From the NCBI GenBank assembly GCA_016617855.1, contig JAECUM010093581.1:1-64000 (forward strand): a stretch of 64,000 nt of DNA, in the 5' to 3' direction. Below are positions 1 to 64,000 of this stretch, in pieces. The notes beneath the pieces were generated by a model. The model was given only the letters and a program-made list of their open reading frames with translations. It searched no databases and had not been told where the DNA came from. This DNA comes from Megalonaias nervosa. Its lineage: Eukaryota; Mollusca; Bivalvia; Unionida; Unionidae. Made by a program: the position numbers and the translations under genes. Position 1 is the first letter of the stretch. The number at the start of each line of letters is the position of its first letter.

Positions 1-621
1 ACAACGGAACCGTCCCTTCTCAATTACTCTATTGTACAATTTACCAGTCACCCATCACGAATACTGCACATGGACTCACATAATCGTTCCATACAGTTAG
101 GTTTTAATAGGGACTACTCAGCACCAGGGACACCTAAGGGACTCTGACCTGAACTCATTATAAAATTAAACCATGCCATCCTGGAATCTCAACAACACTG
201 CAATCTGTGACGTTTGCCCCTAGTAATTGGCTAATTAGACTGAGGACACCGACTTCCCAAAATCAAAGGAGTAATCACTAGAATCTCTGAAATCCTTAAA
301 ATGCAGAGCTATATGCAAATGGCGGATAGACCAAAATTTATTACAATATCAAAAATTGGTCTATGTAAAACCTGTATAAAGAGGGGACTTATTAGCCCAA
401 ATATAAACGTAATATAAAGTCTTACGTCATGTGATGTGCTCTACTAACTTTATCTAGCCGAGAATTTCTCGAAACTGGCTCGACGTGTTTGCTTCCACTT
501 TTTCCTACTATTATTTAGATAATATCCAAGAGGCGTTGTAATCAAAATCCTCTTAGTAGAGGTTCAATTAATGCAAAATTTTTTTACAATCTATCAACAT
601 TTTAGTGTTGTTCATACCCGG
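1..621. other. left flank, no gene recognised
   Basis: A+T-rich sequence without a convincing ORF or RNA gene. The last five bases (CCCGG, 617-621) recur immediately after the right end of the neighbouring element (6969-6973), as expected for a short target-site duplication. Confidence 0.5.
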
Positions 622-893
622 AGTAGTATACTAAGATGAGGGTTTCGAGCCAAAAAGAGGATTCTAGACCAGAGACCCCGCCCCCCACCCCCAAATTTGG
701 AGAGAGGGGATTTGTCGGAGATAGAATATCCTAGTTTAGAAACCTTTTTTGCTAGAAATCTCATATTAAACAATGAAATATTATATATAATGTATCATTA
801 TAATCCAATCCGACATGTCGGATTTGATCTAACAAACAAATTTTGTAAGAGATTTAATTCGATCAAATCAGTTTCAAAATATACTGGCATAGC
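622..893 (+). repeat. left terminal inverted repeat of the compact element
   Basis: About 272 bp, matching the reverse complement of 6698-6968 with a few substitutions and a small indel in the C-rich stretch near 680-695. The match stops sharply after the ATACTGGCATAGC motif at 881-893. Confidence 0.9.
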
Positions 894-1002
894 TCCTAAA
901 ATAATAAGCAATTGTATTAAAAAAGTTGGTTATCATTTATCACCAAAATATGGATCGGTATGGTTATTCGCAACTGAAAATGACAATAGAATATTAGGTT
1001 GA
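636..1002 (+). pseudogene. possible NUMOD-like DNA-binding ORF starting inside the TIR
   Basis: The reading frame opens at an ATG in the left TIR (636), shifts frame in the C-rich run near 680, and continues to a stop at 1000-1002. The visible product ends in a motif running from FNSIKSVSKYTGIAPKIISN to a GSVWLFA end. That pattern (residue, S, x, A/S, helix-turn-helix, W) resembles the NUMOD1 DNA-binding module attached to some homing endonucleases. No HNH or GIY-YIG catalytic part is visible here. The first two thirds lie in the TIR, so a shorter copy exists in the right arm. The NUMOD assignment is tentative. Confidence 0.4.
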
Positions 1003-1093
1003 GCAGATGATCCAATGACATTTATTGATAACATGGCTGACGCACATTTTGATAATGATATTACTAAAGCTATACAAAATTAAACATCTACTA

Positions 1094-1804
1094 TTAATAT
1101 ATTTTATGATAATCTTTTTCATACGTGCTGACTCTCATTAGCAGAATATCTGTTAACATACTGTCAATAATACGAAATTCGCGTATTAAATCATTCATAT
1201 CATATCCTTCAAACCGCCAATTATAAATTCGACCAACACTAGAGTTTAATTGACCTCGCAAATGAAATTGCCATATAGCAACTGCAGTAGGACATTTAAT
1301 TTTAATCCAAAAATTTTTAACTTATCCGTTGGTCGTCCATTCGTGTATATCAGAGAAAGCGTAATAAGGATAATTTTCACGATAAGATGATGATGCGCTT
1401 ACCTCAAACCCAACTCGATTGTCAGTTACCATAAAAAGTGTTGGAATATACCCAACATTGTTTTTGGTTCGTTTTACACCACTAGACAGACTGTCAACAT
1501 ACGCTTTATTTGTCAGATCATTAGGGTTAACTGAAACATATATCGTAGTTATTTTTTAAAAAGTATAAATAAAATCTTTTTTAAACATTTCGATTCTATC
1601 TGTATCATCTCCACCAACACTTATTATCATACCAGCTGGAGTTGATTTACCTATAGATTTTTGAGATTTTATGCTAATAACCGAACCAAGTGCATTTCCG
1701 GCATAATAATTATAAATTGGGTGAACATGATAAGCTTCCTGTTCTTCTACGGTCAATCTCATGTAACTCAAAATTTCTGTCATTATATTATATAGCATTT
1801 TCAT
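1094..1804 (-). pseudogene. tail-fibre-like protein, broken
   Basis: Reads in one minus-strand frame for 236 codons from an ATG at 1804 to a stop at 1094, interrupted only by TAA codons at 1556-1558 and 1322-1324. The middle carries the motif NPNDLTNKAYVDSL, widespread in phage tail-fibre and collar proteins and in fibre-like genes of virus-derived elements. A W/F-rich beta-type domain follows (HEWTTNG, FWIKIKCPTAVAIWQF). The N-terminal third contains a G/S-rich stretch. It is divergent from the polymerase, the two starts lying within about 10 bp. The likely role is receptor binding on a virion or a related surface protein. That role is inferred from the motif only. Confidence 0.5.
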
Positions 1805-1812
1805 ATCTCTAA

Positions 1813-4800
1813 TTGAAAAATTATAAAACAAATCAATTAAATATAAAAATACTATATATAAAGTTAAAATTGCGAGATATTGCCAAGAAGAGCACTATCA
1901 AGGCAGAAAAAATTGCTAGTGCATTTTCTGATTATGATAACAGTTACAAATTTGATAATCAAAATGTATTAGCAAAATTTAACTTCACAAATTTATTTCA
2001 TCTTTTGCAACCTGTTATATCAAAAGAACTTGCAGCTCACAAAAGTATCAAACTAATAGTTCAGTATCATATGATTTTATCAAAGTTACATGTGATTGAA
2101 AAAGATGTACATGATATAATTTTTGAAAATACAAGTTTTGACAGCGAAATTTCAGAACCATATCTAACAGCTAAATCACGAAAAATATTAACTGGAACAA
2201 ATATTTCCTCAGTCGCCGATGAAATACACCAAAATATAAATAAAAAATTGGAGGAATTTACTGCATCAGGATCGGGTTGGAAATTTGAGATGATAAAGGA
2301 AGTTTTAATTCGCACAGCAAGATCTAACGTACTTCGCGGAAGTTCTTATGTTGATCTCCCTCAAAAAATTAAAAACAAAAAATATTGTATAAATGTCAGA
2401 AACAATGATGACCAATGTTTTCGCTGGTCAATTTTATCTGCAAAACATCTTCAAAATGAACACCCCGGCAGAACTAAAAAGTATTTGCCATACAAAGATG
2501 AGCTAAATTTTATTGGAATAACTTTTCCAGTAGCAGAAAATCATATACCAAAGTTTGAAAAACAAAACAATATTTCAATAAATGTTTTCGGACTAGATGA
2601 AAACGAAAATGTTTACCCGAGATATATTTCAGCGACTGCTACACAAAAGACAATAAATTTATTATTTTATAAAGGATATTATTGCTGGATAAAAAAAAAA
2701 ACTTTAACGGTCTAGTTGGCAGACAGTATAATAAAAATGAAAAGAAGAAATATTTCTGTTATAGATGTCTACAAGGTTTTTCTAAAGATGGAACACTGCA
2801 AGAGCATCTCAAATACTGTGTCAACGTTCAAAGAATAACTATGCCAAGCGAAAAAGAAAAAGTGTTAAAATTTAAAAATTATGATCATAAGCTAAATATC
2901 CCGTTTGTTATTTATGCTGATTTTGAGTGTCTACTTATTCCTGTTGTTGGCGCAGAAAATAATCCGAATAAATCAAGTACAAGAAAAATACAGCATGTCC
3001 CTTGTGGAGCAGCTTATAAAGTAGTTTGTTGTGCTAACGATAATTTTTCAGGTCCAGTAAAGTTATATAGATGTGAAAATGGCGAGTCTGAAAGTCCGGC
3101 CGTATGGCTATTAAAAAATTTAATAAACGAAGTTAATAAGATTTCTAACAGATTATTCAAAACAGCTCCAATGAAAATAACATCCAAACATATCTGTGAA
3201 AAATCATTAGGTGATGACAAAGTGCGAGATCATTGTCATTTAACTGGTCAGTATCGAGGAGCAGCTCATAACAGTTGCAATTTAAACTTTCATGCTCCAG
3301 ATTTTATTCCTGTAGTTTTACATAACTTTCGAGGCTATGACAGTCATATCATTGTAGAAGCTTTTGGTGATGAAAATATTAAATCTAAACTAAGATTAAA
3401 TAATACAATAAAATGCATTCCAAACAATTTTGAAAAGTATATGTCAGTCACGCTGGGCAAATTACGTTTCATTGACAGTCTGCAATTTATGGCAGCATCA
3501 TTAGATGAGCTTGTAAAAGGTTGTACCAGTTTCGCTAACCTAAAAAGTTGCTTTATTGAAAACTACGTAGATCTAACAAAAAAAGGTATCTTTCCGTATG
3601 AGCATCTCGATGACTGGAGTAGATTTAATGAAACTTCTCTTCCTGATAAAGATAAATTTTACTCGCAGTTAAAAAATGAAAATATTACAGATGACGAGTA
3701 CAAATATGCACAAGATATTTGGAATAAATTTAGCTGTAGAACATTTGGTGATTAACATAATTTATATTTGAAAACAGATGTATTACTGCTAGCAGATGTT
3801 TTTGAAAGTTTTCGTCAAGTTAGTCATAAAAATTATGGACTAGATCCCTGTTGTTAATATTCCGCTTCGGGACTGTCGTGGGACGCTCTACTAAAAACAA
3901 GTAAGATAGAATTAGATCTCTTGACAGATGTTGATATGTTTAATTTTATTGAAAAAGGGATTCGCGGCGGAATTAGCGTCATAACAAAAAAATATGCAGT
4001 AGCTAATAATAAACATCTGAAAAATTATGATAAAAATCTCCCATCAAATTATATTATTTATCTAGATTGTGTAAACTTGTATGGGTATGCAATGTCAGAG
4101 CCAATGCCTTGCGGTGGATTTCATTGGATAACTCCAGATCAATTTCTTAAAGAAACTGATAAAGATTTACCTAGAAAAATTAATAATGATTTTTCTGATA
4201 TTTCATACTTTGTTGAAGTTGAACTAGATTATCCTAGTTCGTTACATGATCTACATAACGACTACCCATTTTGTGCAGAGTCTATAATAATAGATTACAG
4301 TTTACTATCACCTGAGCAACTAGCAATGACAACAGCAAAAACTTCGATTGTTAATAAGTTAGTTCCAAATTTGCTAAATAAAAGAAATTATGTGATACAT
4401 TACAAAAATTTTAAACAAGCAGTAGATGCTGGAATAATTCTGAGAAAAGTTCATCGCGTACTGAAGTTTAATCAATCTAGGTGGATGGCGCGATTGTATT
4501 GACTTAAATACGAAACGTCGTGCTGTGGCTAACATTGACTTTGAGAAAAACTTTTTCAAGTTAATGAACAACTCGGTGTTCGGTGAGACAATGGAGAACA
4601 TTAGAAAGCGAGTCTCTATTGAAATTGTAAACGATATAAATAGCAGAAATAAGTTAGTTAATGATGATGGTTTTGTTAGTATGAAAATATTTAATGAAAA
4701 TCTTGTTGCAATACAACGACGAAAGACAAATTTAAAGTTAAATAAACCAATTTATGTTGGTGCAGCTGTACTTGATATATCAAAATGGCTGATGTACGAT

Positions 4801-5357
4801 TTTTCACTATAATTTTACCAAAACACAGTGGCTAGATTCGGAGTTGCTATTTACTGATACAGACTCGCTAGTTTATAATATTAAATGTGAAGATGTCTAT
4901 CAAGATATTTACAAACACCGTGACCTATTTGATTTATCAGATTATCCAAAAAGTAGTGGATTTCATGATGATGCGAATAAAAAAGTTATTGGCAAAACGA
5001 AAGATGAGTTTATTTTTGTGCCAGTTAGGGAATTTGTCGGGCTAAGAAGTAAAATGTACGCCGTAATTTTAGATGACAATAAACTGACAAAAAAAAGCAA
5101 AAGGTATTCCTCGTGGATACGTACAAAAATGTATGAAATTTGATAATTTTAAAGTAGCATTAAATAACAATGTCAGTTTTATTAAGACAAATGTTATCAG
5201 AACAGATCGTCACAAACTTGAAACAGATACAATTATAAAACGTGGACTAAGTAATTTTGATGATAAAAGATATTGCGAGGACGGAATTAATACTATAGCC
5301 ATTGGTCATTATGCTAGTACTAAAAGTAATGACATATTTGACATCATCTTTAATTAA
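1813..5357 (+). pseudogene. protein-primed family B DNA polymerase (DNA_pol_B_2), broken
   Basis: Would copy the element's linear DNA from a protein primer. Six blocks together cover most of the family. The N-terminal block (1813-2715) holds GSGWKFEMI and LRGSSYVDLP. Next come a C2H2 finger (CYRC...H...C near 2757-2820), ExoI YADFECL, a DHCHLTGQYRGAAHNSCN motif like endonuclease VII, ExoII HNFRGYDSHI and ExoIII LLADVFE. Polymerase motif A is YLDCVNLYG (normally D-x-x-x-LYG), motif B NNSVFG and motif C FTDTDSL. Breaks: a frameshift in the A-run at about 2690, stops at 3753, about 3857, 4501 and 4811, and frameshifts near 4500, 4815-4845 and 5110-5140. No ATG is visible at the 5' end; the frame opens at a TTG. 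This family is common in arthropod, cnidarian and mollusc genomes. Family confidence is high and inactivity is clear. Confidence 0.88.
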
Positions 5358-5920
5358 TTTTGTCTCAACTTTAGAAATAAACTCTGTCTATCTTATTTGT
5401 GTTTTAAAAAGGGAGATAATACTGTCTTCCAGCTAGTGTAAATCATCTGTGGCTATCGGACATAGTACAGTGTTAGTTATATATATACATACAAATCTGA
5501 TGTAACAATTTTGCTTTCTATCTTCATCAAATCGTTTAGTAATTGATAAAAATCATTTGGTATAAAACAACACAGTAATTTTAAGACCTTAGAATGAAAA
5601 ATATATGTTTCAATATAGCCTTATATGAAATAGATGTTCTGTATTGATTTATGTGTAAGGCTTGGCTAAAAAAAAACACTCGTAAAGAATTATCAATTTA
5701 CAGACTGTAGAAGTCTGTCTGCCTGTAATGTATAAGCCGCTGTATTAAACCAACATGGGATTTCGTTTTTCTGTACATACTGCAATATATTTTAACCAAA
5801 AGCATTGATTTCGCGATTTATTTTATATTTTGATAATAATGTTTATTCAGAATCAGAAATGTAATGCTTATCACTTACATAAATTTCCCGTCTGATAACT
5901 TTATAATAATATTTTTGAAC

Positions 5921-5931
<11 letters not shown>
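5358..5931. other. A+T-rich non-coding stretch
   Basis: No ORF, RNA gene or repeat was recognised between the polymerase remnant and the (TA)n tract. Confidence 0.5.

Positions 5932-6001
<70 letters not shown>
5932..6001. repeat. (TA)n microsatellite
   Basis: About 35 TA units after a short (CATA)n lead-in. It sits directly before a tRNA-like segment. Confidence 0.95.
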
Positions 6002-6002
<1 letters not shown>

Positions 6003-6003
<1 letters not shown>

Positions 6004-6250
6004 ATAGGTCTGTGGTCCGGTGCTAACGCGTTAGATTTTCATACTCAAGGTCTTGGGTTCGATACTTGTGACTGACATATTGTCGGCGATGGCGATTTCG
6101 ATGCCATCTTTATAATTGGGGGTACGAAGTTCAACAAAAAATACACTCTCCCACCATGTCACCACGTGGTGGGTGTACTTTTGCACTCCCCGGGGTTGAT
6201 TATGGGGGAGCGTGTGTAAAATCTGTTGAACGTATGTAAATCCCCCGTTT
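6003..6250 (+). mobile_element. tRNA-derived SINE-like segment with an imperfect inverted repeat
   Basis: A tRNA-like head follows the (TA)n tract. A B-box-like GGGTTCGATAC lies at about 6055, with a weaker A-box-like TGTGGTCCGGTG about 40 bp upstream, the spacing of a Pol III promoter. The body then contains an imperfect inverted repeat whose ends are GTTCAAC (6129) and GTTGAAC (6231). No target duplication was identified. It could equally be an old repeat that happens to carry a B box. Confidence 0.45.
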
Positions 6251-6352
6251 GTATGTGCCGTCCACTAAAGATAAGTTTATGTGTTGTTCTGTCCCTTAGA
6301 GATAAGTTAGAATTAAGTTTAAGTGTTGTGCAGTCCACAGAAAATACGGATC

Positions 6353-6627
6353 ATCCTCTGGACCTTCTAGAATGTTGTTTGGCAATCTAGGGGTTCACAT
6401 GGGGGTTGTGTCTGTACAAATTACCCTCTGGACGTTCTAGAATGTCGTTTGGCAATCTAGGGGTTCACATGGGGGTTTAATATATGTTGTTGTGTTTCGC
6501 TTAATTTCGAATACCTCTGAACTTGCTAGGATGTCGTTTGGCAACCTAGTAGTTCACATGGGGTTGATTCGAATGCCCCTGAGCTTGCTAGAATGCCGTT
6601 TGGCAATCTAGGAGTTCACATGGGGTT
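6353..6627 (+). repeat. four diverged copies of a roughly 50-bp unit
   Basis: Copies near 6353, 6424, 6514 and 6576 share a core of CTAGAATGTYGTTTGGCAAT followed by CTAGG and GTTCACATGGGG. Spacing is irregular (62-90 bp), so this is a loose tandem array. Confidence 0.8.
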
Positions 6628-6657
6628 GTGTTGTGATTATATGTTTTGTAAATATTT

Positions 6658-6954
6658 TTATTTATAATTTTGTCTAAACTTTAACAACAGTAGATGTGCT
6701 ATGCCAGTATATTTTGAAGCTGATTTGATCGAATTAAATCTCTTACAAAATTTGTTTGTTAGATCAAATCCGACATGTCGGATTGGATTATAATGATACA
6801 TTATATATAATATTTCATTGTTTAATATGAGATTTCTAGCAAAAAAGGTTTCTAAACTAGGATATTCTATCTCCGACAAATCCCCTCTCTCCACATTTAG
6901 AGGTGGGGGCGGGGTCTCTGGTCTAGAATCCTCTTTTTGGCTCGAAACCCTCAT
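6658..6954 (-). pseudogene. truncated TIR copy of the NUMOD-like ORF
   Basis: The right TIR encodes the same start as 636-1002 and is open from its ATG (6954), without the frameshift seen in the left arm. It leaves homology at 6698, where the TIR ends, and then runs into unrelated sequence to a chance stop. The DNA-binding-like C-terminus is therefore missing. Confidence 0.45.
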
Positions 6955-6968
6955 CTTAGTATACTACT
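6698..6968 (-). repeat. right terminal inverted repeat of the compact element
   Basis: Reverse-complement partner of 622-893. Outside it the sequence reads CCCGG, the same five bases that precede the left arm. Confidence 0.9.
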
Positions 6969-6973
6969 CCCGG

Positions 6974-7790
6974 TACCCATCGTTGTTTCTCATCGACGAT
7001 ATTCGTCAGGACATCCTTTGTGGGTGGACTCTGTCGCACAGAGATAAAATATCAGAGAAGGTCCATTGTAAGAACTCTTTAAAGAGGAAACATAGAGGCC
7101 CGTCTATATACGTAAGGTATAATCTTCTGATCGCATGTGTTGTGCCCGACCTCTTTCATCTAACATTGAATTCGTTGAAATCGTCTCGACGTCTGAAAAT
7201 AGGTTAAACGAATTTTTTGAATGACTTTGGTTTCTATTGGAACAGATTCCTGAATAGAAACTGTCCATCAGACGTTGCAAACAACATCGTTTAGGTACGG
7301 GTTTAATTCGTACTAAGTATTGATAAATATGATCCACACCAAGCGTGTCTCATACACCTACCCCTATGCTTGTTTACCCAGTTCCAAGGACATCAAGACA
7401 TCAGTCGATGTCAACTGAAGGCTTTATAAATCCGTAGATACTTGAAATAATTCTTCTCTAAGCACATTATGACCACAAAAGAGAAATCTCCAATTTCACA
7501 CTTGTATTGGCTTTTTGTGGTTTCATGTTTACTTGATTAATTAGTAAACGTTTCGAATCCGTATACTAATAGTTCGCGCCATGCACAGCAGGACACGACC
7601 CAAACGCTTAACACAACTAATTAATCCTATCTCAAATTACTAATTATGTATACTCACCAATACCCTAACCCCTTCCTACCCATAGTGCGTGATTTGTCTC
7701 TAGTCAGCTTTATATAGCTGGCATGAAGGAAAACTCTTATTTCTCTAACTGGGTTAGAACAACACCAATGCATGCCCTGAAGGGCTTTAA
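6974..7790. other. non-coding stretch between the two virus-like elements
   Basis: Short open frames are present but none has recognisable features. Near 7774-7785 a GCCCT-GA-AGGGC palindrome lies in minus-strand context AAAGCCCTTCAGGGC. It looks like a histone-type stem-loop with a shortened loop, too degenerate to count. Confidence 0.4.
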
Positions 7791-7794
7791 ATCT

Positions 7795-7995
7795 TCAATA
7801 AGTAAGTTATAACCAATTACTTATTCAACTGTGAATAAAGAATCAATAACCAACTTGATGTTAATAAGGAATAAATAACCAAATGTATATAGAAGGAGTT
7901 GAATCGGGAATAAGTAACTGGTTACTTATTCCTTATTCAATCGGTAACTGGTTACTTATTCCTTACTCAATCGGGAATAAGGAATAAGTAACCAA
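7795..7995. repeat. A+T-rich direct and inverted repeats (GTTACTTATTCC family)
   Basis: The core GGTTACTTATTCC occurs several times in both orientations between 7795 and 7995. One hairpin-forming copy has 10-bp arms (AATAAGTAAC / GTTACTTATT, 7909-7930), and two direct copies follow at 7921 and 7951. It lies immediately outside the left inverted arm of the Polinton. Confidence 0.75.
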
Positions 7996-8009
7996 CTTGA
8001 AGTCAGTGT

Positions 8010-8158
8010 TAGAGACAGGGTTAGAGACATAGACATATTACACAAACACAGATTTATGAACATAAATCTCTTCACACAAAAGATCAACTAAAACTCCTTT
8101 AGGCAAGAGAGAATAAGCATCTTTTCTAGACAATGGAGGGGCCCTGGAAAGGGCCTTT
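8010..8158 (-). repeat. left inverted arm carrying a histone-type 3' cassette
   Basis: The reverse complement of this segment aligns with 29115-29262 from the stem-loop outwards through AAAAGAT, TATTCTCTC, TTTTGTGTGA, TTCATAAATC, TTTGTGTAATAT and CTATGTCTCTAA. Beyond 8010 the similarity stops. It may be the inner part of a TIR whose outer left part has been lost. Confidence 0.8.
8140..8155 (-). terminator. histone-type 3' stem-loop
   Basis: On the minus strand it reads GGCCCT-TTCC-AGGGCC, a perfect 6-bp stem with a four-base loop, 12 nt after the stop of the 8168-8404 gene. A GTCTAGAAAAGATGC block follows, like the purine-rich downstream element of histone genes. The loop is TTCC rather than the canonical TTTC. 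Confidence 0.65.
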
Positions 8159-8167
8159 GGTTTTTTG

Positions 8168-8404
8168 TTAACACCATTCAGTTAACACAGAGGGCATTGC
8201 ACAGATCTTCTCTTGCTCAAATTTCGTCTGATCTCTGGACCGTAGATTAAGACTCTCTTCAGACAGCCTTGCCTCTCCACATAGATTCTTCGTTTCCAAA
8301 GAGCTGTCTCTGTGATTTGGGTAGTTGTCCATGATGATTTGACATACATGGGATAGTCCAAGTGGAACAACATCGACGATAGCCGATTCTACGTTAGTGC
8401 ACAT
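8168..8404 (-). CDS. small gene with TATA box and histone-type 3' end, unknown product
   Basis: A 78-codon frame starts at ATG 8404. A TATA box (ATATAAATAA on the minus strand, 8447-8456) lies about 45 bp upstream, placing transcription start near 8420. The stop is 12 nt before the stem-loop at 8140-8155. The product has no recognised domain; it is mildly acidic at the start and ends in LTEWC. A second overlapping frame (8182-8373) is also open and basic, so the true frame is uncertain. The promoter-ORF-hairpin arrangement is the best evidence that a gene is present. Confidence 0.5.
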   Translation of the reverse strand: MCTNVESAIVDVVPLGLSHVCQIIMDNYPNHRDSSLETKNLCGEARLSEESLNLRSRDQTKFEQEKICAMPSVLTEWC

Positions 8405-8446
8405 CTTGTAACGAGAACAGGTGAATGGAATGAGGTGAACCGCGGT

Positions 8447-8456
8447 TATTTATATT
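8447..8456 (-). promoter_or_regulatory. TATA box of the 8168-8404 gene
   Basis: ATATAAATAA on the minus strand, at a normal distance from the ATG at 8404. Confidence 0.5.
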
Positions 8457-8577
8457 GGAAGAGCGGATCGAAACTGATTGAGTTATTTCACCAATCCTAA
8501 CAAGCTTTACAAAATTCAGTAATAGTGAGGAGTCTGTCTTCAAATCCGAAGAGAGCTGCCTGTGACGTCACATTCCT

Positions 8578-8584
8578 TATATAG
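8578..8584 (+). promoter_or_regulatory. TATA box of the 8631-9266 gene
   Basis: TATATAG, 47 bp upstream of the ATG at 8631, with a GTGACGTCAC CRE-like palindrome just before it at about 8562-8571. Confidence 0.5.
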
Positions 8585-8630
8585 GTGCGCTACCGTCTGT
8601 GCGCAGTGAATTATGCGACATAGTTAGAAC

Positions 8631-9266
8631 ATGATGGAAGCTAAGAAGACGATGAATTGGCATGCACCGACCGTGGAGACGAGAAATGATGTCATTTCAG
8701 CGGCTACCAAAGCAAACACAGTCCTACTTCCAGAAGAGAACGATTTTAATTGGGATTTAGTGGATTTTCTCTCTTCTTCACAAGAATTTGTTCTGGTACC
8801 AACACATTCACCACCTTCTCCCTCCTTACCGTACCTCGATGATTTTAAACAGAGACAGAAAGAAGAATTGGAGAAATTTTTGCAACAGCAGAAGGAAGCC
8901 TTTCTCATTCAACAGCAACAGCGAGAAGAAGAAGAGGCAAGAAGAAAACGACAGGAAGAAGAAGAAGCAGAGAAGAAACAAGGTCTAAGAGAGAAGGAGG
9001 ACAGTGAAAAGTCAAACGGTGACGGTACTCTTAGACATTTTGGAAGAGTTAAGGAGTCTGAACAAATGTATCAGACTTTTTTAATACGACCCAAGAGACA
9101 AAGACCTTCCCGAGCCAAACAGTCCAACCCCGTCAACACACCTACTACGTCTGAGAGACCAACACTAGTGATTTCTACCAAATCATCGACAGTAGCAGGT
9201 CCAGACGTAGGCCTTGGCCGTGGCAAAGGGATAAGGCAGTTAAAGCTCATTACTTCCCTTCCCTGA
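8631..9266 (+). CDS. Gln/Glu/Lys-rich coiled-coil protein, unknown
   Basis: An intact 211-codon frame. The N-terminal 75 residues are mixed and acidic, with an aromatic patch (DFNWDLVDFL). Residues of about 75-125 form a charged Q/E/R/K helix (KQRQKEELEKFLQQQKEAF) likely to be a coiled coil. The C-terminus is basic and proline/threonine-rich with RPKRQRPSRAK, a possible nuclear signal. A TATA box lies upstream and an AATAAA at 9384-9389 downstream. I do not recognise a family. It stands outside the usual Polinton core and may be a regulatory or DNA-associated protein. Low complexity alone could have kept the frame open. Confidence 0.55.
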   Translation: MMEAKKTMNWHAPTVETRNDVISAATKANTVLLPEENDFNWDLVDFLSSSQEFVLVPTHSPPSPSLPYLDDFKQRQKEELEKFLQQQKEAFLIQQQQREEEEARRKRQEEEEAEKKQGLREKEDSEKSNGDGTLRHFGRVKESEQMYQTFLIRPKRQRPSRAKQSNPVNTPTTSERPTLVISTKSSTVAGPDVGLGRGKGIRQLKLITSLP

Positions 9267-9383
9267 GTTAGTTTTTTTTTAAAAAAAAAAAAGAAACATA
9301 AACACAAAAAACAAATACCCAACGGCACTTTGAAGGGTCACCACCTCTCTCGAAAAGAGACTATTCAATGTTTGCCAAAATCA

Positions 9384-9389
9384 AATAAA
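9384..9389 (+). terminator. polyadenylation signal AATAAA
   Basis: About 120 bp after the stop of the 8631-9266 frame, followed by a T-rich and GT-rich stretch. Confidence 0.5.
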
Positions 9390-9532
9390 ACTCAAGTCCC
9401 TTTTTCTCATGATTTACGTGTGTGAGTGCGTGAGTGTAGGTCCTTATTTTAAAAATCAAAACCGAGAGACACTTACGTTTTTCTTTCTGGTATGTTCTCT
9501 GGTACAAATTTACAATCCAAATTTACAACACA

Positions 9533-9992
9533 TCACTTTAAAAAGTTCATTTTTCCTTTTCTTTTTCTTTTAACTCTCCCTTTTTTGAATTTCTTCACTG
9601 TCATAGGTTTTTCTTCTTCTTCCTCACTTTTTCCTTGCCTTCTTTTCTTCTCTTTCTGGACGTGTTTGGGTTCTTCCTTTTCGGAGGGTACCTCTTCTTC
9701 CTGTTCGGAACCCCTCTCTTTCTTCTGCTCCTCTTGTTTCTTAGAGCAGTCTGAAGACCAATGTCCTTTCTCTTGACAATGATAACAGGTATCTTGACTT
9801 TTTTGACGCTTGTCTTGCTTTGACGTTGTGGACATTCTGCAGACCAATGCCCTTTCTTCTGAGAGATATAGCAAGTATCTTGACTTTTATCTCGAAAGGA
9901 GGGGGAGTAGTCCGCCGGCTTCTCTGAAAAAAACTTCGTATGACACCTCGCAAAGCTCTGATCAGAATTTCGATCTGTGTTGCTTCTTCCAT
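9533..9992 (-). pseudogene. CCHC zinc-knuckle protein with acidic/basic tail, broken
   Basis: A minus-strand ATG at 9992 opens the frame about 55 bp downstream of a TATA box at 10045-10055. The intact knuckle is CYHCQEKGHWSSDC (C-x2-C-x4-H-x4-C). A second, earlier knuckle, CYISQKKGHWSAEC, reads in another frame and has Ser for its second Cys. A run of alternating acidic and basic residues follows and ends in a very basic tail (KKFKKGRVKRKRKGK). At least one frameshift separates the N-terminus from the second knuckle. Such proteins bind single-stranded nucleic acid; retroviral nucleocapsid and cellular CNBP are other users of the fold. It is divergent from the polymerase gene and shares its promoter region. 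Confidence 0.6.
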
Positions 9993-10044
9993 CTTTCTGC
10001 TAGGATTGAGAGTGAAATGAATACTTTGAGGCAAGATACTGACC

Positions 10045-10055
10045 CTTTATATAGG
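10045..10055. promoter_or_regulatory. divergent TATA region between the zinc-knuckle and polymerase genes
   Basis: CTTTATATAGG reads as a TATA box on both strands: CTATATAAAG for the minus gene (ATG 9992), TTATATAG for the plus gene (ATG 10132). A second plus-strand candidate, GATATATAGAG, lies near 10075. Confidence 0.5.
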
Positions 10056-10230
10056 AAAGACACTGACTTTACATTGATATATAGAGAACCATGGCGTTTA
10101 AAATGTAGTCATTTGACCTTTTGCAATCAAGATGAAACGATCGCATCATTTCTTGAAGAAAGGAGAAGAAAGTAAGAGGCAGAAACGCGACCTATCGCAT
10201 CGCACAGTAGCTGAAGTCTTGGCTCAAATT

Positions 10231-10362
10231 CATGTCAGCGATATCGAAGATGACATGAGTGAACCAGAATCCAGACCCAGAGAGTCTACGTCAAATCATG
10301 TCAGCGATTTCGAAGATGACATGAGTGAACCAGAATCCAGACCCAGAGAGTCTACGTCAAAC
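10231..10362 (+). repeat. tandem 66-bp duplication in the polymerase N-terminus
   Basis: Two adjacent, nearly identical 66-bp units each encode a 22-residue acidic block containing DDMSEPESRPRESTSN. The reading frame is preserved. Confidence 0.9.
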
Positions 10363-13300
10363 CAAAGTCCGACGTACCGTTGGAGAAAGCAGAACAGTTC
10401 ATCACCGATTTGTGGGATTCTTTGTTAACCACACTGAAACGACAATGTGAAGCCAAAGAAGACGATCGCTTGAGACTTTCCATTTATCGCGACAGTTTGA
10501 AGTCACCTGTTTGGATCGAGTTTAGCAGTCCAGCAGAATTGACACCTTCCAAAGTCATCTACAAGATTCAACACGCGCATCTATCCAACGATAAGTCTCG
10601 CATCACGGATGGAAAGCTACGCTGTACATGACCCACGTTTCTCTTCCCAAAGGGACCGGACAACGCAGAAAAGTGTTATTGGTGGACGATCTTCGCAGCA
10701 CCAAAACGATTCTCGTCCGAATTAACAACCCTCAAGACGAGATGTTTTAGCCTCTGCCATCGTGGTGGTATGAACGTATGCTGACAAAAACGACAAGGCC
10801 GAATGGAAAAGAGCCTGGCAAACTATTCGAAAATCGAACCGAGCCAAACAACAAAGAGAAGCAGAACTCCTGTTACAGCAAGTCGGCCTGTCCAAAGACA
10901 CACCCTATGGCATTCCTGAAATGCAAAAATTGCAAGATGTCTTAGCTCCACGCCACGTTGAAAGTACACCCTCAAGAAGTGTGCGGACCTCTGTTGTTTC
11001 GAGGCAAAAATCTCAAAGACGAAGTATATATTCACGTCTATCATAACGATGAACATTTCGATGCCATTACTAGTATTACTGCATTCCTGGATACGGTTAT
11101 CATTGTGAGAAATGTGACTATGGTTATAACAATCGAGAGCAACACAAGCATTGTGGATCGAAATGTGCGGGATGTTTGGCCTCTAAACCCTGTCTTGATG
11201 AAAGACAACAACGAGTGCATTGCCCAACTTGTCAGCGAACTTTTTTCAGCCCAACCTGTTACCAACAACATCTGAAGAAGCAAGGTTCACAGCAGAAAAG
11301 TGCTTGTCAGCTCCTGAGATTGTGTCCTACTTGTGGACAAGTGATACGTAGTAATAATGCCAAGGCACACATATGTCCAGGAAAGAAACGATGTCACATT
11401 TGTCACCAAATTGTAGACTTGGAACACGAATGCTACATTCGAAAATACAACCCCAACAGGAGGAGGAAGAATATGACCAGAATAAGAAAGGCAATTTCAT
11501 CTTTTTCGATTTCGGATGTATGCAAGAGACCGGCATTCACATTCCTAATTTCTGCTTGGCTCATCGAGCATGCAAGAAGTGCATCCAAGAACCGAACTTT
11601 TGTCATTGCCCTCACTGTAGCAAGATTGCTGGAGGATGTGAAAAATCTTTCTGGGACCGAACACATTGGCCAATTTTGCCCAGTGGATCTTAGACCCTAT
11701 CGTTGAAACGTGGAGTCAAGAGGATTTCGAACGTTACGGAGATTGTCATCGCTATGCCACGTTGATGGCTCACAATTTCTCGGGATACGATGGACAGTTT
11801 CTTCTCAAATACTATTGGAACAAAGTAACGAACGTCCTAATATGTCTTTGAACGGAGCCAAAATCATTTTCATTCAAGTGGGGCAAGTACAGTGTAAAGA
11901 TTCGATGAGTTACTTGGCCATGCCTTTGAGTCGAATGCCCTGAAACGTTTGGAATGACAGAAATGGATATTTTCCACACTTTTTCAATACCGAAGCAAAT
12001 CAACATGCCGTTCTACTCCATTTGCCTTATGCTCACTACTACGACCCCGACAACATGCGCACCAAACAATGAGAAGCTTTCTACACTTGGTATCACACAC
12101 ACGCCTCGGACCCCTTCGACCTTCAGGAAGAAATGTTAAAGTATTGTCGTTCCGACGTGGACAATTTACGGCGATGCTGTGGAAAATTTCGAGAACTGTT
12201 CATAGAACACGGAGGGATCGATCCTTTGAAAAAATCCTGCACCATTGCCAAAGTGCGTTCTTTAGTGTACCGCAAACGATTTATGCCCGAGAAGACCCTG
12301 GTTGTCATACGCCCTCAGACGACGAACTTTGTCAAACGTCAATACTCGATCAAAGCCCTACTCTGGCTACATTACTTGAGTGACAAGGAAGACAAATGGA
12401 TCCAACACGCCCGAAACGGAGGAGGTGAAAGACCATTGGAACGTATTTGGCGGATGGCTGGGACTTAGAAAACGGTAAGATCGTGTACGAGTTTAACGGT
12501 TGCTTAATTCACGGATGTCCGATCTGCTACCCACAACAGTACACCCAAAATCAGTTTTTACAATGTACCATGGAAGACTTGTACGAGGCCACTTGACAGT
12601 GGCGCTTTAAGTTAGAACAGCAAGAATACCAAGTGGTGGAAATGCGGGAACACGAGTACAATCACCGTTTGAAAACCGATCCAGAATTTAAACGCATCGT
12701 GGAAAGTTACAAGTTGGTGGACCCTTTGAACCCGCGGGACAGTTTGTATGGAGGACGGACGAATGCCACCTGTTTGCTGTACCACGCCGACGAGAAGAAA
12801 GGAGAAGAAATCAAATACTTGGACGTGTGTTTGCTGTATCCTTACGTATGCAAATATTGTCACTTTCACGCAGGGCACCCACAATTGCTGATGGAACACA
12901 TCGACCTTGACAACATTCGACAATACGAAGGATTAATTAAATGCAAAGTCTTCCTCCCACGGACTTCTGTCATCCCGTTTTACCTCACCATTGCCGAGGA
13001 AAACCGATGTTTCCCCTGTGCCGCACTTGTGCCAAAACGTGCAACCAAGACCAACCTTGTCAGCACACCCAGGAAGAACGCGCCTTGAGAGGAACGTGGG
13101 TCAGCGTGGAATTGTTTAAAGCTCTGGACCTGGGATACCAATTAGTAGAAGTGTACGAAATTTTCCACTTTCCAAAGACAAAACAGTACCACAAGGGTGA
13201 CGAGACTGAGAAAAGCATTTTCGCAGACTATGTGGATGCCTTTCTGAAACTGAAATAAGAAGCCAGTGGCTATTCTTCCTGGTGCCATACTCCCGAAGAC

Positions 13301-14103
13301 CAAAAGAAATTCAAAGAGAAATACTTGGAGCAGGAAGGAATCACTTTAGACCACATCAGAAAAACTAAGGAAGGCGACCGTTTGCCAAAATGATGTTAAA
13401 TTGCTTGTGAGGCAAAATGGCACAACGACCGTGTTTGCTGAAGACGGAGTATTTGATAGAAACTTCCAGGTGATTCACGACAAAACCAAATACATGAAAC
13501 ACATGGACGTCCTTCGTGAAGACTTGATCCTGGTAAATAACAAAGAAGAACTGGACTTTGTACAAGCCGACGAATTTGGAAATGTCATCATTGCTGACCA
13601 CGTGACAGCCCATGCTCGCTTAAAATTGTACTAAGCCTTGCACCAGTTAGGAGATCGTGTACTGTATTTTGATACGGACAGTTGCATCTACATCGATCAC
13701 CTGGGTCAACGTCATCCAGACATCGAAGGAGGCAGTTTAGGAACCTGGATGGACGAGCACCCCAACGACAAGATTCTAAGTTTTGCTAGTGGCGGTCCCA
13801 AACATTACGGCTACGAATACTGTAACCCCAAGGAGAAGTGCACACCGAGTATAAAGTCTAAGGATTGACTCTAAATCATCGAACGAGACAACTGGTGAAC
13901 TTTGGGGTATTGAAGGAAGCCTTGCAGTCTGGAGAGGATCAACATTTTAAAGTGACCACCTACAAGCCTCACAAGACTGCATTTAGTCACACACCAAATC
14001 GTCGGTCGACCTTTGGAAAAACTTGATCAAATCGTGTACTAGAAGCGTATGCGGCTTCCCAACCACTTCACTTTACCGTACGGACACGTCGATATTGGTC
14101 AGC

Positions 14104-14113
14104 ATATAAAAGG
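14104..14113 (+). promoter_or_regulatory. TATA box of the BIR gene
   Basis: ATATAAAAGG overlaps the polymerase stop region, about 60 bp upstream of the ATG at 14167. Confidence 0.5.
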
Positions 14114-14166
14114 GTAAACGTCCAAGACCGATAGTTCATTGTGACCACAATTGCCAAGCAAGAAAG

Positions 14167-14640
14167 ATGAATCCTAACAAACAGACATAATTCAGGTTCG
14201 GGTGCGAAAGCAATGCCCCTCGTTCTCGTGGACTCTTTACTCGTTTTTATGGTCAATGTCATCATCCACGTGAAACCATGCGGCTACCATCCTATGGATG
14301 TCGCCCATGCCTGAGCAAACTACTGCGGATTTTACCGTCCCCTCATGGATATGAGCCTGTGAGAGAAGAACATTCGTTCCCTTTGCGTTTGTCTGAATAC
14401 TGCGACTTTGAAAGTCGTTTCCAAACCTTCCAAGGAAAGTGGCCTAACTATCTGAGAGGATCTACCACCGAAGACTTAGCCAGAGCTTGACTTATCTATT
14501 TGGGAGAAGGTGATAAAGTCAAGTGCTTCAGTAGCGGTGTGTCACTTCACGAGTAGGAACAGAAAGATTCCCCTTACATGGAACATGCTCAATGGTCTCC
14601 GCACTGTCACTACCTACCTTTAGTGGGACGACCTCAGTAA
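14167..14640 (+). pseudogene. BIR-domain (inhibitor-of-apoptosis-like) protein, broken
   Basis: One frame runs from ATG 14167 to TAA 14638-14640 (157 codons), interrupted by TAA at 14188, TGA at 14488 and TAG at 14554. Residues of about 78-150 match a BIR repeat: RLSEYCDFESRFQTF, the W of GKWP, LARA before the first break, LGEGDKVKCF, then a zinc-site spacing of C-x2-C-x16-H-x6-C ending in EHAQWSPHC. The second zinc Cys is Ser here, and the tryptophan of the usual LxxW position is a stop. BIR proteins bind caspases and IAP antagonists; baculoviruses and some other large DNA viruses carry them to block host cell death, so a similar role in the ancestral virus is inferred. No RING domain is seen. 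It is flanked by the polymerase and 14645-15001 in the same direction. Confidence 0.75.
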
Positions 14641-14644
14641 TCTC

Positions 14645-15001
14645 TTGATGGATACTTTACAAGAGAAAGTTTGTAGTTTGCCTGTGGAGCTGAGAGAACG
14701 CATTTACAGGGAGTTTGTCAAAATGCGAGTCAAAAGCAAAGAACAATTGCATCCATCACGTCACCAATGTTGGAGCCACTGGTACCTGAATGCTATAAGA
14801 GGACTTATTCATTTGAAAGCGTTCCAACGGTCAGACATTGATCAACTACCCAAGGGTCAGAAGACTTTGGTTGCTACTGATTCTACTTACATGGTGTCCA
14901 TACTACAACGAATTCCAGAGGAAGCCTTAGAGGATTATCAAAATCTTTTGCGGGATCAAATTTTGTTTAGAGAAAAATTCTGTGCGGTGTGTGGTGTGTG
15001 A
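14645..15001 (+). CDS. unknown 118-residue protein
   Basis: An intact frame from ATG 14645 (or 14648) starts 4 nt after the BIR stop. It is helical and charged in character (LPVELRERIYREFVKM, RIPEEALEDYQNLLRDQ), with a short Cys pair near the end (CAVCGV), so it may be truncated at a zinc site. No family was recognised. Its tight spacing to the BIR gene suggests a shared transcript. Confidence 0.5.
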   Translation: MMDTLQEKVCSLPVELRERIYREFVKMRVKSKEQLHPSRHQCWSHWYLNAIRGLIHLKAFQRSDIDQLPKGQKTLVATDSTYMVSILQRIPEEALEDYQNLLRDQILFREKFCAVCGV

Positions 15002-15087
15002 ACTAGGGACTAAATTATTTGTATACGTCGACGGAGTACGATCATTTCTGTGCAAAAAGTACACTTATTACCTCCGACAAAAAGAGG

Positions 15088-15097
15088 TATAAAAACT
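15088..15097 (+). promoter_or_regulatory. TATA box TATAAAAACT
   Basis: Identical to the box before the packaging ATPase (15950-15959). ATG candidates lie at 15105 and 15110. Confidence 0.55.
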
Positions 15098-15109
15098 TGC
15101 TACCATGCC

Positions 15110-15750
15110 ATGACCTTTATCAGTAGTGATACAACAATTGACGTGGAAGGAAATCAATGACAGTATTCAGACTGTGGAGGATTACCAACACTTTTTACGA
15201 GAACTGTATCCAAAGAATTTAGGTCGACGTGTGGTGTGTGTCTTAGTGACTTCATTTCTGGGATTTCGTTTACAGCCGGTTCCTTGTGGGCTCTTTACGA
15301 TCTGTACCTCACAGTACCACCAAAACCATGAGGATGATACCTTTAAATGTACACGAGAGACTCATTCTGTTAAAAGCCTTGCGCTTTCATCTCGATACTT
15401 TTCGACCTCATCGGGAAAAAAAATTCGTCAAATTTTAGTCACTGGAATGTTTAGGAAGATGTGTGTGTAGCTTGTGACATACACCCTCACTGGCAAGGTG
15501 TACGCGACTGGAAATGTTTGGGCTTCGAGGCTTGGAAAAAAAGAAGCGGCGAACTATGCCCAAGATTTGTAATCATAAATTCAAACGTTCAGTGAAAAAG
15601 GTAACTTTTAAACCTGCGTTAGCCACAGTGTTAGAAGAAGAACAACCCGACACCGACGAAAACCACCCCATTCAGGACAGGACCATCACTGACATGGACA
15701 TCCCTGAAAGGCCATTCCGGGAGGACCCCTGTGTGGCTGTGTCAGTGTAG
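15110..15750 (+). pseudogene. unknown basic protein, frameshifted
   Basis: A TATA box precedes ATG 15110. The frame shifts within about 20 codons to the long block 15126-15470, then again to 15514-15750. The blocks include WKEINDSIQTVEDYQHFLRE, a Cys-containing middle (PVPCGLFTI, FKCTRE) and a Lys-rich then acidic C-terminus (KRSVKKVTFKPALATVLEEE). Total length is about 210 residues. I do not recognise the family. It lies between the BIR and ATPase genes in the same direction. Confidence 0.45.
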
Positions 15751-15771
15751 AGCTTCTAAGAACATTACCAA

Positions 15772-15786
15772 GTGTCCCTAGGACAC
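15772..15786 (+). terminator. 3' hairpin after the unknown gene
   Basis: GTGTCC-CTA-GGACAC, a perfect 6-bp stem with a 3-base loop, followed by CACACC, 21 nt after the stop at 15750. The position resembles the histone-type hairpins but the loop does not. Confidence 0.35.
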
Positions 15787-15927
15787 CACACCTTCGTCAC
15801 CAAAATTGTTGTACAGTGACTTTTTATATTCCACTTTGATCGTTTTGATGTGTATTTTATCGATGTACTTAACTATTTGGCTTTTATGTATTTTTGTCTT
15901 TCATGTTCAATTTAAAAAATGTTTTGA

Positions 15928-15933
15928 AATAAA
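15928..15933 (+). terminator. polyadenylation signal AATAAA
   Basis: Lies after the 15110-15750 gene and just before the next TATA box. Confidence 0.5.
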
Positions 15934-15949
15934 CGTGCCCTGAAAAAAG

Positions 15950-15959
15950 TATAAAAACT
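15950..15959 (+). promoter_or_regulatory. TATA box of the packaging ATPase
   Basis: TATAAAAACT, 45-54 bp upstream of the ATG at 16004. Confidence 0.6.
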
Positions 15960-16003
15960 CTTGTCTTGTCTGTCTTCGTTTCAAAAGTAACATTTTCTTG
16001 ACT

Positions 16004-16720
16004 ATGGCTACCTCAGCTGTCGCTGCTCCCTCTTCCTCCACTTTCAAAGCCATCGACGAAAACTTAGATCGTGCCAGTTGGGAAATATTGTATCTTCGTC
16101 ATCGCTTTAACATGTTAAATGCTGGACCAAGCGGTTCAGGCAAAACCGAATTTATCAAACTTTTGATCGAACATAAAAATCATTTGATCGATCGTCCACC
16201 TCAACGTATTGTGTGGTGTTGCAAAGAGTGGCAATCGGGTACAGCCTTCTGCGAGAAAGTCAAGGCGATTCCACCGTATTTGTGAAAGGCATTCCTGACG
16301 AAGACGACGGGATCATGTCTGACCCCAGTTAAACTCATCTGGTCATCTTCGACATGTTAGGAGAAGACGAAGAAGAAATTAAAATGTTGTTTACGCGCAA
16401 GAGCATCATTGTAATGCCAGTGTCATTTACATCACCCAAAATTTGTTTTTCAGCAAAGTAAAGCACATCGCACCATCAGTCTCAATGTGGTCTTGTTTAA
16501 AAGCCCTAGAGATAAATCGCAAGTGCAAGTGTTAGCCAAACACTTAGGAACTCCTTGACTGACACATACGTACGACGATGACACTCAAACCCATCACGCC
16601 TATTTACTCGTGGATTTAAAACCCACTATCCCCGATTATTTGCGATTTCGTACCCACTTGTTTCACCACTGGTGCCAAGACGGAGGGCCTGTCGTGTACA
16701 CGTCCCCGTCGACTTTATAA
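16004..16720 (+). pseudogene. FtsK/HerA-type genome packaging ATPase (A32-like), broken
   Basis: Would drive DNA into the capsid. The start is placed at ATG 16004 because it follows a TATA box; residues FNMLNAGPSGSGKTEFIKLL carry Walker A. A Walker B-like LVIFDML follows near 16340 (the second acidic residue is lost). Next come a sensor-type VIYITQNLFF in another frame and the conserved RTISLNVVLFKSPRD. The C-terminus VVYTSPSTL ends at TAA 16718-16720. Length of about 239 codons is typical of Polinton ATPases. Breaks include a frameshift and stop near 16285, a stop at 16329-16331, frameshifts near 16390-16470 and a stop near 16557. Confidence 0.88.
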
Positions 16721-16770
16721 AATCTATTAAAAACCTCGGACACTTTTGGTCTGTCTCACACATCGTCAAC

Positions 16771-17433
16771 ATGATTCGTGCCTGGTACATGCATCAAAAC
16801 AAAAATCGACAAATGCGTGCTCGTGTCTTAGAAGCCAGTCTCAGAGAAGTCTTACGATGTTTTACGGTGACAGCACGTTAATTACTGCAAGGCATCATTC
16901 ACATTCCACATCAAACCAAACGCTTTCTTGAGAGAAAGAAAGTAGCCTTGACGCAACTAGCAGATCTCCGCATGGACACCCAAACCAAAAAGCAAATCAT
17001 TTTGAAACCTGGATTTAGCGGTTCTCTAGGAGGTGTCATCATTCGCTCCCATTTAAAATGGGACCCCAATGCCCCCAAAGTCATCCCCAAGAAAAAGCCA
17101 CTCCCCAATCCAAACGTACCCAGAAGAAAAAGATCAGTGGGGTCAAGACCAAGTCACAGCCCCCGGAAAAGAAAAGTCCCCAGAAAAGACCCAATGATAC
17201 GTCTTCTACCCGCAAGAGAGGAACTTCGGTCAGGACTCAAACATACATCCCCAAACCAAGACCTGCAGCGGCGGTGACCGCAGTCTCCAGTAGCCTCAAG
17301 TTCTTCTACTTCTCCGTTGCTGGTGATGCCAGCAAAACCCAATTTGACATCCGTTCTTCCCCATTTGATGACACCCTCCACCTCTTTAGCTGCTCTGACA
17401 GCTGCTGACAACGTACCCTCTCCCAAAATCTAA
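16771..17433 (+). pseudogene. Polinton small basic protein with Gly-rich hydrophobic segment (copy 1)
   Basis: From ATG 16771 one frame carries a helical region (MRARVLEASLREVL), a stop at 16879-16881, then ALTQLADLRMDTQTKKQIIL and a hydrophobic Gly-rich stretch, GFSGSLGGVII. A long Lys/Pro-rich tail follows and shifts frame before 17433. The layout (helix, basic region, Gly-rich hydrophobic segment) repeats in 17987-18405. Proteins of this type sit beside the ATPase in many Polintons and are presumed virion or core components; no enzymatic role is suggested. Confidence 0.5.
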
Positions 17434-17451
17434 ATCCAAGAGAGATCAGGT

Positions 17452-17925
17452 ATGTTACAGGGTCTACTGAATTTATCCAAGCAAGAACTGTCCCATTTTA
17501 GTCCGTTCCGAACCCCTCCACGACGCGTGATACCTGTCATCAAGTTGATACTACGGACGGACAATCAGTGGCGACGCATTCCACTACACAAAAAAAGACC
17601 TGGGGCAAACAATGGGTATCTGTGTTTTTGTGCTCCGGAACACCAAAGATGTCATCTAAAAGAAGTGCACACCACCAACATCGTCGTTCTCCTGTCCAAA
17701 AAGGAAAAGGAAAAAGATAAGGACAGTCTCGTCCATTGACCCTGCATCCAAAAAAAAACAAAACGCTTAGCCAAGCATCAACGTCTACCCCATAAAAGAC
17801 CCCATCGTCCAAAGAGAAAGAGGAACAATCAAAGGGGAGGAATTTTTGGCTTTGAAATGGTAGAAGATATGCTCAAACAGTCTGGTCTATCATACTTTAT
17901 CCAAAAATACATCCCCAAAAAATAA
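17452..17925 (+). pseudogene. very basic core-like protein, frameshifted
   Basis: ATG 17452 opens a 95-codon frame that shifts near 17700 into a strongly basic stretch (PHKRPHRPKRKRNNQRGG), then IFGFEMVEDMLKQSG and a stop at 17923. The Lys/Arg/His-rich segment followed by Gly and a hydrophobic helix is what one expects of a DNA-binding virion core protein. Family not recognised. AAGAAGTGCACACCACCA-type sequence near 17661 recurs at about 17997, suggesting local duplication. Confidence 0.45.
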
Positions 17926-17986
17926 GATAAAAGGACACATGTCAAGCACTGGACTTCAGTGTATATTCTGCTCCTGAACCAAAAAC

Positions 17987-18405
17987 ATGTCCCCTAAAAG
18001 AAGTGCACACCACCACTCTCTTGCCAAAACTGGAAAGAAAAGCAAGGGACTATCTCCTCGTTTAGCTAAATATTGGGACGTGCTGTCCGTCCTGTCCAAA
18101 GCCCCTCCACCCATGCGAAAACAACTCATTCAAACAGCCTCCAAAGACATCATCGATACCGTGAGCGAATGTTGTCTGAATGTCTTGAAAGGAATGATAC
18201 CTTTGTCTAAGCTCCAGAAAGAATGCTTCGCCAAACATCCACACGTTCTTCGCCAAATGGTTCAAAAGAAAATATACGTCAAAAGAAAAAGATGTTGGTG
18301 CAACGATGAGGATATTTACCCCTGATTGGACCACTTGTCAAAGGAATAACGGGAGCCATGCTGGGAGGACTCCTGGGAGGTGTTTTACCCATGGTTCCAA
18401 GATAA
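17987..18405 (+). pseudogene. Polinton small basic protein with Gly-rich hydrophobic C-terminus (copy 2)
   Basis: ATG 17987 opens a 112-codon frame: Lys-rich start, helical middle (MRKQLIQTASKDIIDTVSE, CCLNVLKGMIPLSKLQKE) and a basic stretch (KKIYVKRKRC). After a frameshift near 18300 the sequence reads into a Gly-rich hydrophobic tail (GAMLGGLLGGVLPMVPR) ending at 18403-18405. The last part resembles a membrane-active or capsid-internal segment. It is paralogous in layout to 16771-17433. Widely conserved beside Polinton structural genes; role inferred. Confidence 0.55.
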
Positions 18406-18471
18406 AATGGAGCAAGAACATAAAAGGATCCTCTGAGGTGAAAAGATCTCAGACATGACCTTTGGAATCTG

Positions 18472-18744
18472 ATGGAAGGAAAAAAACTGACCTTAGTGCC
18501 TTACAAACAATGGATGGAATTCCGTCGTTGGCAAGAACAACGTACCCCGCATTTACCTCCCAATCCTCATTTGACGGAGATGTCCCAGTTACAACACGAA
18601 TTGCAATCGTTGATGGATCGTAGCGATTTGTCAGAAACGGAAAAATCGCAACGGTACGGTCAAGTGTTGGAGCGACTTCAACTCTTTCACCAGAAAGCTT
18701 TAGACGAAACACCTCAAACGACTTTTAAGATTTTAAGACCCTGA
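18472..18744 (+). CDS. LVPY-type Polinton conserved small protein
   Basis: An intact 90-codon frame. It starts with KKLTLVPYKQWMEFRRWQEQ, followed by a Pro-rich link and a helical, Glu/Gln-rich segment (LQHELQSLMDRSDLSETEK, RYGQVLERLQLFHQ). Small proteins with an LVPY start and a helical hairpin recur next to Polinton capsid and integrase genes; their function is not established. The TGA stop overlaps the next ATG by one base (18742-18746). Confidence 0.6.
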   Translation: MEGKKLTLVPYKQWMEFRRWQEQRTPHLPPNPHLTEMSQLQHELQSLMDRSDLSETEKSQRYGQVLERLQLFHQKALDETPQTTFKILRP

Positions 18745-19046
18745 TGAAATGTCCATCACCACCACCACCACCACCACCACCACCAGTGACCAAGACTGAT
18801 AAAGGACAAGAAGAGTTTCAAACAACACCAGAAAAAGTACGCATGTTAATACCACCAACATCCATTATTGGTTGGATTAAAAAGATGATGGCAACCCCTT
18901 CTTCCTCAGAAAAGAAAAGGAAGGTGAAGACAGAAGTTAAACAAGAACTGATTACCTCTGTTCAGACATCCTCCTCGACACCTATTGCTCGTCGGACACG
19001 CAAAGCATTACAATCCAAGAAAATACCACACAAAAAAAAAGAGTAG
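18744..19046 (+). CDS. Pro-rich/Lys-rich protein, unknown
   Basis: A 100-codon frame overlapping the preceding stop. Nine consecutive prolines come from a (CCA)n tract at about 18757-18786; then EKVRMLIPPTSIIGWIKKMM and a Ser/Lys-rich tail with KKRKVK, a classical nuclear-signal-like motif, and RRTRKALQSKK. No domain recognised. It lies 43 bp before the integrase ATG. Confidence 0.45.
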   Translation: MKCPSPPPPPPPPPVTKTDKGQEEFQTTPEKVRMLIPPTSIIGWIKKMMATPSSSEKKRKVKTEVKQELITSVQTSSSTPIARRTRKALQSKKIPHKKKE

Positions 19047-19088
19047 CATCCGTGAAGAGTCGGTGTCATATTAGAAAAAAAAGTCCTA

Positions 19089-19810
19089 ATGGAGAATTTG
19101 TTAGCCAACATTTATAACGATCCATCCCATCCTGCGAGATACGGAGGAGTTCCGAAATTGTATCGTGGTGCCAAAACCCGACTCAGAAGTGTCTGTTTAC
19201 CTCAAGTGCAACGATGATTACAAGAACAAGCCAAGTACACCTTACACAAACTCATTCGACGAAAATTTTCCAGAAATCGCGCCCAAGTGGAGGGAATCGG
19301 TCATCAACGGCAAGCCGATTTAGCCGATGTCTCTCATTTGGCCACCTACCATTGTGGCTAAAAATATTTGTTTTGTGTCATCGACGTCTTTTCCAAATTT
19401 GTCTGGGTCGTGCCATTGACTTCCAAATCGAGCCCTCAAACTGGTGTTGAAACAAAGTGGTCGTCACCCTCTTCAATGGCAAACCGACAAAGGCACCGAG
19501 TCTCTGAACCAAGCTTTCCAAAACGAATTAAAGAAACGAGACATTCATTTTTTCACCACCGAGAATCCCGAAACCAAAGCCAACATCGTGGAACGTTTTC
19601 AACGCACCTTGAAAGAACGCATGTGGAAACATTTTACGCATCAACACACTCTCAAGTACATCGACGTTGTACCGCACTTGGTCACAGCGTGCAACCAATC
19701 TTACGATCGGTGCATCGGATGTGCTCCCCAAGATGTGACTCCCGACAACGAAGTGACCGTCTTTGAGCGCCTGTTTGGTACATCCCCGATTGTGACTGCT
19801 CCCTAGTATG
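19089..19810 (+). pseudogene. Polinton rve-type integrase, broken
   Basis: Retroviral-type integrase that would insert the element. It starts at ATG 19089 with the Polinton-typical HPARYGGVPKLYRGAK. The catalytic triad is visible: first Asp in QADLADVSHL, second Asp in WQTDKGTESLNQ, Glu in ANIVERFQRTLKERMW. In-frame stops lie at about 19215 (TGA) and 19360 (TAA), with a frameshift near 19440. It ends at TAG 19804-19806 and lacks the C-terminal chromodomain-like region of full-length relatives. About 240 codons remain. Confidence 0.88.
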
Positions 19811-19829
19811 GTGGAATGTTGAGGATGTG

Positions 19830-20699
19830 TTTTGCCACGATACTTTATGCTGTTTCACGGCCAAATTACCCCAGGCCATCCAATTGGATCACGAAGCCCA
19901 TTGGGAAGTGGCTTTGGTCGAAATGATTCAACCTACACAAATCAAAAACATCACTGAAAAATAAAATACTTTTCAGGTCGAAGGTCTGAACGACCAAGTG
20001 CAACAATAATTGAATGAAAACGAAACTGTAGATGCCTCTATGAAGCGACAAGTGTCCCCCGATACTTCACAGTACATCTATCTGAGGAAAATTGCCGCAG
20101 GCTATTATTTTAGCGGTCAACATCTGGCAGACACGATTACTGCCAAATTCAATGCGCTGTTTGGCAAAGCCTTGGACAGTACAAAACAAAGTGTCACCCT
20201 CGAGTACCATAAAGTGGCTCGTCGCCTACTGACGCAATTTTCGGATGCCAAAACGTTGGCCATTACATTTTGTCCCGAATTGTTTGACATTTTGGGCGGA
20301 GACCTCAAGATGGTCAAGGGTAACAACATGCCACCCATTACCAACAACTTGAATTTTGCTAAGTTTTTTCGATCCCCTGTAGAACTGAACCAAGGACAAA
20401 ATTTGATCTATGAGTACTCTGATGTGGTAGGGAACAACGTGGTGGGACACACATCCGCACCGTTACTGTGGGTCATTCCTTTCAAAGTGGATTCTGTAAC
20501 GACCAATGACGAGGAAGGCGGAAACATCTATCACGTTCAGCCCGAATTTGTACATGCTCACTATTTACCCGTCAATAAGTCGTATTTTGACAGTGTCAAC
20601 ATTGCTATAAAAGGAGATCTGGGACAAAATATTCCATTTGCCAAATTGAAAGTTACAGTGAAACACCATTTTCGAAAACGATTCTCTAACGACTTGTAA
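19830..20699 (+). pseudogene. minor capsid (penton-type) protein, broken near the start
   Basis: Single jelly-roll protein for the capsid vertices. The segment FTAKLPQAIQL...HWEVALVEM near the start and the C-terminal LRK...YYFSGQHLADTI, ELFDILGG, YEYSDVVGNNVVGHTSAPLL, AHYLPVNKSYFDSVNIAIKG and PFAKLKVTVKHHFRKRF are characteristic. Two TAA codons in the same frame (19960s and about 20008) interrupt the first 60 residues. From 20010 on 230 codons are open. It directly follows the integrase and precedes the pVI-like and major capsid genes, the usual structural order. Confidence 0.85.
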
Positions 20700-20702
20700 G
20701 CC

Positions 20703-21120
20703 ATGTATCCTGTGTACTGAGAAGTCACTCGACAGCGAGGATATGGTTTAGGAGATATGCTGAAATCGGCGTTTCGTTCGGTGGCTCCCGTTTTGAAACC
20801 GATGTTGAAACGAGGATTGCACGAATTGAAAGATGCCGTTTTGACGCAAGGTAAGGAATTTTTCCAAAATGTCATCACCGACAAACAAAACCCCAAAGAA
20901 GCCTTCTTGAGAGCAAGCAAAAATGTCTTGCTTCAAACTGGAAAAGACATTTTGGGTCGACGAGAAACTTACGCTGCCCAGTCAGGCTTCCTGCTTCCCT
21001 GACACCATAGCAGGACAGGGCAGAAAGAGACGACGAAGACACCCCTTCAGAGGACTTTACACACCCAGAGCTAGAAAGACCAAGAAAAGAAGAACCGTCA
21101 AAGAATTAGACGGTTTTTGA
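20703..21120 (+). pseudogene. pVI-like small capsid-associated protein, broken
   Basis: ATG 20703 reads MYPVY, a TGA, then RQRGYGLGDMLKSAFRSVAP, LKPMLKRGLHELKDAVL and a long amphipathic helix. A TGA at 21000-21002 and a frameshift precede the basic tail GRKRRRRHPF and KTKKRRTVKELDGF ending at 21118-21120. The Gly-rich then amphipathic-basic plan and its place between penton and major capsid genes match the Polinton/adintovirus protein compared with adenovirus pVI (capsid-internal, membrane-lytic). Function inferred from position and character. Confidence 0.6.
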
Positions 21121-21143
21121 TCATTAAATAACAGAGAGAAAAA

Positions 21144-22385
21144 ATGATGCTCCGAGAGTCTTGCGTATGTTCCAAGTCAGACCTTGATCTGTTTTCCATG
21201 CCACCCACCATGATGACGATGCAAGAATCGCAATGGGTATAATTTCATCCTATCTCCTCTTTGACAACCTCATCCCCATCAAATTTGGAATCAAAGGACA
21301 GCCCGAATATTATATCGAACTGAATAACAGTTACTTGTACCTGGACATTCTATAGACGGTAACGAGGTGGTAGCTCCCGTCAACAATTGTATGCATTCCT
21401 TGTTCAGTGAAGTGGATTTGTACTTGAATAACAAACTGGTCAGTACCAGCATGGATACTTACCCTTACCGAGCGTACCTCGAAAATCTCTTGACTTATCG
21501 AAAAGAAGCCAAGAACACCCATCTGGATACTTGCGTGGTATGGAAACCTGACACGGTAGACAAATTCAAAGACACCGATTTGATTACAGATAGAGAACGA
21601 AACCGCAATGTGGGATTCAACGAACGATGAAACGAAGTCAAGGATGGGCAGAGCTTAGAAATGATGGATCGTTTGCATTTGGATATGTGGTTACAAGAGA
21701 AGTATTTGCTGAACGGAGTGGATGTCCGCCTAAGACTGAATCGTAGTAGTACCGCTTCCCATTTGATGGCTGATGCTGCCAATTACAAAACAGCCATCGA
21801 AGAAGCCAGACTCTACGTGCGACGCTTAGAAGTGTTACCTAAGTGGGAAACGACATCAGTTACACTTTGAGCAGAACGACCGCCAAGCATCCGATACGAC
21901 GAGTGGAAGTGAAAACTTTCACCATTGCCGCTAGACTCCAATCCAAGATCGGAGATCATCAGTTCCAAGGACAGCTACTCAAACGTTTAATCATGGGTAC
22001 CGTTAGCAATGCAGCCCTTAACGGAGCCCCCGATCAAAATCTTTTGAGTTTGTGTACCAGACCCTTTGAACCTGACTTTGACAAGAAGAATTACTTGAGA
22101 TCGTACTTGTCCCTGTACGAAGCTACCGGACAGCTAGGAACCAACAGTAGTCACGGCAATAGGAACGACGATTATGCAGGAGGTTACGCTTTGTGGGCGG
22201 ATTTTGATTTCACTCCAGACCAAGGCAGCGACGAGAAACATTTCCACCCTATAAAATCCGGTCAGCTTCGTGTGGAAGTTCAGTTTGCTACCTCTCTACC
22301 CGAGACTGTGAACGTCATCTTTTGTGCCGAATTCGACAATCCGATAGAAATCAACAGTTTGAGAGAAGTCATTCTAGACTATTAG
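21144..22385 (+). pseudogene. major capsid protein (double jelly-roll), broken
   Basis: Forms the hexon-like trimers of the shell. The N-terminus SDLDLFSMPPTMMTMQESQW is followed by a stop at about 21240. Later blocks are NNCMHSLFSEVDLYLNNKLV, MDTYPYRAYLENLLTYRKE, DRLHLDMWLQEKYLLNGVDV, HPIRRVEVKTFTIAA and DYAGGYALWADFDFTPDQG. The C-terminal LPETVNVIFCAEFDNPIEI runs to TAG 22383-22385. Frameshifts lie between 21250 and 21340 and around 21850, with an in-frame TGA at 21628. About 414 codons, slightly short of the family because of decay near 21300. Confidence 0.9.
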
Positions 22386-22390
22386 AAACT

Positions 22391-22891
22391 ATGGAAGACT
22401 CTTATCCCTCTTTGAATGGTGGAGAATCTTTGGAAATGGAATGGGAGGATATCTTGGAAGCAGAACCGAAAGACAAAGACGAAGAGGTAATGGTCATGTC
22501 CAGATGGCCAGAACAAGAAGAACATTTAGTCTCCAGTTTTGCCAAACACCTTGCGGAAACCATTATAGAGTTGACCAGCAAAGATTGTTATGAATGTCAA
22601 AATGATCATCCCAGTCAAATTCAACACGATAAATGCCTAATGATGAGTCAAGAAGAAAACTTGGATGAGTATCTGGAAGACGCTTGGGATCTCGTCTCGG
22701 AAGAAGCAGTGTTGCATCAGTGGTATAAAGACTTGCGTGATCAATCCTCACCTCCATTGACTGCTCGAGAGATCCATCGCATCGAATCTCTCTTGGCCCT
22801 GAGTATGGAGACGAAGATAAGAGAAGATTACTTGACAGAGATTTTCAGGCAAAACGTCAGGATTGAACTGATGACTTATCATTACTTGTGA
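22391..22891 (+). CDS. Polinton conserved CxxC-SQ-H protein, unknown function
   Basis: An open frame from ATG 22391 (the region is open from 22322, overlapping the capsid stop in another frame), about 166 residues. Very acidic N-terminus, then DCYECQNDHPSQIQHDKC, a Cys/His pattern that recurs in an uncharacterised protein found beside the capsid gene of many Polintons and adintoviruses, followed by acidic helices (LDEYLEDAWDLVSEEAVL). It may bind zinc. Its place between major capsid and protease suggests a virion or assembly role. Confidence 0.6.
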   Translation: MEDSYPSLNGGESLEMEWEDILEAEPKDKDEEVMVMSRWPEQEEHLVSSFAKHLAETIIELTSKDCYECQNDHPSQIQHDKCLMMSQEENLDEYLEDAWDLVSEEAVLHQWYKDLRDQSSPPLTAREIHRIESLLALSMETKIREDYLTEIFRQNVRIELMTYHYL

Positions 22892-22906
22892 AACAAAAAA
22901 AACAAA

Positions 22907-23475
22907 ATGGATACCTAGGAACTTTATTACCTTTGAAAAACAGTTGTACACCGCTTCTTGGAATCCTGTTGTGTGCGCTAAAGATGGACTTCCTCATTGG
23001 AAACCTAAAGACCATCAAGCTTATATCATCAACACGGACGACAGTCATCTCCCAGGAACCCATTGGGTAGCCATTTACTTTCCTCACGATGCCTGTGTGC
23101 AGTATTTTGATTCGTATGGATTACCGCCTTTGGAAGACAACATCATCGATTGTATGACGCACAGATTTAATGGTGTGTGGACAATACTGGGTGCATTTTC
23201 TTCATCAAGGCAGTCTTTGATATCTCTTAGAACATTTAGTGACTTATTTTGATCGTGACTCTTCTAGAAATGATGAAAAAGTAGATCGATGGTTTTATGA
23301 CTGTTATGGATACCTCTTGTCTTTAGCTAGGAAACATAGTGTACATCAATGGCCAAATGACCTCCATCAGTGGAAGTCTATCTTGACTTCACAACGTTGT
23401 CAACCTTTCAAAAATGTGTTATTTGATATTGTATGGATTGTTATATTATGTGTTGGTTGTTTGTTGGTTGAATAA
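22907..23475 (+). pseudogene. adenain/Ulp1-like cysteine protease, broken
   Basis: Maturation protease of the Polinton particle. ATG 22907 is followed by a TAG three codons later and a frameshift. The main block has HQAYIINTDDS, the catalytic His in GTHWVAIYF, the acidic partner region YFDSYGLPPL and, after a further frameshift, the catalytic Cys in CGQYWVHFL (near 23172). The C-terminal block 23239-23475 includes a motif like SRNDEKVDRWF. A stop lies at the frame junction near 23250. An AATAAA overlaps the final stop region (about 23472). Confidence 0.8.
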
Positions 23476-23477
23476 AA
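23472..23477 (+). terminator. polyadenylation signal AATAAA after the protease
   Basis: GTTGAATAAAAATG overlaps the end of the protease frame. Confidence 0.45.
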
Positions 23478-23655
23478 ATGTTATTAAAAATAGCGTTGGT
23501 GGTTTGTTTTAAATCTTTTTTATCACTATCTATGCTCTTTGACTTCTCTCCATCACTCACCATGAGATGAGCTATAGCGTTCCTACCCAAAAGCCGTAGG
23601 GATATTTTCTATCGTTTCCGCGCTTGAGCCACATAAAACGGGGCGGTCTCCAGTC

Positions 23656-23690
23656 TGACGAGCCATTGTTGACTCGTCAACCTATAAAGA
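23656..23690 (+). promoter_or_regulatory. hairpin plus TATA box upstream of the 23788 gene
   Basis: A 7-bp stem (TGACGAG 23656-23662 with CTCGTCA 23673-23679) is followed directly by CCTATAAAGA (23681-23690). The next ATG with a long frame is about 100 bp on, at 23788. Confidence 0.5.
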
Positions 23691-23787
23691 TACATTCAAG
23701 ACAAGCAAAGCTGAACGAAGCCCACGTGAATTTATATCGTGTCAGGCAAAACCTGATACCCAAGCCTGATGAGATTGAAATGTCAGG

Positions 23788-24057
23788 ATGCTAAAAGTGG
23801 CTCAAGACCTGATAGAAGAGGCGTTTAAAGATGAAATTAAGAAGGAACAAGAAAAATGGACCTAGAAGTATAGACTTCAGAAACAGCAGAGAGAACAGCA
23901 ACAGCAGCAACAACAGCTGGAGCCAGACAGGTTTTGTGGACTACCGTGTGGACACGAAAGAGTTATCCTTCTCCTTCCGAAGAAGCAGGCACTATCCTTT
24001 CGAGTAAGCCTGCAGCCAGACAGGGACACAATCTTAGACGATAAGAGATTGCCATAA
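23788..24057 (+). pseudogene. Gln-rich small protein with histone-type 3' end, one internal stop
   Basis: ATG 23788 to TAA 24055-24057 is one frame of 89 codons plus the stop, with a single TAG at 23863-23865. The first 25 codons form a charged helix (AQDLIEEAFKDEIKKEQEKW). After the TAG come a Gln run (QQQREQQQQQQQ) and a Cys/Leu-rich segment (FCGLPCGHERVILLLPKKQA). The stop is followed 13 nt later by a perfect histone-type stem-loop. No family is known to me. The TAG may be a late mutation or sequencing error. Confidence 0.45.
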
Positions 24058-24070
24058 CCCTCAACAAAAC

Positions 24071-24086
24071 AGCCCTTTTCAGGGCT
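24071..24086 (+). terminator. histone-type 3' stem-loop
   Basis: AGCCCT-TTTC-AGGGCT: perfect 6-bp stem and canonical TTTC loop, then ACCCCA as in histone mRNAs. A TTGAAAAGAT block lies 13 nt downstream (24099-24108). A separate AATAAA at 24240-24245 follows. Confidence 0.75.
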
Positions 24087-24434
24087 ACCCCAACAACCTT
24101 GAAAAGATATACTATTCCATTGTCAAAATTTGTCTGTCTTTGTGTTTGTCTGTAGATTAAAAAAATGGAAGTTTGCCTATAAACACTTCATTTCCCTGAC
24201 TTGTAACATATTCTATGTGTTTTAATATGTATGAGTGGTAATAAAGTGTGTTTGACGGAAAAAAGTGAACGTGGGTGTTTCTTTTAGGTCCGCGCGTTCC
24301 ATATTATTGATGGTTGGGTGGGTATCGTTAGTTTTCTCATTCAGTCTGAAGTCCGCAGCGAAGAGAGCAGCAGCACACACTAACAGCGCTAGTGATGGAG
24401 ATAATAATTCCCGCTCAAGCATTGAGTGCGATAC

Positions 24435-24448
24435 AAGGCTTAAGCCTT
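24435..24448. repeat. perfect palindrome upstream of the 24569 gene
   Basis: AAGGCTTAAGCCTT, 14 bp, about 120 bp before the ATG. Confidence 0.7.
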
Positions 24449-24568
24449 AACCTCTCAACCGGCTGAAGTTTAGGAGCTCAAGAGAAAAGAACAACCTTGC
24501 TCTTAATCTGGGAGAATAAAGAAGAAACTTTCACAAAGTAAAAGGCCAGCAATCGGAGAAGCGGAAAC

Positions 24569-25267
24569 ATGCACCGACAGAGGGAACAAGAAATGCAGAC
24601 CCAGTCTGGGAGCATCCCGCCAAAACCGACTCCTGAAGTTAACAAACCCCAGCAGTCGACCCAGCCTAACATCGAGACAAAAGAAGCCCAGCTGACGGTC
24701 GAAACTGCCCAGGCACCGGACCACGTTTCGGAAAAACAACAACAGCAACAAGAAAAGGAGACTTATGCGAGTAAAGTTACCCATAGTCCCAAAGAAACGA
24801 CAACCTGGCAGAAGGTAACACGTGGGTCCCCACCCACTCGCACATTAGCAGCAGACCTAGAGCTATCTTCGAATAGTGAAAGCAGCGATAACGAAGAAGA
24901 GGAAAATATAGTGGAAGCGGAAGTAACAAGGCATAGAAAGAACAGAGAGGTATTCCAATCTATGGAGATAAGTACCGTTGGACGACCTAAAAAAGCAGGA
25001 AACTTCATCAGTGCGGTCAGATATCTTGCTTGGAGATCGCTCGACACAAAGAAGCCTAGACCTACACAATGGCACTTCGGTGTGAGAATCCTCTCACAAT
25101 GCTACAAAAAAGCCTACCGTCATTACCCTATACACAATCTGGTAGACGCTGATAAATACCTGTGTGAAGTGCATGGGTACCAGGCATTTCCCGAACAATT
25201 AGGGAAGGACTCACGTTCTGCGGAGGAAAATAGAGACATGGAAACCGACCGCCGCACCTTCGACTGA
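24569..25267 (+). CDS. unknown 232-residue protein with conserved-looking C-terminal domain and histone-type 3' end
   Basis: An intact frame. Residues 1-70 are Gln/Pro/Thr-rich, 70-130 acidic and Ser-rich with a cluster SSNSESSDNEEEEN, and 138-210 look globular: GRPKKAGNFISAVRYLAWRS, WHFGVRILSQCYKKAYRHYP, LVDADKYLCEVHGYQAF. The globular part has regular aromatic and hydrophobic spacing and two Cys but no family I can name. A stem-loop begins 11 nt after the stop. No TATA box is obvious upstream; (TTTTAG)GTCCGCGCG near 24284-24296 could be a splice acceptor. A working gene at some past time seems likely. Confidence 0.6.
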   Translation: MHRQREQEMQTQSGSIPPKPTPEVNKPQQSTQPNIETKEAQLTVETAQAPDHVSEKQQQQQEKETYASKVTHSPKETTTWQKVTRGSPPTRTLAADLELSSNSESSDNEEEENIVEAEVTRHRKNREVFQSMEISTVGRPKKAGNFISAVRYLAWRSLDTKKPRPTQWHFGVRILSQCYKKAYRHYPIHNLVDADKYLCEVHGYQAFPEQLGKDSRSAEENRDMETDRRTFD

Positions 25268-25278
25268 AATGCCACAAC

Positions 25279-25294
25279 AGCCCTTTTAAGGGCT
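25279..25294 (+). terminator. histone-type 3' stem-loop
   Basis: AGCCCT-TTTA-AGGGCT: perfect 6-bp stem, loop differing from TTTC at one base, 11 nt after the stop at 25267. The downstream purine element is not evident. Confidence 0.6.
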
Positions 25295-25315
25295 AAAACT
25301 GCCTATTAATTTAAG

Positions 25316-25339
25316 GGATTCCATTTTGGCTTGGAATCC
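25316..25339 (+). other. 8-bp stem hairpin just after the stem-loop
   Basis: GGATTCCA (25316-25323) and TGGAATCC (25332-25339) around an 8-base loop TTTTGGCT. Confidence 0.6.
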
Positions 25340-25708
25340 TTTGGTTGCCGATCAAAATTACAAACTTATACCTAATATTGACTCAAAAGACAATAACGTC
25401 GCTTAGACATATAGTACAAAATTTTTAGGGAATTATTTCACGTACACTTATGTACTAGAATTAAATTCGATAGTTAGGTCGTAGGAAAAAATTTTCATAA
25501 CTATTTGAGAATTTGTATAATTGCACTGGTGGCTTACACACTATTGGCATTAGGGCCCGTCCATTAGTACAACTGAACTAAATTTGACCAATCAAGTGCG
25601 GCCTTGCGTTTGAGGGCGACAACATCCATCCCCCAACCCACCCCCGGTCACTTTCCACCTTTTCCTCGACCAGACTAATTAAACAGTGCGACCTTCGCAC
25701 AAACGCGC

Positions 25709-25739
25709 GGGGTTGTAGTGGCACCATTCCTACAACCCC
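25709..25739 (+). promoter_or_regulatory. 10-bp perfect hairpin with TGGCACCATTC loop
   Basis: GGGGTTGTAG pairs with CTACAACCCC. The loop resembles the GTGGCTCCAATTC loops of the hairpins at 28332 and 28383. Confidence 0.75.
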
Positions 25740-25752
25740 GAACAATTAAAAA

Positions 25753-25806
25753 GCCTGACATTCAGGCATAAACTAGTCGCGAAAGCATTAGCTTTCGTAT
25801 GCGACT
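25753..25806 (+). promoter_or_regulatory. two further hairpins upstream of the duplicated TATA cassette
   Basis: GCCTGA-CAT-TCAGGC (25753-25767). Then AGTCGC/GAAAGC (25775-25786) pairs with GCTTTC (25791-25796) and, after a GTAT bulge, GCGACT (25801-25806), a 12-bp bulged stem. Confidence 0.7.
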
Positions 25807-25825
25807 ATAATTCTTCTTCATTCAT

Positions 25826-25897
25826 TGTTAGTTTTTGTGTAAGGGTATGTTGTCCTTCACGTCCGTGCTTCAAGTATATAAAGCGTAGCGTTCGTAT
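25826..25897 (+). promoter_or_regulatory. TATA promoter cassette, copy 1
   Basis: Contains CTTCACGTCCGTG then TATATAAA (25875-25882) and G-GTAGCGTTC. It lies about 55 bp upstream of the ATG at 25936. Copy 2 is exactly 1,000 bp downstream. Confidence 0.7.
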
Positions 25898-25935
25898 GTC
25901 TGGCTACCTATCGTTGACGTAACAAGATCAACAAC

Positions 25936-26041
25936 ATGAACAGAGCACAGGAAATAATGGAACTCCAGATGCATCTGGAAAATGCTCATCGCCTCCTAGA
26001 CGATCTAGCCATGGAGGCTATTGCTGAAGAAGAAGAAGAAG

Positions 26042-26072
<31 letters not shown>

Positions 26073-26400
26073 TGTCTTAGATGATGAGGAGAAGGAGAAA
26101 GACAAAGGCATAATCCTGCTGATGCAGCCAATTTGCGATGTGAAGCCTGTCTTGAAGACACCATTACAGAAGCCACCGCAAGCGTTCACGGTGCCTCGTA
26201 CCAAAGATCGGGACTTGGAGCTGGAGCTACAACGCCAAGAGTGGGAACCTCAGCGACCACAGCAGCAGTATCAGCACGTACGAGCAAGGCATGCCATCTT
26301 CACAATCCCTGAAACCAAAGACTGGGGGAGAGTGAAGCGAATCAACCTTCTTCATCACTCCCCGTCCTTACCATTTCGTGGGAGAACGGTTGAAGCGTAG
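25936..26400 (+). CDS. polyglutamate protein, unknown
   Basis: An intact 154-codon frame. It begins with an amphipathic helix (MELQMHLENAHRLLDDLAM), then a run of about 17 acidic residues from (GAA)n, then a Pro/Arg/Gln-rich half with two related blocks, QAFTVPRTKDRD and HAIFTIPETKDWG. That is an internal duplication separated by about 45 residues. The promoter cassette is directly upstream. A degenerate histone-type stem-loop follows at 26468. No family recognised; an acidic DNA-mimic or transcription-factor-like role is possible but unsupported. Confidence 0.55.
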
Positions 26401-26467
26401 ATGTGTGTGCGGTGCTAGACATGGGAGGTGCGGACATTAACCAGGTACAAATGAAATTCAAAACAAC

Positions 26468-26483
26468 AATCCTTTTCAGAGCT
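26468..26483 (+). terminator. degenerate histone-type stem-loop
   Basis: AATCCT-TTTC-AGAGCT keeps the TTTC loop and the CCTTTTCAGAGCT-like core, but the stem has mismatches. Position relative to the 25936-26400 gene fits the series. Confidence 0.35.
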
Positions 26484-26519
26484 AATCATATCTCTAGAGA
26501 AGAGTTGCCAATCATATAA

Positions 26520-26720
26520 TTATGTGTGTATGTGTGCGCGCGTACGTTTGTGTGTGTGTATGTGTGCATGCGTGCGCACGTATGTTTGTGTGTGTGTGTG
26601 TGTGTTTGTTTTTTCCTTAACAAAATACCCTTGTCCCTGCACAAAATAATAGTGTTTCTGTGTATGTGTGCGCGTGTGCGTTTGTGTGTGTGTGTGTATG
26701 TTTTTTTTTCCTTAACAAAA
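26520..26720 (+). repeat. (GT)n-rich microsatellite region
   Basis: Two blocks of TGTGTG and CGCG/TGCG mixture, each followed by a T-run, CCTTAACAAAA and CCCTT (26614 and 26710), so the whole 150-bp unit appears duplicated. Confidence 0.8.
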
Positions 26721-26825
26721 GACCCTTATTCCTAAACACAAAAAGTTTGGTATTAGTGTGTTGTTTTGTACAAAAAAAAAAATTAAGTTAGCACTCTCAT
26801 CACTATGGGCTGTTTGGTATGTGAT

Positions 26826-26897
26826 ATGTGTAGTTGGTGTGAGGGGATGTTTTTCTTCACGTCCGTGTTTGAGGTATATAAAGTGTAGCGTTCATCA
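26826..26897 (+). promoter_or_regulatory. TATA promoter cassette, copy 2
   Basis: Shares CTTCACGTCCGTG, TATATAAA (26875-26882) and GTAGCGTTC with copy 1. It is followed by GCGTCATTCAA (26901-26911), a leader motif also found before the 28720 gene. Confidence 0.7.
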
Positions 26898-27400
26898 ATC
26901 GCGTCATTCAAGATTAAGTTACATTTAAACAGAGGATAACGATAACCGCCCAATACAAAGATAAGGAAACCTAATATCATCCCAAGGAATACAAATTTTA
27001 ATAAAGAAAAAGAAGGGGAAAAAAAAGATGAAGGGAAGAGGAAGGAATGTGAAAAGAAAAAGAAAGGGAAAAGATGGGAACAAAGTCAGTTAAAATGATT
27101 CAAACAACCAATGCTAGCAATAGGGCATCCAAAGAATCCTAACATCTACTTTAAAAAAAAAAAAAAAGAACACATCACTGCTCAGACCTTGACAGATCTT
27201 ATAAAGGGGGCTGGTGAAGAAGAATCGGGGGAAATGGGAAAAGCCGGATTTTATCCAGGTCGGAATGATAATGCTTGTCATACGACGGACCCTATTTCAC
27301 TCGTGAAAGCGACAACTGCCCCCAAATGTCAGTCAAAGATAATAAAATTAACCTATAAACTAGACATAGCACATCGAGGGTAGTGTAAATTATAGATAGT
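26898..27400 (+). other. decayed gene module downstream of promoter copy 2
   Basis: Purine-rich sequence (26998-27085), with only a 21-codon frame encoding KGRGRNVKRKRKGKDG from the ATG at 27028, and a weak frame near 27111-27383. No clear gene or stem-loop. It looks like a dead member of the accessory series. Confidence 0.35.
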
Positions 27401-27770
27401 AAATTACCAATAAGACAAATAATCAAAACTAGCAGTAAGTAACCAAGGACGAATAGCACCAAGCCAAATAAAAAGAAATAGTAAACTAGATAATATGACA
27501 ACAATATATAAAATCTTTGTTATCACAACCACTCACAGACATGTCTGACAAAGATCATATAAATCCTTAACCAATCCACACACACCCTTTTTCTCCAAAT
27601 TTTTTTTCTCCTCTATTATTCCTTCTATATACTAAATGCCAACAAACTAAATAACCAACAACCTTCCCTCTATCAACTTTCTTCGTTCCGAAATGACAGC
27701 TATATCAGTAAGCAAATATGAGATTACCAGAATTAATAAGTACAATTTAGTCCATAAAATTAACATTAAA

Positions 27771-28080
27771 AGGTGGTCAAAACACCCAAATAAACTTACA
27801 ACATGAGCACATTAGGACCCCAAATTGATAATTCATAAGGTGGACAAAACACCCAATGACCATCAGGCCCCGCCGCACAAGGTGGCAAAATAAATATACC
27901 ACTTAGTCAAAATGACCCAAACTAAACAATTCACAAGATGGTCAAAACACCCAAGACCATCAGGCCCCGCAGTATAGTGGCAACTTAAACACTATGGAAT
28001 GCCATGTAAGACCCCATAACAAAAGCACATATTAAGGCGGTCTCAGCCCAGTACATCAGGGCCAGCTACACAAGGTGGCA
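27771..28080 (+). repeat. imperfect repeat of about 100 bp
   Basis: Four copies of AAGGTGGTCAAAACACCCAA-like sequence, the inner ones with GACCATCAGGCCCCGC and CACAAGGTGGCAA. Starts are near 27771, 27836, 27933 and 28035. Confidence 0.7.
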
Positions 28081-28331
28081 AACCTAAATTTAGAAACTGA
28101 CTAAACAACAAATAATTTATGGTTGTCACCAAAGATATCTCCACCTGATTAACAAGAACAAAAACAGCACAGAGGTTTTTCAAAATTATGCAAAAACAAC
28201 AAAAATATTTAGGCGACGATATCGGAGTCACTGAGTACCTTCCTGTGGATCGGCACCAACCGACCGACCCTCCTACCATGCCACAAACAGACATCACAAA
28301 TTAACAGCATTCAATGCACGAAAAAAATTCG

Positions 28332-28592
28332 GGGGAAAGTGGCTCCAATTCAGCTCCCCAAGAGAAGTCATACATAAAAACTTGGAGAGTGTGGCTCCAA
28401 TTCCGCTCTCCACAAACATTTAATAGCAAGCGGTGGATGCGGGTTCAATCAATGAAATGATTGGCATGCGTGTTACTAATCCCGTCAATTCTATGTCCCG
28501 TGGAGCATTAATAGTGCACCTAAAACAGACAAAATTAACAGCACACCTTGTGTGCATAAACGCGTGGGGAATGTGGCTCTTTTTCCTTCCCC
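28332..28592 (+). promoter_or_regulatory. three hairpins with GTGGCTC loops and differing stems
   Basis: 28332-28359: GGGGA/TCCCC ends, loop with GTGGCTCCAATTC. 28383-28412: TGGAGAG/CTCTCCA, loop with GTGGCTCCAATTC. 28566-28592: GGGGAA/TTCCCC, loop with GTGGCTC. Stem bases change while pairing is kept. They lie upstream of the 28720-29055 gene. Confidence 0.6.
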
Positions 28593-28719
28593 CATGATCA
28601 ATTAAGCATCCTGCTGTGCAGGCACAAACTCGTTGCACATGCCCAATTGGTCGCACGCTACGTTAATTCGATAAATCAGTTAATCAAAATTGCGTCATTC
28701 AACATTAAATAATTTAACC

Positions 28720-29055
28720 ATGGCGACAAACCATGTGGACAAGATGCTTAAATTGCAGGAAGTGGTAGATGATATTGGAATGGTAGAAGAGATGCTGGTC
28801 AGATTGGAGGATGGGTGTTATAGCCCTCACCGTGTAAAGATGGAGATTAACAATTTAAGGAAGGCTAAGGAACGATTGAAAGAAATGATCAAGGAGGAAA
28901 AAGAAGAAAAGGAGGACAAAGAGGAAAAAGAACAGATAAGAACTTATAACAAAAAATTGATGAAAGAAGAAGAAAACGGAAAGAGGAAACTAGAGGAGGA
29001 AAGGAAAAGGAGGTGGAGTATGAGGAGAAAAAGAAGAAGAAGACGAAACATGTGA
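28720..29055 (+). CDS. Glu/Lys/Arg coiled-coil protein with histone-type 3' end
   Basis: An intact 111-codon frame from ATG 28720, preceded by the leader motif GCGTCATTCAA at 28691. The first 60 residues form a heptad-like helix (VDKMLKLQEVVDDIGMVEEM, HRVKMEINNLRKAKERL), the rest an E/K-rich then R-rich low-complexity helix ending RRKRRRRRNM. The purine-rich strand continues for 45 bp past the stop, so the original frame may have been longer. A stem-loop follows at 29118. Family unknown. Confidence 0.5.
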   Translation: MATNHVDKMLKLQEVVDDIGMVEEMLVRLEDGCYSPHRVKMEINNLRKAKERLKEMIKEEKEEKEDKEEKEQIRTYNKKLMKEEENGKRKLEEERKRRWSMRRKRRRRRNM

Positions 29056-29114
29056 TGGAGAAGATGAGAAGTTGGTGGAGGAGAAGAAGAGAGGAGAGAA
29101 AATAGAAATAAGTT

Positions 29115-29262
29115 AAAGGCCCTTTTCAGTGCTACTCCATTGCCTCAAAAAGATACCTATTCTCTCGTGCCTCAAAAAAATTTTAGTCGATGTTTTGTGT
29201 GATTGATTTCTGTTCATAAATCTATGTTTGTGTAATATCTCTATGTCTCTAATCCTGTCTCT
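29115..29262 (+). repeat. right inverted arm carrying a histone-type 3' cassette
   Basis: Partner of 8010-8158. It begins with the stem-loop that follows the gene at 28720-29055. Confidence 0.8.
29118..29133 (+). terminator. histone-type stem-loop in the right inverted arm
   Basis: GGCCCT-TTTC-AGTGCT keeps the TTTC loop with one stem mismatch, then ACTCCA. A CTCAAAAAGATAC block follows at 29143-29155, then TATTCTCTC. Confidence 0.55.
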
Positions 29263-29568
29263 ATGTCTATGTCTCTATTTGGTCTTAGAGTAACGCGTAT
29301 TTAGATCAGCCCCTTGCCACACTGTTCCGCCCGATTGAAGTCAGCCGCTTGTAACATTTTGCCAGTGTCCAGTACCGTGACGTCACCCCTGTTCAATTCC
29401 TATTGTCCCTACACAGTCCCAACCCCTTGTCGCTATACATTCCCTATGTTAAATTCCCATTGTCCCTAGACAGTCCCACCCATGTTAAAGTCCCATTGTC
29501 CCCAGAGTGCAAACGACCAAATTTAACACTCAAGTCCCATTGTTCCTAGATCGTCCCCCTTCACTACT
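29263..29568 (+). repeat. right terminal region with repeated TCCCATTGTCCC units
   Basis: At least five diverged copies of a unit with CCCATTGTCCCTA.ACAGTCCC, the last followed by ATCGTCCC and CACTACT. The same series occupies 30500-30768 in the miniature element, supporting 29568 as the right end. Confidence 0.65.
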
Positions 29569-30256
29569 TTGGACATACCTGAACATGATTAGCTAATCTT
29601 AAGATTCAGAGTATACTCCAGATAAACCAGTGTGGTATTTAAAGGTAAATCACTGAATACAAGTGTAAAATAGCATTGATGTTAGTGTGATATGGTCATA
29701 TGGATATGGCACTATCTGTGTCTTTAGTGTACATGTTTATACCATCTCCGGTGAAATGAGGCAAAGAAAGCACACAAAAAAATGAGAACAAAAAAGTGAA
29801 AGCAAAATTATCAACGATTAAAAAGTATTGGCATGATTACAAATCATAGACTTCTATTTTCATAAGTTGATTTTACTTAGGTGGCAGCAGACCCTTGTTT
29901 AGCCAGATAAGAATAAAATAAAGCATGAGACGACAGAAATCTACTGGTAGGGCAAACAACACAAATGCACAAATTGATCAAACAATATTATAAAACCCCA
30001 AAGAGGATACAGACATATTTTAATACCTCACTACGTAGTTGTTAAACTAAAAACCATCACGAATTAACTCTATGAAAAATAGCAAAGAAATAAATACATG
30101 ACAAATATTCACCTTTTTGAACAGTTTACCTTTTCTTAATTTCCAAAGTGTCTATAATATGTTAATGTCACAGTGAAGAAATTAAACTTATATTTACATT
30201 TGCTATGCAAGTGTGTACTTCTACATGATTAATTTATAACATATTTGATATACTTG
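29569..30256. other. A+T-rich non-coding spacer
   Basis: No ORF, RNA gene or repeat recognised between the Polinton right end and the miniature element. Confidence 0.5.
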
Positions 30257-30768
30257 AGCAGTATATGGGGACGATATAGCGACAATGGAACTTTAATGTT
30301 AAAATAGTGAGCTTGCCCTATGGCTTAACGTTACATTGCAGAGAAAGAGAGAGAAGAAGAAGGGAGGAGAGAAAGTAGAAGAAAGCTAAACGGCCCTTTT
30401 CAGGGCCACTCATATGTCTGGAAAAGATGTCTATTCTCTCTTGCCTAATTTTTTTTTTCACATACAAAATGGTTTGTATATATAAACCCTATGTTCAATT
30501 TCTCTTGTCCTTATACAGTCCCAGTCGCTTGTCGCTATGTTCAATTTTCCCTTGTTGCTATACAGTCCCACTCCTTGTCACTATGTTCCAATTTCCCTTG
30601 TTGCTATACAGTCCCAAACCTTTGTCGCTGTACTGTCCCAATCTCTTGTCGTTATACAATCCCACCCATGTTAAATTCCCCATGCTAAATTCCCCTTTTT
30701 GCCATAGGACAAGCTCACTATTTTAACATTGAAGTCCCATTGTCGCTATATCGTCCCAATATACTACT
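30257..30768. mobile_element. miniature inverted-repeat derivative of the Polinton
   Basis: About 65-bp inverted ends (30260-30324 and 30701-30765) match with four differences; outer sequence AGCAGTATAT / ATATACTACT. Inside are a purine-rich remnant like the tail of the 28720 gene, the perfect stem-loop at 30392, and TCCCATTGTCCC units like 29263-29568. It therefore looks like the two termini of the large element joined by deletion. No clear 6-bp target duplication (flanks TACTTG and TACGTA). Confidence 0.75.
30392..30407 (+). terminator. canonical histone-type stem-loop in the miniature element
   Basis: GGCCCT-TTTC-AGGGCC then ACTCA, with CTGGAAAAGATGTC 12 nt downstream and TATTCTCTCTTGCC after that. 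It is the closest of the six to the metazoan histone consensus. Confidence 0.8.
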
Positions 30769-31635
30769 TACGTATATATTGATGTTTGGCACATACATGT
30801 ATAATACATGTATATTCAATGAAAATTTAATATCAAAAGAATGGCATTATTATTACGACATATTTGAAGAGAAAATACGTATCTACACCCAATATATTGT
30901 GCAAGCATATCTTATGTCTTTCATTATGATAAATATCGCATTCAGAACTGTTCACATCTTACCAATACCTAAATGATTAATATCAGGTTGCAGTAACAGT
31001 TATACTAAACTCACGTGTGAGAATCGAGCCAATTTATCCACCGGGAACATTACAATATCGGTTTTACATGTAATAATGAAGTAACCAGATAAAAGAACTT
31101 CAAACTGCTCCAGTATGATCACTTTATTTATGTCAGATGTATAAGCAACACTTTATTTTTGTCCCATGCAGACGAAATATTTCATTAATCAATATAATAG
31201 AATGAATAAGATAGTTCAGTGTATTGTAGATCTTTTGTTTTTTGAGATATATTACTGTTGATAAACCATTAACAATGTGTTATTAACAAAATACTCTATG
31301 TACAAGGTAATTTAAAAAAAAAAAAAAGGCATGACTTTTCACTATGGCAAAAGAGACTATTTAAATACAGGTTACATTGAATCTGAAAAATGTACAGAAC
31401 AACTTTAAATTTTGGAGAAAAAAAAATGAGGCTTTTTTTTAGTAGACTTTAAAGTCCATTTACTTATGAAAATGTATATCAACCAATCCCCCAACCCCCT
31501 AATCCCTGATTATTTGGTTTGCATGATGAATCATCTTTTATAGAATTATTTAAATAATTCATAATGTTACCAGACAGTTTCTGAGGTTACTGTAGTACTG
31601 AATTAAAATGAATAAATCCTTATACAATACTGATT
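30769..31635. other. A+T-rich non-coding DNA
   Basis: Nothing recognised beyond short open frames. Confidence 0.4.
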
Positions 31636-31960
31636 AAGTAAATACACAAATTAATTTCATTAATGAAATAGAAATATCAACTGAAAATGTTAGTAGAAAA
31701 CATGCTGTCGCTGTGTCCTGTTCACAGACGGTTAGACGTTTTCGCGAAACATGACCTTTTCGTGGAAAGGATCCATTTTTAACACTTTATATTAAAAAGG
31801 ATACATTAAATGCTATTTTACATGAGTTACTACACAAAATAATTTCATTTGTGAAATAAAAATATTGCTTGAAACTGTTAGTAAAACATCTTTGGTCCTG
31901 TTCGCAAAAGACAAGTTCTTTTCGTGGAAAACGATCGGTCCGTTTAACACTTTATACACC
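31636..31960. repeat. tandem duplication of about 190 bp
   Basis: 31636-31787 and 31832-31955 share TTAATTTCATT.., GTTAGTA.AAAACAT, CCTGTTC.C, CTTTTCGTGGAAA and TTTAACACTTTATA. Confidence 0.7.
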
Positions 31961-32049
31961 CCCACCCCACCCCCACCCCCGGTGACTGATAGGTGAATTG
32001 TAAGCAATGACAGCAAGTCCCAATCATCATGCCTATCCCAGTATTAAAC

Positions 32050-32135
32050 TCACTTCAAAATGAAACATAGAAGGTGTACACACTTGACACAGTATATTCT
32101 TTGACAATTTATATATGATATTTTCTTAAGAAAAG

Positions 32136-32211
<76 letters not shown>

Positions 32212-32350
32212 AATTTTAATTCTGAAACGCTATTTAAATCCACTTCAAAATAAAACTTAAGGCATATAAGGTGTACATACATATTTCTATCTTTGAACAT
32301 TTTTTCCAATATTTTCTTAAGAAAAATTGATGTTTTTTTTAAAAAAACGT
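32050..32350. repeat. tandem duplication interrupted by (TA)n
   Basis: CACTTCAAAAT.AAAC, AAGGTGTACA.AC and ATTTTCTTAAGAAAA occur on both sides of a (TA)n tract at about 32137-32206. Confidence 0.75.
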
Positions 32351-32429
32351 ATTTTTAAAGTAAATTTTAACCCTGAAACATTAGTTTGCGACATCATTGA
32401 GAACTATATTATAAGCAAGTTATGAACTG

Positions 32430-32808
32430 ATATTTCGGGTTGCCTAAAAATCGGGAACCGACGTACGTGTCTGATGAGTAATGAGGGACCAGTTTGATTA
32501 AAATCTAACCTCCACAGTCCTACGCAAAATTGTGGATATCTGATTTTAATCTGTGAATTATTGACCGACCATATAATTTTTTTCCTAGGATTGTTCTGAA
32601 AAGACAAAAAGAAACCAAAACAAAACCATTACGCCCTCAAATAGCTTGAACAAAAAGTTTTGCTCTGATTTATACCAGAAAAACGAAAAATTAATTCAAT
32701 CATATCAATTATAAATAAAGTTTCTTTCGGTAAAAGAACAAAATTCCGGCGCAAAGGAAATTCCACGCCACCCACCCGAGGAAAAGTTAGGCCTAATTGT
32801 CGGTTTAC
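32430..32808 (+). promoter_or_regulatory. CpG-richer promoter region of the host gene
   Basis: CpG dinucleotides are visibly denser here and up to about 33150 than in surrounding DNA, ending just before the first coding exon. No TATA box identified. Inferred from base composition and position. Confidence 0.4.
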
Positions 32809-32840
32809 ATGTCTCGTCGAAGTCTTCAGAATAACCTCCC
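32809..32840 (+). CDS. host gene exon 1 (coding part)
   Basis: ATG 32809 encodes MSRRSLQNNL plus two bases, then GTGAGT. The two-base overhang is exactly what exon 2 (starting with one base of a codon) requires. Confidence 0.55.
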
Positions 32841-35800
32841 GTGAGTATGACAAGGTACATCAGACGACGAAATTTTTCTTCTTTGTAATGAGAACGCTTT
32901 CAACTTCGGGCATAATAATTATCAAAATTTTACGGGATATGTTAATCTTGATATATATAAACTTTATTTAAAAAATTGTGAAGAAATACAATATTAAATA
33001 TATGCTGAAAAGTTTAAGTAATGTATTTTCGAGGACGTTCAATTTCGCTTGTATTCAAATACAACCAATGACTATGTCGGCCAATTCTGCGCATCGGGTA
33101 ATTCTGCGCAAAGATACGACATTCCTGTAAACATTGGATCACGTGTTGGTTCTGGTCGAAAATCCAATTTGTATCAAGAAAGAACGAGCGTCCTTTAATT
33201 AAGGAAAGTGTTTTTCATAAAGTGTACAAAAATATCCCACATTTCTTCCCTAAACGCATATGAAAATGTGATTAATAAAAGTCAGCATGGAGACCCACTC
33301 CATGGCCTTTTTGAACTTTTAACCCAGAAAATCCTATTTACTATAAATCTGTTAGAATCATGAAAATAAATACATTATATAAAAGATGGAATATATACCT
33401 TAAAACGAAACTGCATTTTAATCCAAGTTTCCAAATTTGCAAGCAGTTGTACCACACATACAAAATCGTCTGCTAACCAAAATGTCAACTTGCTGCCAGA
33501 ATGGGGATTCTCAAGAAATTCCCTGGTGTATAGTCTGTATCCAAATTCTTTGGTATTCTTTTCCCCATAAATGAGACGTTATAAACTTATTACATCCCAT
33601 TCATTGTTGTTTCTCTTCAACATAACAGCTTATTTTTTTTTATAAAATGTTGAACATTACTAATTTTTTTACAAGATCTGTTTAGTTTGCTTAATATCTC
33701 TTGACATTTATTGGCAGTGTTATGTTGAAATATGTAAAACCAACTATGAACCTGACTTAATTATTCGACTGAAATGCTGACAGAAATAGTCCAAGGTAAT
33801 GTATTTCATTTCCATAGCCCGACAGATAAATATTACATCTTTTCAAAGCTATGTGCAGAATAGGCTGACATATCGTGAGTCACGAAAACACGGGTGTTAT
33901 CCCATGTGTCCAAAAATTAATATTATTTTGAACAGAGTATTCTGGTGACAATTGCCTCTTTTCAAATGGTAAGCATTGCAGTATTTTATTTTAGCCAATC
34001 GGTCAAATTCGGTATGCATTTTACTTCAGTACTGGTGAAGGAAACCTTAAGTGTGCAGAAATGCCAGACAGCATTGTATATTGAAAGTATCTTCACATTT
34101 CCAAAAGAAAGGCCTTTTTATGTATCAACCTGTGGAAGTATCAGCATCTGACAGTTGCAGGTATAAGGTACCACAACTAAAACTATTATTGATTAATACA
34201 ACCATCATTTGATCAATTTTAAGAGGGGTAAGGGTGGAAGTGTTGCAGGAAAAAATCAGCACTGCAGCTCTGAAGTTAAGTGGTCATGATTATTTAAAAA
34301 CATTTTGGTTTTACTTTTAGAAATTATCAACTTTATTCTGCTTGGGGGAATTTGTGGTGATAAACGATTTTCATAGACCAGTTGAGAGTTGAGTTTCCTT
34401 CCAGAATGGTAGGTCAGAGGTTATTCATTAAGGGCACAAAAAGAGTATAGTACAAGTCACACGAGTCATGTAGGCATTGAACACTGACTATTTCATTAAT
34501 GGGTGTCATTTTTTAGAATTTGATTTTACATACCTTTAAGTGGCAAGTATTCACTTCATTTGGATTCATATACATCCAATATCCTTTGGAAGGTCATTAT
34601 TTAGACACCCTGAGAGGTGCACATGGCAAAATCAATGTTTAAGTATGTAGACATTTTTGGATGAATTGAACCTAAAGGTGTGATCCAGTACTATCTGGAT
34701 TGAATTTCACGTGCTGTGATGTCACAATGAAAGCTGCGCATATTGATAAACAGATTGGTACTACCCTCAGTTGTGATGATTCCACTCAATGTGCTCTTAT
34801 TTTGACCCAAATTGAGTACATGGCCACCATTGTAAATGTCCATAGTGATAGATAATTGTCATCTGGAAGTTTCTTGGTGACAATCAAGGTTCAGAGCATT
34901 CAATAATCAGGATTGAATAGACACTGGTTAAAGAAAATTTGTGTTAAATTTTAAAGGAACAATTTATATTTCATTTATAATGAGTAACTGCAGATACATG
35001 ACCCATGTAACTTGTATTATAATTAGGCTCAGTGGGGATGCTTAGTTAGATGGGAATAACAATTATAAATCTGTAAGTATGTAAGAATTTGTTTTCATAT
35101 AAAGTATAAAAAAACAATATACTTCATACCGAGGTTTCTGCTGTATGTATTTCTTATGTTAACATATTTGAACTTTAAAAACAGAGGATACTCCAGAGAG
35201 TGGGTGTATTTGTATTGGTGTCTGTATAAAGATTTAAGGACCAAAAAGGAGGACATGTATGCAACCCTGATATTTCACACATAAAATGGAGAATGCTTTA
35301 TCCCAAATGACCTCAAAATTTTGAAGCTCATCAATGGGTAAAAAGCAGCTATTTTTATCTAGAAGAAAGATGGTTCAATTTCCTGCTTAACAACATGGGC
35401 AACAATGAATGAATTGGTTAAGGAACACAGTTTGAAATTTCTAATTCGACATACTAGGGTATCAGCAGAGATCATATGACTAACACAGCAACAATCATGA
35501 CAGTATGAAAACCATGAGTCCAAAATCCTACCCCTCCTATTGGTCCTGATGATGATGATGATGATGTTGATGATAATATCTCCATGTGATTCTAATCTTA
35601 GTTTATCCTAGTTAGTTTGTTTTCGTGACAGATTACATGCATCCACATACACTCCTAAAAGTTTAAATGTATGGTAACGATGCTTTAAATGTTTTATGAG
35701 CATATCAGAAGCCAGTAACTGGCAGGTTCTTTTTTTCTCTCTCTCTTTCTCGCTCTCTCTCTCAATGACCCAGGCTGTTACAAATAGATCGGAAGGAGAT

Positions 35801-38800
35801 AAATTCTTACCGTATTTACGGTATATTTTCGGACACGGTTTGTTTTCGGACACCATTTTTTTTAAAAAGTATAATATTTAAATGCCTTGTAATTTTCAGA
35901 CGTTGCACTGCTATAATTTTTTTACTCAACTTACGTTTTCAGACACAATCTAAGAAGATCAGCTGCGTTGTTTTAAAGTAAAATTCACAGCGTGTTTGCC
36001 GTTAATTTAACTGATACTAAGTTTGCTTCATTTTAATGTGATCATGAACTTCCATGAACAAATAAAATTTAAAATTCTTAATCGTTTGTATGTATGTATG
36101 TATGCAGATAGACAGACAGATTGATGGATAAATAGACATTTTTATATTAAGCCATACACAATAAATAACAATAATAATTATCATTGTGCGCTTTTCCTTT
36201 AATGTGTCCATGGCATTTACAACCCAGTCCAATACAGTTTGTTTGCTGGCTGCCTTGATCCATCCATTGCTGCTTTCATCAGATGATTTTAACGCATTTG
36301 TAGCATCCCTGATATATTCCGTCCAGCTGCGGCGGAGGTAGCTCTTGACAGGTTTATTGATGCTCACATCAAGAGGTTGCAGTTTGGATGTACAGCTTCC
36401 AGGTATTATTGCTGGCACAACATTTCCGCACCGCAACAGTTTCTTCACGTCATCAGTGATGTGAGCCCGGAACGAGTCCATAATTAATCGCTCTCTTCTG
36501 GTGAATGGTAAATAAATGTCTTCAATCCATCGCAGCATTAGTGTTTCATCCATCCATGCTTTCTCTTGCACTGTGATAATCCACCCTTTTGGTGCCTTCA
36601 GATCTAGATGTCTCTTTCGCTTGAAAATAATCATTGGGGGTAATACGTCGCCAGAACTTGCAAGGGCTAAAACGACTGTAATGTGTCTCTTCTCCACTCC
36701 AGTTGTACAAATCAGAATGCTTTCCGTTCCTACTTTGTCCACCATTTTCCCTGGCACAAGATCAAAGTACATCGGTGTCTTGTCCATGTTAATAATAAAC
36801 TTATTGTCAAACTCAACCTCCTCACGTCTATCCATCACAAACTTGTGGAATGAAGCAATCTTTTCTTCCAAATCCTTGGGTAAACGTTGGGTAAGAGAGG
36901 TCCTGCTTCTGAGCACAAACCCATATCTTTTCAAGAAACCCTCTCCCCAAGAACGACTGGCACAGAATTTGCTCTCCGGAAATTCTGTTGAGACAAGCTC
37001 CTTAGCATAAATACATATTCCCTCAACACTGACTGGAATTTGTAAGTCACGCTGAGTGAGCACCCATTGAACTATCTTACCATCCATAGCTTGACCATAT
37101 GAAATGGGTCGTCCACACTTAGGCAAATGCCCGTTCAAGTTCAGATCTGCAGAAAAGTCAATTTTCTTCCAGGTATTCACAGTGGATTTCGGAATCTTGA
37201 ACTTTTCGGCTATAGGTCTAATTCCCAGAAGTTTTGCACTGTTAACAATATCCTGCTTTTGCTTTAATGTATAATGTTTATAATGACCACGTACAGAACT
37301 GGGCGGAGCACTCTCAGGTTCAGGATAATCAGACTCATCATCTAGAGCAGCTTTCTTTGTAGGCGGTTCTTTTTGTGATGCATCCTCAGAATCGTTAATT
37401 CAAGGTCGCTTCTGTGGACGGCCTACTGGCCTCTTTGGAGACGATTTTGGCAAGGGAGAGTCCCTCCACGAACTAGGCAGTGCCTCCTCGCTTGTTGCAT
37501 AACATATGATAAACTTATCCATCAAAATTATTACAGTACTAACAATATTATGTTTCACAACGACAGCTATCCAGTATATAAACTTAAATAACTTTTGATA
37601 GTGGTGGGTATCCTATTTATACTTTATATTTTACTAGCTTGATTCAGCTAACCTCTTTTTCTATCTGCCTCTTTTTCTGCATCCTCGCACTGTGCCTTGC
37701 AAGATTGTTTTTGCCAGCCCAGATGATCTTGAGACATGACTGTACCACTTCAGTTTGTGCTTTTTTACAGTGGTCAAGAGGTCTTCATAGGATCCGATGG
37801 CTCACTGGATCCTATTGTGGACTTCTTCATTGGTTACATGGTCAGTGTATGAGATGTCCAAGATCTTGCGGTAGCATCTCATTTCAAAGGTTTGAATCCT
37901 TCTTTGTAGATCTGACGTGAGTGTCCATGTTTCACAAGCATACAGAAAGATAGATATGACAATCGAGCACATCAGCCTTATTTGCAAACCAAAAGCAATG
38001 TTGATATCTTTCCATATTGGTCTCAGCCTTGTTATTGTTGCTGTTGTCTGGGCAATCCTGCAGAGTAGTTCTGGTTTTGAGCCCTCATCTGTGATAATTG
38101 ATCCCAAGTACTTAAAGCTTGTGACTCTTTCCAGCTTCTGTCCACTGACCTTTATTTCTGCACTGATTCCGCTGGTGTTGTTTGTCATCAGTTTGTTTTT
38201 TTTGGTGCTAATCTCCATACTGTATGCTGTGGAGGTTGTGTCGAGGCGTTCAACCAAGTCAGTCAGTTTTTTTTTTCATCTCCAGCTAAACCATCAATAT
38301 CATCTGCAAAGCGAAGTTTTGTGATTGTTCTTGCTCAGATGCTGACATTGCCCTTGTGGTCATGCAAGGCATCCTCCATGACCCTTTCCAGGAAAATGTT
38401 GAAGAGTGTAGGTGACAGTATACATCCCATTCTGACTCCAACTGTTGTTTGAAACTAATCTCTTCTGTTGCCATTGATGAGGACAGCACTGGTGGCTTTG
38501 TCATAGAGGTGCTCAACAACCTGTACCAGGTCTGAGCTGATGTTGTACTTCCTCATAGTTGCTCATAAGACTGCATGCCATACCCTATCAAAGGCCTTTT
38601 TGAAATCTATAAAGACATGGTGATCTTAATTTATCAGGGCTTGAATGCATTTGGATGGAAATAAATTTAAATAAGAAGCCAATACTGATTGGAGGGCTAT
38701 TTAGACTGCCAAATAGTGAATCATCTGTTGGAGGGCTATTTAGACTGCCAAATAGTGAATCATCTGTTGGAGGGCTATTTAGACCACCAAATAGTGAATC

Positions 38801-41800
38801 ATCTGTTGGAGGGCTATTTACACTGCCAAATAGTGAATCAAATCTGTTGGAGGGCTATATAGACCACCAAATAGTGAATCATCTGTTGGAGGGTTTTATA
38901 GACCACCAAATAGTGAATCATCTATTTGGGATTATATTGAATTAAGCATTGAGAGAATCCAGGACACTAAACCCAACACCTAGTTCTTAACTGAGAGTTT
39001 AATGCAAAATTTCTAGTTCCTAATAATAAAGAACTTCAGCTATTGTAATCCACAGCAAATTATGCAAGAAACAACAAATTTTACAGAGTATTCTGAGACT
39101 TTGATTGACGTAATAATGGTGTTAGACCCATAATTCATATCTAGTGCTGGTGTCCTTGATCAATTTCATTCTAGTGGTGTCAGATGCTTCTGCTCAGTAT
39201 ATGCCACCTTCAGACTTACTGCCTCAAAATTCCATTGCTGTAAGAGAGTGATGTGGTTATATGATGAAGGCCACAGTAACAGAGAAAGTTGCGTATTTCT
39301 GGTATTGCTTATGCCTTGGAACTCACAAACAAGAAATATTAACACTGTGACAACTCATGTATTCTCACTTTTCATTTGCTCGCCATTAAGAATGAAAGAA
39401 TTATCATAGCTATTTTATGCTAAATTTTATTACAGGCTTAAAAGGCAATTGTTTTTCTCTGGTTACAGTCCAGATGGAAGAAAACGTGGCCGCAGTTTGG
39501 ACTCGGACTGCGATGAATGCCTTCCTATTTCAAAGAGAATAAACAGACTTCAAATAAAGTGAGTCAGTATATTTATAAAAGATAAATAGATCTCTAGATT
39601 CTACTGGTTGTTTTTAACCCAGTTGTTTATAACCCATCTTATATCTGTAATAGCCAATAGATTCCATCGGTTGTTTATAACCCATCTTATATCTGTAATG
39701 GTCAGTAGAATCCATCAGTTATTTATAACCCATCTTATATCTGTAGTAAACAGTAGATTCCATCGGTTGTTTATAACCCATCTTATATTTGTAATAGACA
39801 GTACATTCCATTGGTTGTTTATAACCCATCTTATATCAGTAGTAGCCAGTAGATTCCATTGGTTGTTTATAACCCATCTTATATCTGTAATAGCCAGTAG
39901 ATTCCATTGGTTGTTTATAACCCATCTTATATCTGTAATAGCCAGTAGATTCTACTGGTTGTTTTTAAACCAGTTGTTTATAACCCATCTTATATCCGTA
40001 GTAGCCAGTAGATTCCATCAGTTGTTTATAAGCCACCTTATATCTGTAATAGCCAGTAGATTCCATTGGTTGTTTATAAGCCATCTTATATCTGTAATAG
40101 CCAGTAGATTCCATTGGTTGTTTATAAGCCATCTTATATCTGTAGTAGCCAGTAGATTCCATCGGTTGTTTATAAGCCACCTTATATCTATAATAGCCAG
40201 TTGATTCCATTGGTTGTTTATAACCCATCTTATATCTGTAATAGCCAGTAGATCCTACTGGTTGTTTTTAACCCAGTTGTTTACAACCCATCTTATACCT
40301 GTAGTAGCCAGTAGATTCCATCGGTTGTTTATAACCCATCTTATATCTATAGTAGCCAGTAGATTCCATCGGTTGTTTATAACCCATTTTATATCTGTAG
40401 TAGCCAGTAGATTCCAATGGTTGTTTTTAACCCATCTTATATCTGTAGTAGCCATTAGATTCCATTGGTTGTTTATAACCCATCTTGTATCTATTGTAGC
40501 CAGTGGATTCTACTGGTCATTTTTAACCCAGTTATTTATAACCCATCTTATATCTGTAATAGCCAGTAGATTCTACTGGTTGTTTTTAACCCAGTGGTTT
40601 ATAACCCATCTCATATCTATAGTAGCCAGTAGATTCTACTGGTTGTTTTTAACCCAGTTGTTTATAACCCATTTTATATCTCTAATAGCCAGTAGATTAT
40701 ATATGTTGTTTATAACCCATCTATATCTGTAATAGACAGTAGATTCCATCGGTTGTTTATAACCCATCTTATATCTGTAATAGCCAGTACATTCCATTGG
40801 TTGTTTATAACCCATCTTCTATCTGTAGTAGCCAGTAGATTCCAATGGTTGTTTTTAACCCATCTTATATCTGTAGTAGCCATTAGATTCCATTGGTTGT
40901 TTATAACCCATCTTGTATCTATTGTAGCCAGTGGATTCTACTGGTCATTTTTAACCCAGTTATTTATAACCCATCTTATATCTGTAATAGCCATTAGATT
41001 CTACTGGATGTTTTTAACCCAGTTGTTTATAACCCATCTTATGTCTATAGTAGCCAGTAGATTCTACTGGTTGTTTTTAACCCAGTTGTTTATAACCCAT
41101 TTTATATTTCTAATAGCCAGTAGACTATATCTGTTGTTTATAACCCATCTTATATCTGCAGTAGCCAGTAGATTCCATTGGTTGTTTATAACCCATCTTG
41201 TATCTGTAATAGCCAGTAGATTCCATTGGTTGTTTATAACACATCTTATATCTGTAATAGCCAGTACATTCCATTGGTTGTTTATAACCCATCTTATATC
41301 TGTAGTAGCCAGTAGATTCTATTGGTTGTTTTTAACCCAGTTGTTCATAACCCATCTTATATCTGTAGTAGCCAGTAGATTCCATCGGTTGTTTATAACC
41401 CATCTTATATCTATAGTAGCCAGTAGATTCCATCGGTTGTTTATAACCCATTTTATATCTGTAGTAGCCAGTAGATTCCAATGGTTGTTTTTAACCCATC
41501 TTATATCTGTAGTAGCCATTAGATTCCATTGGTTGTTTATAACCCATCTTGTATCTATTGTAGCCAGTGGATTCTACTGGTCATTTTTAACCCAGTTATT
41601 TATAACCCATCTTATATCTGTAATAGCCAGTAGATTCTACTGGTTGTTTTTAACCCAGTGGTTTATAACCCATCTCATATCTATAGTAGCCAGTAGATTC
41701 TACTGGTTGTTTTTAACCCAGTTGTTTATAACCCATTTTATATCTCTAATAGCCAGTAGATTATATATGTTGTTTATAACCCATCTATATCTGTAATAGA

Positions 41801-44800
41801 CAGTAGATTCCATCGGTTGTTTATAACCCATCTTATATCTGTAATAGCCAGTACATTCCATTGGTTGTTTATAACCCATCTTCTATCTGTAGTAGCCAGT
41901 AGATTCCAATGGTTGTTTTTAACCCATCTTATATCTGTAGTAGCCATTAGATTCCATTGGTTGTTTATAACCCATCTTGTATCTATTGTAGCCAGTGGAT
42001 TCTACTGGTCATTTTTAACCCAGTTATTTATAACCCATCTTATATCTGTAATAGCCAGTAGATTCTACTGGATGTTTTTAACCCAGTTGTTTATAACCCA
42101 TCTTATGTCTATAGTAGCCAGTAGATTCTACTGGTTGTTTTTAACCCAGTTGTTTATAACCCATTTTATATTTCTAATAGCCAGTAGACTATATCTGTTG
42201 TTTATAACCCATCTTATATCTGCAGTAGCCAGTAGATTCCATTGGTTGTTTATAACCCATCTTGTATCTGTAATAGCCAGTAGATTCCATTGGTTGTTTA
42301 TAACACATCTTATATCTGTAATAGCCAGTACATTCCATTGGTTGTTTATAACCCATCTTATATCTGTAGTAGCCAGTAGATTCTATTGGTTGTTTTTAAC
42401 CCAGTTGTTCATAACCCATCTTATATCTGTAGTAGCCAGTAGATTTTGTCAGTTAAATATAACCAATCTTATATATGTAATAGCCAGTAGATTCTACTGG
42501 TTGTTTTTAACCCAGTTGTTTATAACCCATCTTATATCTATAGTAGCCAGTAGATTCTACTGGTTGTTTTTAACCCAGTTGTTTATAACCCATTTTATTA
42601 TCTGCAATAGCCAGTAGATTCTACTGGTTGTTTTTAACCTATCTTATATCCATAGTAGCCACTAGATTCTACTGATTATTTTTAACCCAGTTGTTTATAA
42701 CCCATCTTATATCTCTAGTAGCCAGTAGATTGTATCTGTTGTTTATAACTGATCTTTGATTCCGTCAGTTGTTTATAACCAATCTTATATCTCTAGTAGC
42801 CAGTAGATTATAATGGTTGTTTTTAACCCAGTTGTCTATAACCCATCTTATATCTGTAATAGCCTGAAACACTGTATTATCGCAGTACATGATGTTCTTA
42901 CCGGTACATATTAAAACTGTTTTGCAATTGTTGCTTACTTATAATTTGTCAAGTTTCAGTGTCTTTCCCTCTTTCTATTCCTATAAAAAGTCTTTCTCAA
43001 AAGAAGCGCCTAAATGTAAATAAAACAGCATACAGTGAATGACCCAGATTAACGTACCATGGGGGAACAACTCTATATTATCGCAGTATTTTCCCAACTT
43101 ACGTATGGTAGCAAGCAGGTATTATAATAAAAATAAAATACGACTTGCCTTATGAGAAGAAATGTTCCATGCTTGTACTGGTTTAGTATTTCCAGAACAA
43201 ATGAAAGGATTCATTGATAAAATCAAACACACAAATGTGAATCGAGTGTAAATCCATGCAGAATCCATGAATAAGAACACTGCAAATTAAAAGCAACTAT
43301 TATTTAATTTTATATGAATTTTAAATGCAATGTGGTCAAAGAAATGTAAATATATAACTATTATTATTATTATTATTATTATTATTAAAATATTACTGAT
43401 TTAAAGAAAGTTTAACTGTTATTATATTCTTATTTACATACAAGAAGTATGATCACAAGCAACATTATGTAAATTTTGGTCCATATTGGCTACCATGAAA
43501 TTAAATTGCAACCTTGATCTTGTCAGGGAATGTATGTCACCATCAGTATATGACCTATAATCATCAAACATCAGATGATACACTGAATATATTTCGTAAT
43601 CAAAGCCAATGCAGGTATGGCATGTTCGACTGGAGTTTTTTTATATGATGATCATCGTAATTGCGTGCACTTTACAAAAATATGATGTTCATTCTTTTTC
43701 ATAGTAAACTTATAAAAAATGTTCAAATTTTAGAGGAAATTGTGCTGTAAGATATTTGCGTCCTTACTGGCTACAGCTTTGCATCTGTAAACAACCGCTA
43801 GACGGCGCATGTCCAAAATTAATCGGAAAATCCCGTTTGCCGCAATAATATAGAGCCAGCGATAATACAGCGTTGGAGTATAGATTCTACTGGTTGTTTT
43901 TAACCCAGTTGTTTATGACCCATCTTATATCTATAGTAGCCAGTAGATTCTACTGGTTGTTTTTAACCCAGTTGTTTATAACCCATTTTATTATCTGCAA
44001 TAGCCGGTAGATTCTACTGGTTGTTTTTAACCCATCTTATATCCATAGTAGCCACTAGATTCTACTGATTATTTTTAACCCAGTTGTTTATAGCCCATCT
44101 TATATCTCTAGTAGCCAGTAGATTATATCTGTTGTTTATAACCGATCTTTGATTCCATCAGTTGTTTATAACCAATCTTATATCAGTGCAGGGGTCAAGA
44201 ATTTTAGGGAGAAGTGACTTCATCTTTTGGACAGAACAGGGAGAAGTGAGAGCTGAACATGAACAGGGAAAAGTGAGAGATGAACAGGGAGAAGTGGGAG
44301 CAAAGCATTCTCTAATTTTGAATTATGCCCACTATTTCCCAGTACGCATATTTGCATTTATCATTGGTTTTAAGTAGCAATTTATTTTCAAGTAGAAAAA
44401 TTTCTGAGTTCTATCTATATTATCAACATATTTGGTGCATGTTTAAAAAATATCATATTCATATGCAGTTTATTTTGGCAATATGCCTTAAAAAGAGAAC
44501 AGCAGATGCTATGCATTGTAACGAATTTAAACTGAGAAACTGGATTACAGTATTGTAATTGCAAGTTAATACAAATGTTAATAATCAACTACCCTCAATC
44601 AAGAATTTTTTTTCTTTCTAAAAGTTATAAAAATGGCAATTGAAAATATTTCTAAACTTGTTTGAAACAACCCCAGTGCAATGTACATGAGTGCAAATGC
44701 ACACGTCTTTCAGATCATACTGTTCGTCCTAATTTCTTTGTTGCCGATAAAAATTTACTGTAACCGTTCATAGACAACATGCTGAAGAAATAAAGTCAGT

Positions 44801-47800
44801 ATATGAATGAACTAAACCATTTTTTCAACCAAATCGACACAGCCAACATGCAGGTGCATCTATTTTTAGAGAGAAGGGTTTTCTTACAAAATGAGTGAAC
44901 TCAGAATACAACTATGACCTTACAGCATCTCAAATTCCACAACATAGCGTTGTTCTGTTTGTTTCTGACCTACATAATAGCATGTAAAGCTTAATCTTCA
45001 ATAATGCAATATTTAGACTCTGCTTTCTATGAATTGCTTATTTTGCTGAATATATTTGCCCAATGGTTTACGAAAAGAGACAGTCTAAGAAAGCAGTACT
45101 TCCCAGTCTCAACAATGTCTGCCATTATTTCCCCATGACAGGATCACCTATGGTTTTAAAATGATCTTTATGAAGAAAATAATGTACATGTGGCAATTAA
45201 AATATTCTTGTTACCGATTCAATTCTTAAAATACAAATTGCCATTTACGTAAGTTTAAGTTTCAAAACACAAGTCTGTATGTTTCAATCTTCAAAGGATA
45301 ACTTGCGGAAATCGTTACTAACTTAGTAGATTCCATCGGTTGTTTATAGCCCATCTTATATCTGTAATATCCAGTAGATTCCATTGGTTGTTTTTAACCC
45401 ATCTTATATCTGTAGTAGCCAGTAGATTCCATCGGTTGTTTATAGCCCATCTTATATCTGTAATAGCCAGTAGATTCCATTGGTTGTTTTTAACTCATCT
45501 TATATCTGTAATAGACAGTAGATTCCATTGGTTGTTTATAACCCATCTTATATCTGTAATAGCCAGTAGGTTCCATTGGTTTTTTATAACCCATCTTATA
45601 TCTGTAATAGCCAGTAGATTCCATTGGTTGTTTATAACCCATCTTATATCTGTAATAGACAGTAGATTCCATTGGTTGTTTATAACCCATCTTATATCTG
45701 TAATAGCCAATAGATTCCATTAGTTGTTTTTAACTCATCTTATATCTGTAGTAGCCAGTAGATTCCATTGGTTGTTTATAACCCATCTTATACTTGTAAT
45801 AGCCAGTAGATTCCATTGGTTGTTTTTAACCCATCTTATATCTGTAATAGCCAGTAGATTCTACTGGTTGTTTTTAACCCAGTTGTTCATAACCCATCTT
45901 ATATCTGTAGTAGCCCTGGATTATATAAGTTACTTATAAGCCTTATAGATTCTTAAAAATGTTTTTGCATAATTTGTTTCAGTTTTTTCAAAGTTATTGT
46001 TTCTGCTGAGGAATTGTGCTTTTTTATCACTGGAGTATAATGCCAGTCACCCCTTTATGTTAAACACTCATCATTTCTGCATTATCAAGTGTTTCCCAAG
46101 ATGAATTTGTGGGGTGGAGCTTGCTTTTGAAACTCATTGTTTTCGTTGTCACAGTAGGAAGGCTTAGGGTTATACCACTCTTTGCTACCAGACTTCTAAT
46201 TTATACTGTTATGGTTTCAGCAATAAAGAAAAGAACATCATTTTAAGTGTTGTACCCAATGATGTCATTAGTTTTCCTCCCTTGTTATTTCAGATCTGCT
46301 AGCACAAGTCAGGAAGATAATGAAAAAGGGGAGGTAAGTATGATTTTATATTTTAGTTCACTAACCAGCTGCACTTGCTCATTGGTACATCATGTTTTGA
46401 TGTGCTTGAATCTGTAGAAAAGAATTAAATATGTGTATTTTACACAAGTGAATTTTGTTCATTTTGCCAAAATAAATACATTTATGTAAGTTTTTACTTC
46501 ACACTGTCTCTCTCTGACACACATATAAAATGCTGTTATGTCAGTTGTTTTCACCAGCAGTTCTACAATTTTAGTCCTAGGTATTATAAGCCTTTTGCAA
46601 GATTTGGGTCACATGTGTTATGACTCCGTGGTCTTAAACTATGTGCATAAAAGAGTGAAAACCAACAAGTTTTGCAAAATTCAACAAATAATTTGTTTCC
46701 CTAGAATTCAAAGTGAAAATTTAAAGAGAACTGTCTTACAGTATTGTGAATTAAGTCCCAAATAGTCCTAGAAGTTCTGTCACAAGTCCAAGTGTATAAA
46801 GTTCCAATTGAATTCCAGTGGTGTTCCAAATAAATTCCAGTATTGAATGTATTGATGTGCCTGTAGTCTTGAATGTGCTAATGTGCCAATGGCCTTGAAT
46901 GTGATTATGTGCTAACATTCTGTTAATGTATCACAATAATATAATCCAGAATGTCTTGGTCTGAATTCGCTATAATTCCAACTTAATGTTCCAGTCCAAG
47001 AATATTATTGAGCAAATTTGTAATTCCAGCAAATAATAATTTGAATTAAAAAAATCCATCCAGATGAGAAACTGAATCCAATAATAAGACTGATTCTGCT
47101 TCTGATGTTAAGGCAAGAATGAGTAATCTTTTAAGTAAACAACATTACATAATAAGCGAAGACACAATAAAAGAGCCTGGATGTAGGTTAGTCTCCTATA
47201 ACATTCAAAGTTGTTAACAAGTTTAGGAATTTCCAAGTGATAATCTATGTCCTAGACTCAGACTAAAATAAACATGTTTACCTCCAAATATAATGATTAG
47301 AATATTTAACCTATACTCATAGAGAAATATTAGCTTTGTATTATTTGGGTTTTACAAAATAAATCTTACTAGTCATGTACACCATAACCTTGATTTTGGA
47401 CCAAGTCATGTACAAGATACAGAATAATCATTAAGAAAAGCCAACAAACAATGTAAATTAAATATACATAAAATGTTGTTGTTGTTTCTTTTGGGTTTGA
47501 TTTTCCACAGACTATAAATAGCATTGTTATGGTTGTGGAGCATTGAGTTAATGACTTTTCTTTAAAATTAGCTTTATGATATGGCTGAAAAATTGTTAAA
47601 GCTACATTAAAATCCAAATCTCTCTCTCACACACACACACACACACATATATGTTCTAAATTAGCTTTACAATAGAATAAAAAAATTAATTGCATTTAGC
47701 AAAGAGTGTGATAATACATTAGTTTATAAAGATATATGCACACAGGTGTTGCATGAATTATATGATGCTGCCATATCCAGGAATTTTTCTACATTTTGGA

Positions 47801-50800
47801 AGTGTGGCTTTAGGCCCACTGAATTGGGAAGAGCGCTGCATAAACAAATTAGATTGTGAATTTTCAAATAAAATGAAAATTAAAGACTTTTTCTCTTCTT
47901 GTTATTTATTTTATGATGTTAACTTGAAAATTTTATTTGTCTGTCTTTCTGATTTTTGAATACATTGACAGCAGTGTCAAGATCTGCATGAGTCTGACTG
48001 TCACTGCACTCTGACAAGACTATCCAAGTGTTCTTACATCTGCATGAGTCTGACTGTCACTGCACTCTGACAAGACTATCCAAGTGTTCTTACATTTGCT
48101 TGGCTCTGACTGTCACTGCACTCTGACAAGACTATCCAAGTGTTCTTACATCTGCATGAGTCTGACTGTCACTGCACTCTGACAAGACTATCCAAGTGTT
48201 CTTACATTTGCTTGGCTGTGACTGTCCCTGCACTCTGACAAGACTATCCAAGTGTTCTTACATCTGCATGAGTCTGAATGTCACTGCACTCTGACAAGAC
48301 TATCCAAGTGTTCTTACATCTGCATGAGTCTGACTGTCACTGCACTCTGACAAGACTATCCAAGTGTTCTTACATCTGCTTGGCTCTGACTGTCACTGCA
48401 CTCTGACAAGACTATCCAAGTGTTCTTACATCTGCATGAGTCTGACTGTCACTGCACTCTGACAAGACTATCCAAGTGTTCTTACATCTGCTTGGCTCTG
48501 ACTGTCACTGCACTCTGACAAGACTATCCAAGTGTTCTTACATCTGTATGAGTCTGACTGTCACTGCACTCTGACAAGACTATCCAAGTGTTCTTACATC
48601 TGCATGAGTCTGACTGTCACTGCACTCTGACAAGACTATCCAAGTGTTCTTACATCTGCATGAGTCTGACTGTCACTGCACTCTGACAAGACTATCCAAG
48701 TGTTCTTACATCTGCTTGGCTCTTAGACGGGTACAGATATCATTCATCAAACTGTAAAACCACAATCAATAATAATTAAATGAAATTTTGTGTAAAGAGT
48801 TGGAATATCATTCATCATCTTAATAGTTTATGAAATAAAAAGGATTTTAAATTTTATCTTGTCCTGTAAGACAGAAAAGCTGTTTCCTTAAAGTTTTCCA
48901 TGATTTTAAATTAAATTTTGAAAATAAAAGAGAAGAAAACTTTGCAGGGAAATCAGTGAACTTTAAGGTATAATTTTACAAAGTTTTAATTGGTACAACA
49001 TTTTTTTTTACCATGCCAGGGTTCCAGGTAATATTATAATGAAATTGTTATGGAATCGAGAAAATGGTAGAAAGTTAAAACAAAAGTGAACTGAAAACTG
49101 CATGCAGAATTTAATATAAATAAACAATATAATTTGAACCAAAATGGAATTGAATTTTAAGATATGAATCACTGATAAGATATAAATCACTGAACAGTTT
49201 GAATGTACTACTCAGGTGTAATGTATCATCTTTCACTAAACACACTCTTTAAAATATATAACACATTTCTGTAAGATTTGAACATTAAACAAAAATACAA
49301 ACTATGAACATGCAATATGAGAATGTATGATTAGGAGATGATGAAAAGTTGTCAGTTGAAGGCTTTCAGATTTAATCGCTGCAGTTTGTACTAGGGACAG
49401 ATCAGGACCTACAGATGTTCCATTGCCCTGGTAAGTATTTCAGAGGTTCCACTGATTTCTTAAATCAGGAAGACCTGGACTTATAGGTATCATTTTTGAA
49501 ATAAATATTGGAATTCCCAAAATTGTCACAGTGGTATTATCCTTTAAATTTTGGTGACAGCCAGTATATTAGTATATTTGTACTTGTGAAAGCCCGAGTG
49601 AAATAACAAGATAAAGATTAGTACACTTGTACTTGTGAAAGCCAGAGAGTGATATAAAAGGTAAAGATTCATACACTTGTACTCATGATAGCCAGAGAAT
49701 GATACAAGGAGGAATAGCTTTTGGAGATTAGAAGTTAATTCATTTGCTGTTTTGGTCATGCAGTGAACTGATAGAAGCAAAGATTTAGGTGAGTCTAGTT
49801 TTGGTAATGCAGAGAACTGATAGAAGCAAAGATTTAGGTGAGTCTAGTTTTAGTCATGCAGTGAACTGATAGAAGCAAAGATTTAGGTGATTTAGTCTAG
49901 TTTAACTATTAGGATGACTTTTAGAGAGAGAGATAAAAAAGTAATTTCAAAAACTTAATTAACCGTAAAAAGAACAATGTTATGTACAGCATATTATTTT
50001 ATCCTTTATTAAGAATACAAAATCATCAGATAGTTCATTCCAAGTCTACTTGACAAGTACGTGTTAACAACTGCAGGTTATCTGACAAAAATAAATAATA
50101 CCTGAATAACTAAATGAAATGAATAAATAGAGTTGAATCAAGTTCCTGAATAAATAACTAAATGAAATGAATAAATAGAGTTGAATCAAGTACCTGAATA
50201 AATAACTAAATGAAATGAATAAATAGAGTTGAATCAAGTACCTGAATAAATAACTGTAATGAAATGAATAAACAGAGTTGAATCAAGTACCTGAATAAAT
50301 AACTGTAATGAAATGAATAAACAGAGTTGAATCAAGTACCTGAATAAATAACTGTAATGAAATGAATAAACAGAGTTGAATCAAGTACCTGAATAAATAA
50401 CTGTAATGAAATGAATAAACAGAGTTGAATCAAGTACCTGAATAAATAACTGTAATGAAATGAATAAACAGAGTTGAATCAAGTACCTGAATAAATAACT
50501 GTAATGAAATGAATAAACAGAGTTGAATCAAGTACCTGAATAAATAACTGTAATGAAATGAATAAACAGAGTTGAAACAAGTACCTGAATAAATAACTGT
50601 AATGAAATGAATAAATAGAGTTGAATCAAGTACCTGAATAAATAACTGTAATGAATAAATAGAGTTGAATCAAGTACCTGAATAAATAACTGTAATGAAA
50701 TGAATAAATAGAGTTGAATCAAGTACCTGAAGAAATAACTAAACAAAATGAATAAATAAAGTTGAAACAAGTAAAGATCATGTACATGATTTTTAAAAAA

Positions 50801-53800
50801 TGCAATTTATAAACTGAAATTCTTTTTATTATATTAAAGTCCTTCTAAACCAGGGGTCTCAAACTCAAACCACCCTGAGGGCCGCATGAGGGCATTTTCA
50901 ATGGCCCAAGGGCCGCACCACCTTAGTTTCTCTCATGACACCTTGTGACGCCAATCATTTTGTGGGCCACAGGATACGGCTTGGCGGGCCACGTGTTTGA
51001 GACCCCTGTTCTAAACCCAGCAATGGCATCAGTACTTAAAAAACAGCATGGAAAATGAATTTTAAAAAATAAAATAAATATTTCATTTCATACTGATTCA
51101 AAATTAGGGCAGTAGTATTGATTATAATGTACAAAGTAAATCAAAGACAATTCAGTGTACAAGGTAAATCAAAGACATATTCAATAGAATATCATACAAA
51201 GTAAATCAAAGACATAGATAATGATTTTTTTCTATAATAACATTAGACATGCATCAGATGACATGCAGACAGCAAAATAATTACTGGTAGAAAGAAAATA
51301 GAAACAGAACTGGTACATTGTTAGAAAAATAGAAACAGAACAACTAATTTAAGATAGTTTTCTTGCCTAGACACAAGAAACTTAAGAATAAAATCGTTGT
51401 AACCTGCACCATCTAAGGAAACATATTCCTTTTTTAAGGCTTAGCAAACTTTGCAAACCTCATCTTTTGAGTTGTTCAAAAATGCAAAACAGTCAAAGTA
51501 TTTGAACCATTTGCTTTGAAAATCCCTTCTTTTAAAACATTTAGGAGATTGTTCATAATTCACATCGATATTTTAGCCACTTTTTGATCTGGGGAGAACA
51601 TCCCCTTACTGCTGATACTGATACAAGTTGCTCAGAATTTTGAGCCATGATTGCCTTAACTGGTTGACAGAATGATGTTTAATATATATAGTCACCGGCA
51701 AGGTTGACAGTTTCTACTGATTAAAGTAGTTCATTGTTAAACTTCGTACATCCAATGAACCATTTATCACTATGAAAGAAAATTGGATGACATTAGCAGT
51801 CATGCTCAAGTAACCATACTTCAGGTTTAAAGGTTTTACTGTTTTGATAGATAAAATTATATCAGTTCATACTGACTTTAACTCATAATTATAAAATTAC
51901 AGACTGAGGTAGTAAGATTAGGCAAAGGAAGAAGAACTAAAAGACAAAAGAAAGAATTAAATTCTGAAAGGTAAGCCTTACATGACCGTAGTCCTTCAGT
52001 ACAGCAAGGTCAACCTGGGATCAAGGAAATCCAAAACTAGTGGGCAGCTCTGTAACATTGAATGCATCGTATATATCCAGTAGTTGTCTGTAGACAAATG
52101 GAACACCTGGAGACTGTTGAGACTTGTCTGGCTTCTGCATCCTGATCTCCTCAGTCCTCATGCTAAAGCTATTTTGCTGTAATGTTCTCAAAGTTTAGCA
52201 TTAAATTTTGCTGAATTATATATTTTGAAAGATAACTAATTGTCTGCTGATGAACTGGTGCAAGTCATGAACTTTCACATTTACTTTAGGATGCAGATGG
52301 GTAAAGTTTTAGATTTCTTCTTTTATCCCAAAGTGATTCAGAATGAACTAAATTTATGTTTTCCATTTATTGTGTTACAACCTTTAATACCCATGAATCT
52401 CTTACCTGTCAAAACTTTACTCCTTAGCACTGAAGTCTCAATCACCATCAAAACTCTTGAGCCCTTATTTTAATAAACCAGTCCTTTACAGTCTGCAAGG
52501 AATGACAAAATATGTCAAACTGAGTTTTCTTTTCCTGATATTTGCTCTCATCAGCTATCTGAGCAGGGTTTTTTTCCTTGTAGTCATTCTAGCAGACAAC
52601 CTTCAATCACCTTTCTTAAAGATCCAATCAGTCCTTGTAGTGGTTCTAGCAGACTACTGTCAGTCACCTTATTTGTAGTGATTCTAGCAGACTACTGTCA
52701 GTCACCTTATTTGTAGCGATTCTAGCAGACTACTGTCAGTCACCTTATTTGTAGCGATTCTAGCAGACTACTGTCAGTCACCTTATTTGTAGTGATTCTA
52801 GCAGACTACCTTCAGTCACCTTATTTATAGTGTTTCTGGTGGACTACCTTTGATCACCTTGCTTAAAATTCAGTCATTTGCAGGATAGATTTGTAGTGAT
52901 TCAAGCAGACTACTTCAGTCATCTTACTTAAAAATTCAGTCATTTGCAATATAGACTTCAAGTGATTTGAGCAGACTATGTCAATCACCTTAATTAAAAA
53001 TCCAATCATAGACTTTGAAGAGAGGTAAGTTACACATGGATGTGCACTGTTAACATGACACTAAAGATATTCCACTCCAAATTTTGCCACAGTCTTGACA
53101 GAAAGTTCAGACAGTCCATCATTGCTCATTCAGAAAGTACTGACACTGGATTAGTTTCTTACAGCTTCTGTGTTTTTTATACTTTTAATTTAAATCAATT
53201 TCTGTAGCTGCTGTAACAGGTTAATTTAATAGCAGTAATAACTTACCATACCACTATTGCATAGCTTTACTTTTTCATGCCAAATTACCACCATCCATTT
53301 GATGTGAATACATCCTGTCACAAGGTGGATAATTCTCAGTATGATGCATTCCACTTGAGCTCTTCACATGGTGCATGTGTAGAATGGGCATCTTTTTCAA
53401 GGACAGCATGCTATATAGATATGTCTAGATTGTCAACAGAGAAAATTTGCTTGTAGCAAATGTTTACTGCATTAACGGTATCTCTTCTAGATTTAATTTG
53501 AATCTTGGTGTTATACTATCCATTCTGTAATTTTATTTCTATGCTGGTAACCTTTTCCTCCCTTTAGAATTCATTTATTTAAGGAACCCTACAGTCTACA
53601 AGTTGCCTTGTGTATCCCACCATTTCAGTGACTGGGTACATTCTCCTACTTTCCAGTAAACAACTAAGGTATGGGAATGTCCCTGTGTTAAAGGAATGAC
53701 TACAGAACCTGTCTAAAATAGAGGCCAGTGTATTCCTCTCTCTGTCTGAAAAATAGATTGACATAGCCACCAATAAAAATTTATGAATTTTTTTAATGTT

Positions 53801-56800
53801 TCCTTCAGCATGTGTATCAATAATTGTCCACACTCTCATGTCGCATTGTTATTGCATGCATTTTGCCTCAATAAAAAGGATCAACAGTTAATAAAGGAAA
53901 CAGACAAGTAAATTCTAACAGGTCATTCAATTGTTTACCTCATGCATACCCAGGGATGTACTTAGTAAGGTGGTGTATTCCACACCTTGTGCCCACTACA
54001 GCATGCTGCTTCCTCCTGCAAGGGAGATGATCTCTACACATATCATGTCCAGGGAAGACACACACACACACACACATCCTGTTCAAGATTGGCAGTCTGC
54101 CCATTAGGCTAGAGAAGAGGATCAGATCAGTATCCCAATGAATCTTTGTGGGATGTGGGGCCATTCACCTCATGTTCCTTGGTCCTTTTTGACCCTGTGG
54201 GCTACTGGACCTTGTCCATACAGTAGAGGTGATGCAACTTGTGTCCCGCCATCACCTCCTCAGCTTGGAAAGCTAGAGGCATCACATCGTCAAGGGAAGA
54301 CAGTTGATATCATCTCCCTCCTGCAACTCTTAGCTCAACAGCCCCTACTTACCATGCTGAATTACATGCTGTGGCACAGAGCGCTCCTGTGCCCCCTCCA
54401 CAACTGACTGACTTAAGTGATACCCAATAACTCTCGAGTTCAGCGTATGCTAAACAATGGTGATGATTCCCTCTCTGTACTTGTCAACTCCAATGAGTTT
54501 AAAGTAGAAGCAGTACCACTGATTCATCTAATCAGGCCCACTCCTTTTCATCTGGATCAGGATGAAGTCTGGTCCTTTGATAATGCAGTAAACAAAATTT
54601 AATATCTCTTAATCCTGGACTTGTGCCCAAACCCATCTGGCAAACAGTCCAAAAAGATCCTTTCCAATTTTAGAAAAGATCTTGGTCACAAACTCAACGA
54701 GTCATTTCCAGCATTCTTGATTTCATTCAGGACACAGCAGTTGGTTCAGATTCACACCTTGCCAATCTTAATAATTATTCAGAGCTTCAGAGACCTGTCT
54801 ACCACTTTGTTTTGCCCAGGTCGAATCTTTCTTGTGTTTTGTCATCTTTAACCAAATCATCGTATGAACCATTCAGTAAGGCCTTCTTTCAGGACCTCAT
54901 ACTCAAGACTGTGTTTTGACATGCCATAGCAACTGCAGAGGAGATGAAGAGAGATTCATGCCTTGTCTGTCGACACTGGCTGTCTTCAGTTTAATAGGAA
55001 TGATGATTCCATTTCTCTTAATTTTCACTGTGATTTTTAGCTCAAAATCAGTTACTTTTGGTAGCTTCTCTACCTTGTCACGTCCGCCATGGATGAATTT
55101 GATTGTACTGAATGAATCTTACTAAGAGATTCAATAATAAAAAAATTTTAAAAAAAGAGTTGTTTTCTATAAAGCTGAAACTGGCTCCGAATCTAGGTCA
55201 GCAAAAGATACAAAGTTTCCAACTACTGCATGTTTATCTGGTTTAACAGAACTGAACTGAATTTTCTGGAAAATTTTCAAATCCAGTGAATAAAGTTATC
55301 ATTACAATAACATGTAATGAAATAAAAATAAAATAAAAGAGAATTTAAAACTAACACACAAGCAATTAAATTACAAATACATAACAACCAATAGATCCCA
55401 GTCTCAGCTGAATCTGTTTTGTGGATGATCAAGATAGACTCTAATGCACAATGAGGTCCGTGTTTCTGTCTCAGTGCCTCAAAAAGAAAAAGAAAGGATA
55501 AGAAACGTCATTTCTTTTCTCTTAAGTACTCAGCAGATGTTTTGGCTGCCACTAAATAATGGTGGATTGCCACTACAATCAAAAGAGCATATCAGTCCTT
55601 ATCAATCAAAACCTTACCTTTATGAAACTAAAAGCCCATGAGGTTCAAGCTATTGCTGCCTCATGTGCCCATTGAAATCATTCTTCCTTGGAGGACATCA
55701 TCAAGGCAGCATTTTGGTAATTCCATACTACCTTCTCCTCTTTCTACCTTTGCATGTTAGCACAAGAAAGCATAGGAATTTTTTCTCTGCAACACAATGT
55801 TATGGCACAACATGTGGCCCAGAGAGACACCAACATTCTATAACATGGCCCTCTTCATCATTGGTGAATGCATAAAATTTTATGTTGTTGATCAGTTTAA
55901 CGAGAGCATCTAACATCCCAAGTGTCCAATTCATCTATGCAGTAGTGATAAATTATTGCGGCTATTAAAATGTAGTTTTTGCGAGGAGGGACTAATTTTA
56001 ATTATGCAGTACTTACCCATCGCTTCTGCTAAATGTCCCAACTCTGATGGCTTGATGTAATGGTGTACTGTGAAAAGTTGACCATTCTGCACATGGAGTA
56101 TGGAAGGTGCACGAGTGGTTTGCATTATACTGACAATTCAGCCCTCTGTGGGAGGATGTATTGACATCAAACTGACGATGTTTTTTTGGCATAAAAAAGT
56201 AAATCCATGCAATAGCAATAGGTAAGTATTAGTTTACCTCCGCCAATAAAAAAGCCATAACTTTCAATTTGAACTGTTTATACCTTACTTTTGCAGTGGC
56301 ATGTCTTGTGCTGTTATAGTACTTTTCTAATTTTCATTGACTTATGGGCTGCTTTATTTGTAATTTTCTTAGTGTTTGAAATTTTTTGACATGATTTGGA
56401 CAGTTCATGTCTAGGACACAGTGATTAGCTTTGACACATGTAATGCCAGTAGACTTTACTTATTGTTACAAAGCAGTAGCAGTTACAGAGCTTCAGTTAT
56501 TAATCATTGTCATTATTTAAAACTCATGTCATGAAACTTACTAGAAAATAAGATTTGTTTTGTATTAATTGTAACTCATTTCTCACTTGGAAATGCAAGA
56601 ACAGCAGAATTTTACAATTCTACTGGACACTGGAATCTCAGATCTAACTCCTCTATATTGAAAGTTTTTAGGTCTCATTTGGGAAATTTTTAGGTCCCAA
56701 TTGGGAAATTTTTAGGACCCAATAGGAAATCTTTAGGTCTCATTTGGGAAATTTTTAGGTCTCAATTGGGAAATTTTTAGGTCCCAATTGGAAATTTTGT

Positions 56801-58681
56801 GGTCACAATTGGGAACTTTTAGGACCCTATTAGGAATGTTTAGGCCCAGTTTGGATTATACAAACTGGGCCCAAATTCTGCCCCCTTAAAGCCAATGGAA
56901 AATCCCTGACACACATTCAGCAACATCAGATTTCACACATTATTCATGTCTCAGTTTGTTCTTATGCTTATCCCTTTTCCATGTTGCATCTAGAACAAAT
57001 TATTCTTGATCCTGCATCTTGTGTGTATTCCCTGGTATTATTCAAGTGTGTTATGTTCTCAGTTATATACTGAACTATATGAAACATTGTATCAGGAGAG
57101 AAAAGAGATCAGTTATTTTTCTCCACTGCATCTTGTTCACTCAAAGTATCATGATTGTTGACACAATTAATGATATAAGTGAAGGGATTGGAACATGTCT
57201 CCTTCATAGTAACCTCTGTGTGTTAGATGATTGGAACATGTCTCCTTCATAGTAACCTCTGTGTGTTAGATGATTGGAACATGTCTCCTTCATAGTAACC
57301 TCTGTGTATTAGATGATTGGAACATGTCTCCTTCATAGTAACCTCTGTGTATTAGATGATTGGAACATGTCTCCTTCATAGTAACCTCTGTGTGTTAGAT
57401 GATTGGAACATGTCTCCTTCATAGTAACCTCTGTGTGTTAGATGATTGGAACATGTCTCCTTCATAGTAACCTCTGTGTATTAGATGATTGGAACATGTC
57501 TCCTTCATAGTAACCTCTGTGTGTTAGATGATTGGAACATGTCTCCTTCATAGTAACCTCTGTGTGTTAGATGATTGGAACATGTCTCCTTCATAGTAAC
57601 CTCTGTGTGTTAGATGATTGGAACATGTCTCCTTCATAGTAACCTCTGTGTGTTAGATATAGAATAGTGCATAGAAATGAAAGTAAAAAATCTATACATT
57701 TTCATTTAATTTCCTGGCCATGTATTTCATAGATGCTTTATTCCTCATATATAACATTTATCTTGAATGTTTTTGCTGGCAGGATTATTTCCCCCACAAG
57801 ATCTTCATTGCATTGAGTATGAGATGTACATCAAGCGTGTCACATCAGCTGATCATGAGAACATTTGCTGAACTAGTATTAATGTTAGCTATTGAACCGT
57901 TTGGTTTGCATATGTTCAATTGTTCTGAAAATTTTGTTAATTTGGAGAGCATTGGGACTAGATAAAGTCTGAAAATTTACTTCATTATGTACAAAAGCCA
58001 TTATGATCCTTTTGGTTTACTGTGCTATTTATTTCTGTTTCAGACTTTCATGGTACATAAATAGAACTTTGTGGCCACAATTAATATATTAATGTATATT
58101 TTAAAGATATCTCAACATACGTAACTTTTGTATTGACCAAAGAAATTTTAAAAAATGCATCCATAAACATTCACTGTTTTAAGAATTTGCATTATTGACA
58201 TAAAATTTACCAAATTGTTTAAGAAATCTGTATTACATATGCTGGTGTAGTGACTGTGTTATTTTTGCCTTTCCAGAGTCATGGAAATAATAAAGACCTT
58301 TGTATGAATTGTGCTTTACTTCAAGAAGGAAATGTACACAGTAATATGGCACCTTTACCAGTCCAACCACAGTGCATTCCACAAAATGCATTAGTACAAC
58401 ACACATCAACATCACAGCACCTCGGTAATGGTGGGACTTCAGGTTGTCGTCAGTGTGGACTGTGTAGAGTTAGTTTCAGTATAGATGGCACTGCATTACA
58501 GTGTCCTGATTTGAATGCTAATGAGATGGACTCAAGTGGACTAAGGCCTGAAGATTTGGCTGGTTATGACCCAGAGCTCACTGAGACGGAAAATCCTCAC
58601 TATTACAGTATTAACCAAGTATTGTATGATGCTCATGTCGAACGGGTAGAACGGCATGGAGTTATTTTCAAGAATACTTGA
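32809..58681 (+). CDS. host gene, five coding exons, FAM104/VCF1-like
   Basis: Exons at 32809-32840, 39469-39558, 46294-46333, 51903-51970 and 58279-58681 have AG/GT borders, consistent phases and total 633 nt, giving 210 residues plus stop. The N-terminal part is basic (PDGRKRGRSLDSDCDECLP, SKRINRLQIK), the middle Lys/Arg-rich (GKGRRTKRQKK), the next part Gln/Pro/Cys-rich, and the C-terminus has YYSINQVLYDAHVERVERHG. That end resembles the C-terminal motif of FAM104/VCF1-2 nuclear cofactors of the p97/VCP ATPase (INQ-x-L-x-x-AH...RG). The basic N-terminus would fit nuclear location. Introns of 5.5-6.7 kb hold repeats only. Splicing is predicted from sequence; the family call rests on the C-terminal motif. 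Confidence 0.6.
32841..35825. other. intron 1, first part
   Basis: Non-coding DNA. A (GAT)n tract near 35548-35568 and a (CT)n tract near 35733-35763 are present. No other structure recognised. Confidence 0.45.
35826..35946 (+). repeat. four copies of TTTTCRGACRY near the Tigger remnant
   Basis: TTTTCGGACAC at 35826 and 35843, TTTTCAGACGT at 35893, TTTTCAGACAC at 35936. A nearby palindromic CCGTATTTACGGTATATT (35808-35825) looks like a transposon end. Confidence 0.55.
36141..37522 (-). pseudogene. pogo/Tigger-family transposase (CENP-B-like), nearly intact
   Basis: DDE transposase on the minus strand, inside intron 1. From ATG 37522 the frame runs with a single TGA at about 37394-37396. An AT-hook-like RPVGRPQKRP comes first, then a psq/HTH region (KQDIVNSAKLLGI, KFKIPKSTVNTW) and the CENPB-type HTH (WGEGFLKRYGFVLRSR). 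The DDE_1 domain has Asp in INMDKTPMYFD, Asp in LIMDSFRAHITDD and Asp in TSKLQPLDVSINK. C-terminal of DWVVNAMDTLKEK the frame runs into simple repeats, so the 3' end is probably lost. The TTTTCRGACRY repeats beyond may be its terminal binding sites. Confidence 0.85.
37625..38645 (-). mobile_element. 5'-truncated LINE reverse transcriptase fragment
   Basis: On the minus strand the order is FIDFKKAFDRVWHAVL, GCILSPTLFNIFLERVME, the catalytic LRFADDIDGLAGDE, then the thumb and connection block (38257-37802) with ERVTSFKYLGSIITDEG and LYACETWTLTSDLQRR, and a terminal basic region with LGWQKQSC near 37720. Several frames are used, so it is dead. This reverse-transcriptase type is abundant in cnidarians, molluscs and other invertebrates. 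Endonuclease domain absent. Confidence 0.85.
38646..39468. repeat. 39-bp minisatellite (38688-38930) and rest of intron 1
   Basis: Six copies of a unit with GGAGGGCTATTTAGACTGCC and AAATAGTGAATCATCTGTT between 38688 and 38930. No further structure up to exon 2. Confidence 0.85.
39469..39558 (+). CDS. host gene exon 2
   Basis: Pyrimidine-rich tract and TTACAG before, GTGAGT after. Encodes PDGRKRGRSLDSDCDECLP then ISKRINRLQI, highly non-random in an A+T-rich intron. Confidence 0.7.
39605..42864. repeat. 48/63-bp satellite array with 1,064-bp higher-order repeat
   Basis: The basic unit is 48 bp (CCAGTAGATTCCATTGGTTG, TTTATAACCCATCTTATATC, TGTAATAG); some units carry an extra TTTTTAACCCAGTTG of about 15 bp. 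Both strands are open for long stretches (347 codons at 40753-41796 on plus). Blocks 40255-41318 and 41319-42382 are nearly identical at an offset of 1,064 bp. The open frames follow from the unit being a multiple of three, and I do not regard them as genes. Confidence 0.95.
42865..43877. mobile_element. about 1-kb TIR element inserted in the satellite
   Basis: The ends are inverted: CACTGTATTATCGCAG at 42870-42885 and, reversed, CGCTGTATTATCGCTG at 43857-43872. A second inverted pair lies inside (CTCTATATTATCGCAG at 43071 and CTCTATATTATTGCG reversed at 43841-43855). Satellite sequence continues on both sides. No ORF; (TTA)n near 43360-43387. Superfamily unknown. Confidence 0.7.
43878..44190. 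repeat. satellite array, second block
   Basis: Continuation of the 48/63-bp family after the insertion. Confidence 0.9.
44191..45325. other. non-satellite insert between satellite blocks
   Basis: A short repeat of GAACAGGGAGAAGTGAGAG (about 44232-44300), then A+T-rich DNA without a gene. It may be another insertion, but no inverted ends were found. Confidence 0.45.
45326..45945. repeat. satellite array, third block
   Basis: About 13 further units of the same family, mostly of the simple 48-bp type. Confidence 0.9.
46294..46333 (+). CDS. host gene exon 3
   Basis: 40 nt between TTTCAG and GTAAGTA. Completes a Lys codon with exon 2 and adds SASTSQEDNEKGE, ending in phase 0. Confidence 0.6.
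46334..47981. other. intron 3, first part
   Basis: Non-coding. A short (AC)n tract at about 47628-47650. No gene recognised. Confidence 0.45.
47982..48722. repeat. 56-bp minisatellite, about 13 copies
   Basis: The unit contains TGACTGTCACTGCACTCTGA, CAAGACTATCCAAGTGTTCT, then TACATCTG. Two variants, CATCTGCATGAGTCTG and CATTTGCTTGGCTCTG (or CATCTGCTTGGCTCTG), are interspersed. Confidence 0.95.
48723..49554. other. intron 3 middle, no feature
   Basis: A+T-rich; nothing recognised. Confidence 0.4.
49555..49893. repeat. two short minisatellites
   Basis: 49555-49700: three copies with TACTTGTGAAAGCC. 49752-49893: three copies of about 49 bp with ATGCAGTGAACTGATAGAAG and CAAAGATTTAGGTGA. Confidence 0.8.
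50096..50765. repeat. 49-bp minisatellite, about 13 copies
   Basis: The unit contains GAATCAAGTACCTGAATAAA, TAACTGTAATGAAATGAATA and AACAGAGTT; the first and last copies are shortened variants. Confidence 0.95.
50851..51008. mobile_element. hAT-type MITE with 8-bp target duplication
   Basis: 158 bp, beginning CAGGGGTCTCAAACTC and ending GTTTGAGACCCCTG. The 8-bp TTCTAAAC stands directly before (50843-50850) and after (51009-51016). The 8-bp duplication and CAGGGG ends are typical of hAT elements. The G+C-rich inside stands out from its surroundings. Confidence 0.92.
51017..51902. other. intron 3, last part
   Basis: A short triplication of ACAAAGTAAATCAAAGACA near 51130-51215; otherwise nothing recognised up to exon 4. 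Confidence 0.45.
51903..51970 (+). CDS. host gene exon 4
   Basis: 68 nt between TTACAG and GTAAGC. Encodes TEVVRLGKGRRTKRQKKELN and SE plus two bases. Confidence 0.6.
51971..52574. other. intron 4, first part
   Basis: Non-coding; nothing recognised. Confidence 0.4.
52575..52990. repeat. 38-bp minisatellite, decaying rightwards
   Basis: The unit contains AGCAGACTACTGTCAGTCAC and CTTATTTGTAGTGATTCT. About five close copies, then several diverged ones to about 52990. Confidence 0.85.
52991..56659. other. intron 4, middle
   Basis: Non-coding DNA with an (AC)n tract at about 54057-54075. Short open frames lack coding features. No transposon ends identified. Confidence 0.4.
56660..56870. repeat. 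22-bp minisatellite
   Basis: About nine copies of a unit with TTTTTAGGTCYCAATTGGGAAA. Confidence 0.85.
57187..57655. repeat. 43-bp minisatellite, about 11 copies
   Basis: The unit contains GATTGGAACATGTCTCCTTC, ATAGTAACCTCTGTGTGTTA, then GAT; copies differ mainly at GTGT/GTAT. Confidence 0.95.
57656..58278. other. intron 4, last part
   Basis: A+T-rich sequence leading to the exon 5 acceptor; no other feature. Confidence 0.4.
58279..58681 (+). CDS. host gene exon 5, terminal
   Basis: The acceptor is CCAGAG, using the second AG (58277-58278); the first AG (58275-58276) would shift the frame into a stop. Encodes 134 residues to TGA 58679-58681, including four CxxC-type cysteines and the C-terminal YYSINQVLYDAH motif. 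Confidence 0.7.
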
Positions 58682-58876
58682 TTTCCAATTATCATTATGT
58701 GGAACGGGTTCAACAGCATGGAGTTATTTTCAAGAATACTTGATTTCCAATTATCATTATGTAGAATGGGTTCAATGCCATGGAGTTATTCTCAAGAATA
58801 CTTGATTTCCAACTATCATTATTTGGAATGGGTTCACTGCCATGGAGTTATTCTCAAGAATGCTTGAGAAATATCC
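58637..58876 (+). repeat. 62-bp tandem repeat including the host gene's final codons and stop
   Basis: Four units start at 58637, 58699, 58761 and 58823. Unit 1 contains the last 14 codons and TGA of exon 5; units 2-4 repeat GGAACGGGTTCAACAGCATG, GAGTTATTTTCAAGAATACTTGA-like sequence in what is now 3'UTR. Confidence 0.9.
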
Positions 58877-59235
58877 GTTTATGATTTGTTCTATAATAGG
58901 TTATTTTTCTTGTCTACATTTCAAATGAAGAAATGTTGCCATGTTGTCATTTTCACTTTTTTTCCCAAAAATATCTGCTGTTGTTAATATTTTGTTGCCT
59001 TTAATGGCTGTAAATAATATAGTTCATCATACATTTGTCTTTGTCAGCATGTTCATTAAGTAATGAAAGATGAAAAAAATATTGAAACTGTTATCAATGC
59101 CTTATTAGCTCTACTGGTCAGAAGACTTTATTTGATGTCTTGTCTATTGTCTGTACATCCATCCATTAGTACGGATTTATTATTTCCTTCTAAACTATTT
59201 TGATTATTCTCATGAAAACCTTGCACACACATTTA
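58877..59235. other. probable 3'UTR or flank of the host gene
   Basis: A+T-rich. No canonical AATAAA was identified with confidence. Confidence 0.35.
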
Positions 59236-59555
59236 TCACAGGGTTTAATTGGTCCTAAATGAGTGTCAGTCTGACCTTCAACATGACCATCATGATGTTG
59301 GTTCTAAATGAGTGTCAGTCTGACCTTCAATATGACCATCATGATGTTGGTTCTAAATGAGTGTTAGTCTGACCTTCAATATGACCATCATGATGTTGGT
59401 TCTAAATGAGTGTTAGTCTGACCTTCAACATGACCATCATGATGTTGGTTCTAAATGAGTGTCAATCTGACCTTCAATATGACCATCATGATGTTGGTTC
59501 TAAATGAATGTCAGTCTGACCTTCAACATCACCATAGTGATGTTGGTCCTAATAA
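59236..59555. repeat. 49-bp minisatellite, six copies
   Basis: The unit contains CTAAATGAGTGTCAGTCTGA, CCTTCAACATGACCATCATG, then ATGTTGGTT. It appears to have expanded from one segment of the dispersed repeat that also occurs at 59640-60130 and 63230-64000. Confidence 0.9.
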
Positions 59556-60148
59556 TCGGACCTTCATCATGATCATATTAATGGCAATCATGAGAATTAC
59601 AACTTCTGTGCATATTGGTCATATCAACATGGGGACATTGCACTTGAGACTTTTTATGATGTCTGATTGGTCCTAAATGAAAATGATGCTTGTCTGAAAT
59701 CCAACATGGCCACTGTGGTGGTCTTCTTGAAAATCTCATTATCACTTCTCTTTCTGAACAGATGGTTGTATCAGCTTGGTGATTTTATTCAGAAAGACTT
59801 ATTATAATATGTAAGTGAAAATGGTACCAATATGACTAAAATTGTTAAAGCTATGTTAAAAATCCCAAAACACATGTACACTATCAGGGTGCCATGGCAG
59901 CCATCTTACAAATGTTGACATTGCTGCTACACCTTCATCTGTTCATCCATTGATTAGTACAAATTCTTTTATCACTGCTTCTCCTAAACTACAGGGAGGA
60001 TTGATTAGTACAATTTTACCTAAACTAGTGACAAAGCTTTACACACACTTTCATCCCAGTGTCTAGTTGGTCCTAAATAAAAATGTTAATCTGACTTCCA
60101 ACATTTCCACTATAGTGGTTGTCTTTAAAATCTTATTGTTGCTACTTC
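59556..60148. repeat. degenerate dispersed repeat
   Basis: Recurring phrases such as TTGGTCCTAAATGAAAATG, TCCAACATGGCCACT and GCCATCTT link this segment to 63230-64000. Confidence 0.55.
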
Positions 60149-60412
60149 TTTTGAACAGATTGTCATGTTGACACAGGGTTTTCTTCTTTTGAACAGATTG
60201 TCATGTTGACACAGGGTTTTCTTCTTTTGAACAGATTGTCATGTTGACACAGGGTTTTCTTCTTTTGAACAGATTGTCATGTTGACACAGGGTTTTCTTC
60301 TTTTGAACAGATTGTCATGTTGACACAGGGTTTTCTTCTTTTGAACAGATTGTCATGTTGACACAGGGTTTTCTTCTTTTGAACAGATTGTCATGTTGAC
60401 ACAGGGTTTTCA
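60149..60412. repeat. 38-bp minisatellite, seven copies
   Basis: The unit contains TTCTTCTTTTGAACAGATTG and TCATGTTGACACAGGGTT. Confidence 0.95.
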
Positions 60413-60658
60413 AAGCAGTTAATGTTATTGGTTTAAAAAAAAAATTACAGGGTGCCAATTTGACTTCTGACAGCAGTCTTGAAATGTTATTCCTTTTGAA
60501 TGGATGGTCATATTGACATGGGTTTACACTAAAACACTTCTTTTTGAAAATGGTGGATGATTTGACCTCACAAAATAACCACTATGGCTATCTTTAAAAT
60601 CTTTGTATTGCTATTCTCCCAGAACATTTGGTTGTATTGGTGTGGGCTTTCTGCTAAA

Positions 60659-60660
60659 AC

Positions 60661-60701
<41 letters not shown>

Positions 60702-60720
60702 TATATACATATACAGATAC
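60659..60720. repeat. (TA)n(CA)n microsatellite
   Basis: Compound TA then CA tract, then TATACATATACAGATACA. Confidence 0.95.
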
Positions 60721-61879
60721 AGCTGGTCCTCAATAAAAATGGTGCAGATATGGCCTCCCAAATTAGGTACCAGAGCAACCATTATGTGGATCTTGATCTT
60801 GTTAAAATTACTCCTGAATTGATGTTTGAATATTATGTTTTTTAAACTTATGGCGGAATAAAGCAGTACCTACATTAAAATCCAGCTTCCAGAATGGTAT
60901 TTTTGTACTTCACTGAGCATATGAAACAAGGTACATGTACTTGTACAAATTAATTTTGACCAGATTTTAATTTAGTTGTATTCCAGATAAAGAAATTGAT
61001 AGTCAGCACATGGACATTGATTTTAATGTTAAGTCTTGACTCCAGTTTTCACCTGCATATGTGTGATCATTCTTAATCTGAAAATATAGAATCCTTGATC
61101 AGAAAATCTGGAAATTTCAAGAAACATCATTAATTTTTGTTGACCCATCCATTTTCTTAACTGGTTCATGGAGAAGTTGACTTTTAAAAATGTTTCAACA
61201 AATAAAATGAAGTCTTTTCATGCACCTTATTCCCTCTGGCATTGTTAATCATGTTTGGATGAGAATATGTTTAAAAAAATTAATTAGGACTGTTTCTCCT
61301 CTTGTGCACTGTATTTAGCGAACACTGAGCATATATTTGCATGATCTACAGAAAGTAGACAATTTAGCAAGGAGAGAAGTTTTGTATATCAATTAGTTGT
61401 ATATTTGCATTTGTTCACACAGACTTTGATTATTTATTTAGTAGGAATTAAAGCATTTTATTTAGATTTATTTTGAAATCATTTTAATAAAAATTGATAA
61501 ATTCATAAAGGATTTTTGAAGAATTATATAAGATGTGAGACAGAAATTTATAAAATAGTACAATATATGCCAATATAAACATAAGGGGATGTAACTCAGC
61601 ATGATATGTACTGGTGCATCTGGAGGAAAGTAGGAACAGCAGAACATTAGTTATGCTATGATTTGACAACATGAAAAAAAATGCAGCAGAGGAGGAAATT
61701 GTTCTCTGGGATGTTATTTTGTCACAGTGTGTTGAGATTGTTATTATAAAAATGCATAATTTTGGAAATTTAAAAAAAAATCAACATAAACTCTCAGGTC
61801 TGGAATTGTAATTAAAAATGGATATTTGCACAGAATACTGGAAGACATGATTGTTCAGTTATCATCTATCCATGATATC
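60721..61879. other. A+T-rich non-coding DNA
   Basis: No feature recognised. Confidence 0.4.
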
Positions 61880-61951
61880 AGCTCCAGGGTCAAAGACCAT
61901 TGTCAGCTCCAGGGTCAAAGACCATTGTCAGCTCCAGGGTCAAAGACCATG
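61880..61951. repeat. 25-bp tandem triplication
   Basis: Three copies of TCAGCTCCAGGGTCAAAGAC followed by CATTG or CATGG. Confidence 0.9.
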
Positions 61952-62412
61952 GTAGAGACTTTTGTACTGCACTTGAATTATGATGAACATGTATAAAACA
62001 ATTTTTTGGTTACCAGATATTGGATTCTAAAGAGATGGTTTCAGTACTCAGCAGTGACAAGTGTAAAAGGACAGAAGAAACAGATTTATTGTGAATGACT
62101 GGAAATTCTTTTCAGTCAGGAGAACATCAGTCACTTTGAGGGACTCTTGTTTATTTAGATTTAATGTACACCCAGCTGCAGTCACTACATAATGTACTTG
62201 CAGATCACAGTGTGTGTTCTACTCATCATCTCAGAGCTGTTGCAATGTGATGGGCATCACACATCGATAAAGAAAAGGCTATTTATGACTCACGAATTAG
62301 TTTTGAGGCCTTTGCTTCATTTGATGTTTGGAAAGAAAATTGCTCTGGGTCAAATTTGAAGATGGGGGAACATTTTTTAAAACAAAATTGTACATTCCTA
62401 AATCTGATTGTA

Positions 62413-62880
62413 TGCAAGATATTAGCCTTTGCTATAAGGGCTTTGGATATGCAAGATATCATCATCCTTTGCCATACAGGCATTGGGTATGCAAGATATC
62501 ATCAGCCTTTACCAGAAGGGCTTTGGATATGCAAAATATCACCAGTCTTCACCATAAGGGCTTTGGACATGCAAGATATCATCAGCCTTTGCCATAAGGG
62601 CTTTGGATATGCAAGATATGAGCGTTTGCTATATGGGCTTTGGATATGCAAGATATCATAAGCCTTTGCCATAATGGCTTTGGATATGCAAGATATCAGC
62701 CTTTTCTCTAAGGGCTTTGGATATGCAAGATATCAACCTTTGCTATAACGGCTTTGGATATGCAAGATATCATCAGCCTTTGCCATAAGGGCTTTGGATA
62801 TACAAGATATCTTTGGACTTACCCATAAGGGCTTTGGATATACAAGATATCATCCACCTTAGCCATAAGGGCTTTGGATT
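62413..62880. repeat. about 40-bp minisatellite, about 12 copies
   Basis: The unit contains GGGCTTTGGATATGCAAGAT and ATCATCAGCCTTTGCCATAA, with length variants of about 29-40 bp. Confidence 0.9.
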
Positions 62881-64000
62881 CTTTCACATTGTTTGTCACA
62901 TCAGATTTGTGTCTGTTGATAGAAACTGTGCACTTTATTTGTGTGCTTTGGATTACACTATCTGTTATGTGGACTGGCAAATGAAAGGTTCTTTGTTGGA
63001 TGGACTGTTATATGTACATTTCTATTATTTTTTTTTATTGCACTCAGTCCCAAGATTTTAACTATATGCTTCTTATACCAAACTGGTAAAAGGTTTTGGC
63101 AGCAGTAGGCAATCTGGGGCTTTAAGGCTTAAAAATTTATATGCTTTTCAACCCTTTTGCAGCGGTGGGATCTGAGGTATACATACTACATTTACATGAA
63201 GATATGTAATTTTCTTATTAGCAGTTTTTTGGTCTGTCATATATCATCCATATGTACAAATTTGTTGTCACTGTTGCTCCTAAACTAGCTGGAGAATTGC
63301 CATGAACTTTACACATACACATTCATCCCATGATTTGGTTAGTCATAAATGAAAAATGGTGCTGCTTTAACATTCAATATTGCCACCTCAATGGCTATCT
63401 TCAAATTCTTGTTATCGATTCTCCACCTAAATAAAAATCAGATTAAAATTAGGTTTTCACAGAAAGACTTCTTATGATGTCTTATTGGTGCTATATGAAA
63501 ATGGTGCTGATCTGATGTCCAATATGGCCAAACTATTGTTATCACTAGTCCTTCTGATTGTAAAGTCCTATTGACATAGGTTTTTCAGAAAATGGCTTCT
63601 TATGATGCCTGGTTGCTACTATATGAAAATGGTGCCACTCACCTACCCAATATGGCTGACACAGAGACCATCTTGAAAGTCAAGTTATTACTACTCAAGA
63701 ATGAATATTCATCTCTAGATGCAGTTTTTACTGAAAACTTCATATAAAGTCTAGTTGTTCCTTACTAAAATAGGTATGGATCTGAAGTCCAATATGGCTG
63801 TGATGGTAGCCATCTTGAAAAGTGTGCTATTGTGCTAATCCTGAATAGGAAGGCATATCAGCATGGGGTTTTCACCATAGGATTTCTTATGAGGGCTAGT
63901 TTCTCCTAAACAATACATATTGCCTATCTGACTTTCTTTATGGCCACTAAAGCAACCATCTTGAAAATTTTGTTATCACTACTTCTCAACACAAATTTAT
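62881..64000. repeat. degenerate dispersed repeat in the right flank
   Basis: From about 63230 the phrases CTAAATGAAAAATGGTGCTG, CCAATATGGC and CCATCTTGAAA recur at intervals of about 100-150 bp, related to 59640-60130. No coding region was recognised. Confidence 0.55.

Follow-up and report, generated by a model that had tools for sequence, protein, structure and literature searches.

Histone-type 3' stem-loops past the genes of a Polinton/adintovirus-like element in Megalonaias nervosa

Animals end histone mRNAs with a hairpin followed by a downstream tail signal. Six hairpins of this type had been predicted at gene ends of a virus-like element in Megalonaias nervosa, within a 64,000-nucleotide stretch of DNA (contig JAECUM010093581.1, positions 1 to 64,000; here called the window). 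This raises the question of whether viral genes could have used the host's system for making histone mRNA ends. Judged from sequence, the ancestral virus probably made some non-polyadenylated, S-phase-linked mRNAs through the host histone 3'-end machinery, a reading that we place at roughly three in four. The underlying observation of histone-type hairpins at gene ends largely holds and is partly confirmed.

The element and its genes

Two pieces match the family B DNA polymerase model PF03175 (E 2.3e-5 and 4.2e-5), in each case slightly below its curated cut-off. Integrase, packaging ATPase and adenovirus-type protease give weak Pfam matches (E 0.11, 0.042 and 0.13); these genes are broken and their pieces were searched apart. 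A profile search of PDB sequences gave no capsid protein. The structure model of a database relative of the capsid piece (mean pLDDT 51.3) best matched an uncharacterised bracovirus protein (E 7.6e-9), with further matches to MELD virus, adomavirus and giant-virus capsid proteins (E 1e-5 to 1e-3) and weaker ones to adenovirus hexons; TM-scores of the structural matches were about 0.3. Terminal inverted repeats lie about 21-22 kb apart, with approximate ends, and pair 8010-8068 with 29205-29263 (93% over 59 nt) and 8099-8158 with 30389-30448 (85% over 60 nt).

The element resembles Polintons/Mavericks and adintoviruses in its DNA_pol_B_2-like pieces, a tentative capsid-like fold in the relative of the capsid piece, its inverted terminal repeats and the weak integrase, packaging-ATPase and C5-protease matches. 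It differs from Polintons and adintoviruses in its histone-type 3' ends and its histone H4 remnant. No histone-type ends on Polintons or adintoviruses appear in the titles and abstract openings of the literature searched, and the words histone and stem-loop are absent from the main text of PMC8097293 and PMC4028283. The genes and gene remnant considered here are as follows.

8168-8449, minus: left-end gene, open frame of 93 aa, no Pfam match
8628-9266, plus: left inner gene, open frame of 212 aa, divergent to the left-end gene
23866-24057, plus: open frame of 63 aa, with its stop 13 nt ahead of the 24071 hairpin
24542-25267, plus: gene 24542, open frame of 241 aa, multicopy in the genome
25594-25674, minus: degenerate histone H4 remnant (SGRGKGGK and MDVV-ALKR in one frame, with an internal deletion and a stop)
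25918-26400, plus: acidic open frame of 160 aa, divergent to the H4 remnant
28684-29055, plus: right-end gene, open frame of 123 aa

The scanned frames of the window gave no Pfam match to a histone domain. The left-end gene is highly repeated in the genome (8,318 first-look candidates, of which 150 were scored), and many of its copies are broken. Homologues of the tail of the left inner gene stand ahead of hairpins at five loci (L012, L015, L021, L029, L030), as do relatives of the right-end gene at four (L001, L011, L018, L023).

Hairpins and downstream elements in the window

Seven hairpins are found in the window. One of these, at 9324, was absent from the original prediction.

8140-8155, minus: class A hairpin with loop UUCC, end of the left-end gene, within the left terminal inverted repeat
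9324-9339, plus: hairpin with a decayed stem and CTCGAAAAGAG behind it; intact counterparts in five loci
24071-24086, plus: hairpin AGCCCT TTTC AGGGCT followed by ACCCC, outside the terminal repeats
25279-25294, plus: class B hairpin AGCCCT TTTA AGGGCT, past the stop of gene 24542
26468-26483, plus: weak hairpin remnant
29118-29133, plus: class A hairpin, 3' of the right-end gene
30392-30407, plus: class A hairpin, intact, apparently a second copy of the right-end sequence

A 6-bp stem had been claimed for all six predicted sites. All six positions pair at 8140, 24071, 25279 and 30392, five at 29118 and four at 26468. The distance from stop to stem had been put at 11-13 nt, and it measures 12 nt from the stop at 8168, 13 nt from that at 24057 and 11 nt from that at 25267. 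Several stems are decayed within the window itself.

Only the hairpin at 30392 passes the cut-off of the Rfam Histone3 model (RF00032), with 37.1 bits against 34 (E 3.3e-7; match 30387-30432). Matches below the cut-off were obtained at 24071 (28.3 bits, E 6.4e-4, from 24066), at 8140 on the minus strand (23.4 bits, E 0.044, at 8115) and at 29118 (20.3 bits, E 0.6, from 29113). The other two predicted sites, 25279 and 26468, have no Rfam match even at E 10. The 25279 hairpin is a sister type.

A purine element, (G)AAAAGAT with TATTCTC, had also been described behind several of the hairpins. This stands for four of the six sites, where AAAAGAT starts after 14 or 15 intervening nt and is followed by ATTCTC or ATTCC; no AAAAGAT-type element lies downstream of 25279 or 26468. 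Together with the one behind the seventh hairpin, the elements resembling the U7-paired signal are listed below.

8119-8126, minus: GAAAAGAT, behind the 8140 hairpin
9352-9359, plus: GAAAAGAG, behind the 9324 hairpin
24101-24108, plus: GAAAAGAT, behind the 24071 hairpin
29147-29154, plus: AAAAAGAT, behind the 29118 hairpin
30421-30428, plus: GAAAAGAT, behind the 30392 hairpin

The hairpins at 8140, 29118 and 30392 are not independent evidence because they lie in or beside the terminal inverted repeats, whose conservation may have other causes. Counting the six sites as independent was therefore rejected. The location of these three would also suit DNA-level elements, hairpins that serve replication, integration or packaging and whose likeness to histone ends is superficial. 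So would the roughly 130 nt that follow gene 24542, which are conserved throughout (77-88% per block) and include a second inverted repeat. We consider this explanation unlikely. The same hairpin is seen at the ends of unrelated genes outside the repeats (9324, 24071 and 25279), on the sense strand and past the stops. Its asymmetric loop (UUUC, UUUA) would look different in a reversed copy, and the spaced GAAAAGAT/G resembles the remnants of host histone genes. Signals for histone-type mRNA ends are the reading that we follow below.

Chance tests and stem covariation

In 200 dinucleotide shuffles of 6901-30600, hairpins with at least five pairs, a GC-type stem, a T-T loop and AAAAGA[TG] within 28 nt occurred with a mean of 0.015 (maximum 1), compared to three observed. 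Hairpins with six pairs, a GC-type stem and a T-T loop also numbered three, against 0.28 in the shuffles; the six-pair stem alone is less telling because the shuffles reach a maximum of 3 as well. Those with five or more pairs numbered 13 against 3.6 (maximum 10). A chance origin was rejected on the shuffles of hairpin plus element, the genome-wide pattern and the samples chosen by protein. The other copies in the same genome also speak against it.

RNAalifold, run on the gappy alignment of the region 3' of the class B genes, gave four weak pairs and did not return the stem-loop. Stem pairs were therefore counted on an ungapped alignment of 33 hand-picked sequences (7 window sites, 12 of class A type and 14 of class B), a sample partly chosen to display variation. 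Among its 29 distinct sequences, the outer pair is A-U in 16, G-C in 10, G-U in 3 and never broken, and its covariation score was attained by none of 500 shuffles. One stem pair shows a double change, which is not above the shuffles (429/500).

Class A hairpins across genome copies

The class A consensus is CCAAA-GGCCCU-UUUC-AGGGCC-ACU, followed after about 14 nt by (G)AAAAGAU/G; the end at locus L004, for example, reads ...ATCTAGAAAAGATGTCTATTCTC. Metazoan replication-dependent histone mRNAs have in common with it the 6-bp stem, the U-rich loop of 4 nt, the CCAAA/CCAAC and ACY flanks, the AAAAGAG/AAAAGAU purine element about 14 nt behind and the location past the stop codon. The purine core of the mammalian histone downstream element is given as AAAGAG (PMC7026596). 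Unlike the genes of histone mRNAs, those of the virus-like element are non-histone accessory genes.

Across the genome, 66 of the 75 scored Histone3 matches were above the cut-off. tblastn placed the left-end gene at 17 of the best 30 of these 75 and the right-end gene at 4. No histone gene adjoins any of these 30 loci (tblastn E 1e-5, flanks up to 1.5 kb), and the possibility that the hairpins are parts of host histone genes was rejected for them. Loci L019 and L022 have good hairpins and no recognised gene.

The relatives compared are other copies within the same genome, many of them broken. When 30 loci were picked by the left-end protein alone, the hairpin was present past the gene in 22. 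The covariance scores in relatives are not at background level: 24 of the 25 Rfam matches at E<=0.05 in 20 loci picked by protein alone were Histone3, 9 of them above the cut-off, and 16 of the 20 loci carry the match at the end of that gene on the sense strand. Of 48 intact class A hairpins in loci L001-L067, 36 have A[AG]AAGA[TG] after 14-16 intervening nt, in a sample biased to good hairpins because RF00032 was used to pick 30 of the 67 loci. IMG/VR gave no relatives by DNA pattern or by capsid protein, in a search that may omit records of this genome.

Gene 24542 and the class B hairpin

The protein of gene 24542 has no homologues elsewhere at E<=0.001. All 60 chosen copies of the gene, with 89-38% protein identity, keep the hairpin, and in 54 it stands 9-12 nt past the first in-frame stop. 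As for the left-end gene, the hairpins are thus present at the gene ends of relatives. A hairpin of the 24071 type lies upstream in 4 of 20 copies and is absent from 16. Only class B has a second conserved inverted repeat:

25316-25339, plus: GGATTCCATTTTGGCTTGGAATCC

In contrast to histone mRNA ends, class B has no downstream element: a U7-type element was found behind none of the 60 copies. An ACCCA-type flank is lacking as well, and Histone3 matched 8 of 20 copies at E<=1 and none above the cut-off. These features would fit an RNA hairpin specific to the element that came to resemble histone ends by convergence and is recognised by some protein, viral or cellular, other than SLBP; class B, including its second inverted repeat, would then represent its typical form. 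We find this improbable, as no other Rfam family matches the 20 class B copies at E<=1, and class A agrees with histone ends in its stem, loop, CCAAA and ACY flanks, spacing and purine element.

Histone H4 remnant and host machinery

A stretch related to the H4 remnant was found in 19 of 20 element copies examined, and this degenerate gene inside the element family hints at the capture of a histone locus. Bracoviruses carry histone H4. In adomaviruses, 'Histoid' genes are described (PMC11071296). These cases and ours have in common that a lineage of animal DNA viruses carries a gene related to histones. Here, unlike in viral histone genes, H4 survives only in degenerate form, and what stands out is the mRNA end borne by other genes.

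Together with the many broken gene copies, the degenerate H4 gene would also agree with passive remains, in which histone ends came in along with a histone gene, multiplied by duplication within the element and have no function. This is very unlikely in our view. The hairpin stays while the neighbouring protein drops to 38% identity, it is the best-conserved block past the stop of gene 24542 (94% vs 77-88%), and paired change is retained at the outer stem pair.

Three decayed host histone genes keep a similar downstream element. Intact replication-dependent histone genes were not found in the assembly, so the comparison with the host is based on these three decayed gene ends. Among H4 copies lying outside the virus-like element, decayed ones have the ends ...CTCTAGGAAAGAGCATTCTC and ...GGCCCATTTAAGGCACACAAACCTCTAGAAAA; the downstream element is present at L032 and L033 and absent at L031 and L034. 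On contig C954 of the host, the SLBP RNA-binding domain is matched twice, at 67.6 and 39.5 bits against a cut-off of 27; the stretch of the second match has one internal stop. One genome search for U7 snRNA returned no match anywhere, controls included. A further search gave 136 matches compared to 147 for the reversed control, and none of the 13 candidates inspected was convincing.

A model for histone-type ends on viral genes

The hairpins at relatives' gene ends, the similar remnants of host histone genes and the encoded SLBP support the predicted use of host histone 3' processing. In the ancestor of this Polinton/adintovirus-like family, several accessory genes, most of them close to the ends of the element, would have borne genuine signals for histone-type 3' ends. 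A class A transcript would present an SLBP-type stem-loop shortly past the stop and, about 14 nt further, a purine element (CTAGAAAAGA) that is a candidate for pairing with host U7 snRNA. Host SLBP and U7 snRNP would cut between the two. The resulting viral mRNAs would be short, terminate in the stem-loop, lack a poly(A) tail and accumulate in S phase. Class B genes would have kept only the stem-loop, and SLBP could act on them even though no clear U7 site is present. Host histone genes are the probable source of the signals, because the degenerate H4 gene sits between element genes. We infer the processing by SLBP/U7, the absence of poly(A), the S-phase coupling and the origin by capture from these features.

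In a broader scheme for a lineage of animal DNA viruses, accessory genes, chiefly those at the genome ends, would yield non-polyadenylated, S-phase-limited mRNAs with histone-type ends through host SLBP and U7 snRNP, and core genes would have ordinary ends. The signals would come from a captured H4 locus that left its remnant in the element, and these would be the first non-histone metazoan mRNAs known to be made in this way. This scheme is tentative, just short of an even bet. If histone-type processing did occur, virus genes would be tied to S phase and free of poly(A)-based control, and Polinton transcripts might for that reason escape poly(A)-selected RNA-seq. The copies would also provide naturally occurring candidate substrates for SLBP/U7 on genes other than those of histones, as well as a concrete example of cis-signals that may have been captured from a host gene. 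The poly(A) signal AATAAA occurs 15 times on the plus strand of 7001-31000, which is about the number expected from composition by a hand estimate.

Histone-type hairpins in the window

The original prediction placed six histone-type 3' hairpins with a common 6-bp stem in the element. An Rfam scan of the window for Histone3 (RF00032, the histone mRNA 3' stem-loop) gave four matches:

30387-30432, + strand: Histone3 match, 37.1 bits (curated cut-off 34; E 3.3e-7)
24066-24110, + strand: Histone3 match below cut-off, 28.3 bits
8115-8160, - strand: Histone3 match below cut-off, 23.4 bits
29113-29158, + strand: Histone3 match below cut-off, 20.3 bits

The histone type was therefore upheld over the cut-off for the hairpin starting at 30392 and below it for 24071, 8140 and 29118; 25279 and 26468 had no Histone3 match up to E 10. 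Six pairs are present at 8140, 24071, 25279 and 30392, and the shared stem fell short at 29118 (five) and 26468 (four). The downstream (G)AAAAGAT, expected at 12-15 nt, was found as (G/A)AAAAGAT at 8140, 24071, 29118 and 30392, with 14 or 15 nt intervening before AAAAGAT. A seventh site, 9324, lies behind ORF 8628-9266 (+); its stem is decayed and CTCGAAAAGAG is intact.

Since 8140, 29118 and 30392 lie in or beside the inverted terminal repeats, they are not independent, and 9324, 24071 and 25279 are separate sites apart from this group. In 200 shuffles of 6901-30600, the hairpin-plus-element pattern, observed three times, had a mean of 0.015 and a maximum of 1; six-pair hairpins alone were also observed three times (mean 0.28, maximum 3). 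None of the window's 25 best-scoring hairpin places is at the end of any frame assigned to polymerase, ATPase, integrase, capsid or protease, and therefore, as judged from the window's frames, the trait looks confined to accessory genes.

Class A hairpins across the genome

Hairpins followed by (G)AAAAGAT/G were termed class A. Across the genome that holds the window (54,709 contigs, 2.19 Gb), a Histone3 search scored its best candidates, 75 in all, of which 66 exceeded the cut-off. For the 30 best loci, each with at most 1.5 kb on either side, genes were sought by tblastn (E 1e-5). H2A, H2B, H3 and H4 queries found a histone gene at none of them (0/30), which rules out ends of host histone genes for these 30 loci. 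The left-end gene (8168-8449, -) was found at 17, the right-end gene (28684-29055, +) at 4, another element piece at 1 and nothing at 8. Six of these eight look like right-end genes when the upstream frame is translated; that of the remaining two, L019 and L022, gave no gene assignment. Each of the two has, at position 1501, a good Histone3 hairpin with a downstream A-rich element that adjoins no recognised element or histone gene. An intact hairpin stands behind the homologue of ORF 8628-9266 in L012, L015, L021, L029 and L030, where the window has the decayed 9324.

Left-end genes were also sampled by protein alone (the best 30 of 150 scored matches, the window being one of the 30). At 22/30 loci a sense-strand hairpin directly beyond the gene fits a strict pattern (at least 5 pairs, a stem containing GC and a T-T loop); the eight that miss the pattern include the window's own (loop TTCC). 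The prediction that relatives would give real covariance scores and keep hairpins at gene ends was borne out in 20 of the 30 protein-chosen loci of the same genome (L039-L058). There, 24 of 25 Rfam matches at E<=0.05 were Histone3 and one was a tRNA, and 16/20 loci had a Histone3 match on the gene's strand at the left-end gene's end. Nine of the 24 exceed the cut-off. A Histone3 match on the other strand, 1.1-1.5 kb off, was present in 8/20, an offset close to the 1.2 kb that separate 8140 from 9324.

Loci L001-L067, a biased sample in which 30 of 67 had been fetched by RF00032 match, hold 48 distinct intact class A hairpins (by pattern). A[AG]AAGA[TG] follows 36 of them, as AAAAGAT (33) or AAAAGAG (3), after 14 nt (26), 15 nt (9) or 16 nt (1); by this pattern, the other 12/48 are without it.

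Thirty-three hand-picked hairpins, 29 distinct, were aligned without gaps. In this alignment 96% of cells pair, the outer pair over the distinct hairpins is A-U in 16, G-C in 10, G-U in 3 and broken in 0, and the covariation score was reached by 0/500 shuffles. One pair shows a double change, which is not above the same 500 shuffles, and RNAalifold on a longer alignment did not recover the stem.

Gene 24542 and the class B hairpin

The class B hairpin lies behind gene 24542 (24542-25267, +). This orphan family scored 154 matches in the genome, sometimes two per contig (C933, C25130), and a search of 5.8 billion proteins gave no homologue at E<=0.001. Sixty matches spanning 89-38% identity were hand-picked among those reaching at least residue 239. 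The predicted hairpin proved to be the best one in the 280 nt fetched in 60/60 of these same-genome copies. It lies 9-12 nt past the first in-frame stop in 54/60, the stop being elsewhere in the other six. Stems have six (42) or five (18) pairs, and loops are TTTT (29), TTTA (27), TGTA (2), TTCT (1) or TTTC (1). A[AG]AAGA[TG] occurs within 30 nt of the hairpin in 0/60. Among 20 copies tested, Histone3 scored 18-29 bits in 8, always in sense and below the cut-off; no match to a different Rfam family appeared at E<=1.

Of the blocks behind the gene, that of the hairpin is the best conserved (94% against 77-88% for the others), even though the protein sequences have diverged widely. Some 20-150 nt behind the hairpin (L068-L127; window 25295-25440), a non-coding stretch of about 130 nt with a second inverted repeat, GGATTCCATTTTGGCTTGGAATCC, is well conserved while the adjoining protein drops to about 40% identity. 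Upstream of the gene, 4/20 copies have a 24071-type hairpin, followed in three cases by AGAAAAGAG or GAAAAGAC.

Histone H4 remnants and host histone ends

The window also holds, near gene 24542:

25594-25674, - strand: H4 remnant, one frame SGRGKGGK*PGVGWGMDVVALKRK, with the H4 start and end helix and the middle gone

Taken alone this remnant is weak (tblastn E 0.07). The same flanking sequence holds H4 residues 1-36 in L035 and 2-55 in L036, and in 19/20 copies read a related stretch follows gene 24542 at a distance of roughly 300-450 nt. In L036 a broken gene runs divergently from the remnant and has a class A hairpin at its own end. We conclude from these copies that the element family carried a host-type H4 gene. 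Short H4-like peptide pieces occur in at least 16/20 of those copies among the matches listed (E<=1, weak one by one), and a conserved inverted repeat, GTCCAGTTGTACTAATGGAC, lies beside the remnant in most copies aligned (window 25559-25578, one change). Such a gene offers a possible source of the 3' signals, in an order of events that we infer.

Searches of the assembly gave 7 H4 and 26 H3 matches, mostly broken or partial, and no intact replication-dependent histone gene. A downstream element survives in three decayed copies. On contig C13211, a decayed H4 ends in CTCGAGAGCTCCACACTACACAAATCTCTAGGAAAGAGCATTCTC, its stem mostly lost and its spacer longer, and a decayed H3 has AAGAAAGAG behind its end. 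A decayed H4 on C40725 ends in AAAACGGCCCATTTAAGGCACACAAACCTCTAGAAAA, with a recognisable stem and a spacer of about 13 nt. For comparison, the class A end in L004 reads GGCCCTTTTCAGGGCCACTCATATATCTAGAAAAGATGTCTATTCTC. The downstream element is absent from H4 copies L031 and L034. SLBP is encoded by the host (two domain matches over cut-off, contig C954), and genome searches gave no convincing match to U7 snRNA.

In 15 of the 26 H3 matches, a small open frame (L128 and L129 are examples) encodes just a stretch of the H3 N-terminal tail, about residues 3-29 at 79-93% identity; in these two examples, which were read, a second frame starting MSK lies downstream. The tail looks to be carried by a repeated element.

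Probable histone-type processing

As described in PMC7026596, the stem-loop is bound by SLBP, the downstream element base-pairs with U7 snRNP, and cleavage of the pre-mRNA falls between these two sites. Class A has both signals of a histone mRNA 3' end in the same order, strand and spacing; class B has the stem-loop signal only. The best reading, with a probability of about 0.75, is that the ancestral virus produced some of its mRNAs in the manner of histone messages, and such 3' ends would have tied those mRNAs to S phase. Slightly under even odds, we tentatively propose that accessory genes were expressed as SLBP/U7-made S-phase mRNAs, that core genes had ordinary ends and that the signals came from the captured H4 locus. 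Confidence in both readings is slightly lowered because two H4 copies are without the element and, among the three decayed histone ends that keep it, one has a longer spacer. Among the matches listed for open PMC literature there was no report of histone-type ends on Polinton/adintovirus genes or of viral use of the histone stem-loop, SLBP or RF00032.

Element class and a separate hairpin array

DNA_pol_B_2 (Pfam) matched twice, with E 2e-5 and 4e-5, slightly short of the cut-off. The remaining core genes are broken and, searched piece by piece, gave only weak Pfam matches. A profile search of PDB sequences gave no capsid protein match. The capsid piece has a database relative whose structure was modelled at low confidence (mean pLDDT 51); this model best matched an uncharacterised bracovirus protein, followed by MELD-virus, adomavirus and giant-virus capsid proteins. 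The polymerase, capsid-type and terminal repeat data fit, but do not prove, a Polinton/adintovirus-like element.

Outside the element, 39668-41910 is a repeat array: short hairpins (TGGTTGTTTTTAACCC and the like) recur there, many of them spaced by 48 nt, and miRNA models match weakly, below threshold, in the vicinity.
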